Source: Bacteroidales bacterium
GTDB taxonomy: Bacteria; Bacteroidota; Bacteroidia; Bacteroidales; UBA932
Length of the DNA stretch: 38,813 nt
Direction: 5' to 3'
Assembly: GCA_017550525.1 (NCBI GenBank)
Contig: JAFZOU010000097.1
Coordinates: 1 to 38,813 of the forward strand
The stretch's first letter is position 1. The number at the start of each line of letters is the position of its first letter. The notes below the pieces were generated by a model. It had not been told where the DNA came from, ran no database searches, and saw nothing but the letters and a program-made list of their open reading frames with translations. This document shows, piece after piece, positions 1 to 38,813 of the stretch. The position numbers and the translations under genes were made by a program.

Positions 1-731
1 GTATGCCCGCCCTCAACCGCACAGAAGAACCGGAAAACGTCATTGAAAGGGGCTGGAAATACTACGCAGAGCACCCCTGGACCGGTGGCGTCTTCTTCTG
101 GACGGGCTTTGACTACCGCGGTGAACCCAATCCCCTGAAATACCCCGCCACGCTCTCAGAATTTGGCATCCTGGACTACTGCGGCTTCCCTAAGGACGAG
201 GCCTTCTACCTCAAATCCTGGTGGACCAGTGAACCCACAGTCCATATCTGCGGCCCTACGCCCGATGTATGGGTATATTCCAACTGCGACGAAATCCGTT
301 TAAGCGTGAACGGCCGCAACCTCGGAAAGAAGAAAATGCCCCGAAACGGCCACCTGGTATGGAAAAACGCCTATCACGGCGGCAAAATCAAGGCTACCGG
401 CTACATTGGTGGCAAAAAGACCGCTGAGGACATCATAGAGCCCACCGGCCCCGCCACAAACGTGGAAGTAACGTCAGAGCGCATCGGCCGCCTGCAGGTG
501 TTCACCCTCACGGCCAAAGACGCCAAGGGCCGATATGTCCCTGACGGCAACGTGCCCGTACAAGCATCCCTGAGCGGCCCCGGCCGCATCATCGGCTACG
601 GCAACGGAGACCCCGCCGGCAGCGAAAAGGAACAGAGCCCCGACGGAAAAACCTGCGCCCTCACCACCTTCAGCGGTAAAGCGCAGGTCCTTGTCCTTGG
701 CGAAGGCGTCCTGGTTTGCCGTGTCCCATAA
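1..731 (+). CDS. GH2 family glycosidase (beta-galactosidase-like), C-terminal part
   Basis: The gene enters from outside the window; its frame is open from base 1 (first whole codon at base 3) to a TAA at 729-731, leaving about 243 residues. The opening residues, GGVFFWTGFDYRGEP followed by SEFGILDYCGFPKD, are the end of the TIM barrel of GH2 enzymes of the beta-galactosidase type. Next come a DUF4982-like domain (WVYSNCDEIRLSVNG, about residues 88-130) and a C-terminal Ig-like domain (about 148-240) with the GNGDP segment common in this family. The catalytic acid and nucleophile lie upstream and cannot be checked. Bacteroidota GH2 proteins are usually secreted and remove terminal beta-galactosyl or beta-mannosyl residues. 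It faces the PUL tail to tail, so it may supply a debranching activity, but it is a separate transcription unit. Family is confident; substrate is not. Confidence 0.85.
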   Translation, partial: MPALNRTEEPENVIERGWKYYAEHPWTGGVFFWTGFDYRGEPNPLKYPATLSEFGILDYCGFPKDEAFYLKSWWTSEPTVHICGPTPDVWVYSNCDEIRLSVNGRNLGKKKMPRNGHLVWKNAYHGGKIKATGYIGGKKTAEDIIEPTGPATNVEVTSERIGRLQVFTLTAKDAKGRYVPDGNVPVQASLSGPGRIIGYGNGDPAGSEKEQSPDGKTCALTTFSGKAQVLVLGEGVLVCRVP

Positions 732-1023
732 ACCCCAAAAGCCGTGTTGACACGTATAACGCTCCAGATGGCGTTTTGGGGGCCGACACGGCAGCGTTTT
801 TCAGGAAAATGGCCGATTTCTTTGCCGTGTTGGCATTAAAATCGGCCATAGAAGCAATCTGAGCGTCAACACGGCAAGCGGGCTTCTTGGGCGGTGCCCT
901 TCGGACGGCGTAGCCGCCCGTGGCTTCGTGAACGGGAGGGGCCCAAAGGCCGTGCCCCAGCACGGACGTATGGGAGGGATAGGACCGAAGGTCCGTACCG
1001 GTCCGAAGGGCACTGGCCGGAAG
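732..1023. other. Structured convergent intergenic region with nested inverted repeats
   Basis: This 292-bp gap between the stops of the GH2 gene and the epimerase gene has no convincing gene. Four related 11-mers of alternating orientation start at 741, 782, 824 and 865 (GCCGTGTTGAC, GCCGACACGGC, GCCGTGTTGGC, GTCAACACGGC), spaced 41-42 bp. The outer two pair perfectly. ATGGCCGATTT (809-819) pairs perfectly with 839-849. A second block has a perfect 13-bp stem, 894-906 with 1001-1013, enclosing small hairpins at 917-936, 950-965 (CCGTGC/GCACGG) and 982-994 (GGACC/GGTCC). No clear T-tract follows any stem. It could be a bidirectional termination region, a cluster of palindromic repeats, or a structured RNA. 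Confidence 0.6.
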
Positions 1024-2199
1024 CTACCCCAGTATCCTGAGGGCCTCAAGGCACATACGGGAGTTGTGGTAGGGGCACTTCCAGAAGCCGGCCTTGGGGT
1101 TGGATTTGTCAAGGGTGCCATCGGCCATAACGGCCCACCACCATTCTCCGCCTTCACGGTCCACAAGATTCTTAAGGATGTAATCCCAGGCCTTGAGGGC
1201 TATATCATAACCGGAGGCAACTCCGTGGTACTTCCAAAGCCAGAGGTTACCCACAACGGTCTCGGCCTGGACCCACCACTGACGGGAGTCGTCAAAGGTG
1301 CCGTCCGGAAGCTTCTCATAGCGCATGGAGCCGTCCGGCAGAAGACCTTCGTTGCCTGCAATGCCAAGCCTTAAAGCGTAAGGTTTTACACGTGAAACAA
1401 CACTTTCATCGTTAAGGGCCTCAGCGCACTCCAGCATAAGCCAGGAAGTCTCTATGTCGTGGCCATAAGAGACTGCTCCGGGAAGCACTGTCCAGTCATT
1501 CTTGAAGTAGAGTTGAAGATGCCCGTCATCCCCCATCACCTTTCTGCAGGTAATGTCCAGAAGCCTCTCCACGGCCTCTTTCAGGGACGGATCCGGCCAC
1601 ACCCTGTAAAGATTTGCAAATGCCTCCAGGATGTGGAGGTGGGAGTTCATAGTCTTATCGGCATTGATATCGTGGGCCGATAAAGACATATCCTCCAGCG
1701 GAGAAAAGTCCCGGGAGAGGGCCTCGGTGTAGCCGCCGTAGAGGGTGTCTGAGAACTTTGCCTCAACCACCCTGAATAGGTTCACGGCCTCCTCAAGGGC
1801 CTCCTTGTCGCCATTTGCCCTCACAAGTTCTGAAAGCCCGTAGATTGCAAAGCCCTGGGAGTAGAGCTGCTTCTTGTCTTCAAGAGGCTCTCCCGCAGCC
1901 GATACGCTCCAGTAAACCCCGCCATATTTGTGGTCACAGAAATGCTTCAGGAACCACTCCTTGGCCCAGACTGCGGCATCCAGATACTCCTTCCGGCCAA
2001 GCGCGCGATAAGCCGCCGCAAAAGCCCAGATTATACGGGCATTGAGAATCACGCCTCTTGGCGCATCCTTAATCACATCGCCGTTTGCAGAGACCTCTCC
2101 GTAGAAGCCTCCCTCCGGGTCACGGAGCTTTAACCAATACTGCAGGATGTTCTCCTGCAGTACTGATTTGAATTCATTTAAATGTTGGGAGTTTCCCAT
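1024..2199 (-). CDS. Cellobiose 2-epimerase / mannobiose 2-epimerase (AGE family)
   Basis: This 391-residue protein has no signal peptide and should be cytoplasmic. It carries the hallmarks of cellobiose 2-epimerases of the N-acylglucosamine 2-epimerase superfamily: GGYTEALSRDF (155-165), KTMNSHLHILEA (182-193), SYGHDIETSWL (244-254), WWVQAE (308-313) and KCPYHNSRMCLE (374-385). His187/His189, His247 and His378 match the conserved histidines of the (alpha/alpha)6 barrel, including the catalytic pair. These enzymes turn beta-1,4-mannobiose into mannosyl-glucose, or cellobiose into glucosyl-mannose. With the GH130 gene in the same run, this is the known Bacteroides mannobiose pathway: epimerisation followed by phosphorolysis. 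It is the last gene of the PUL. Its ATG lies 22 bp inside the 3' end of the GH3 gene, suggesting coupled translation. Confidence 0.92.
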   Translation of the reverse strand: MGNSQHLNEFKSVLQENILQYWLKLRDPEGGFYGEVSANGDVIKDAPRGVILNARIIWAFAAAYRALGRKEYLDAAVWAKEWFLKHFCDHKYGGVYWSVSAAGEPLEDKKQLYSQGFAIYGLSELVRANGDKEALEEAVNLFRVVEAKFSDTLYGGYTEALSRDFSPLEDMSLSAHDINADKTMNSHLHILEAFANLYRVWPDPSLKEAVERLLDITCRKVMGDDGHLQLYFKNDWTVLPGAVSYGHDIETSWLMLECAEALNDESVVSRVKPYALRLGIAGNEGLLPDGSMRYEKLPDGTFDDSRQWWVQAETVVGNLWLWKYHGVASGYDIALKAWDYILKNLVDREGGEWWWAVMADGTLDKSNPKAGFWKCPYHNSRMCLEALRILG

Positions 2200-4499
2200 A
2201 CCTTTGTTTCTGTGCAGTTAACCATAACTCCAAGGCCGCCGCAGGAGATGCGGAAATCGCCCTTTTCAAGGCGCCACTTTCCGTCGGCGCCTACAAATGC
2301 CAGGGCCGATGCAGGGAGTTCAAACTCCACGGTCTTAGTCTCACCAGGCTCCAGGGCAATCTTTTCAAAGCCGCGGAGACGCTTCACATCCGGGATGAGG
2401 GATGCCACAAGGTCAGAGCTGTAAAGGAGAACTGCTTCCTTGCCGGCGCGATCTCCAACGTTCTTCACGTCCACTGAGACTTTCAGGACATCGCCGGCCT
2501 TGAAGGATTGCCGGTCGGTGCCGGCAATGACGGAAAGATTGGAATACTCAAACTTGGTATAGCTGAGGCCGAAGCCGAAGGGCCACTGGACGTCCATAAC
2601 TGCGTCGTAGTTGTAGGAGCCTTCCATGGTCTCGCGGTGCTCTGACACCTTGTAGTCATAGGTGTGGAGGGCGTTGATGTGCTTGGAGTAGGTGAACGGA
2701 AGCTTTCCGGAGAAGTTCTCATCACCTGCAAGAAGGGCTGCCAGAGCGTCGCCGCCATAGTTTGAAGGCAGCATCACGTCCACAACGGCCTTTGCAAGGG
2801 GCTCGATGTCTCCGATGAGGCGGGGACGGCCCTCGTTAAGGACCAGGACAACGGGCTTTCCGGTAGCGGCAACGGCCTTCACCAGTTCCTTCTGGTTGGC
2901 CGATAAATTAAGGTCATCCATGTTACCGGGAGTCTCGCAGTAGGAGTTCTCACCCACGCAGCACACAATGACGTCTGCGCTTCTGGCAACGTTCACGGCC
3001 TGCTGGAGGCTTGCCACAACGTCCTTCTGCCAGTCTGCACCTTCATAGACAACGCCGGGAACCCAGGTGACCTTTCCGGGGAAACGGTTCTGGAGGGCTT
3101 CCAGGATGGTATTGTACTGAGGCACATAGTCATCGGCCGATCCCTGCCAGGTGTAGCTCCAGCCGCCGTTGAGGGTGCGGAGAGAATTGGCGTTGGGGCC
3201 GCACACAAGGATGCGCTCCGTGCCCTTGAGAGGAAGGATGCCATCGTTCTTAAGGAGAACCTCTGACTCAACGGCGGCCCTGTAAGACTCCTTCCCGAAT
3301 TCCTCTGATGCGAACTCCTGGTAATCGTACTCCCAGCAGGGGTTCTCAAAGAGGCCAAGGCGCACTTTCAGCCTCAGAACGCGGCGCACTGCATCATCAA
3401 GGCGTTCCCTGGAAATAAGACCTTCCTTAACGCACTCGATCACTGCGGTGCAGCACTCGGGATCGTAAGGGTCCATAATCATATCAATTCCGGCGTTGAT
3501 GCCCATAGCCACGGCTTCCTTCTTGTCTGCCGCAACGTGGTCACGCTGGTAGAGGTTGTCAATATCGGCCCAGTCCGTCACAAGCATACCGTCCCAGTTC
3601 AATTGCTCTTTCACCCAACCGCTGAGGAGGATGGCGTTGGCGTGGGTGGGGATGCCGTTGATGGAGGCGCTGTTCACCATTGCGGTGAGGGCGCCGGCAC
3701 GGAAGCACTCCAGGAACGGGGCGAAGAACTTCTCCCTTAGGTCATTCTCCGCGATGATTGCGGGCGTACGGTCCTTACCGCTCACGGGAACGCCGTAACC
3801 CATGAAGTGCTTGATGGACACGGCGCAGTTTTCAAGGCCGATATTATTGGGATCCTCACCCTGGATGGCCACGGTTTCCTCGCGGGCCATTTCTGCCTGC
3901 AGGTAAGGGTCCTCGCCGAAGCTTTCCCACAGACGGGGCCAGCGGGGATCACGGCCAAGGTCCATGACCGGGGAGAACACCCAGGGGACCTGTGCGGCAC
4001 GGGTCTCATAGGCCATTGCGCGGCCCATCTGGCGGGCAAACTCACGGTTGAAAGTGGCGCCGAGGTTAATCTCCTGAGGGTACATGGAACCATCGCTGAG
4101 GTAAGACGCGCCGTGAATCATATCCAGGCCGTAGATGCATGGAATGCCGATTGCCTCCATACTCTTTTCCTGGATCTGGCGTACCATAGCGGCGGTTTCC
4201 TCGCGGGAGTGGGCTTTGTCGTGCATCACGTTGAGGATGGAGCCAACCTTGTACTCACCGATAATCTTGTCAAGCTTTGCGGGGTCAATTGCCTCGCGGG
4301 TCTCATCTTCCAGGCTGGAGATGTTGAGCTGCACCAGCTGACCGGCCTTCTCCTCAAGGGTCATACCCTTAAGCACCTTCTCTACCTTTGCCTCAACCGC
4401 TTTGTCGGTGGGGATTGCGGGAGCCGCTCCCTGATTGCAGGAAGATAAAGCGGCGGCCGATATTACAACACTGGACATCATTAAAACTGTCTTTTTCAT
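2178..4499 (-). CDS. GH3 beta-glucosidase-type lipoprotein
   Basis: A 773-residue protein of usual length for three-domain GH3 enzymes. The N-terminus is a lipoprotein signal peptide ending LSSC, with Cys21 lipidated, so it is anchored to a membrane on the periplasmic or outer face. The (beta/alpha)8 domain holds KHFMGYG (230-236) and the nucleophile motif GMLVTDW, Asp309 being the likely nucleophile. The second domain has LLKNDGILPL and GENSYCETPG; Glu522 is the likely acid/base by position. A fibronectin III-like domain fills about 660-770. GH3 members here usually remove beta-glucosyl, sometimes beta-xylosyl, residues from oligosaccharides; in this PUL it could trim glucose from glucomannan or xyloglucan fragments. 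It begins 12 bp after the GH31 stop and overlaps the epimerase gene by 22 bp. Confidence 0.93.
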   Translation of the reverse strand: MKKTVLMMSSVVISAAALSSCNQGAAPAIPTDKAVEAKVEKVLKGMTLEEKAGQLVQLNISSLEDETREAIDPAKLDKIIGEYKVGSILNVMHDKAHSREETAAMVRQIQEKSMEAIGIPCIYGLDMIHGASYLSDGSMYPQEINLGATFNREFARQMGRAMAYETRAAQVPWVFSPVMDLGRDPRWPRLWESFGEDPYLQAEMAREETVAIQGEDPNNIGLENCAVSIKHFMGYGVPVSGKDRTPAIIAENDLREKFFAPFLECFRAGALTAMVNSASINGIPTHANAILLSGWVKEQLNWDGMLVTDWADIDNLYQRDHVAADKKEAVAMGINAGIDMIMDPYDPECCTAVIECVKEGLISRERLDDAVRRVLRLKVRLGLFENPCWEYDYQEFASEEFGKESYRAAVESEVLLKNDGILPLKGTERILVCGPNANSLRTLNGGWSYTWQGSADDYVPQYNTILEALQNRFPGKVTWVPGVVYEGADWQKDVVASLQQAVNVARSADVIVCCVGENSYCETPGNMDDLNLSANQKELVKAVAATGKPVVLVLNEGRPRLIGDIEPLAKAVVDVMLPSNYGGDALAALLAGDENFSGKLPFTYSKHINALHTYDYKVSEHRETMEGSYNYDAVMDVQWPFGFGLSYTKFEYSNLSVIAGTDRQSFKAGDVLKVSVDVKNVGDRAGKEAVLLYSSDLVASLIPDVKRLRGFEKIALEPGETKTVEFELPASALAFVGADGKWRLEKGDFRISCGGLGVMVNCTETKVWETPNI

Positions 4500-4511
4500 A
4501 TAAGGTTTTAG

Positions 4512-7133
4512 TTAGTTATTTCCAGCAACTACAACTTTGTAGGTTCGGTTTTCCGGCATTCCCGGATATGAGCCTTCACGGGGGCCGATATCAGCCTTCC
4601 CTGCGGCATCGTTCCAGTAGATACGGGTGATGGCGTACTGGCCCTTTTCGTATCCGTAAGTTAGGCCGTCATCCTCATAGAGAGTGAAGGAAGAATCGGC
4701 CCCTGGATATACCATAAGGGTTATCTCATCTGAAGGAACCTCCTCCGTCCATTCCATGTCCGGGCCCATGGGGATGATGCTGCCGGCACGGACATAGAGT
4801 GGCATACGCTCATACGGGGCGTCCACGGTGATGCGGCGGCCGCCCTCAATCTTCTCCCCGGTGTAGAAGTCATACCAGATGCCTTCCGGGAAGTAGACGC
4901 TGCGGCTTGTTGCCTTATACTCAAATACCGGGCAGGCCATAAGAGCGGGGCCAAAGAGCCATTGGTCTGAAAGGTCACGGACCTCAGGATCATCAGGATA
5001 ATCCATAGCAAGGGCCCTCATTATGGTGGCATCCTCAAAATGGACGGCGCCTGTAAGTGAATATATATAAGGCATAAGCCTGTAGCGAAGCCTCATATAG
5101 TAGAGGATGCTCTCGTAGGCCTTGGAGCCCTCCGGAGCAATGTTCCAGAGTTCTCTCCTTGGCCACTGGCCGTGGGTGCGGAAAAGCGGCACAAACGTGC
5201 CAGCCTGATGCCAGCGGGTCTGGAGCTCCTGCCATTCAGGGGCATTTGCGCTGTCATAGAACTTGCTCATCACGGAGAAGCCGCCAATGTCCATTCCCCA
5301 GAACGGAATGCCGCTCATGGAATAGTTAAGACCTGCTGCCGCCTGCATACGGAAATCTTCCCAGGATGTGCCGATATCCCCGCTCCAGGACGCCGTAGAA
5401 TACCTCTGGAGGCCGGCGAAGCCGTTACGGGTAAGGAGGAACACCCTCTTGTCCGGATCAACGGAACGCTGGCCCTCGTAGATAGCCTGGGCATTAACCA
5501 GGGCATAAGCGTTAAGGTATTCAGTGGAAGAGCCAAGGGCGTTTGGAGTGATGAGCCACTTGAAGTAATCCATGGGGAGGCAGTCCCTGAGGTTTGGCTC
5601 AGAGGCGTCCATCCACCAGGCGTCTATCTTTTTGCCGAACTTAGTGTAGAGGTTACGGTCCATCTGGTCCCAGAACATCTTGCGGCCGCCTTCTGCGTAG
5701 GCGTCATAGAAACTCTGCTTATGGCCCAGCCAGTCTTCAAGGCCGGCTTCCTCAGCGTGAGTGTAGGCATAGCCTGCGGCCTTCAGTTCCTTATAATTGT
5801 CCGTATTGGTGTAGAACTTGGGCCACACGCTTATCATAAAGCGGCCGTGCATGGCGTGAACGCTGTCAAGCATTGCCTCGGGGTCCGGGTAGCGGGAAGA
5901 GTCAAACTGATGGCTTCCCCACTGGTCATCCTCCCAGTACTGCCAGTCCTGAACGATATTGTCTACGGGGATGTGGCGGCGACGGAACTCAGAAAGGGTC
6001 CCCACAAGGTCTTCCTGGGTGGAATAGCGCTCACGGCTCTGCCAGAATCCAAGGGCCCATTTGGGCATTACGGGGGCCTTGCCGCTGAGTTTACGATAAC
6101 CGGCAATCACTTTGTCGGCGCTTCCGCCTGCGATGAAGTAGAAATCGGCCATAGGCTCGCATTCACTCCAGAATGTGAGTCGGGATTCTTCCTCCGGAGT
6201 TTCAAGGGGGGCAACCCTGAGGCCGATATACGACACGTCTCCGTCCGGCTCCCAGTCTATCTCCACGGGAGTAGGGACACCCTTTTCAAGGTGGACGGTA
6301 TATTTGCAGCTGTTGGGGTTCCAGGCCGGACGCCAGCGGCGGCTCATGACTTCCTTGCCGCCGATTGAAGTACTCTGGAAGCCGGCGTAATACTGGATGA
6401 AGTGGTAGTCGCCGGTCTCACGGGCGGTGATGGTGCCGGTGTAGCGCACCTTGGCCCCGTTCAGGGGCACCTGGGGAAGGTTCTTTATCGCCCACTCGTT
6501 CTCATAATAGAGGGAGTCTTCCTTCTGGGTGATGACCTTGCCGTCGGAGGCAGTGTATCGGCCCTCAAGGTCAAGGACAAATACCTCCCCAAGCTGGCGG
6601 TAGGGTTCCTTGCTTCCCCAGCGGCTGTAGGAATAGGCGTCAAAGAGGATTCCGTAGCCCTTGTTGGAGAGCACGAAGGGGACGCTTATCTTGGTGTTGT
6701 ACTGGTAAAGTTCCTCACGGCGGCCCTTGTGGTCAAGTTCCCCGGCCTGATGCTGCCCAAGGCCGTAGAAGGCCTCGTCTGCCACAGAGGCAAAACTCAC
6801 AGCCGTGCCTTCATTGAAGGATACCTTTCCGTCAGTGGCAAGAGGGGTTCCATCGGCCCGGAAGAATGATATTATGCCGTCCTCGACGGTTACCTTCAAG
6901 GCAGCCGTCGTAAGGGTCTTTCCGTCAAAGCTGAAATCCGTGCAGCCCTTCTGGGGCAGTACGGCAAGGCTTTTACGCTCACTGAACTTCATTTCCGGAG
7001 TTACGCTCACGCGCACTATCTCCGGGCTCACAACTTCAAGACGCACAAGCCCGGCGTCCGTTTTCACGGCAACGCGGTTACGCGGCGCGCAGGAGAGCGC
7101 AAGAACAAGAAGTATTAAAGACAGTCTTTTCAT
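4512..7133 (-). CDS. GH31 glycosidase with PA14-like insert, lipoprotein
   Basis: This is read as 873 residues from the ATG at 7133, which gives a clean lipoprotein signal (MKRLSLILLVLALSC, Cys15) and a TGATG overlap with the esterase stop. An in-frame ATG four codons upstream (7145) is the alternative. The order is an N-terminal beta-sandwich, a PA14-like insert at about 222-306 (ARETGDYHFIQYYAGF), the catalytic barrel, and C-terminal beta domains. WWMDASEPN supplies the likely nucleophile Asp509, and WSGDIGTSW the acid/base Asp586. GH31 with a PA14 insert is the architecture of alpha-xylosidases in xyloglucan loci, but the family also includes alpha-glucosidases and alpha-galactosidases. 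Here it is the only candidate alpha-side-chain enzyme, as no GH27 or GH36 is present. The family is certain; the substrate (alpha-xylosyl or alpha-galactosyl) is inferred. Confidence 0.92.
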   Translation of the reverse strand: MKRLSLILLVLALSCAPRNRVAVKTDAGLVRLEVVSPEIVRVSVTPEMKFSERKSLAVLPQKGCTDFSFDGKTLTTAALKVTVEDGIISFFRADGTPLATDGKVSFNEGTAVSFASVADEAFYGLGQHQAGELDHKGRREELYQYNTKISVPFVLSNKGYGILFDAYSYSRWGSKEPYRQLGEVFVLDLEGRYTASDGKVITQKEDSLYYENEWAIKNLPQVPLNGAKVRYTGTITARETGDYHFIQYYAGFQSTSIGGKEVMSRRWRPAWNPNSCKYTVHLEKGVPTPVEIDWEPDGDVSYIGLRVAPLETPEEESRLTFWSECEPMADFYFIAGGSADKVIAGYRKLSGKAPVMPKWALGFWQSRERYSTQEDLVGTLSEFRRRHIPVDNIVQDWQYWEDDQWGSHQFDSSRYPDPEAMLDSVHAMHGRFMISVWPKFYTNTDNYKELKAAGYAYTHAEEAGLEDWLGHKQSFYDAYAEGGRKMFWDQMDRNLYTKFGKKIDAWWMDASEPNLRDCLPMDYFKWLITPNALGSSTEYLNAYALVNAQAIYEGQRSVDPDKRVFLLTRNGFAGLQRYSTASWSGDIGTSWEDFRMQAAAGLNYSMSGIPFWGMDIGGFSVMSKFYDSANAPEWQELQTRWHQAGTFVPLFRTHGQWPRRELWNIAPEGSKAYESILYYMRLRYRLMPYIYSLTGAVHFEDATIMRALAMDYPDDPEVRDLSDQWLFGPALMACPVFEYKATSRSVYFPEGIWYDFYTGEKIEGGRRITVDAPYERMPLYVRAGSIIPMGPDMEWTEEVPSDEITLMVYPGADSSFTLYEDDGLTYGYEKGQYAITRIYWNDAAGKADIGPREGSYPGMPENRTYKVVVAGNN

Positions 7134-8590
7134 CAGTATTCCCAATCATCTGTACGGAAGGGCGGCACGGGGATGCCGCTTGTCTTCTGGAGGTTTGCGC
7201 CCATCCAGTTGCGCCAGGCGTAACGTACGGCTACGGGCTTAGGAACTTCCGGGCACTTCACAATGATAGTCTGGCCATCCCAGTCAACCTCCGCCTTTGC
7301 AAGGTGGAACTCCCGGTCCTCACCGGCAAGTTCAAAGCCCACGATGTCACGTGAGGTCATTGAGCCAAGGTTACTCCATACGTTGGTAAGCCAAACCTTC
7401 ACGGTGCCGTCCTCTTCCAAGGCAAGGTCCTTCAGGAGCGCGGGCTCAATGGAAATGCCGGTAGGGATGCCGTAAACGTTCTGGAGGGCGGTGAGTTCCA
7501 TCATATCGGCAACCTCCCTCTTGTAAGGAGGATGGATGGTGACTGGGTCTCCTAGGGTTTCCGTGCATACGTACCAGGCGTTGGTGGTTTCAGATGCCAT
7601 CCTCATCTGGGCCTCCACAAAGAAAGGACGCCAGCGGCCGTCAGAATCTCCGTGATGATATGGAGCCAGGAGCGCATAGATGAAAGGCATATCTCCCCTT
7701 CCCCAGGAATCTCTCCAGAGCTGGAGCATGGATGCCTGAAGTTTATCGTAGCAGCCCTTCTGGCCGATATTGGAGCAGCCCTGATACCACAGGAAGCCCT
7801 TTGCGGCATAGCCTGCGACGGGTTTTACGCGGCCGTTCCAGATAAGTTCCGGGGTCTCGGGCCAGCGGTCCGGGTTCTCAACTACAGAATCAATCTCGGC
7901 CCTTTCCTCCGGGGTAAGGTCCACACGGTCAATGGCCTCCCTTGTCATCCAGGGCTCTATTCGGCTGCCGCCCCAGGCATTCACTATGATGCCAACGGGA
8001 ACGCCAAAATTCTTTGAAAGCCTCTTTGCAAAGAAATATCCTATGGCCGATGTCCTTGAAACAACGTCTCCGGTGGAGTATGCCCAAACGGTTTCCACAT
8101 CTTTCTGGGGGGCCTGGCACTTAGGGGTTTTGATATCAAATACACGTATCTGGGAGGCAGTTTCCGCGGCATCCAGGATGGCCTCAGTGCTGCCTTCAAT
8201 TCCCTGGAAACCGAATCCGCTTATGGGCATTTCCATATTGGACTGGCCGGAGCACACCCATACTTCACCAAACACCACGTCATTCAGTTCTATCTTCTCC
8301 TTCCCGGACTTCACAAGCAGGCTTTGGGAGCGGCCATCGGCCTTGAAAGTCTGTAAATACACGCGCCAGGTGCCGTCATCGGCCACAGTAGTGGAAACAG
8401 CTTTTTTGAGCCAGGAGGCCTTCACCTGCACCTTCTTGCCGGGTTCTCCCCATCCCCATACGGGTACGGTGGTTTCCTGCTGCAGAACTGCATGATCTGA
8501 AAAAACATGTGCAATCTGAAGCGGCTGCGCATTCAAAGCCGCACTCAGAAAGAGAAGCGCCGCCACAAGGCGTGGACGTAAATGTTTCAT
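7133..8590 (-). CDS. SGNH carbohydrate acetylesterase (sialate O-acetylesterase / SASA type)
   Basis: A 485-residue secreted protein with a signal peptide (hydrophobic stretch about 8-20, likely cut near ALNAQ). An early Ig-like domain containing VLQQETTVPVWGWGEPG precedes WVCSGQSNMEMP, with Ser117 as nucleophile, and ends with GDPVTIHPPYK, where Asp349 and His353 complete the active site. The family removes O-acetyl groups from sugars; in plant-fibre PULs, members act on acetyl-xylan or acetyl-mannan, so deacetylation of acetylated (galacto)glucomannan is the likely job. One oddity: the block usually written WYQGESN reads WYQGCSN (269-275), replacing the common Glu by Cys. It sits 71 bp after the GH130 start and overlaps the GH31 start by one base. 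Sialate is not an obvious substrate in this context. Confidence 0.85.
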   Translation of the reverse strand: MKHLRPRLVAALLFLSAALNAQPLQIAHVFSDHAVLQQETTVPVWGWGEPGKKVQVKASWLKKAVSTTVADDGTWRVYLQTFKADGRSQSLLVKSGKEKIELNDVVFGEVWVCSGQSNMEMPISGFGFQGIEGSTEAILDAAETASQIRVFDIKTPKCQAPQKDVETVWAYSTGDVVSRTSAIGYFFAKRLSKNFGVPVGIIVNAWGGSRIEPWMTREAIDRVDLTPEERAEIDSVVENPDRWPETPELIWNGRVKPVAGYAAKGFLWYQGCSNIGQKGCYDKLQASMLQLWRDSWGRGDMPFIYALLAPYHHGDSDGRWRPFFVEAQMRMASETTNAWYVCTETLGDPVTIHPPYKREVADMMELTALQNVYGIPTGISIEPALLKDLALEEDGTVKVWLTNVWSNLGSMTSRDIVGFELAGEDREFHLAKAEVDWDGQTIIVKCPEVPKPVAVRYAWRNWMGANLQKTSGIPVPPFRTDDWEY

Positions 8591-8661
8591 TATTAATCTT
8601 TTACATGATTTAGGGTCCGGAAATCCAAGTACCCTCTTTTCACTAACTCAATAATACTCAA

Positions 8662-9828
8662 TTACTTACCCCCACGCGCTTCATTAGCGTCAATGAGGCG
8701 GTTGATGGCCTCAACTGACAGCCCGGTGCGGAAACCATCGGCCGGGGTGTTGAAGCAGTAGTCCACAAGGCGGTCTATGGTGGAAGTTGCTACGTGCATA
8801 CGGGTATCAGAGGAGGCGTAGTAGATGAATACGCGGCCGTCTGGATCGGCAATCCAGCCGTTGGAGAAGACTACGTTCATAACGTCTCCTATGTACTCCC
8901 AGCCCTGAGGCACCATAAAGAAGCCGCCGGGTTCAGCAATCACGCGTGTGGGGTCGTCAAGGGCCGTCATGTACATATACAGCACATAGCGGAGTCCGCT
9001 GGCGCAGCCGCGAACGCCGTGGGCAAGGTGGAGCCAGCCTTTGGGAGTTTTGATGGGATGAGGGCCCTCTCCGTTTTTCACTTCCTTGATGGTGTGGTAA
9101 TGGCGGAGGTTGATTATCTTTTCCTCCTTGATGACTGCTCCGTCCATGGTATCTACCAGGGCCCAGCCTATTCCGCCGCCGCTTCCTGCATCTATGAATC
9201 CGTCCTGGGGGCGTGTGTAGAGGGCATATTTGCCGTTAACAAACTCAGGGTGCAGGACAACGTTACGCTGCTGGCTCTTTGACTGTATGTCCGGAAGCCT
9301 CTCCCAGTTCACAAGGTCCTTTGTGCGGGCAACTCCTGCGGCAGCCGTTGCGGCAGAAAGGTCACCCTCCAGGGTGTGGTCCTTGCGCTCCACGCAGAAT
9401 ATGCCGTAAATCCAGCCGTCTTCGTGGGCAGTAAGGCGCATATCGTACACATTGGTTGCGGGCTCACCCCACTCCGGCATAGTGATTGGACGAGGCCAGA
9501 ACTTGAAGTTGTCCACTCCGTTAGGGCTTTCGGCAACGGCAAAGAAGGATTTGCGGTCATTCCCTTCCACGCGCACCACAAGCACGTATTTGCCGTTCCA
9601 CCTGATGGCGCCGGAGTTAAGGGTTGCATTCACCCCTATCCTTTCCATCAGGAAGGGATTGCGCTCACGGTTAAGGTCATAGCGCCACTCCAGCGGGGCA
9701 TGAGCCGCCGTGAGGATGGGGTTTTCCCAACGCTCATATATTCCATTACCCTCAATGGGGGCGTTAGGCTTTTCAAGAAGCTCTCTGTGGCACTTTTTCA
9801 ACCAGGCCAGTCTTTGTTCAAAGTTCAT
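8662..9828 (-). CDS. GH130 mannosylglucose phosphorylase
   Basis: This is read as 388 residues from the ATG at 9828, one base after the upstream GH26 stop (TAAGATG). The open frame extends three codons further to a TTG, which is a poorer start. There is no signal peptide, so it is cytoplasmic. It starts [17 protein letters not shown] and carries the conserved [19 protein letters not shown] and [12 protein letters not shown]; Asp129 in VYDMR matches the proton donor of GH130 phosphorylases. Length and sequence resemble the GH130_1 group, 4-O-beta-D-mannosyl-D-glucose phosphorylase, which converts mannosyl-glucose and phosphate to mannose-1-phosphate and glucose. The epimerase in the same operon would supply that substrate from mannobiose. 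A mannooligosaccharide phosphorylase (GH130_2) is the main alternative, but the N-terminus and the epimerase partner favour GH130_1. Confidence 0.9.
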
Positions 9829-9829
9829 C

Positions 9830-10921
9830 TTAGTCAAGGAAAAGTATGTTCTCTAACTCTGAGAAGTCTTTCATGTCCTTCTCATATTCAAAGCCCTTCC
9901 AGGCGGCGTAGAAATGCTCGGGTTTGTCGTGGGCATTACGCCAGGTAAGGAGATAGCTGATGGGATACTCGCGTACGGCGGGTTCAAGGATTTCAGTCCA
10001 CCAGGTGGGGTACTTGATTCCCTCATATCCGGTCTCGGAAAGGCACATCAGTTTGTTGTGCTCATAGGAAAGGGCCGTGAGGAAGTTCATCTGGCGCTTT
10101 AAATCCTCCTTGAAGAAAGCCACGGCTTCATCCCCTCTCCAAGTGGAGGTGTAGGTATCCACGCCAAGGATGTCCACAAACTCGTCTCCGGGATAGCGGC
10201 TCATATACTCCTCCGGGCCGATATCTCCGTTGGGGGAATAGCACCACAGGATATTTGTGAGGCCGCGGTCCTTGGTGAAATAGAGCCAGGTAAGGCGGAA
10301 AAGTTCCTGATACTCCTGAGGGGTGCAGAGCTTTCCTCCCCACCAGAACCAGCTTCCGATGTTCTCATGCCAGGGGCGGAAAATGACGGGGACATCCGTG
10401 CCGATGGACTCGATAAAATCAGCGGCACGCTGTAGCCAAAGGCGGAAATCGGCCTCCTTCTCCCCGCCCTTGAGGACGGATTTTACCACCTGGTCTGACG
10501 AAATGTCCCAGGCGTCTCCGCCGGTAAGGGGGTTACGCGGGTGCCAGGAGAAAGTGACAATGCCGCCGCGCTCAATCTGCTTCAGGGCCGCCTTTCTCAT
10601 AAGGCCGAAGGGAACGCCGTCAAGGTTTTTATCGGCCCCGAGTTCAATGCCTCCAAGGTCACAGCCAAGGAGCACGGGGTACTTCCCGGTAACGTCCTTA
10701 ACGTCACTGCGCTCCAGGGGGTCGTTCTCCCAGTCCTCCACCTTCCAGGTGTGGCCGTAGAATAGGTCGTCCTGATGGCCGTAGGCAATCTGGCCGTTCT
10801 CCGCATAGGTGAAAAGCCTGTGCACAAGCTGGTCCTTTGGCGTTTCCATAGGTTTTTTGTCCCGGGGACCGCAGGCCGATATAACGGCCAGGGCCGCAAG
10901 TATGTGAACTATATGCTTCAT
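9830..10921 (-). CDS. GH26 beta-mannanase lipoprotein (copy 1)
   Basis: A 363-residue single-domain GH26 with a lipoprotein signal (AVISAC, Cys17). Typical GH26 blocks are FSWHPRNP (124-131), [15 protein letters not shown] (181-195, Glu186 as acid/base), and [10 protein letters not shown] (292-301, Glu296 as nucleophile). The family cuts beta-1,4-mannan either internally or as mannobiose-releasing enzymes. Because the downstream cytoplasmic pathway needs mannobiose, one of the two GH26 copies may be the mannobiohydrolase; the sequence alone does not say which. It lies between the BACON-GH5 gene (4-bp gap) and the GH130 gene (1-bp gap). The order mannanase, GH130, epimerase recalls the mannan operon of Bacteroides fragilis, with three extra genes inserted here between GH130 and the epimerase. 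Confidence 0.92.
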
Positions 10922-10925
10922 AATC

Positions 10926-12758
10926 CTAGAAAGTAGGGGCGGAGTCGTAGACGCTTTGGAGATTGTACGTGTCTGAGTGGGTGAACCAGGCCTTTACCAT
11001 GGTCTCTACAGGTTCGCGGCCGTTTGGCATATAATCTCCGGTGCCGTGGTTGATATAGGGATGAGATTCCATGCCATAGCCTTCTCCACTCTCTCCAAGA
11101 GAACCGTTGTCCCAGAGGAACGGGGCTATTCCATACGTCCTTGCCGCCTTTACCACATACTCAAGATAGTATAGGTAGAAGGCCCAGGAGCGCTGAGAAC
11201 TCTTGTTTCTCATGGAGCAGCCGAATTCTCCCATATAAATGGGGATATTCTTTGCAATGTAGTTCTCATAGATACCCTTGAAAAGGGACTTGATCTCGTT
11301 CTCCCCGTTCTTGTAGGCCGATCCGGTATGTCCCCAGTCGGCAAGTTGCTTGGCACCAATGGTATAATCGTACGGATCATAGCAGTGGAAGGCCAGCATG
11401 GTTTTATCGGCCGGGTCATCAGGAACGGTGAGATACTTAAGATAGGAAGGACTTGCGGCATATCCGGGGACGCCCAGCCAGCGCGTAGCATTCTTGCCAC
11501 CAGTTGCACGGACTGCGTTTACAAACACCTGATTCCACTGGTTAATCACGTCGCATTTCTTTTCCGTATTGGAGCTGGAACTCCATTGGTCGCCGTAAAT
11601 AAGCTCATTGAAGGATTCAAGCATAAGGAATTCTCCCTTGTCCTTGAACTTAGTTGCTATCTGGGTCCATACGGCAGCAATCTCCTCCTTAACCTGAGTA
11701 TTGATTTCCTCACTGTCCACGGCACCTTTAAGGTTCTGCCAGTGGTTGCCGTCATTCTCACCGTGATCTTCATCGTGGTGAGTGTTTAGAATCACATTCA
11801 GGCCCGCGTTCTCTGCAAATCCCACTACCTCATAAATGCGGTTGAGCCAGACATCATCAAGTGTATAGTCAGGAGCTTCTCCAATATGTCCCATCCACGT
11901 TGCCGGAATGCGGACGCTGGTGAAGCCCTTGGCCTTTAGGCCTGTGAAAGTGGCCTGTGTGGCCGATTTCCCCTGCCAGGCGGTCTCGTTTGCCACGCCG
12001 TTTGCATAAGCGTCAAAATGGTTGCCCATATTCCAGCCAAGGCCCAGCTCCATTCCACGGTTCCAGGCAACGTTATCAATAGCGTCGGGATCCTTGAACT
12101 TAGGTTCCTGGATTACAGTGAGTTTGTCTGTGAACGTCCCTGCAGTTACGGTTACCTCCGCAGACAATTCGTCATAGCTGTCATTCTCAGAAGCCTTGAA
12201 TGTGAACTTCTTCTTATAGTTTTTGTATTCGCTCTGGGTGAGCTCCAGCCAGGATGGGACCCCGGACACAGACGGCTCTGAGGGGGCCGTTACAATCAGC
12301 GACGCTTGCCCTCCGGCCTGGCGAATGGTAAGGCTGTGCTTGTCAAGGGTCATTTCCTTGGGCTCTCCGGATTCCGCCTCCTTTCCGGGCTGGGAAATCA
12401 CAAACTCCCTTGAGAGACTTCCGGCTTTGATGGTAAGAGCAGCGCTGCGGTCTTCTTCCGAATTGTTTGCGGCCACCTTGATAGGATAAGTAATCTTATA
12501 GGTACTGCTGTTGTAGGTGCCGTCCGGCACTGTAATCCATGAATTTGCGCCCGTAATGCTGGGACGGGTGGGAGATGTTACCGTAAGGGAAACTGAGCCT
12601 CCTTCCTGAGGTGCCTCATAACTCTCCTGAGATAAAGTAATTTCTGTGGGAACGCTTCCACCTTCTTCCTTGCCATCCTGGGCGGCAGGCCTTGTGCAGC
12701 AAGTTATGCAAAACATAAATGCCGCCACAGAGATAACAGATATTGCCAGATGTCTCAT
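10926..12758 (-). CDS. BACON-BACON-GH5 endo-glycanase, lipoprotein
   Basis: This 610-residue protein has an N-terminal hydrophobic signal ending in a Cys pair (ITCC, Cys20/Cys21), probably a lipoprotein. Two BACON domains (about 38-124 and 136-218) each end in the typical FVISQPG or LTVIQEP strand; in Bacteroidota such domains hold the catalytic domain away from the membrane. The GH5 domain (about 228-605) starts GLGWNMGNHFDA, has NTHHDEDHG (325-334), ESFNEL with Glu385 as acid/base, AFHCYDPYDY, and YMGEFGC with Glu511 as nucleophile. It resembles the GH5_4-like endoglucanase, xyloglucanase and glucomannanase group rather than the plant-type mannanases. In a mannan locus it would cut glucosyl linkages in glucomannan, or it may mark a xyloglucan capability. 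Subfamily assignment is tentative. Confidence 0.87.
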   Translation of the reverse strand: MRHLAISVISVAAFMFCITCCTRPAAQDGKEEGGSVPTEITLSQESYEAPQEGGSVSLTVTSPTRPSITGANSWITVPDGTYNSSTYKITYPIKVAANNSEEDRSAALTIKAGSLSREFVISQPGKEAESGEPKEMTLDKHSLTIRQAGGQASLIVTAPSEPSVSGVPSWLELTQSEYKNYKKKFTFKASENDSYDELSAEVTVTAGTFTDKLTVIQEPKFKDPDAIDNVAWNRGMELGLGWNMGNHFDAYANGVANETAWQGKSATQATFTGLKAKGFTSVRIPATWMGHIGEAPDYTLDDVWLNRIYEVVGFAENAGLNVILNTHHDEDHGENDGNHWQNLKGAVDSEEINTQVKEEIAAVWTQIATKFKDKGEFLMLESFNELIYGDQWSSSSNTEKKCDVINQWNQVFVNAVRATGGKNATRWLGVPGYAASPSYLKYLTVPDDPADKTMLAFHCYDPYDYTIGAKQLADWGHTGSAYKNGENEIKSLFKGIYENYIAKNIPIYMGEFGCSMRNKSSQRSWAFYLYYLEYVVKAARTYGIAPFLWDNGSLGESGEGYGMESHPYINHGTGDYMPNGREPVETMVKAWFTHSDTYNLQSVYDSAPTF

Positions 12759-12764
12759 ATTACA

Positions 12765-13895
12765 TTATTTTAATGAGGGCATGGACTCACGCGTAAGGAC
12801 ACGCGGCGATGCCATTATGGTTTTCCAATAGTTTTCAGTATTAAGCGGATAACTCTCCAGGTCCCAGGTAAGGAACCAGCTCCAGTTCTGTTCCGCATCC
12901 AGGCATTTTTCAGGATTGGGAATATTTCCGCATTCGCTTATGGTAACCGGCTTCTTTCCGCCGGAAAGCGCCACAGCCGCCTGATACTGGCGGGCCTTGG
13001 CGGCGGTGTCATCGGCATAAATATCCACTCCCACAATATCCACAAGTTCGTTCCCCGGATACCATTTTGCGTAGGTTGCGGCGCTTACTTCCTCCGTTGC
13101 ATCCAGGGTCCAAACCCAAATGAGATTATTCAGACCGTACTCCCCTTCAAGCTTGTCCCTCAGAAGTTTCCACAACTTCTTGCAGGAATCGGAACCGCCG
13201 CGTCCCCACCAGAACCATGCGCCGTTGGTGCCATAACGGTTGTAATTTCCCGCAGCCTCATGCAGGGGGCGCCAGAGGACTGGGATTCCATCCTTCTGGA
13301 GGAGTTTCAGGTAGGAGGCGACCTTTTCTATATCCTGGAGGATGAATTCGTTCTCCCAGCTTCCGGGCAAAAGCGCACGGTTTATATCAAAGGTAGTCTT
13401 GTCACAGTAGAAATTGTAGCCGTCAAAGTTTCCCTTTTTACCGTTTTCCCAGGCCTCCTTTGACGAAGGCACGTTCCAGTGCCACATGAATGACACCAGG
13501 CCGCCTTCTTTCCACTGTTCCTTTGCCGCCGATATGTCACCGTAATCAACCTTCCAGGACCAGTTGGAGGGGGTTGGAGAATACTGGAGGAATATGTAGT
13601 CATAGCCGGCTACGGCAGGATGCTTTCCCGTAAGGCGGAATATTTCATCCACGCGCTCGTTGTTGTTGGCCGTACCACCGGACTGAACCCCGCTGAGGAT
13701 GGTATTTCCGGCGTTTTCACGGATAAAGGAGTACACTTTCTGCGCCGCGGCCGTGGCATTGGGATTAGTGAGGGCATTTTCATCTCTCACGGTTGTATCC
13801 TCCTTCTCCGGCACAGCAGGTTCCTGCGGATCCGTTTTGGAACAACCCAATAACAAAGCCGCAGACATAAGAGAAAGTATGATTGCTCTTTTCAT
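12765..13895 (-). CDS. GH26 beta-mannanase lipoprotein (copy 2)
   Basis: A 376-residue lipoprotein (LLLGC, Cys18) with a short acidic/proline linker before the GH26 domain. The key blocks are MWHWNVP (137-143), WRPLHEAAGNY (208-218, Glu213 as acid/base), AWFWWG (226-231) and PVTISECGNIP (315-325 region, Glu321 as nucleophile). It is clearly diverged from copy 1: HEAAGNY instead of HENIGS, SECGN instead of SETGY, and an insert around residues 100-175. The two are therefore unlikely to be a recent duplication and probably split the work, for example an endo-acting surface enzyme and a mannobiose-releasing enzyme. It starts 52 bp after the 821-aa SGBP stop, and a strong stem-loop lies in that gap. 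Confidence 0.92.
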   Translation of the reverse strand: MKRAIILSLMSAALLLGCSKTDPQEPAVPEKEDTTVRDENALTNPNATAAAQKVYSFIRENAGNTILSGVQSGGTANNNERVDEIFRLTGKHPAVAGYDYIFLQYSPTPSNWSWKVDYGDISAAKEQWKEGGLVSFMWHWNVPSSKEAWENGKKGNFDGYNFYCDKTTFDINRALLPGSWENEFILQDIEKVASYLKLLQKDGIPVLWRPLHEAAGNYNRYGTNGAWFWWGRGGSDSCKKLWKLLRDKLEGEYGLNNLIWVWTLDATEEVSAATYAKWYPGNELVDIVGVDIYADDTAAKARQYQAAVALSGGKKPVTISECGNIPNPEKCLDAEQNWSWFLTWDLESYPLNTENYWKTIMASPRVLTRESMPSLK

Positions 13896-13911
13896 AGAGG
13901 TTAGTTAGAAC

Positions 13912-13937
13912 CCGGAGGGAGGGTCGGCCCCCTCCGG
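13912..13937 (-). promoter_or_regulatory. Intercistronic stem-loop between SGBP and enzyme genes
   Basis: CCGGAGGG (13912-13919) and CCCTCCGG (13930-13937) form a perfect 8-bp GC-rich stem with a 10-base loop in the 52-bp gap between the 821-aa SGBP gene and GH26 copy 2. No T-tract follows in the direction of transcription, so it does not look like a strong intrinsic terminator. Its place between the binding/import genes and the enzyme block suggests mRNA processing or partial attenuation. Confidence 0.5.
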
Positions 13938-13947
13938 ATTAAAAGTG

Positions 13948-16413
13948 CTAGAGTACGTAGATGCCGGTGATGAATACACCGTTACCACAGAAGAGGAATC
14001 CCTGGGCCTGAATGATATCAATATCGGCCTGAGCAAGCTCAAACTCTAAGTTGGTATCCTCAGCTTTGAATTCCCAAATATGGCGGGAACCGTCCGGATT
14101 CATCAATGAAGGGAACTGAGTCCACCATGTACCCATGAATTCCACCTGCCAGTATTCCTGAGTGGGATCGCAATAGAAATCAAATCCCATTGTCATACCG
14201 GGAGAAAGTTTATCCAACCCGGTGACATCCGAAGGAATGATATCACCATCCCAGTTTGTGGGGCCAATTTCTCCTTGCCAAAGGTAAGTTTTGGCAGAGC
14301 CGAACTGGATTACAGAAACACCCATAATCTTGGCACCCTGGCCATTGAGGGCCAATGCCTTGGCGGGAGCCAGAAGCTGCTGGGCAAGTTCTGCAGTAAC
14401 CTCTATTGACATGAACTGACTTCCGTCAGGAGAATAAGGATGAGTGCTTGCGCTGAAAGCGTTGGCGTCCTGAGGATTGTCCGGTATCTTGAGGTCTACA
14501 GCGCCCCAGCTTCCGTCCTGAACCTTCACCATCCACCAGTCTTCATAAGTCTTGTAGTAGATGCGGACGATGTCGCCTTCCTTCAAATTGACAGTCTGGA
14601 AGCCGTTGGGCTGAATCTCCAGGTTGGCGCCCCAGCCGGCAAGATCGTGCTCTCCTTCCCAGATGAAGGTTTCAGTGTAAGGAGCGGTAACCTCAAAGGT
14701 CTTGGCCCAGCTTATGGTGCTGCCGTCATTTAGATCAAGAACAAGATAGTAGACGCCGGGGCCGATACCCTCAGGGAGTTCGAACACCATTTGGGTATCT
14801 GACCTTGAAATCCAGTTCACCACCTGTTTGCCCTTGATATAAACCTTGTCAATTGCAAAGAGGTTGGTTCCGGTTACGGTTATGGCCTTGCCAAGCGCAA
14901 CGGATGCAGGAACTTCAAGGAAAACAAGCTCGTCGTATGCAACCTCCATCTGGGAGATTACGGAAGACCAGCCGTTAGCCTTTTCAATGAGCACGTCTCC
15001 GCTCACGGCAATGGGGGAAGAGGTGACGATGATCTTGGTGCTGGAATAGACGGGAACCTTTACAGGATCTCCGTTCTCGTCCTCACCGTCTTCTTCACCT
15101 ATTACCTCAGGGGTGAATTCGCAGGCGATGCCACCAACGGACACAGCGGTCACAAGGTCAAGGTCCTTACCTGTAATGGTGAACTCTTCGCGGGCATTGA
15201 TAGAGTCTGCGGAAACTTCGTCAACTGTAGGATTCACAAGCTCCAGGGCTTCCTTCACAACAACCTCGCTGCCATTTGCAAGATGCACCTTGACGTCTCC
15301 GTCAGGAGCAGTTGCAGGAATGTAGGCATAAACTACAGGATCGATATCATCCCCTGCGTCGTAAACGAAGTCGGCATAAACGCCGCCGAAAGATACGCCT
15401 GTTACAAGGTCAAGGTCTTCACCTTTGATGAGAGTCTTGTAACCTGCCTTGAAGCGGGGATCGTCAGACTCTTCATCGGCCGAAAATTCCATTCCTGAAG
15501 GAAGGACTCCAGCAAGGGTGGCGGCCACAAAGGTGTCACCGGCGTAGGAGGTGAACACAACGTCACCGTCGGCGGCCTTTGCGGGAAGGGCAGCAGTCAG
15601 TGCGGTGGAGTCATCGTTAAGTTTGAACTCCTTGGGCTCCACACCGCTGAACTCAACCTTGGCAATCATGTCAAGATGTGCTCCGGTGAAGGAGAGAACA
15701 GTTCCAGCCTTGATGGCATCCTCAAATTCCATCTTGTCAACGGTGGGCTTTCCAACCACCAGTTCCTTGGTGGAAGGGAAAATGTTGGCGATGGCGGTAG
15801 GATCCACAAACTCGTTGACATCACTTACCTTGATAATACCGGTAGTAGCCGAAGCGGGGACATACACCTTGATGCTGTGGCGGGTCTTTTCAAAGATCTG
15901 CTTGCCGGTAGCATAAGCGCTGCCAGTGCCACTGGTGAAGATGACTTCCTGAACAGAACTCATATATTCACCCTTGAGGGTGATCACGTCACCGGAGAGG
16001 ACGCTTGCGGCACTCTCAAAACCTTCAAACTCGATGCCCTCGGTGTAAGTGAGGTTAAACTTGGAAGTAGAGGTGTTTCCACCTGCATCTTTAACGGTTA
16101 CCTTACCAACCTCGGGGCCCTCTACGGGGACCGTCACGATAATCTCGGAAAGACGGCCTTTACCCTCTCCGGCAGTGATTTCCTTAATGGGATCTATGCC
16201 GGGAATCAGGACCTCAACCACCTTGTCCATGTTGATACCGAACAGATGGAGTTCGGCGCCGCGGACTATGGGATTGGGCGACATGGCAGCAAGTGCCACA
16301 GGGCCGCTCAACTGATCGGTATCAGCCTCTTTCTGGGTGCAGGAGACTGTGCCGAGAACGGCCGCCATCACTGCTGCGAGGAAAGAAAATTTGATAAACT
16401 TTTTCATATTCAT
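13948..16413 (-). CDS. Surface glycan-binding lipoprotein, about six IPT/TIG repeats and a duplicated C-terminal domain
   Basis: An 821-residue lipoprotein (LGTVSC, Cys25). From about residue 40 to 580 it is a chain of roughly six IPT/TIG Ig-like repeats, recognisable by recurring patterns such as GEDLDLVTGVSFGG and GKDLDLVTAVSVGG. The last 240 residues hold two related domains: 582-708 begins TFIWEGEHDL and 709-821 begins TYLWQGEIGP. Each has an aromatic block (DWWMVKV and EYWQVEF), then GSW or GTWW, and an ELAQ segment. Such tandem beta-sandwiches at the tip of a TIG stalk are typical of PUL surface glycan-binding proteins, the aromatic residues offering sugar platforms. It takes the SusE/F position. 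The start could be Met1 (16413) or Met3 (16407). The ligand, presumably beta-mannan, is inferred from context only. Confidence 0.85.
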   Translation of the reverse strand: MNMKKFIKFSFLAAVMAAVLGTVSCTQKEADTDQLSGPVALAAMSPNPIVRGAELHLFGINMDKVVEVLIPGIDPIKEITAGEGKGRLSEIIVTVPVEGPEVGKVTVKDAGGNTSTSKFNLTYTEGIEFEGFESAASVLSGDVITLKGEYMSSVQEVIFTSGTGSAYATGKQIFEKTRHSIKVYVPASATTGIIKVSDVNEFVDPTAIANIFPSTKELVVGKPTVDKMEFEDAIKAGTVLSFTGAHLDMIAKVEFSGVEPKEFKLNDDSTALTAALPAKAADGDVVFTSYAGDTFVAATLAGVLPSGMEFSADEESDDPRFKAGYKTLIKGEDLDLVTGVSFGGVYADFVYDAGDDIDPVVYAYIPATAPDGDVKVHLANGSEVVVKEALELVNPTVDEVSADSINAREEFTITGKDLDLVTAVSVGGIACEFTPEVIGEEDGEDENGDPVKVPVYSSTKIIVTSSPIAVSGDVLIEKANGWSSVISQMEVAYDELVFLEVPASVALGKAITVTGTNLFAIDKVYIKGKQVVNWISRSDTQMVFELPEGIGPGVYYLVLDLNDGSTISWAKTFEVTAPYTETFIWEGEHDLAGWGANLEIQPNGFQTVNLKEGDIVRIYYKTYEDWWMVKVQDGSWGAVDLKIPDNPQDANAFSASTHPYSPDGSQFMSIEVTAELAQQLLAPAKALALNGQGAKIMGVSVIQFGSAKTYLWQGEIGPTNWDGDIIPSDVTGLDKLSPGMTMGFDFYCDPTQEYWQVEFMGTWWTQFPSLMNPDGSRHIWEFKAEDTNLEFELAQADIDIIQAQGFLFCGNGVFITGIYVL

Positions 16414-16427
16414 TGATACCTTATGAG

Positions 16428-17783
16428 TTACTTAATAGGGACAGCACGGATGTTGTCAATCTTGATTATAGGTTTGCAGTCCTCGCCGGTTTTTCCGCCG
16501 GTGTTGCAAACAAAGATGCAGAGGCCGTCGAAGCAGGTTGCATCGATCTTGCCGTCGGAAGGAGTGCCATCCGGCTTGTAGAGGATGTTTGCCATGGGGA
16601 TGGTGACAGTGATCCACTTGTCACCGGTATCCACCATACCGTCGGCCCAGGGAGTATAGAGGGCGCGGGGGTACTTGGCACTGTTGTCGCCGATGTACTT
16701 GTTGTTACATCCGGGCAGAGCCTCACCGTCAACGTCGGTCACTCCCTTGCTGTCACCGTTGTGGACGGTGTAGATTGAAGAAGGAATTATCTGCATTGCA
16801 CTTCCCTTCCAGGGGTTGGAAGACGGGATGAACATCTCGAACTTGTAGGCCATATTGGCGTAGCCGGAGAAGTCGGCGAAATCGCTGAGCTTGCGGCCGG
16901 CAGGCTGGCTGAACGTCTCAACGGGGCTTTCCCACATACCGGGCCAGTATTCGAATGAGAAATGACCGTCGTCCCAGGTACTGCCGTCTCCCTTCATTTC
17001 TGCGGTGCCGTCACCAAGCTGGAGGAAATTGCCGTCAATGGCGGTTTCGTCAGTGGTAACGGTCTGAGGATGCCAGCCACGGTTGGATGCATCGTACAGA
17101 CCGGTCTTGCCGTCGAAGTCGAACAGGAGGCCGCGCTGGTCCATGTAGTGGAATACGGAACCGGAAAGACCGGACTTCGTCTTGATCTTGATCATACCCG
17201 GAGTAGCGGTTGCGGGGATGGTGAGGGTGATTTCAGACTCATCGTAAGTGATGTCGTCTACCTCCACACGGGCGTTCAGGCCCTGGAATTCAACGTACTC
17301 AAGGTCGATGAAGTAGTCTCCGTAAATCTTGGCCACGGTGCCGGGCTTTGCGTATTCGCAATCCATACCGGTTGCAAGAGGTGCCGGAGGCATGACTTCG
17401 AAGTCCACGTCTACAGTGTCTGCTGCGGCGGAGATGAAGTAAATCTTGTTGGTCTGAACCTGAGCTTTTGTCTTGGGAATGGAGACCAGGAGGGTCTTAT
17501 CCGTCATGAAGCTGGTGTTCAGGACTGCGGCCTGGTCGTTGAACAGGATTTTGACAACGGATGTCAGGTTCTGGCCTACGACGCAAACGGTCTCATCCAT
17601 ATAGGCTTTGTCTATAAGGATGTCTTTGTTGGCATAGCGGATGTAGTCAATGGTAGGTTTACCCTTGCTGATGCGATAGCGGTCAGGATAATCCACCCTT
17701 TCGCAGGAAGCTAATCCGAGAAGCAGCAAGGATACAGCCACGATGCCTTTGATGATATTGTTAGTTTTCATTGTCTGTTCCAT
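16428..17783 (-). CDS. Surface glycan-binding lipoprotein (IPT/TIG plus C-terminal binding domain)
   Basis: A 451-residue lipoprotein (LGLASC, Cys27) directly after SusD. The ATG at 17783 shares a base with the SusD stop (TAATG); an ATG four codons later (17771) is also possible. About residues 40-220 hold two IPT/TIG-like Ig domains (VCVVGQNLTSVVKILFND; AKIYGDYFIDLEYVEFQG). The C-terminal half (about 225-451), beginning LLFDFDGKTGLYDASNRGW, is a jelly-roll-like binding domain rich in Trp and Tyr (WDDGHFSFEYWPGMW). This is the layout of glycan-binding proteins encoded immediately after SusD in hemicellulose PULs. It should sit on the outer face of the cell and hold polysaccharide for the SusCD complex. 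Glycan specificity cannot be read from the sequence. Confidence 0.85.
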   Translation of the reverse strand: MEQTMKTNNIIKGIVAVSLLLLGLASCERVDYPDRYRISKGKPTIDYIRYANKDILIDKAYMDETVCVVGQNLTSVVKILFNDQAAVLNTSFMTDKTLLVSIPKTKAQVQTNKIYFISAAADTVDVDFEVMPPAPLATGMDCEYAKPGTVAKIYGDYFIDLEYVEFQGLNARVEVDDITYDESEITLTIPATATPGMIKIKTKSGLSGSVFHYMDQRGLLFDFDGKTGLYDASNRGWHPQTVTTDETAIDGNFLQLGDGTAEMKGDGSTWDDGHFSFEYWPGMWESPVETFSQPAGRKLSDFADFSGYANMAYKFEMFIPSSNPWKGSAMQIIPSSIYTVHNGDSKGVTDVDGEALPGCNNKYIGDNSAKYPRALYTPWADGMVDTGDKWITVTIPMANILYKPDGTPSDGKIDATCFDGLCIFVCNTGGKTGEDCKPIIKIDNIRAVPIK

Positions 17784-19534
17784 TAGAAGTTGTACGGATA
17801 TGCCTCACGGATATTCTCAACGTGGATGGGTTCCACGTCAGATGCCATGTTTTTGTTGAACACCACATCCTCCGTAGGGAACGGAAGCTGGAAGCTTTCG
17901 GCAGTCACGGTGGGATTGTCATAGTTTGTTCCGGGGTAGCCGGTCTTGTCTTTCTCACCCTTCTTGCTCCATATACCGGTCTCGTAGTAACCCTTCCAGA
18001 GGTCGTTCAGGCCATAGTAGTCGGAGCGGCGCTGGCTCTTGAGCTCGTTGATGCAGTATTCCATGTCGTAGTAAGAACGGCGGACGTAGTCGTACCAGCG
18101 GTCGCCTTCACCGGCAAGCTCCAGACGGCGCTCTCTCCAGATATCGGCATAGGTGATGTCGGTCAGTTCCTCGGCGTTGGCACGTGCACGGACCTTGTTC
18201 ACATACTCAAGGGCTGTGGGCTTGTCACCAGTGAGGAATTTTGCCTCGGCATAGATCAGATAAACGTCGGAGAGACGGATAAGATGAGTGGGAAGCTCGT
18301 TGGCCATACGTGCGGCGGGAACACCCACACCGGCGATATGGTCAGCGTTGTCACCGTAGAGGTGCTTGACGTTGTTGGAGCCTGTAGGGCACTGCATTTC
18401 TCCGCCGGGGCCGCCGGCGCCGTACTCAGAATCATAGATGAAACGGAGGAAGTCGAATCCGCCCTTGTCGGTCCAGAAATACTCGTACTTGTCTCCGGGC
18501 ATCATCATGGTAGCCTTGCGGCGGTCGTCCTTGTAGTTCACGCGGAGAGCGGGATCGTCGGTGGGATTTACACCAAATGCATCCTGAAGGTCTACGGAAG
18601 GACCGCCCCAGCCGCCCCATACGTCACCGTTCTCGTCGAAGCCGACGATTGCGAGGTCGCTCTGGAGAGTGTTCTGACGGGTCCACTGCTGATCCGACAC
18701 AGTCCACTGCCAGGAGATGAGGGACTCACCCGTGGCGTTGTAAACTGAAGGGGCAAGACGGAATACGTCGGAATAGACGGGAGTAAGGGTACGTCCGGAT
18801 TCTGTGATTACCTGCTCTGCGTAGGAAGCGGCCTTTGCGAGGTCTTCGTTGTCAAGGGTACCGGAAAGGCCAGCCTTGGTGAGGTAAACCTTAGCGAGGA
18901 GAGCTTCTGCTGCATAGTAGTCTATCCTGCGGTCCCATTTTGAGGTTTGCTTGGGAAGGAGGTCCATGGCAGTCTCAAGGGTGTAGATGATATAGTCATA
19001 TACACCTTCGCGGTCTACCTTCTGGACGTTGTTGTAGTCGCCGGCCTCAAGCATGGCGTTGTTGTCGTGGATAATGGGAACCGGGCCGAAGGTACGTACC
19101 ATGAAGAAGTATGCGAAAGCCTTCCAAACAAGGGCTTCGCCGATGTACTTGTTCTTGGCTTCCTGTGAAGGGCCCTGGGAATTCACGATGTTGTTGATAA
19201 CGGTGTTGGCATGGCCGTTGACAGCCCACAGGGAGTAGGACATGTTGATAAGGTCTGTGTCGGTACCGTTTGTGGTGAAGGTGAGATAAGGGCTATCACC
19301 CCAGTACATGTTACCGGACATAACCTCACCGATCTTGATGAAGCCGCGCTGGAAATCGTACCAGGGAGAATTGTAAAGGTAGTTCACACCCTGCTCCAGC
19401 TGCTGGTCGTTCTTATAGAAATTACCAACGTTATAGTTGTCTTCGGTGGGCCTGTCCAGGAATTTCTCGCAGGATGCCAGGGCAAGGACGGCAGCAACGG
19501 CGGCAATGTATTTCATTATATTTTTCATATTCAT
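17783..19534 (-). CDS. SusD/RagB-like outer-membrane glycan-binding lipoprotein
   Basis: A 583-residue lipoprotein (LALASC, Cys22) with the typical SusD start after the Cys (EKFLDRPTEDNYNVGNFYKND), TPR-like helices in the N-terminal half, and the conserved C-terminal RRLELAGEGDRWYDYVRR. It lids the SusC channel and presents captured oligosaccharide for import. It follows susC by 12 bp and overlaps the next SGBP gene by one base, so the three are a unit. This segment is nearly free of the ATCGGCC heptamer common in the rest of the window. SusD proteins are too diverged for ligand prediction; the mannan assignment comes from neighbours. Confidence 0.95.
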   Translation of the reverse strand: MNMKNIMKYIAAVAAVLALASCEKFLDRPTEDNYNVGNFYKNDQQLEQGVNYLYNSPWYDFQRGFIKIGEVMSGNMYWGDSPYLTFTTNGTDTDLINMSYSLWAVNGHANTVINNIVNSQGPSQEAKNKYIGEALVWKAFAYFFMVRTFGPVPIIHDNNAMLEAGDYNNVQKVDREGVYDYIIYTLETAMDLLPKQTSKWDRRIDYYAAEALLAKVYLTKAGLSGTLDNEDLAKAASYAEQVITESGRTLTPVYSDVFRLAPSVYNATGESLISWQWTVSDQQWTRQNTLQSDLAIVGFDENGDVWGGWGGPSVDLQDAFGVNPTDDPALRVNYKDDRRKATMMMPGDKYEYFWTDKGGFDFLRFIYDSEYGAGGPGGEMQCPTGSNNVKHLYGDNADHIAGVGVPAARMANELPTHLIRLSDVYLIYAEAKFLTGDKPTALEYVNKVRARANAEELTDITYADIWRERRLELAGEGDRWYDYVRRSYYDMEYCINELKSQRRSDYYGLNDLWKGYYETGIWSKKGEKDKTGYPGTNYDNPTVTAESFQLPFPTEDVVFNKNMASDVEPIHVENIREAYPYNF

Positions 19535-19546
19535 TTCCTCCTTCTT

Positions 19547-22500
19547 TTAGAATGTGATGCTCACGCCGAAAGAATAAAGAGTAGGAGAAGGATAACGTCC
19601 GTTATCCAGGCCGTAGGTAAGGCCGGTGGAATCCTGGGTAGAAGCACCAACCTCAGGGTCATATCCGCTGTACTTGGTGAAGGTGTACAGGTTCTGGATG
19701 TTCACATAAGCGCGGACATTCTCAATCTTGGCCTTCTGGAGAAGCTGTTTGGGGAAGGTGTAACCCAGGGTGATATTCTTCACGCGGAGGTAACTGCCAT
19801 CCTCAACGTAACGGTCGCTGATACGGTCGTTGTCGTTAGGGTCACCGGTGGTTGCACGCGGAGTCTTGGTGTCGGGATTTGCAACCCTTACATTGGTGAT
19901 ATCCTCATACCAGTTGTTAAGGTTGTTGGTTCCGTCATACTCCTTGGCGGGATCGATGGCTACCAGGCGTGCCCTGTCGGAGACGGAGCGGAGCTGGTTG
20001 GTCCAGGCGGAGTTCATGTGGGTGAGGGTGATAGCGTTGTAGTTGAGCACCTTGTTGCCCACGGAGCCGTTGAGGAATATGCTCAGATCCCAGTTCTTGT
20101 AGGTGAAAGTATTGGTCCAGCCGAAGGTGAACAGAGGAAGCGGTGAGCCGATGTCGGTGCGGTCGTACTCGTTGATTACACCATCAGGAACACCTTCGGG
20201 GCCTGAAAGGTCTGCGTACTTGAGGTCACCGGGCCATACGGTTGTATTGCGGTCGAAGATAATCTCACCCTTCTTGTTGGGCTTGGGGTATTTTTCAGCC
20301 CTGGGGGAATTGTTGATATCCTCCAAATCCTGATATACGCCCAGCACTTTGTATCCGTAGAAGTTGTACAGCGGCTTGCCGATTTCAGAGACGCAGACAA
20401 CGTCGCTCCACTGGCCGTAACCCACGAGGGCTGCGTTGGTGGTGCCGTCAAGGGCAAGGAGTTTGTTGGCGTTGAAGGAAATCTGGAAGTTGCTGTCCCA
20501 GGTGAAGTTCTTGTAGGAAACCGGGTGGGTGTCCAGGGTGATTTCAATACCCTTGTTCTCAATGGAGCCGTAGTTGCCCTTAGGGGCTGCAAGGGCGGAA
20601 GAACCGTTACCCTGTGTACCCATATATGAAGGGAGCTGCATGCTCATGAGCATGTCGTCGGAACGCTTGTAGTAGGCGTCAACGGTAAGGTTGAGCTTGT
20701 TCTCAAAGAAATTGAGGTCAAGACCTACGTTGAACTGCTGCTGCTTTTCCCAACGGATAGCCTCATTGGGGATATTTGCCGGACGGTAGCCGCTGCCAAG
20801 AGCAGAAGGCATCTTGCTGAGGGCGGAGCCCCAGGCGTATGAGCCGATGTTGGAGTTACCGGTCTGGCCCCAGCCGAAGCGAAGCTTACCGTTGTTCATG
20901 ACAGACTTGACTGCCTCCGGGAAGAACTTCTCGTTGGTGAACTTCCAGGCTGCCGCAAAGGAGTGGAAACCTGCCCAGCGGTTCTTGGGACCGAAGTTGG
21001 AAGAACCGTCGTAACGGAAAGTGTAGGTGAGGAGGTAACGGTCGTCGTAGTTGTAAGTTTCACGGGTGAAGAAGGATGCCATTGCAGCGGAGCCGAAGCC
21101 GGAGCCGACGGTGGGAGTACCCGTACCCAGGGAAACATTGTGGACTTCGTCGGAAGGAAGGAGGGTGTTGGCACCGCTGAGGTAGTCCCAGCGGGATTCC
21201 CAGCATTCCTGACCAAGCATGGCGGTGATGCTGTGCTTGCCGAAGGTGTTGGAATAAGTCACATAGTTCTTGAGCTGCCAGAACATGGAGCTGTTCTTCT
21301 GGGTGCTCATGCTGTTCTGGGGACGCTTCCAGCCGCCAAGGTCTACCATAGGCTCATAGCGGGTGGCCTTTGAGCCGCTGATGTCGAAGCCCAGCTCCGT
21401 GCGCCATACAAGGTGCTTGATGGGAGTGAACTCGGCATAGATGTTACCGGTGAGTTTCTGACGGTTGAGGAGACGCTCGTTCATCATTGCAAGGGCAACC
21501 GGGTTGGGGTTGGTGTATCCCTCGCGGACAGTTGATGAATAATTGCCGTAGACATCGTAGACGGGGATGTCGGGCAGTGTGGTCAGGGAATAGTAGATGA
21601 GACCTTCGTTGGAATCGGCCAGCTTGAGGTCATCGTTGGTGTTTGCGTAAGTGGCGCTGAGACCAAGCTTGAACCAGCTCTTGAGTTGGGCGTCGATATT
21701 GGTACGTACGGAGAAGCGGTCAAACTTGGAGCCGATGATGGTTCCTTCCTGGTTCATGTAGGAACCTGACACAAAGTACTGGACTTTGTCGGAGCCGCCC
21801 TGGGCGCTGATTTGATGCTGGTGCTGGAAGGCGGTGCGGAAGATTTCGTCCTGCCAGTTGGTACCTACACCAAGGATTGAAGGGTCTGCGTACATTGAAT
21901 TCTCACGGAAATAGCCCTCTGATACAACGTCTGTGTAGTACTGGACATAATCCCTGAGGTTCATCATGTCTAGACGCTTGGTCTGACGGGCCACGGCGAC
22001 CATACCGTCATAGGTAAATTTGGCGTCGCCGGCTTTACCGTGCTTTGTGGTGATGATCACAACACCGTTTGCACCCTGGGCACCGTAGATAGCGGTTGCG
22101 GAGGCGTCCTTGAGGATTTCCATGCTCACGATATCGGAGGGGTTGATTGTGGACAGCGGGGAGATGGTGGACACCTTACCGTTACCCAGGGCATCACCCA
22201 GACCGAAGTCGGCGCCGGAATTGCCGCCGCCCTGCATGATAACACCGTCAATGACGTACAGAGGTTCCGCATTGGCGTTGATGGTAGCCTGACCACGGAC
22301 GCGTATGGATGATGATGAACCAGGAGCACCGGAAGTCTGAACAGCGGTAACACCGGCTGCACGGCCCTGCAGGGACTGGTCCAGGTTAGTGATGATAGAG
22401 CCCTTGATGTCCTCTTCCTTCATTGATACGGAAGCGCCAGCAAGGTCACTCTTTTTCATGGTACCGTATCCCACGACGACTACTTCGTCCAGGAATTCGG

Positions 22501-22783
22501 TATCCTCTCCCAGGACCACGTTGATAACGCTCTGGTTACCCACGGCGATCTCCTGGGTTGCATAACCGATGGATGAGAACACCAGCGTTGCGCCGGGGCG
22601 CACGGTGATGGTGTATTTACCATCCAGGTCTGTGATGGTACCGTTGTTGGTACCCTTCTCCATGACACTGGCTCCAATGACGGGGCCGACGTTGTCGGTC
22701 ACCGTGCCGCTGACCTTGTTCTGTGCGAACAGGGCCGTTGTGGCGAGGAGCGCCAGCATGAAGGTCACAATTTTTTGTCTCAT
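19547..22783 (-). CDS. SusC/RagA-like TonB-dependent outer-membrane transporter
   Basis: A 1078-residue protein, usual for SusC. A cleavable signal peptide (MRQKIVTFMLALLATTALFA) is followed by a carboxypeptidase-regulatory-like domain (VSGTVTDNVGPVIGASV through FSSIGYATQEIAVG, about 24-90). A TonB-box/SusC motif follows (FLDEVVVVGYGTMKKSD, about 97-113), then the plug (IRVRGQATINANAEPLYVIDG) and a long beta-barrel ending in Phe. It imports oligosaccharides across the outer membrane with energy from TonB-ExbBD, capped by the SusD partner. It begins 27 bp after the GH5_7 gene, and no promoter of the TTTG/TAnnTTTG type was seen in that gap, so it is probably transcribed from 24.1 kb. Confidence 0.96.
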   Translation of the reverse strand: MRQKIVTFMLALLATTALFAQNKVSGTVTDNVGPVIGASVMEKGTNNGTITDLDGKYTITVRPGATLVFSSIGYATQEIAVGNQSVINVVLGEDTEFLDEVVVVGYGTMKKSDLAGASVSMKEEDIKGSIITNLDQSLQGRAAGVTAVQTSGAPGSSSSIRVRGQATINANAEPLYVIDGVIMQGGGNSGADFGLGDALGNGKVSTISPLSTINPSDIVSMEILKDASATAIYGAQGANGVVIITTKHGKAGDAKFTYDGMVAVARQTKRLDMMNLRDYVQYYTDVVSEGYFRENSMYADPSILGVGTNWQDEIFRTAFQHQHQISAQGGSDKVQYFVSGSYMNQEGTIIGSKFDRFSVRTNIDAQLKSWFKLGLSATYANTNDDLKLADSNEGLIYYSLTTLPDIPVYDVYGNYSSTVREGYTNPNPVALAMMNERLLNRQKLTGNIYAEFTPIKHLVWRTELGFDISGSKATRYEPMVDLGGWKRPQNSMSTQKNSSMFWQLKNYVTYSNTFGKHSITAMLGQECWESRWDYLSGANTLLPSDEVHNVSLGTGTPTVGSGFGSAAMASFFTRETYNYDDRYLLTYTFRYDGSSNFGPKNRWAGFHSFAAAWKFTNEKFFPEAVKSVMNNGKLRFGWGQTGNSNIGSYAWGSALSKMPSALGSGYRPANIPNEAIRWEKQQQFNVGLDLNFFENKLNLTVDAYYKRSDDMLMSMQLPSYMGTQGNGSSALAAPKGNYGSIENKGIEITLDTHPVSYKNFTWDSNFQISFNANKLLALDGTTNAALVGYGQWSDVVCVSEIGKPLYNFYGYKVLGVYQDLEDINNSPRAEKYPKPNKKGEIIFDRNTTVWPGDLKYADLSGPEGVPDGVINEYDRTDIGSPLPLFTFGWTNTFTYKNWDLSIFLNGSVGNKVLNYNAITLTHMNSAWTNQLRSVSDRARLVAIDPAKEYDGTNNLNNWYEDITNVRVANPDTKTPRATTGDPNDNDRISDRYVEDGSYLRVKNITLGYTFPKQLLQKAKIENVRAYVNIQNLYTFTKYSGYDPEVGASTQDSTGLTYGLDNGRYPSPTLYSFGVSITF

Positions 22784-22810
22784 GCTTTTGTTGGTTAATG
22801 GTTAATATTA

Positions 22811-24079
22811 TTATTGGTTAAGATTATTTGTTGCGTTGCAAATAATGTCAACGGTAGAGTCTGTCACGTAAACGCCGTTAAGGCCCTGAGCCTCCTGAGC
22901 GGGGTCACCGGTGTAAGGGTCACCGCTCACCCACTGTTCATTGTTTGGAACCGCAAAGCCGCTCCAGCCCCAGAAATTGGCCCCGTCAAGGTTTCCGCCA
23001 ACCTGGGAGAATACAAATTTATAATACGCGTCACGCGCGCGGGTAGAAGCGGTCATATCGGCCTTGAATCCGTCCCTGGGGAAACCGAATTCCTCGCAGA
23101 CAACAGGAAGGCCAAGTTCGTTTGCCAGTTTCCTGTGAAGGCCGATATAGGCCGATGTCTTCTCAATGGCTGCGGGGAGGTCCTCCTCCAGGGAATCGGC
23201 CTTTGCCCAGCCCCAGTTGTAGGGCCAGATGTGGATGGTCATATAGTCCACGCCAGGGATGCTGTTGACCCTTTTCAGGAGTTCAATGTCCTCTTCAGAG
23301 CCCATCAAGCCTTCGTTGCCGGTGGAAAGGAGGTGGTTGGGGTCAAGTTCCTTCACTATGGCGGCGGCCTTTGTCATCCAGCCGATGAATCCGTCCTGGA
23401 TTTCCTTCTCCGATGAGAAGCAGCGGGGCTCGTTGCCAAGCTGCCAGGCAAAGATTGCAGGATCATCCTTGTAGGGCTTTCCGGTGATGCTGTTGGTGCG
23501 GCCGATGATATTGCGGAGGTGGTTGAAATAGAGTTCCTGGGCGGATCCTGATACCTGAAACTTACGCATCTGCTGCATGAAAGGCCAGTAGCCGTCCACA
23601 AGCGGGATGAGGGTCCTTTCACCGGTAGCCCATTCAAGGTACTGGCCGTAGCCGCCGCTCCATTCCCAGGAGTTGTTGATGTAGAGGACGGTCTGCATTC
23701 CTCTCTTGCCGAGTTCCGCAAGATAGCGGTCAAGGCCCACGAGGAGGGTGTCATTGTACACGCTGGGGGCTGTTTGGAGAGTGGGCTCCACGCGGGAGAA
23801 AACACCGTCAGGGCCGTCTCCGCCCACAAGGGTACGGAGATTGGTGAGGCCAAGGACCTTGAGCGTGTCAAGTTCCCTCTGGAGGCGCTCCAGGTCACCG
23901 CCACGGCCTTCCGAAGCCAGGATGGGACCATACCAGAAGTTGGTGCCCACATACGTGTAGGGCTTGCCGTCACGGATGAACTGTCCATCCTCAACGGATA
24001 CAAATGGCGAAGTTTTTGAGCAGGAAAAAGCGGCAAGGGCAAGAAGGGCCCATACCACGGGTTTAAGTGCTATTTTCAT
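22811..24079 (-). CDS. GH5 (GH5_7-type) endo-beta-mannanase lipoprotein
   Basis: This is read as 422 residues from the ATG at 24079. The promoter box at 24111-24118 would leave only about 10 bases of leader for the upstream ATG (24094) but about 25 for this one, and MKIALKPVVWALLALAAFSC is a clean lipoprotein signal (Cys20). The GH5 domain begins at once (FIRDGKPYTYVGTNFWYG), as in plant-type mannanases. Catalytic blocks are FAWQLGNEPR (Glu217, acid/base) and VVCEEFGFPRDG (Glu330, nucleophile), with TIHIWPYNWGW between them. Sequence style fits GH5_7, mostly endo-beta-1,4-mannanases. As first gene of the operon and a lipoprotein, it is likely the surface endo-enzyme making the first cuts. It carries several ATCGGCC words, including two only 10 bp apart at 23140-23156. 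Confidence 0.9.
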   Translation of the reverse strand: MKIALKPVVWALLALAAFSCSKTSPFVSVEDGQFIRDGKPYTYVGTNFWYGPILASEGRGGDLERLQRELDTLKVLGLTNLRTLVGGDGPDGVFSRVEPTLQTAPSVYNDTLLVGLDRYLAELGKRGMQTVLYINNSWEWSGGYGQYLEWATGERTLIPLVDGYWPFMQQMRKFQVSGSAQELYFNHLRNIIGRTNSITGKPYKDDPAIFAWQLGNEPRCFSSEKEIQDGFIGWMTKAAAIVKELDPNHLLSTGNEGLMGSEEDIELLKRVNSIPGVDYMTIHIWPYNWGWAKADSLEEDLPAAIEKTSAYIGLHRKLANELGLPVVCEEFGFPRDGFKADMTASTRARDAYYKFVFSQVGGNLDGANFWGWSGFAVPNNEQWVSGDPYTGDPAQEAQGLNGVYVTDSTVDIICNATNNLNQ

Positions 24080-24110
24080 TATGTTGGCCGACATAAATAC
24101 TTTACTGATG

Positions 24111-24142
24111 CAAAGTTATTGTTTCGGCCTGTTTCGGACAAA
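24111..24142 (-). promoter_or_regulatory. Candidate PUL promoter (Bacteroidota -33/-7)
   Basis: Read on the minus strand, TTTG (24142-24139), a 20-bp spacer and TAACTTTG (24118-24111) match the Bacteroidota promoter pattern TTTG-N19-21-TAnnTTTG exactly. Transcription would start near 24104, about 25 bases before the GH5 ATG at 24079. It lies in the 101-bp gap between the AraC-type gene and the PUL. Confidence 0.75.
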
Positions 24143-24160
24143 TGAAAAAATATCTAAAAC

Positions 24161-24178
24161 TGATACTTTTTTAACATT
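24161..24178. promoter_or_regulatory. Candidate AraC-regulator site upstream of the PUL promoter
   Basis: The plus strand reads TGATACTTTTTTAACATT. The same 18-mer, with two differences, lies at 25102-25119 in front of the AraC-type gene. Here it sits about 18 bp upstream of the -33 TTTG, where an activator would bind. The word GGACAAATG (24136-24144), overlapping the -33 box, also recurs at the regulator promoter. Function is inferred from the sharing. Confidence 0.5.
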
Positions 24179-24180
24179 CC

Positions 24181-25059
24181 CTACACAAACACCCTGTTTT
24201 TAGTGAAAAGAGCCCTGAAATCACGGGGGGTGTAGCCGCGGCGGTTCTTGAACGCGCGGTTGAAATTGGAGAGGTTGTTGAAGCCGCAGGCGTAGCAGAT
24301 TTCACTGATTCCCGTGGTGGTATCCACCAGCATACGGGCGGCCTTTCCAAGCCTCACATCAATGATGTAATCCTGGAGATTCCTTGTGGTGTGCTGCTTG
24401 AAAAAACGGCTGAAGGCACTGGGCGCCATCCCCACCATAGCAGCAAGGTCCTCAAGGCGCAAATCCTCTGCGTAATGTTCTTGTATATAATCCTTTACCT
24501 TCTGGACGCGGCGGCTCTCACTCCCCTGCCTGGTGTTTGCGAAAGAGGTGGAAGCAAGGATTCTTGCGCCCTTGTCCTGAGACAGTTCGTTGAGGATTTT
24601 CAGCATGTTGAGGAACTGGTCAAAACGTTCCTCCAGGGAAGGCAGGGTATCCAGCAGATTATACACTTTGGCAATTGCAGTGAGGGAGAAAGTCACGCCG
24701 TGCCTGGCGCTTTCAAACATCCTTTTTATGGACGCAAACTGGTTTCGGCCCAGAAGCCTCTCATCCAGAAGTGAGTCCGAGAACTGAATGGTGATTTCCC
24801 TGATATCGGCCGATGTGCAGTTCCCCTGCTCCCAGGCGTGCTCCAGACCGTCTCCGGTAACCAGCGTAAGTTCCAGATCCCCTATCTCCTCAATGCTGTC
24901 ACCAACCACACGCTTAACTCCCTTGCCGTTTTCTATGAAATTGAGTTCGAACTCCTTATGTGAATGAATGGGGTAAAGGAACTCGCTCTTGTGGCGCTCC
25001 ACAATGTAAAAGCAGTCCCTGTCCGTGATGGGTGTTACCTCCCTTAGTACGTTGGCCAT
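24181..25059 (-). CDS. AraC-family transcriptional regulator
   Basis: A 292-residue regulator. Residues about 20-100 form a cupin-like sensing domain (FLYPIHSHKEFELNFIENGKG, EHAWEQG), and about 185-285 the double helix-turn-helix domain: LRLEDLAAMVGMAPSAFSRFFKQHT for the first helix pair and ISEICYACGFNNLSNFNRAFKNRRGYTPRDFR for the second. Most Bacteroidota PULs use SusR, hybrid two-component or ECF regulators, so a plain AraC protein with an N-terminal cupin, sensing a small soluble sugar in the cytoplasm, is a different but known arrangement. It lies 101 bp upstream of the first PUL gene on the same strand. An 18-bp site shared by its own promoter and the PUL promoter suggests it controls both. 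Confidence 0.9.
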   Translation of the reverse strand: MANVLREVTPITDRDCFYIVERHKSEFLYPIHSHKEFELNFIENGKGVKRVVGDSIEEIGDLELTLVTGDGLEHAWEQGNCTSADIREITIQFSDSLLDERLLGRNQFASIKRMFESARHGVTFSLTAIAKVYNLLDTLPSLEERFDQFLNMLKILNELSQDKGARILASTSFANTRQGSESRRVQKVKDYIQEHYAEDLRLEDLAAMVGMAPSAFSRFFKQHTTRNLQDYIIDVRLGKAARMLVDTTTGISEICYACGFNNLSNFNRAFKNRRGYTPRDFRALFTKNRVFV

Positions 25060-25084
25060 ATCCGAATTATTGGTGTTCTTAGCA

Positions 25085-25115
25085 CAAAGATATGAAAATT
25101 TTGATACTTTATAAA
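25085..25115 (-). promoter_or_regulatory. Candidate promoter of the AraC-type regulator gene
   Basis: On the minus strand TATCTTTG (25092-25085) fits the -7 pattern TAnnTTTG, with TTTA (25115-25112), one base off TTTG, about 19 bp upstream. The -33 half lies within the candidate operator 25102-25119, as expected for autorepression. The leader would be about 20 bases. Confidence 0.55.
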
Positions 25116-25119
25116 CATT
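25102..25119. promoter_or_regulatory. Candidate operator at the regulator's own promoter
   Basis: The plus strand reads TGATACTTTATAAACATT, identical at 16 of 18 positions to 24161-24178. It overlaps the -33 part of the regulator promoter. A second shared word, GGACAAATG, lies at 25125-25133. Confidence 0.5.
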
Positions 25120-25234
25120 TTCCAGGACAAATGCGGATAGTGGTGATTTTTAAGTATTTGCACTGCCGCCGATACTATTTCGCGCTCCTTTTGATCCGGT
25201 ATTTGTTTTTATTTTCCCTGCCGTTCAGGTGGGC

Positions 25235-25320
25235 GGGCAACGAAACGCACAAAAAACGCCAAAAACGTGCTTTTCGTTGACCAAATGGGCAACGAAAGGC
25301 GCAAAAATGGCCGTTTTCGT
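25235..25320. repeat. GGGCAACGAAA direct repeats with inverted-repeat potential
   Basis: GGGCAACGAAA occurs at 25235-25245 and 25287-25297, 52 bp apart, each followed by a GC-rich then A-rich stretch. CAACGAAACGCAC (25238-25250) pairs with GTGCTTTTCGTTG (25267-25279) at 12 of 13 positions, and TTTTCGT recurs at 25314-25320. It looks like two diverged copies of a small hairpin unit. Origin and function are unknown. Confidence 0.5.
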
Positions 25321-25371
25321 GTGAATCATTGCCTTGCTTCAGACCGCGGCGCCCCACCCCGTAATGCCGAT

Positions 25372-25483
25372 GCGGTGGAAGCTAAGTGATTGAAACACAA
25401 TGAATTACAAAGATTTCTACCAGAAAAAGTTCTGGTAGAAGGTTGTGTAAGCGACTGATAATCAAGCTAATGAGCTCCACCGC
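25372..25483. repeat. 112-bp imperfect palindrome
   Basis: Two arms of equal length (54 bp, 25372-25425 and 25430-25483) flank the 4-base centre AAAG. The arm tips are GCGGTGGA and its complement; the inner 11 bases TTCTACCAGAA and TTCTGGTAGAA pair perfectly. Between them, aligned islands such as TTGA and TTACA also match, with no length change. This fits a long hairpin RNA or a miniature palindromic element. No target-site duplication is visible at the edges. It lies downstream of the DUF4783-like gene and upstream of the regulator gene. Confidence 0.6.
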
Positions 25484-25564
25484 CAGGGGAGAAGTTTTGC
25501 AGGGAGGAACGGCAGGGGTGCCAGGAGCGATAGGATAAGGCGGATAAGGGGCGCCCGGGAGGGA

Positions 25565-26020
25565 TCAGTAGCTGCGGGCTATGCCAAGCTGCTGGATCTT
25601 GTAGGTGTCACCGCCGGAGGAGGTGGCGTAGATTGTGACCTGGAAGTTTTCACCGCCGGCGTTAAGTATGCCGATAAGGTACTTCTTGTTGGCCTCAGAG
25701 GCTCTGTGGGTTACCTCGAAGGAGCGGGGTGTGTAGGTGCCGAAGAAGTTGCGGAGAATTTGGCGGGCCTGGGCCTTGGAGCAGTTGCGGGATGATGACA
25801 GGACAGTGAGGTCCAGATTGTCTGCAAACCAGCTGGAGAGTGAGGCTACGTCACCGGCTGCAAGGTACTTTGTGATTGATGAGAAAACGGAGAATTCACC
25901 TTCCGGTGAAGCGACCGGTTTGTAGGCCTTCACGGGCGTCACTGGCGTCTGCGCCATAGCGGCTCCACCTGAGAGGAGGAGCATTGCCGCCGATATTACA
26001 ATCTTTGCTTGCTTTTTCAT
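25565..26020 (-). CDS. Small secreted DUF4783-like (NTF2-fold) protein
   Basis: This is read as 151 residues from the ATG at 26020; the open frame runs nine codons further to a TTG, which is unlikely. A signal peptide (MKKQAKIVISAAMLLLSGGA, cut near AMAQ) is followed by a single domain with FSSITKYLAAGDVASLSSWFADNLDLTVL, SKAQARQILRNFFGTYTPRSF and a final strand pattern. This matches small periplasmic DUF4783 proteins of Bacteroidota, which have an NTF2-like cone fold. No catalytic residues can be named and the role is unknown. It is divergent from rlmH, sharing a 95-bp intergenic region, and is followed by the 112-bp palindrome. Confidence 0.75.
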   Translation of the reverse strand: MKKQAKIVISAAMLLLSGGAAMAQTPVTPVKAYKPVASPEGEFSVFSSITKYLAAGDVASLSSWFADNLDLTVLSSSRNCSKAQARQILRNFFGTYTPRSFEVTHRASEANKKYLIGILNAGGENFQVTIYATSSGGDTYKIQQLGIARSY

Positions 26021-26033
26021 TCCGGGGACTTTT

Positions 26034-26065
26034 CTTGCAAATATCAAGCCGAAATGTTACTTTTG
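26034..26065 (+). promoter_or_regulatory. Candidate rlmH promoter
   Basis: TACTTTTG (26058-26065) fits the Bacteroidota -7 pattern; CTTG (26034-26037), one base off TTTG, lies 20 bp upstream. Transcription would begin near 26072, at the base of the hairpin 26072-26091, placing that hairpin in the 5' leader. Confidence 0.5.
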
Positions 26066-26068
26066 TAG

Positions 26069-26094
26069 GAGATTCCCGGTCAGCCGGGAATGAC
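26069..26094. repeat. REP-like hairpin (copy 1)
   Basis: GAGATTCCCGG, TCAG, CCGGGAATGAC: ATTCCCGG (26072-26079) pairs perfectly with CCGGGAAT (26084-26091). The same unit with a slightly longer loop lies at 33631-33658. Short GATTCCCGG...CCGGGAATGAC palindromes are a common style of bacterial intergenic repeat. Here it would fold in the rlmH leader. Confidence 0.65.
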
Positions 26095-26115
26095 AAAATA
26101 GGGAACTCCGGAATA

Positions 26116-26589
26116 ATGACAATTGAATTACTAACCGTAGGGAAAACGGACGTTAAATGGGTGAAAGAGGGCCTGGACGTGTATGTGGCCAGGCTCCAGC
26201 ACTATGTGCCGTTCAAGGTGACGGAGATTCCCGAGATCAAAAAGGCCCAGGCCATGAGCCGGGACCAGGTGAAGGAAAAGGAGGGAGAACTGATCCTTAA
26301 GCATCTGACTCCTGCCGATACCCTCATCCTTCTGGACGAGCACGGCATAGAGTACCGTTCCACGGAGTTTGCCGGAATGCTGGAAAAATATATGCTCCAG
26401 GGCACTAAGAACCTTGTCTTTGCAGTTGGCGGGGCATACGGTTTTTCACCGGCCGTACACGCCAGGGCACGCGCCAAGATGGCCCTTTCCAAGATGACGT
26501 TCACCCACCAGATGGTGCGCACGGTTTTTGCAGAGCAGTTGTACCGGGCGTTTACAATCCTTCGCGGAGAGCCCTACCATAATGAATAA
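26116..26589 (+). CDS. rlmH: 23S rRNA (pseudouridine1915-N3)-methyltransferase RlmH
   Basis: The ATG at 26116 gives 157 residues, the normal family size; the frame stays open upstream, but nothing in the extension looks like RlmH. RlmH is a small SPOUT methyltransferase that methylates pseudouridine 1915 of helix 69 on assembled 70S ribosomes, using S-adenosylmethionine. Diagnostic segments are TVGKTDVKWVKEGLDVY (7-23), LLDEHGIEYRSTEFA (72-86), the SAM-binding knot FAVGGAYGF (102-110) and the C-terminal LSKMTFTHQMVRTVFAEQLYRA (125-146). The histidine kinase ATG lies 8 bp inside the 3' end of this gene, so the two are likely cotranscribed, although they have no obvious functional link. Confidence 0.95.
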   Translation: MTIELLTVGKTDVKWVKEGLDVYVARLQHYVPFKVTEIPEIKKAQAMSRDQVKEKEGELILKHLTPADTLILLDEHGIEYRSTEFAGMLEKYMLQGTKNLVFAVGGAYGFSPAVHARARAKMALSKMTFTHQMVRTVFAEQLYRAFTILRGEPYHNE

Positions 26590-29500
26590 ATCCCGCGTCA
26601 TACGGCAAAGCATCGCAATAGTTTTTATGGCTGTATCGGCCATAATCTTTGCGGCTTCCCTGCTCACCGGGACCGGCAGCGAGGACCCTGAGGCCGCGGC
26701 GGCGGATTTCGGCAAAAAGACAAGCGCCCGCGTAAAGATCCTTGATAAATACATTGACAAGGCCCTTCATTCAGACCTTGGTTCATGGATGGAACTTAAA
26801 GGACTTCCGGCCGATATGGTGGTGTACCGCTACGTAGAAGACACCCTCCAGAGCTGGGCGGGACAGTTTCCCCTCAAGAACGACGACATTCGGGTACGCC
26901 AGATGGGTTCACGCCTGTCTGATGCCCGCAGTAACGTCACCTCTCCCCTTGCCGATGCAACTCCGGAGCTGTCCTTCGTGAACCATGGGCCCAAGTGGTA
27001 TCTGGAGAAGGCGGTAGAAGGCAACGGCTGCAAGATAATTGCCGGCCTTGAGATAGTGAACCAGCTGAGGCCAGGCTCCTTAACCGGTGTCAACCCGCGC
27101 ATAAGAAAGGACAATCACTACAGCGTAAGCCCGCTGTCCTCAAGCTCGGGAACTGCAGTCTCCGTGGATGGAGTTCCGCTTTTCAAACTCACATCAGACA
27201 CATTCCAGGGATATTCAAGAAGGCATTCGGCCCTTATCTGGGTGAGTCTTCTCCTCCTGATGGGCGGCCTTATCATTTTCTTGAGCGCCCATCCAACGCC
27301 CCTTTGCCTGATAGGTACAGTAGCCATCCAGACCGGCATCTTTATCTGGATGTTCATGTACGGAAGGCAACTGGACCAGGTTTCCCAGCTCTTCTCTCCC
27401 CTTCTGTATGCCGATGGCCCCTTCCTCTACAGTCTTGGAGCCGTAATCATAGTAAACCTTGCCATAGACGTTCTGGTCCTGGACCTCTTTGTGGTGCGGT
27501 GGACGTTCCTGAAAGGAGTGCTACGGCGCTCATCAAAAGCCATCGAGGGCATTCTGGCAGCGGTTTTACTTGTAGCGGTAATTGGCGTTACCGCCTATAT
27601 GCACGTCAGTTTCTGCAGCATCCTTGAGAACTCCAGCATAAACCTTGAACTATATAAGGTAACGCTGATAAGCCCGTTTACCGGACTGGTCTATGCCAGT
27701 TTCCTGGCCCTGGCCCTTGCCATCCCCATGCTCCTCCAGATATTGTCGCCTCTTGTAAAAAGCCTTATCGGCATAAGGTACGACATGTTCTCCCTTTGGG
27801 GCCGTATGGCCTTCTGCGTGGTGCTGGGGGTGTATTTTGTGGTTACATCGGCCATACTGGGATTCCGGAAAGAGCAGCGCCGCGTGGACGTATGGGCCAA
27901 CCGCCTTGCCATGGACAGGGACGTGGCCCTGGAAATCCAGCTCCGCTCAGTGGAGGGCGCCATTGCCGATGACTCAATGATAGGCGCGCTGGCGGCCGTC
28001 GAGGGAGGAAACGACATCCTCCGTGGAAGACTTACCAGCGCCTATATGGTAAGGATAGCCCAGGATTACGACATCTCCGTGGTGAAGCCAGGCCCCGCAG
28101 GCCCCGGCTCACATCCCCTTTTCATGGAAAGGATCCGCGGAGGCGTAAGGCTTGGGGAGAACTCCCACTTCTTCTACAGCTCAATAGGCAACGGACGTAC
28201 TGCCTACACCGGCCTCTTTACCTATTATTCTGAATTCGGCCCGTCATCCATATTCATTACCGTTGAATCCAAGCATAACCGTGAAGATCGCGGTTACCTG
28301 AGCCTCCTTGGCATTCAGGATCCCGGGCGCGTGAGCCTTCCTCCGGTGTATTCCTGGGCCAAATACGTAGACGGTCACCTGCTTCAATATAAAGGTGCAT
28401 ATCCCTTCCCTACCCTCTATTCCGGAAAGATCAAGGAAATGGCCGGAGACCATCCCTACAGCCACATCCGTATAGAAGGCTGGGACCTCTTTGCAAGGGA
28501 AGTATCTGACGGAGAAGTGATTATCCTTTCACGTCAGAGCACAGAGTGGCTGTACTACATTGTGGAGGGCTTCCTCCTAACCCTGGCGGCATTCTTCCTG
28601 GAAAGCGCCCTTTCCCGAAGGCGCCGCCGTACAGGAGGCCGAAGCTACTTCCAGACAAGGATAAGCCTTGTGGTGTACATCTCCCTGATTATCACGCTTG
28701 TGGCCATGGCCGTATTCAGCGTATGGTTTGTGTACAAGAGGAATAATGCCGACATGCAGAGTGTCATGACTTCCCGCATAAACACGCTCCAGGCCATGCT
28801 GCAGGAGCGCCTGAGGATGGTTGCAACCCCGGCCGATATAGGCAATCCCAGGGCTGTGGCGGCAGTGGAAGGCGTGGGAAACAGCCTCCGCTGCGACATA
28901 ACAATCTTTGACACCGCCGGCAGTGAGGTGATGAGCACAACGCCGGAGGTCTATGACCGGATGATCCTTGGGAACAGGCTTGAGCCATCGGCCTATAACC
29001 ACATCATCTACGGCCATGACCGCTTCTACCTGCATCCGGAGAAAGTGGGCCGGAGGCGCTTCTACGCCCTCTACGTGCCGCTTTTCAACAGCGGCGGCAC
29101 AATGATAGGGATTGCATCGGCCCCGTTCACGGACCTGACCCACGATTTTGAGACGGAGGCTGTGCTGCACATTGCAACCATCATCACAATCTTCCTTCTG
29201 CTGCTCCTTATCTCCCGCCTGGTTACATTTGCCGTGGTGTCAAGGCTATTCAAGCCGCTTACGGAGATGAGCCGCAAGATGACTGTTACGGACGTGGAGC
29301 ACCTGGAGCCCCTCATCTATCATCAGGATGACGAACTTACGCCTCTTGTGGACGCTTATAACCGTATGGTGAAAGCCCTTGGAGAAAGCTCCCGCAGGCT
29401 TGCCCAGGCAGAACGCGACAAAGCATGGACAGACATGGCACGCCGCGTGGCGCATGACCTGAAGAACCCTCTCACTCCCATCAAGCTGCAGCTCCAGATG

Positions 29501-30088
29501 CTTGTGCGCCTGAAAAGCAACGGCAATCCGGCATGGCAGGACAAGTTTGACGAGGTAGCCCAGACGGTCCTCTATCACGTTGATCTGCTGTCAGATTCTG
29601 CCGATCAATTCTCCACCTTTGCAAAGATGTATGACCAGAAGGCGGAGAGGATGGACCTTGACGCCCTTGTGCGCCAGGAGGTGGAGTTGTTTGATTCCAG
29701 GGATGACATAAAGCTGGAATACTATGGCCTTCCCGGCGCCATGGTGGAAGCTCCCCGCCCGCAGCTTACGCGTGTTGTGGTGAACCTCATCACCAACGCC
29801 ATCCAGGCGGTAGACGACAATAAGGGAGAAAAACGGCTCCTGGTGTCTGTGAGAAAGGCCTCTGAGGATGGATTCTATGAGATTGTGGTGGAAGACAACG
29901 GCCCCGGAGTTGAAGAGGCCAACCAGGACAAGATCTTCACCCCGGACTTCACCACCAAGACCAGCGGCAGCGGACTTGGGCTGGCAATTTGCCGCCGTAT
30001 AGTGGAACACTGCGGAGGCAGCATTTCCTACAGCCGCTCGTTTGCGCTTGGAGGAGCGTGCTTTACTGTGAAATACCCCAGGAGCTAA
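26582..30088 (+). CDS. Large multi-pass sensor histidine kinase (NtrY-like catalytic core)
   Basis: This is read as 1168 residues from the ATG at 26582, overlapping rlmH by 8 bp. Visible layout: transmembrane helix 9-28; an extracytoplasmic domain to about 215; a block of about six helices (217-236, 241-260, 282-304, 322-341, 366-388, 409-427); a second soluble domain; two helices flanking a basic RRRRRTGG segment; another sensor segment; a last helix (ATIITIFLLLLLISRLVTF); HAMP; and the kinase core. His958 in VAHDLKNPLTPIKL is the phosphorylation site, in the form typical of NtrY kinases; NLITNAIQAV, VEDNGPG and TTKTSGSGLGLAI are the N, G1 and G2 boxes. The likely partner is the sigma-54-type regulator at 31698, although ispH and cmk lie between on the other strand. 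The signal sensed is unknown. Confidence 0.88.
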   Translation: MNKSRVIRQSIAIVFMAVSAIIFAASLLTGTGSEDPEAAAADFGKKTSARVKILDKYIDKALHSDLGSWMELKGLPADMVVYRYVEDTLQSWAGQFPLKNDDIRVRQMGSRLSDARSNVTSPLADATPELSFVNHGPKWYLEKAVEGNGCKIIAGLEIVNQLRPGSLTGVNPRIRKDNHYSVSPLSSSSGTAVSVDGVPLFKLTSDTFQGYSRRHSALIWVSLLLLMGGLIIFLSAHPTPLCLIGTVAIQTGIFIWMFMYGRQLDQVSQLFSPLLYADGPFLYSLGAVIIVNLAIDVLVLDLFVVRWTFLKGVLRRSSKAIEGILAAVLLVAVIGVTAYMHVSFCSILENSSINLELYKVTLISPFTGLVYASFLALALAIPMLLQILSPLVKSLIGIRYDMFSLWGRMAFCVVLGVYFVVTSAILGFRKEQRRVDVWANRLAMDRDVALEIQLRSVEGAIADDSMIGALAAVEGGNDILRGRLTSAYMVRIAQDYDISVVKPGPAGPGSHPLFMERIRGGVRLGENSHFFYSSIGNGRTAYTGLFTYYSEFGPSSIFITVESKHNREDRGYLSLLGIQDPGRVSLPPVYSWAKYVDGHLLQYKGAYPFPTLYSGKIKEMAGDHPYSHIRIEGWDLFAREVSDGEVIILSRQSTEWLYYIVEGFLLTLAAFFLESALSRRRRRTGGRSYFQTRISLVVYISLIITLVAMAVFSVWFVYKRNNADMQSVMTSRINTLQAMLQERLRMVATPADIGNPRAVAAVEGVGNSLRCDITIFDTAGSEVMSTTPEVYDRMILGNRLEPSAYNHIIYGHDRFYLHPEKVGRRRFYALYVPLFNSGGTMIGIASAPFTDLTHDFETEAVLHIATIITIFLLLLLISRLVTFAVVSRLFKPLTEMSRKMTVTDVEHLEPLIYHQDDELTPLVDAYNRMVKALGESSRRLAQAERDKAWTDMARRVAHDLKNPLTPIKLQLQMLVRLKSNGNPAWQDKFDEVAQTVLYHVDLLSDSADQFSTFAKMYDQKAERMDLDALVRQEVELFDSRDDIKLEYYGLPGAMVEAPRPQLTRVVVNLITNAIQAVDDNKGEKRLLVSVRKASEDGFYEIVVEDNGPGVEEANQDKIFTPDFTTKTSGSGLGLAICRRIVEHCGGSISYSRSFALGGACFTVKYPRS

Positions 30089-30920
30089 CCGCTCCGGCCA
30101 CTTTCTCAAGCAGCCATTTAGGGGTTGACGTGGCGCCGCATACGCCCACGGACTGCCAGTCCTTTATCCATGAGAAATCTATTTCCTTTTCAGAGCCAAT
30201 CACGTAAGTGGCGGGGTTTACGCTGCGGCAAAGGTCACTGAGGACCTTCCCGTTGGAAGAAGAGCGCCCTGCCACAAAGAGAATCACATCATGTGAGGCG
30301 GCAAAGCGGGCCAGCTTTTCATGGCGGCCGGCAACCTGGGCGCAGATGGTGTTGTTGACGGTGAGTTGAGCCCCGGCGGCTCGGAGCATCTCACAGATTT
30401 CCTCATACTCCGTGGGGCTCTTGGTGGTCTGGGAGAAGATTACAACGGGCTTTGACAGATCAATTTTCCCGTCTTTAAGAGCGCTGGTAAGCATTTCTGC
30501 ATTCTCCACAACAAGTGCGTTGCCGCCCACCTGGCCGATAAGCCCAAGGACCTCCGCATGACCAACCCGGCCGAAGATTATGACCTGACCGGAAGCGTTG
30601 CGGATGCGCTCCTGGAGTTTCAGTACCACGGGACAGGAGCAGTCAATGACTGAAAGGCCGCGGGCGTATGCCTCCCTGTATGTGGAAGGCGGTTCTCCAT
30701 GAGCGCGGATGAGCACGGTGCCGCCGTCTGGCACCTCAGAGAGAGAATTAACGGTTACAAGGCCTTTTTCACGGAGGCGGGAGAGTTCCGCCTCATTGTG
30801 GACTATGGCACCAAGTGAGTAGAGGGTTCCGCCGCCACGGAGGTACGCCTCCGCGCTTGTGATGGCACGGATAACTCCGCCGCAGAAGCCGGAGCCTGGG
30901 TCTATCTCTACTGTTACCAC
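30063..30920 (-). CDS. ispH: 4-hydroxy-3-methylbut-2-enyl diphosphate reductase IspH
   Basis: IspH is the last enzyme of the MEP isoprenoid pathway, an iron-sulfur reductase forming IPP and DMAPP. The GTG at 30920 is preferred because the protein then starts VTVEIDPGSGFCGGV as in the family; an ATG at 30977 would add 19 unrelated residues inside cmk. At 285 residues, the three cluster ligands are Cys13 (GFCGG), Cys96 (DCSCP) and Cys193 (NTICAQVAGRH), spaced as in E. coli IspH. RAHGEPP (72-78), GRVGHAEVLGL (117-127) and FSQTT (162-166) are the other conserved blocks. The start overlaps the cmk stop by 7 bp. The 3' end overlaps the convergent kinase gene by 26 bp. Confidence 0.95.
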   Translation of the reverse strand: MVTVEIDPGSGFCGGVIRAITSAEAYLRGGGTLYSLGAIVHNEAELSRLREKGLVTVNSLSEVPDGGTVLIRAHGEPPSTYREAYARGLSVIDCSCPVVLKLQERIRNASGQVIIFGRVGHAEVLGLIGQVGGNALVVENAEMLTSALKDGKIDLSKPVVIFSQTTKSPTEYEEICEMLRAAGAQLTVNNTICAQVAGRHEKLARFAASHDVILFVAGRSSSNGKVLSDLCRSVNPATYVIGSEKEIDFSWIKDWQSVGVCGATSTPKWLLEKVAGAVSSWGISQ

Positions 30921-31627
30921 GTGATTCCTGGAGTTTCCAGAAGGGTGAACCTGCCTTGAAGGAGGCCAAGCATCCACACAAGTTCCTCATGGAGGGTCAT
31001 GTGGGTGTTATCCAGAACAAAGGCGTCATCGGCCTGCCTTAGAGGAGAAGTCTCCCTGTGGGAATCTATGTAGTCCCTTTCCTGGAGGTTTTTCATGACA
31101 TCCTCAAGGCTTGGGTTCTCTCCCTTTGCCACAAGTTCATCAAAGCGGCGCTGGGCACGGACAGCAGGCTCAGCGGTCATGAAAATCTTCACCTCCGCAT
31201 TAGGGAAAACGGTGGTGCCGATATCCCTGCCGTCCATAATTACGCGGCCCCCCTCAGAGAAAGCGTGGAGATGATCGTCCACCCATGCACGGACAAAGGG
31301 GATGGCGCTGACGGGGCTCACGAGGGCGCTCACTTCAAGGGTGCGGATAAGGGACTCTATGCAGCGGCTGCCGCTATAGAGGAGCGTCTTGTCATCCTCT
31401 CTCTGGAAGTGGAGATCCAGGCCGGGAAGGGATTCCCTCAGGGCTTCCTCGTTGATCTTTCCTTCCGGAGCCATGCCATTTTCCATGGCAAAGAGGGTTA
31501 CGCCGCGGTACATTGCGCCGCTGTCCAGATACAGGAAGCCGAATTCCTTGGCAACCATCTTTGCGAATGTGCTTTTACCGGTTGATGAGTAGCCGTCAAC
31601 AGCAATGGTTATATCGGGGATAGTCAT
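30914..31627 (-). CDS. cmk: Cytidylate kinase
   Basis: A 237-residue cytoplasmic enzyme that phosphorylates CMP and dCMP with ATP. The P-loop is DGYSSTGKSTFAK (11-23), followed by FLYLDSGAMYRGVT, typical of Cmk. The later segments VIMDGRDIGTTVFPNAEVKIFMTA, RAQRRFDEL and DSHRETSPLRQADDAFVLDNT complete the family pattern. Cmk and IspH adjoining as an overlapping pair is seen in other Bacteroidota, and a fused or adjacent cmk-ispH order is familiar; here they are separate proteins. A candidate promoter lies at 31651-31682. Confidence 0.95.
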   Translation of the reverse strand: MTIPDITIAVDGYSSTGKSTFAKMVAKEFGFLYLDSGAMYRGVTLFAMENGMAPEGKINEEALRESLPGLDLHFQREDDKTLLYSGSRCIESLIRTLEVSALVSPVSAIPFVRAWVDDHLHAFSEGGRVIMDGRDIGTTVFPNAEVKIFMTAEPAVRAQRRFDELVAKGENPSLEDVMKNLQERDYIDSHRETSPLRQADDAFVLDNTHMTLHEELVWMLGLLQGRFTLLETPGITW

Positions 31628-31650
31628 AGCATTAGTATTTGTACGGAATA

Positions 31651-31682
31651 CAAAAATAGAATATTTTTACGATATTTGCATA
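31651..31682 (-). promoter_or_regulatory. Candidate cmk-ispH promoter
   Basis: On the minus strand TATTTTTG (31658-31651) fits the -7 pattern. About 20 bp upstream, TATG (31682-31679) is a weak -33, one base off TTTG. The leader would be about 20 bases. The response-regulator gene starts divergently from the same 70-bp gap. Confidence 0.4.
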
Positions 31683-31697
31683 AAATTATACAGTGTA

Positions 31698-32846
31698 ATG
31701 AAAGTTCTGATTGTAGACGACGAACGCGCCATCCGTTACTCCCTGAAGGAAATCCTTGAGATGGAATCATATCAGGTAGAAACCGCAGAAAACGGCGCCG
31801 AGGGCCTTCAGAAGGCTTCCAAGGAAAAATATGACGCCATTTTCTGCGACATCAAGATGCCTGAGATGGACGGCACGGAACTGCTTGTGAAAATTGTGGA
31901 GGAAGGTATAGAGAGTCCCGTTATAATGATTTCAGGTCATGCCGATATAAACACGGCCGTAGACTGCATCAAGAAGGGCGCCTTCGATTTCATAGAAAAG
32001 CCCCTTGACCTTAACCGTATCCTCATCACCCTCAAGAACGCCACGGACAAGGCAAACCTTGTGACCCAGACCAAAATCCTCAAGAAGAAGATCTACGGCC
32101 GGGAGATGGTGGGTGAATCAGAGCCCGTGGAGCACCTAAGGGACATGATCCGGAAGGTAGCACCCACCGCAGCCAGTGTCCTTATCACCGGCCCCAACGG
32201 CTCCGGCAAGGAGCTTGTGGCCCAGAGCATCTACCAGCTCAGTGAACGATCCATGATGCCGTTTGTGGAGGTGAACTGCGCCGCCATCCCTTCGGAACTT
32301 ATTGACAGCGAACTCTTCGGCCACAAGAAAGGCTCCTTTACATCGGCCATCAGGGACCATAAGGGAAAATTTGAGCAGGCCGATGGCGGCACAATCTTCC
32401 TGGATGAGATTGGGGATATGTCCCTGGCAGCCCAGGCAAAGGTTCTCCGCGTGCTTCAGGAACGTAAACTCACTCCTGTTGGCGGAGACAAGGAAATCAC
32501 CGTGGATGTACGTGTGATTGCCGCCACCAACAAGAACCTCCAGGAGGAGATTGCTGCAGGAAACTTCCGCGAGGACCTCTATCACAGGCTGAGCGTCATT
32601 GTGCTGAAGGTTCCTGCTCTGGACCAACGAAAAGAAGACATTCCCCTCCTTGTGAAGCACTTCACGGAGCAGATCTGCGCAGAGAGCGGAAAGCCCGTGA
32701 GGGAATACCAGCCATCGGCCATAAAACTGCTTCAGGAGCGTCCCTGGCCCGGCAATATACGTGAACTCCGGAACGTTGTGGAGCGTCTCCTCATCCTTGG
32801 AGGCAGCCCCATCAGCGCCCAGGACGTGAATGACTACGTAATGTAG
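31698..32846 (+). CDS. Sigma-54-type response regulator lacking a DNA-binding domain
   Basis: The ATG at 31698 starts MKVLIVDDERAIRYSLKEIL, a receiver domain with Asp7/Asp8, phospho-acceptor Asp51 and Lys101; the open frame upstream adds nothing similar. An AAA+ domain follows: Walker A GPNGSGKE (165-172), Walker B FLDEIG (234-239), AATNKNL, and REDLYHRLSV with arginine fingers. The sigma-54-contacting loop reads GSFTSA (212-217) rather than the usual GAFTGA. The protein ends right after NIRELRNVVERLLILGGSPISAQDVNDYVM, 382 residues, with no Fis-type helix-turn-helix, and the downstream DNA does not restore one. It resembles FlgR-type regulators that act without binding DNA. Partner is probably the kinase at 26582. 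Family is sure; mechanism is inferred. Confidence 0.9.
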   Translation: MKVLIVDDERAIRYSLKEILEMESYQVETAENGAEGLQKASKEKYDAIFCDIKMPEMDGTELLVKIVEEGIESPVIMISGHADINTAVDCIKKGAFDFIEKPLDLNRILITLKNATDKANLVTQTKILKKKIYGREMVGESEPVEHLRDMIRKVAPTAASVLITGPNGSGKELVAQSIYQLSERSMMPFVEVNCAAIPSELIDSELFGHKKGSFTSAIRDHKGKFEQADGGTIFLDEIGDMSLAAQAKVLRVLQERKLTPVGGDKEITVDVRVIAATNKNLQEEIAAGNFREDLYHRLSVIVLKVPALDQRKEDIPLLVKHFTEQICAESGKPVREYQPSAIKLLQERPWPGNIRELRNVVERLLILGGSPISAQDVNDYVM

Positions 32847-32889
32847 CTCTCACTGGCGCGTAAGTTACTAATTCACAGCGTTTTATACA

Positions 32890-32921
32890 AAGTCGGGTGC
32901 ACCTGCAGGTGCACCCGACTT
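32890..32921. terminator. 32-bp perfect palindrome, likely bidirectional terminator
   Basis: The sequence reads identically on both strands: AAGTCGGGTGCACC, centre TGCA, then the complement. It lies between the convergent stops of the response regulator (32846) and efp (32964). There is no long T-tract on the plus side (TTGTTGG); on the minus side TTTGTATAAAA follows. Termination is the simplest reading. Confidence 0.6.
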
Positions 32922-32963
32922 GTTGGAAGTGACTGAGCGTCAAGCGCTTAGGCGCCAGGCCGA

Positions 32964-33533
32964 TTATTTTACCCTCTGGCCGTAGCTGCGGTCAGTGGTG
33001 TTCACGGTGATGATTTCACCGGTTTCAATGAACAGGGGAACCATGATCTTGGCACCGGTCTCAAGGGTGACTTCCTTGAGGGCGCTGGTGGAGGCGGTGT
33101 TACCCTTCACGGCAGGCTCACTGTAGGTAACCTCAAGGGTTACGTAGGTGGGAAGCTCGCAGGTGAGGCAACGCTCCTCAGGCTCTGTCATGTACATCAT
33201 TTCCACGCGCTGTCCTTCCTTCATGAGGTCTGCGTTCTCCACTACGTCATGAGGGAGGGTGATTTGCTCGTAGGTTTCCTCGTGCATGAAGTTGAAGGCC
33301 TCTCCGTCATCGTAGAGGAACTGGTAGGGGCGGCGCTCCACGGAGATGGTGTCAAGCTTGACGCCGGCGGTGAAGGTATTCTCAAGGATGCGGCCGTTCT
33401 CAAGGTTACGGAGTTTGGTCTTTACGAATGCGGGGCCCTTACCGGGTTTCACGTGCTGGAAGTACACTACAACGCAGGGTTTGCCGTTGAACATCAGGTA
33501 CATTCCGTTTTTAAGGTCAGCAGTAGTTGCCAT
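32964..33533 (-). CDS. efp: Translation elongation factor P
   Basis: A 189-residue protein of normal EF-P length, which relieves ribosome stalling at polyproline stretches by binding between the P and E sites. Domain I carries the loop HVKPGKGPAFVKTKLRN; Lys32 in PGKGP is the residue that reaches the P-site tRNA and is modified in many bacteria. Domains II and III are present, ending EIITVNTTDRSYGQRVK, close to the family's ending. The gene is monocistronic: a strong promoter fits at 33580-33611, and a palindromic terminator follows. It is divergent from the AsmA-like gene. Confidence 0.97.
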   Translation of the reverse strand: MATTADLKNGMYLMFNGKPCVVVYFQHVKPGKGPAFVKTKLRNLENGRILENTFTAGVKLDTISVERRPYQFLYDDGEAFNFMHEETYEQITLPHDVVENADLMKEGQRVEMMYMTEPEERCLTCELPTYVTLEVTYSEPAVKGNTASTSALKEVTLETGAKIMVPLFIETGEIITVNTTDRSYGQRVK

Positions 33534-33579
33534 AAAAAAATCTGGTATGTTTAGTTAATTGTTATTTCCAAAAATCTCA

Positions 33580-33611
33580 CAAAATTAAGAATTTGTGGTT
33601 TTTTCTGCAAA
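33580..33611 (-). promoter_or_regulatory. Candidate efp promoter
   Basis: On the minus strand TTTG (33611-33608), a 20-bp spacer and TAATTTTG (33587-33580) match the Bacteroidota promoter pattern perfectly. The leader would be about 40 bases. Confidence 0.7.
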
Positions 33612-33630
33612 TTTTCTTTATGTCTGTAAA

Positions 33631-33658
33631 GAGATTCCCGGTCGGAGCCGGGAATGAC
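33631..33658. repeat. REP-like hairpin (copy 2)
   Basis: GAGATTCCCGG, TCGGAG, CCGGGAATGAC: an 8-bp perfect stem with a 6-base loop. It is the same unit as 26069-26094, which differs only in the loop. Both copies lie in short intergenic spaces just upstream of plus-strand genes. Confidence 0.65.
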
Positions 33659-33696
33659 GATGGAATAATGTGCATTATTTTTTATATATTTGTGTG

Positions 33697-36600
33697 ATGA
33701 AACCGGGGAAGGTCATACGGAATGTTCTGATAGCGGTGATAGGGCTGCTTTTAGCGGTCCTTGTGGCGCTGCAGATTATCCTGAGGCCGGCGGTACTTAC
33801 AAAACTTGTGAATAAGTTTGCCGCAGATTACGTGGAGGGAGATGTTTCCTTCGGGAATATCAAGGCTCATGTGATCAAGAGTTTCCCCTTCCTCAACCTG
33901 GAGGCCGATGACTTCTCCCTCACCTATCCTCATGAGAGGTACGCCCAGTGGGACACCATCTACCCGGACAGCGGGAGGCGGTTCAGTCTCATGAAGGCCG
34001 GACGTGGGGAGGAAGTGGATACCCTGGCATCTTTCCGCCACCTCAGCGTTTCCCTCAACTACATGGGCATCATCCGCGGGAACGGCTTCCACATCCGGAA
34101 GGCGGAGCTCACTCACCCAAGGATCTTTGCGCACTACTACGATTCATCGGCCGCAAACTGGGACATCCTTCCCATTGGCGGCCCCAAGAAGGATACCACC
34201 AAAAAGCCGGCGCCAAGGATAGAGATAGACAAGGTCCATATGAGCGACCGCCCGTTCATCGTGTTCACAAACCCGCGTGACACCATTCACGGGATGTTCT
34301 CAATGAGGCGTCTTAACCTTGACGGCCACATGGACACAAGGGAGATTGACAGAATGGAATCGGCCCTGGAGATTGACTCCCTGTTTGTTTCAGGAAGGCT
34401 TCCCGCAGATACGGTTGCCGTTGCCCTTCAGTCCCTCCGGGCAAAAGGCCGGGACCGCCATCTGGAGCTGGACGCAAAGGCCCAGGCTTGGCTGGCAACC
34501 GGTAGTCACGGTCGCCTGAGAGTGCCACTAGGTATATCCCTGGACGGGAATCTTCCGGAAAGGCAGGATGATTCCCTTGAAGTTACACTCAACCGCCTTG
34601 GGCTGGATGTGAGCGCCCTTCACCTTGACGGGAAAGGCAGCGTCACGGCCGGAAAAGGAGCTTATAACCTGGACCTTGAGGCCAGCATAGACAAATGCCC
34701 CCTTGGAAAGCTGATTGATGAATATCAGGACAATTTCCCGGCGCTGAAAAAGATTGATACGGACGCCAGGCTCAACGTCAACGCCCTTATCAAAGGTGTT
34801 TTAGGCGGCGGAAGGATGCCTTCAATTGATGCCGATATTACCATCCCTCCCGCAATGCTGGACTACGAAGGTGTTGGCCGCAAAGGTCAGCTTGCCCTTG
34901 ACGCCAAAGTCACTACTGATGACTTAAAGGCCGTGGACGCCGATATCCGGAATCTGTTCCTTGACATTGTAGGGGCAAAGATAGACCTGGAGGGCGGGGT
35001 GAAGGACGTCCTTGGGGAAGACCCTCTTATTGTGTTTGACGGCACGGCAAGGGCACGCGTAGACTCCCTCACAAGGGCATTCACCTCAGAACGCGGCATA
35101 AGCGGAACCGGCTCCATTGACGCCAAGCTTCACGGCAAGGTGAGAAAGTCCCAGCTCAATATGGTAAAGATAGGAGGGGCCGATATCCTTTGTAACCTTG
35201 ACGCCCGTGACCTCTCAATCCAGGATGCTCCGGACAGCATAGACGCCCTTATTCCGGCGCTGGAACTTGAACTTGCCACCAAGGCCAACAAGATAGACCG
35301 CAACATCCGTCAGGGCGCGCGCGTTCTGGCGCTGAAGGCCCGCACGGACACTTTATCGGCCAAATACGGAAACCTTGACATAAAGGGCGGGAAACTGCTC
35401 CTTCTCATGCAGAATTCCGCCGATATCCTGAAAAGGGGCAAGGAACTCACTCCCCTTATGGGCCTCCTGAAACTTGGAAGCCTTGGGCTCCGGGACCAGG
35501 AGGGAATGGGCATAAGGCTGCGTGAAAACACGGAGACTTTCCGCATAACGCCCGCCTCCAAGTCCCAGCCTTCTCCCAGGCTCAGCCTTTCATCTTCTTC
35601 CGGAAGGCTTGGATTCAGGAAAGGCACTGATTTCTATGCCATGAAGGACGTCAAGTTTGACGTAAGTGCCATAAAGCATATCTCCCGCAGGATGGATACG
35701 GAGCGCCGGAACCACATACTGGATTCCCTCCAGAGGGTGTATCCGGGGGTGCCGCGGGATTCCCTGTTCCGGAAGGCCCGCCTTGACAGGATGAACCGTA
35801 TGCCCAAGGACGATTTCGCCTCCAAGGATATCAAGATAAGCCTTTCCAAGGCTCTTCAGGGCTATGTGAAGGATTGGGACATAAACGGCAACCTGGACAT
35901 TGGCGGCGGCAGGGTAATGATGCCCAAGTTCCCGCTTAAGACCCAGGTATCGGCCATAAAGGGTTCATTTGACAACGACACCCTGGACCTTAAGAACATC
36001 ACCATCAATGCAGGGGAATCGGATCTGTCGGCCAGGGCCCATCTAACTGGCCTGAGGAGGGCGCTTATCGGCCGTGGAAAGAGCAAGCTCAAGCTTAAGG
36101 CCGATGTAAGCTCCAACTTCCTGGAGGTGAACGAACTCATGCGCTCATATGCCTATTCCACCACCTACGAGCCTCCGCAGAAGCTGGCCGATGCCTCCGA
36201 TGAAGCAGTCCAGGAGGCCGTGGAAAGCGCAGAACTCCCGGACTCAACGGGCGGAAAACTCATCGTGATACCTTCCAATCTGGACGTAGACTTTACGCTG
36301 GAAGCATCCGGCATCAAGTACGACAGCCTCCTCATAAGCTGGGCTGCGGCCGATATCGCAATGCGTGACCGCACCCTGCAGGTGACTAACGCAATCGCCG
36401 CCTCCAATATGGGAGACCTCTATTTTGAAGGATTCTACGCCACGCGTAACAAAAAGGACATATCGGCCGGATTTGACCTTAATCTGGTGAATATTACCGC
36501 AGAGAAGGTAATCACGCTGTTCCCTGCCGTGGACACCCTCATGCCAATGCTCACAAGCTTTGACGGAGACCTTGACTGCGAGCTTGCCGCCACCACCCAG

Positions 36601-37296
36601 ATAGACACCAACATGAACCTGGTGATCCCTTCAGTGGACGGCATCCTCAAGATTTCCGGCAACGACCTAAACCTCAAGGACAGCAAGGACTTTACCAAGA
36701 TTGCAAAACTCCTCATGTTCCGTGACAAGAAGAAGGCCCACATTGACAATATGTCCGTAACCGGAATGATGAGGGACAACCGCATAGACATCTTCCCGTT
36801 TGTGTTGGACGTAGACCGCTACAGGGTGGCGGCAAGCGGGGTTCAGCTGGTGAACGAGTGGCTGGATTACCATATCTCCGTGATAAAATCCCCGCTGCTC
36901 TTCAAGTTTGGCCTCAATGCCTGGGGCAAGGACTTCGACCATATCAAGTACGGACTCAGCAAGGCCCGGTACCTGAATGCCAACGTTCCCGTGTTCACAA
37001 AGCAGATGGACACCGTGCAGTACTCCCTTATAGCCGCCATCCACAACATCTTTGAACTTGGGGTGGAGAAGGCTCTGGCGGAAAACCGTGCTGCGGAATA
37101 CCTGCAGCAGCAGGAGATATCGGCCAAAGGACATGAATCCTCAGAGGAGGTGTCCGTGGAAGACCTTGAAAATGCCGCAGAAGGCATGGCAGGCTTCCAG
37201 GAAGGCATCCTTGGAAACGTAGAGTCCCGCCGGGAAGCCATCAAGCAGGAAATCCTGAGACTGGAAAAAGAACTCTCTGAAGCAAATGAACAGTGA
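33697..37296 (+). CDS. AsmA-like inner-membrane/periplasmic protein
   Basis: The ATG at 33697 gives 1199 residues; an upstream GTG in frame at 33670 is less likely because MKPGKVIRNVLIAVIGLLLAVLVAL is a typical single N-terminal anchor. The bulk is a long, repetitive, beta-rich periplasmic region, with FPFLNLEADDFSL near the start and WDINGNLDIGGGRVMMPKFPLKTQVSAIKGSF later, characteristic of AsmA/TamB-type proteins thought to bridge membranes and move lipids. The end (about 1170-1199) is an amphipathic coiled coil (SRREAIKQEILRLEKELSEANEQ). AsmA relatives vary in size; large ones of about 1000 residues are common in Bacteroidota. It overlaps prmA by 11 bp. The role in envelope lipid transport is known for the family, not shown here. 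Confidence 0.85.
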   Translation: MKPGKVIRNVLIAVIGLLLAVLVALQIILRPAVLTKLVNKFAADYVEGDVSFGNIKAHVIKSFPFLNLEADDFSLTYPHERYAQWDTIYPDSGRRFSLMKAGRGEEVDTLASFRHLSVSLNYMGIIRGNGFHIRKAELTHPRIFAHYYDSSAANWDILPIGGPKKDTTKKPAPRIEIDKVHMSDRPFIVFTNPRDTIHGMFSMRRLNLDGHMDTREIDRMESALEIDSLFVSGRLPADTVAVALQSLRAKGRDRHLELDAKAQAWLATGSHGRLRVPLGISLDGNLPERQDDSLEVTLNRLGLDVSALHLDGKGSVTAGKGAYNLDLEASIDKCPLGKLIDEYQDNFPALKKIDTDARLNVNALIKGVLGGGRMPSIDADITIPPAMLDYEGVGRKGQLALDAKVTTDDLKAVDADIRNLFLDIVGAKIDLEGGVKDVLGEDPLIVFDGTARARVDSLTRAFTSERGISGTGSIDAKLHGKVRKSQLNMVKIGGADILCNLDARDLSIQDAPDSIDALIPALELELATKANKIDRNIRQGARVLALKARTDTLSAKYGNLDIKGGKLLLLMQNSADILKRGKELTPLMGLLKLGSLGLRDQEGMGIRLRENTETFRITPASKSQPSPRLSLSSSSGRLGFRKGTDFYAMKDVKFDVSAIKHISRRMDTERRNHILDSLQRVYPGVPRDSLFRKARLDRMNRMPKDDFASKDIKISLSKALQGYVKDWDINGNLDIGGGRVMMPKFPLKTQVSAIKGSFDNDTLDLKNITINAGESDLSARAHLTGLRRALIGRGKSKLKLKADVSSNFLEVNELMRSYAYSTTYEPPQKLADASDEAVQEAVESAELPDSTGGKLIVIPSNLDVDFTLEASGIKYDSLLISWAAADIAMRDRTLQVTNAIAASNMGDLYFEGFYATRNKKDISAGFDLNLVNITAEKVITLFPAVDTLMPMLTSFDGDLDCELAATTQIDTNMNLVIPSVDGILKISGNDLNLKDSKDFTKIAKLLMFRDKKKAHIDNMSVTGMMRDNRIDIFPFVLDVDRYRVAASGVQLVNEWLDYHISVIKSPLLFKFGLNAWGKDFDHIKYGLSKARYLNANVPVFTKQMDTVQYSLIAAIHNIFELGVEKALAENRAAEYLQQQEISAKGHESSEEVSVEDLENAAEGMAGFQEGILGNVESRREAIKQEILRLEKELSEANEQ

Positions 37297-38125
37297 AGAA
37301 TATCTGGAAGTAAGCGTGAGGCTGTCTCCTTTCTCTGAGGAAACGGCAGAGATCATTATGGCAGAACTGTCTGAACTCCCGTTTGATTCCTTTGTGACGG
37401 AAGAACCGTTCCTGAAGTGCTACATCCAGAAGGATTCTTACAGGGCGTCGGATGTAAAGGCCGTGCTGAGCGGTTTCCCTTCTGCCTCCTTCACTGCAGC
37501 GCTTGTCCAGGGCCAGAACTGGAACGCCTCCTGGGAAGCTTCCTTTGAGCCCATTGTGGTGGACGGAGTCGTTACCGTGAAGGCGCCGTTCAATACGGAT
37601 GTTCCGCGCACCAGATACAATATATGGATAGACCCCAAGATGGCTTTTGGGACAGGTTATCATCACACCACATATATGATGATGTCCCGTCTTCTGGGGC
37701 TTCCCGTACGCGGGTCATACGTGTGCGATATGGGATGCGGAACGGCAATCCTGGGGATTTTAGCCGCCAAGATGGGCGCCCGGAAGGTGTTTGCCGTAGA
37801 CATTGACCTTGTGGCCGCACGCTCCGCCTGGGGCAATTGCAGGTGGAACAAGGTAGGAACCCGCGTGGAGACCGCCTGCGGGGATGCTTCCCTTCTCCAG
37901 ATGAAAACCTACGACATCCTCCTTGCCAACATCCACCGCAACATAGTGATTGAGGATATGCCCACCTATGCACGCTCTTTAAAGCGTGGGGGGCATCTTC
38001 TCCTGAGCGGTTTCTATGAGGCCGATGTCCCCGCGGTTTCGGATGCGGCCATTGCTGCCGGGCTGGTTCCCGCCGGAGCCTCTTCCCGCGAGGGCTGGGC
38101 ATGTCTTGAATTCACCAAGGAATGA
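37286..38125 (+). CDS. prmA: Ribosomal protein L11 methyltransferase PrmA
   Basis: A 279-residue cytoplasmic enzyme that trimethylates ribosomal protein L11 with S-adenosylmethionine. The N-terminal substrate-binding domain (about 1-75) precedes WIDPKMAFGTGYHHTT (114-129), the SAM motif VCDMGCGTAILGI (146-158), VFAVDID (168-174) and the PrmA-specific LLANIHRNI (212-220). The start lies 11 bp inside the AsmA-like gene, and its stop TGA overlaps the next ATG (ATGA), so all three are probably translated from one message. PrmA is rarely essential and its effect on the cell is mild. Confidence 0.95.
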   Translation: MNSEEYLEVSVRLSPFSEETAEIIMAELSELPFDSFVTEEPFLKCYIQKDSYRASDVKAVLSGFPSASFTAALVQGQNWNASWEASFEPIVVDGVVTVKAPFNTDVPRTRYNIWIDPKMAFGTGYHHTTYMMMSRLLGLPVRGSYVCDMGCGTAILGILAAKMGARKVFAVDIDLVAARSAWGNCRWNKVGTRVETACGDASLLQMKTYDILLANIHRNIVIEDMPTYARSLKRGGHLLLSGFYEADVPAVSDAAIAAGLVPAGASSREGWACLEFTKE

Positions 38126-38813
38126 GTATCGGCCATCACGCAGGAAATCTTTCTGCACCCACAATCGTGAGTGCAGAAACTATGCAGCGGGCTATCCTGG
38201 AATGCGGTCTGGTGCCGTTTTTTGAGAATCCAATTGCCGGTTATTCCGTGGAGGAGATGACGCATCCGTCCTACTGGTTTGACGGGGACGCAGGCGTCCT
38301 TGGCCCCTGGGACTGGAAGATTGACTGCGTCCAGAGCGGAGACATCCTGTACGGAAAATACCTCTGCGGCGGCAAGGCAGCTTTTGCCACGTTTGAGTGG
38401 TACAGGGAACTGAGGAACTACAGGCAGTCTTTGGAAAAGTACGCTCTGGCCCCCGGGCCCCAGACGCTTGTGATGGATTATGTGAATGAACACGGAGCCA
38501 TCACCGTGAAAGAAGTTCGGGGGCTGCTTGGCGTGAAAAAGAGCGCCGCCGATGCCCTTCTAACACGGCTTCAGATGCAGTGCAGGCTTGTGATTGGAGA
38601 CCTTGTGAGGGTTTACCGCGGCGCAGACCTCCACTACTCCGGCTGGCAGGTGGCCTCCTTCTGCAAGCCTGAAGACCTTGCCGGTTCCGGCGGCTTCCCC
38701 GGCGCTCCTGCAGGGTTCCCGTTTGCCAGTGCCGATGACTCCCTGGAGTGCTCCCACTCCCCTTCCGAGTCCTTCAAGATCCTCTCCGCACACATCACAG
38801 AACTCACCGGAGA
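38122..38813 (+). CDS. Partial protein, AlkZ-related / winged-helix-like
   Basis: The frame begins with the ATG of ATGA at the prmA stop and stays open for 230 codons to the window edge, so the 3' end is missing. The product starts MSIGHHAGNLSAPTIVSAE. It has a WFDGDAGVLGPWDWKID segment (about 53-69), GDILYGKYLCGGKAAF, and then a helical region resembling a winged helix (LVMDYVNEHGAITVKEVRGLLG, about 116-137, then ADALLTRLQMQCRLVIGDLVRV). This resembles Bacteroidota proteins annotated as AlkZ-related, kin of DNA glycosylases acting on crosslinks, but the match is from memory of the pattern and the catalytic part may be beyond the edge. No signal peptide. Coding is supported by the overlap and codon use. 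Confidence 0.6.
   Translation, partial: MSIGHHAGNLSAPTIVSAETMQRAILECGLVPFFENPIAGYSVEEMTHPSYWFDGDAGVLGPWDWKIDCVQSGDILYGKYLCGGKAAFATFEWYRELRNYRQSLEKYALAPGPQTLVMDYVNEHGAITVKEVRGLLGVKKSAADALLTRLQMQCRLVIGDLVRVYRGADLHYSGWQVASFCKPEDLAGSGGFPGAPAGFPFASADDSLECSHSPSESFKILSAHITELTG

Follow-up and report, generated by a model that had tools for sequence, protein, structure and literature searches.

ATCGGCC, an over-represented and conserved heptamer with a one-letter dialect among Bacteroidales genomes

The locus and its heptamer

The window, by which we mean the whole 38,813-nucleotide stretch analysed, belongs to a Candidatus Cryptobacteroides-like MAG and contains an SGBP-SusD-SusC gene stretch, a 59-bp hairpin repeat between convergent genes and 68 copies of the heptamer ATCGGCC/GGCCGAT (Table 1), where an order-1 Markov model predicts 6.4. 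The initial annotation had estimated about 65 copies against 5–7 expected, and both figures are borne out, as is the preference for a preceding A: counting both strands of the window, TCGGCC follows A 68 times, C 2, G 6 and T 11 times. The excess persists at larger scale, with 701 copies in 439 kb of the host genome versus 63 expected (order-2 Markov) and 3,596 in the whole 2.38-Mb genome versus 227 for the reversed control pattern. The core ATCGGCC has the fuller form YATCGGCM; for a 7-mer it reaches a density of ~1.5 per kb and an ~11-fold excess, and it makes up ~1% of the genome.

Table 1. Features of the window, with positions given on the plus strand.
Feature	Position	Strand	Basis or remark
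ATCGGCC, 36 copies (first base)	483, 841, 1120, 3132, 3564, 4695, 6144, 6557, 6852, 8336, 8378, 8737, 10448, 10631, 11406, 14023, 15475, 21614, 23057, 23195, 24805, 26635, 27847, 28987, 29116, 31028, 32342, 32714, 34146, 34359, 35355, 35949, 36067, 36462, 37119, 38128	+	exact count
ATCGGCC, 32 copies (GGCCGAT on +; first + strand base)	528, 811, 1675, 2304, 2898, 3135, 3836, 4455, 4583, 6221, 7762, 8045, 10216, 10874, 11316, 11961, 14760, 23140, 23150, 23500, 24808, 26809, 28831, 30533, 32378, 32958, 33903, 35178, 36099, 36186, 36348, 38020	-	exact count
59-bp hairpin repeat between convergent genes	797..855	.	GGCCGAT...ATCGGCC forms the outer stem (words 811, 841)
Palindrome ATCGGCCGAT, two overlapping words	3132..3141	.	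exact count
Palindrome ATCGGCCGAT, two overlapping words	24805..24814	.	exact count
SGBP-SusD-SusC stretch, one word (21614)	16428..22783	-	SGBP and SusD by Pfam; SusC-type receptor by plasmid matches
Gained-word example	23195..23201	+	ATCGGCC also in G288; TTCCTCC in three aligned outgroups; TTCGGCC in G406

Both full palindromes lie exactly where they were first placed; genome-wide ATCGGCCGAT occurs 75 times, versus once for its reversed control, a small number beside that of the words. The hairpin repeat has a second copy at L022:8784-8842 and is matched seven more times among loci from close relatives, with folding z-scores of -3.35 for the window copy and -4.91 for the L022 copy. These two copies account for both noncoding inverted word pairs within 60 bp in the 439 kb, too few for the repeat to be the source of the word.

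The word shows no strand polarity. Strand counts over 21 stretches are not overdispersed (chi2 9.7 on 21 df), those of the whole genome are 1,800/1,796, and orientation by the sign of GC skew, the origin not being located in the MAG, gives 368/333 (p 0.20). Polar signals, namely segregation words and a fork-polar Chi, which were among the functions first suggested, are therefore disfavoured.

Codon use and the SusC-SusD gap

Coding DNA holds 643 copies in 336 ORFs, whereas synonymous shuffling yields ~95, or ~127 if the following base is kept as well, codon pairs proper not being fixed in either test. The same shuffling gives a ratio of 1.0–1.2 in word-poor relatives, and GGCCGAC, a synonymous neighbour of the word, is depleted (22 versus 62). 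In noncoding DNA the word is the top heptamer, with 43 copies versus 4.2 expected. Within the window, the noncoding copies at 811 and 841 lie exactly where first noted, while a third is present but starts at 32958 instead of 32957 and touches an ORF end. The word copies use all reading frames and do not form one peptide motif, as had been claimed. An effect of codons, codon pairs or composition would gain some support from the 590 of 643 coding copies that fall in three frames (Ala-Asp, Ser-Ala and Ile-Gly), but both shufflings, the noncoding excess, the word-poor relatives and the depleted neighbour speak against it; codon usage or composition as the main cause is ruled out, and the probability that we leave to such an effect is negligible. 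The word encodes 270 of 699 Ala-Asp pairs, and the flanks of word-bearing and word-free pairs are alike except for small shifts, with no flanking consensus that would extend the motif.

The SGBP-SusD-SusC stretch, whose SusC-type receptor of 1,078 aa was assigned through its plasmid matches, holds a single word where the genome-average coding rate predicts about ten. While these numbers in the initial annotation stand, the depletion and the late acquisition of the SusCD segment that it derived from them do not. Synonymous shuffling of the three genes yields 0.1 to 0.2 copies, which the 6.9-fold excess raises to ~0.7–1.5, and the observed count is one (P(<=1) = 0.85 for an expectation of 0.7). 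Thus, the gap is no depletion; the stretch is word-poor because the proteins encoded there rarely allow the word, and not through avoidance. Of 14 genomes searched, seven (G288, G208, G312, G204, G406, G146 and G172) align without a break along most of SusD, SusC and the genes that follow, as does G413 in part, at a contig end. On this synteny, together with the shuffling, we reject late acquisition.

Retention and dialects among relatives

Compared with distinct amino-acid-matched controls, words are preferentially retained in relatives: 91/117 versus 49/122 in G288, 87/111 versus 35/101 in G312 and 87/116 versus 39/109 in G208, and the difference persists whichever of the three local-identity classes is considered. 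Word sites not kept in G288 carry one mismatch in 11 cases, two in 4 and three or more in 11; the corresponding control sites number 32, 25 and 16. Treangen et al. (PMC2397512) take a pattern of one or at least three mismatches to indicate that recombination brought in the DUS, but here the class with at least three is not absent from controls and is due in part to regions of local divergence. Some gained words face 3–6 mismatches in outgroups.

In a survey of 400 genomes drawn from a larger group, with relatedness taken from a quick IleS tree, the word-rich genomes fall into one subclade plus a second, smaller group, while most of the genus lies at background. In the related species G406, a single letter of ATCGGCC has been exchanged: TTCGGCC reaches 166/30 (observed/shuffled) and ATCGGCC 80/25, and the 3,128 genome-wide copies of TTCGGCC are the highest count among the 400 genomes. 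At shared sites of the word, 21 changes involve one mismatch and 13 of these are A1T; G317, G345 and G262 mix the A and T forms. The variant ATCGNC of G061 holds against codon shuffling, as does TTCGGCC in G406. By Markov counts, CATCGGCA is outstanding in G369 and G188; codon shuffling gives 3.5 for ATCGGCA and 3.7 for ATCGGCC and so lends it no support as a dialect of the second group, and we set it aside. Loci of 6–23 kb from word-poor relatives contain no other equally strong word, although this is too little DNA to exclude weaker ones. One stretch of G030 hints at CATTG words, which are not in the top three of another stretch from that genome.

A candidate self-DNA signal and its alternatives

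The excess, the conservation and the one-letter rewriting suggest a machinery that reads the word. Our best reading is a self-DNA or recombination signal, and we tentatively put at close to even the chance that YATCGGCM serves recognition across the genome, with one machinery reading it in trans and homologous DNA exchange maintaining it. A single sequence-specific reader would favour word-bearing DNA during such exchange, either at cell entry or in the processing of DNA ends before recombination, and copies would thereby be gained and kept. The word would label DNA as belonging to the cell's own kind, like the uptake-sequence dialects of Neisseriaceae, and a shift in the specificity of the reader would slowly rewrite the whole genome, as from ATCGGCC to TTCGGCC in G406. 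Of the functions first proposed, recombination or uptake is thus the class that fares best.

DUS of Neisseriaceae are likewise non-palindromic, near one per kb and ~1% of the genome, alike on both strands, found in coding and noncoding DNA and strongly conserved (PMC3630211; PMC2397512). DUS dialects include an A/T transversion variant and genomes mixing two dialects, such as S. muelleri with kingDUS and simDUS, which differ by an A/T transversion (PMC3630211). The word shares with DUS and USS its genome-wide excess on both strands, its stringent conservation in orthologous DNA and its single-base dialects. In contrast, DUS are 10–12 bp rather than 7–8 bp long, their inverted pairs are common in intergenic DNA and rare here, and the present host belongs to the Bacteroidales. 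DUS/USS uptake relies on type IV pilus machinery with a DNA-binding pilin receptor, of which the type IV pilus/T2SS ATPase (PF00437) was the component searched for; it exceeds the cut-off in none of 12 word genomes, with a weak match below it in 11. The known DUS/USS uptake machine thus seems missing, and we reject uptake by type IV pilus. Counting towards our reading, a ComEC-type domain and an AddAB-type nuclease domain each occur in 24/24 genomes; word-poor relatives have them too, however, so neither tracks the word. Most of the ComEC frames are short, at 356–410 aa, with 588 and 778 aa reached in two of the word-poor genomes, and the window's own genome has its match divided between two frames.

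An unlikely alternative is a HIP-like word, in which, following Elhai's model for cyanobacterial HIP1, a methyltransferase reading part of the word would direct mismatch repair to create and keep it, while the word itself may do nothing. The genome-wide spread, the density near one per kb and the replacement by other words in some relatives resemble HIP1 and alternate HIPs (PMC4390886), and GTCGGCC and last-base changes are common among one-step neighbours. However, HIPs are palindromes tied to methyltransferases and ATCGGCC is not palindromic, one-step changes are spread over more than one position, and some gained words stand opposite many mismatches. Furthermore, none of three methyltransferase families tracks the word in 22 word genomes: C5 methylase (PF00145) is found in 10, N6_N4_Mtase (PF01555) over cut-off in 3 and Eco57I (PF07669) in 10, these three being the families searched for, out of a set that also includes D12, HsdM, MmeI-type and others, in MAGs that are incomplete. 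C5 methylation of GGCC is rejected as the cause, as 12/22 word genomes, some incomplete, have no PF00145 match, among them G288, G208 and G406 (the last two ~80% complete).

Chi of RecBCD/AddAB-type enzymes is also a short, non-palindromic word enriched on the chromosome, which would stop degradation and start recombination, and an AddAB-type nuclease domain is present in 24/24 genomes. A Chi acting on incoming fragments would not have to be polar, and the two genes that carry the domain, adjacent in word-poor G106 and G418, lie ~17–20 kb apart with a comEC-like gene between them in word genomes G000, G288, G406 and G061. Nevertheless, in G209 and G369, which are also word genomes, these genes are still neighbours, and the domain, equally present in word-poor genomes, does not track the word. 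The word also lacks polarity, and known Chi words have an excess and density far below those seen here. A Chi-like role is distinctly unlikely. Most improbable among these is a protein-binding site that selection on chromosome structure would maintain, the protein acting in the nucleoid, in segregation or in regulation: it would fit the spread over coding and noncoding DNA and the conservation, but not the gaps, which are near-random with a long tail and not even (sd/mean 1.40, 697 gaps), nor the missing polarity, and replacing one letter throughout the genome would take a very large number of coordinated steps.

Among the matches listed from the open-licence literature for the terms searched, none describes the word or any uptake word of Bacteroidota, and ATCGGCC as a whole word is unmatched; the sources consulted report genome words that form dialects from Neisseriaceae (PMC3630211) and, as HIPs, from cyanobacteria (PMC4390886). 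In this uncultured, species-rich gut genus, word-rich, word-poor, intermediate and switched species occur side by side, a natural experiment in which the origin, spread and change of such words can be followed. It is possible, if somewhat doubtful, that the word represents a new kind of self-DNA signalling in Bacteroidales, in which a receptor other than a pilus, or else a fast-evolving AddAB-type enzyme, would read the 7 bp and the word would spread by biased recombination; dialect switches would rewrite thousands of sites, a few of them protein-changing, and may bar gene exchange between species in the gut. If the recombination or uptake signal is real, these rumen bacteria would exchange DNA by an undescribed route, to which dialects may set limits.

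Abundance and spelling of the word

The heptamer ATCGGCC and its reverse complement GGCCGAT occur 36 and 32 times in the window, giving 68 words versus the 6.4 expected from a first-order Markov model, and the first base of NTCGGCC strongly favours A (A 68, C 2, G 6, T 11). The two palindromes that the initial annotation claimed are indeed present in the window where it had placed them. The window is G000:C112:1-38813 of the host genome (G000), a MAG of 2.38 Mb in 136 contigs, which as a whole carries 1,800 + 1,796 words versus 108 + 119 occurrences of the reversed pattern. Within a 439-kb sample of G000, comprising the window and 20 stretches of 20 kb, ATCGGCC is the top over-represented heptamer (701 versus 63 in a second-order model) and ATCGGCA is also in excess (285 versus 46, same model); C or T precedes ATCGGCC in 76% of cases and G in 5%, and thus the best spelling is YATCGGCM. 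The scarcity of G accompanies an overall avoidance of GATC, which stands at half of expectation (1,756 versus 3,551). The words are distributed between strands as evenly as chance allows over the 21 stretches (chi2 9.7, 21 df), their strand is unrelated to GC skew (368/333, p 0.20), and the 697 gaps between them are close to random but long-tailed (sd/mean 1.40). In the same sample, CTAG occurs at a quarter of expectation (264 versus 1,010), and a second noncoding word (CTGCGAC, 28 versus 2.0; CCTGCGA, 26 versus 3.1) is perhaps a dispersed repeat.

Codon bias is ruled out as the main source of the excess by synonymous shuffling, by noncoding DNA and by word-poor controls. The 336 ORFs of the sample (392 kb; longest open frames, not curated genes) contain 643 words, versus ~95 after within-gene shuffling of synonymous codons and ~127 if the next base is fixed as well (20 shuffles for each scheme). 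The word exceeds its shuffled mean in all three frames on both strands, barely so in frame 1 of GGCCGAT (6 versus 4.3), GGCCGAC, the synonymous neighbour of GGCCGAT, is depleted (22 versus 62), and the G-GCC-GAT context holds 270 of the 699 Ala-Asp pairs. In addition, 40 kb of noncoding DNA contains 43 words versus 4.2 expected, and identical shuffling of word-poor controls yields observed/shuffled counts of 35/34 for nine congeneric genomes (202 ORFs) and 101/86 for the 33 named loci L050-L082 (459 ORFs). Among other features of the window, the strongly folding stretches have many dispersed partial copies in the genomes of relatives, the window has no Rfam match, and no Pfam match is listed for the 1,208-aa ORF at E values up to 0.1.

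Features of the window and of the host genome (G000; C, contig; L, locus)
Feature	Location	Remarks
59-bp hairpin repeat, two words in outer stem	window:797-855; L022:8784-8842	loci of close relatives hold 7 more matches
SGBP and SusD genes	window, within 16428-22783	basis Pfam
SusC-type receptor gene	window, within 16428-22783	third gene of the gap
Two strongly folding noncoding stretches	window:25232-25333, 25373-25493	z -5.4, -4.6 for slightly wider pieces
1,208-aa ORF adjoining prmA	window:33670-37296	most word-rich gene of the window, 12 words
Two PF12705 genes and comEC-like gene	G000:C36:7783-30704 (L250, L251)	comEC-like match split over two frames
Low-GC block in a word-poor gap	G000:C47:14882-25808	
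RM-like island in a word-poor gap	G000:C69:84948-89220 = L020:4948-9220	Eco57I-type methylase gene, then 907-aa T5orf172/ResIII protein; zero words

Conservation, distribution and dialects

At orthologous coding sites of three relatives, in the sample of stretches compared, the word is intact in 91/117 (G288), 87/111 (G312) and 87/116 (G208) cases, compared with 49/122, 35/101 and 39/109 for amino-acid-matched controls, that is, other heptamers that specify identical residues in the same frame. The difference is present in each of three local-identity classes, and per-site averaging points in the same direction. More distant relatives retain 12 of 40 (G146) and 10 of 33 words (G172), versus averaged controls of 0.18 and 0.11. 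For G000 and G288, 21 gains and 8 losses were counted, a gain being a word carried by either or both of the two but by none of two or more aligned outgroups and a loss being a word present in every aligned outgroup. The gained words derive both from neighbours one step away (GTCGGCC, ATCGGCG) and from sequences that differ by 3-6 mismatches.

By an IleS scan of named genomes, the host belongs among uncultured Bacteroidales of the rumen, close to Candidatus Cryptobacteroides; we infer the genus name from named IleS matches of 67-71% identity. Enrichment of the word is seen in loci L045, L046, L047 and L083 and, more weakly, in L048 (IleS 84-91% identity), with nothing comparable in the other 43 of the 48 loci examined. 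At least 0.9 YATCGGCM per kb is reached by 53 of 400 genomes of the genus, as read from a table with rounded sizes; these include 29 of the 33 IleS matches with the highest bit scores, and the remaining four (G406, G375, G075, G326) have 0.74-0.88 per kb. In other families of the order (24 genomes, 24 families), the density of ATCGGCC does not exceed about 0.24 per kb, versus 1.5 in G000. One genome of another family, G053, has 474 ATCGGCC versus 34 for the reversed control, possibly through composition or because the word was enriched there independently. A quick tree built from 41 IleS proteins, labelled at a ratio cut of 3.5, contains a large word clade (26 rows, 25 above the cut) and a separate second word group around G369, G097 and G188 (six rows, four above), the labels changing five times versus 10.6 in shuffles.

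Genome G406 lies beside the G000 group within the word clade with support 100, a position less certain than this value because its IleS is closer to that of G000 (94.5% protein identity) than its overall DNA (about 80%). It retains just 10 of 51 coding words; the 55 shared word sites comprise 13 with TTCGGCC, 11 that are intact, 8 with a different one-base change and 23 with several changes. The ATCGGCC to TTCGGCC change makes up 13 of 21 one-step changes (p about 1e-12 against 1 in 21); 12 of the 13 are genic, three of which convert GAT to GAA (Asp to Glu, by frame). TTCGGCC is the top heptamer of G406 (166 versus 30 shuffled, with ATCGGCC at 80 versus 25; 92 ORFs) and its genome-wide count (3,128 versus 582 control) is the highest of 400 genomes. 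The relatives G317, G345 and G262 carry both forms and, judged from the surrounding species, the ancestor of G406 would have used ATCGGCC. In the second group, CATCGGCA is in excess by Markov counts (26 versus 1.3; G369 and G188), but is not counted as a firm dialect because codon shuffling gives ATCGGCC (3.7) and ATCGGCA (3.5) the same ratio. A looser ATCGNC withstands codon shuffling in G061 (ratios 1.5-3.2) and is weaker in G005 (0.9-2.7). The G097 stretches L187 and L224-L228 contain the 8-mers CTACATCA, GATGTAGA and ACCACAAC at 13-16 times expectation, perhaps a multicopy repeat.

The SusC-SusD gap and other word-poor stretches

A single word is present within window positions 16428-22783, surrounded by a segment in which glycoside hydrolases of families 26, 5, 130, 31 and 3 are abundant. 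The initial annotation took this paucity to suggest later acquisition of the SusCD segment or different constraint. One word is, however, the expectation, since the three genes yield 0.1-0.2 words when shuffled and ~0.7-1.5 once multiplied by the 6.9-fold excess, and the SusC-SusD block aligns without a break in 7 of the 14 genomes that were searched; thus neither explanation is required. Among the matches listed, G288 alone gives a good alignment of the SGBP gene, and G146 gives weak pieces. Two other SusC-SusD-like pairs, chosen by a sequence motif that misses some SusC genes, including that of the gap, show no word deficit (6 seen versus 3.7 expected). A mild shortage of words is seen in two of the longest other gaps (P about 0.04 each, picked after the fact) and in the lowest-GC quarter of genes (70 seen versus 91 expected, P 0.013).

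A putative self-DNA or recombination signal

Dialect-forming genome words are described as DNA uptake sequences (DUS) in Neisseriaceae (PMC3630211; PMC2397512) and as cyanobacterial HIPs, palindromes tied to methyltransferases (PMC4390886). The pattern of the word matches DUS better than HIPs: it is non-palindromic, non-polar and conserved, its dialect is a single-base A/T change, mixed-dialect genomes occur, and word sites carry one or many mismatches. It differs in that the DUS machine seems to be missing from word genomes; the T2SS/type IV pilus ATPase is over cut-off in 0 of 12 word genomes (sub-cut-off weak matches in 11) and in 2 of 8 word-poor ones, single absences of gene families being weak in these incomplete MAGs. 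A ComEC domain is present in 24/24 genomes, word-rich or not.

The word may have a Chi function, Chi being the RecBCD/AddAB recombination signal. The AddAB-type nuclease domain PF12705 is present in 24/24 genomes; the two genes carrying it lie ~17-20 kb apart with a comEC-like gene between them in the word genomes G000, G288, G406 and G061, and sit side by side in two other word genomes, G209 and G369, as well as in the word-poor G106, so a link between their separation and the word is a lead only. A repair-driven origin may also be considered, but HIPs are palindromic, unlike the word, and three methyltransferase families do not track it, being over cut-off in 10/22 word and 7/18 word-poor genomes (PF00145), 3/22 and 10/18 (PF01555), and 10/22 and 12/18 (PF07669). 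Overall, we favour the word as a putative self-DNA or recombination signal, which would be served by a reader.
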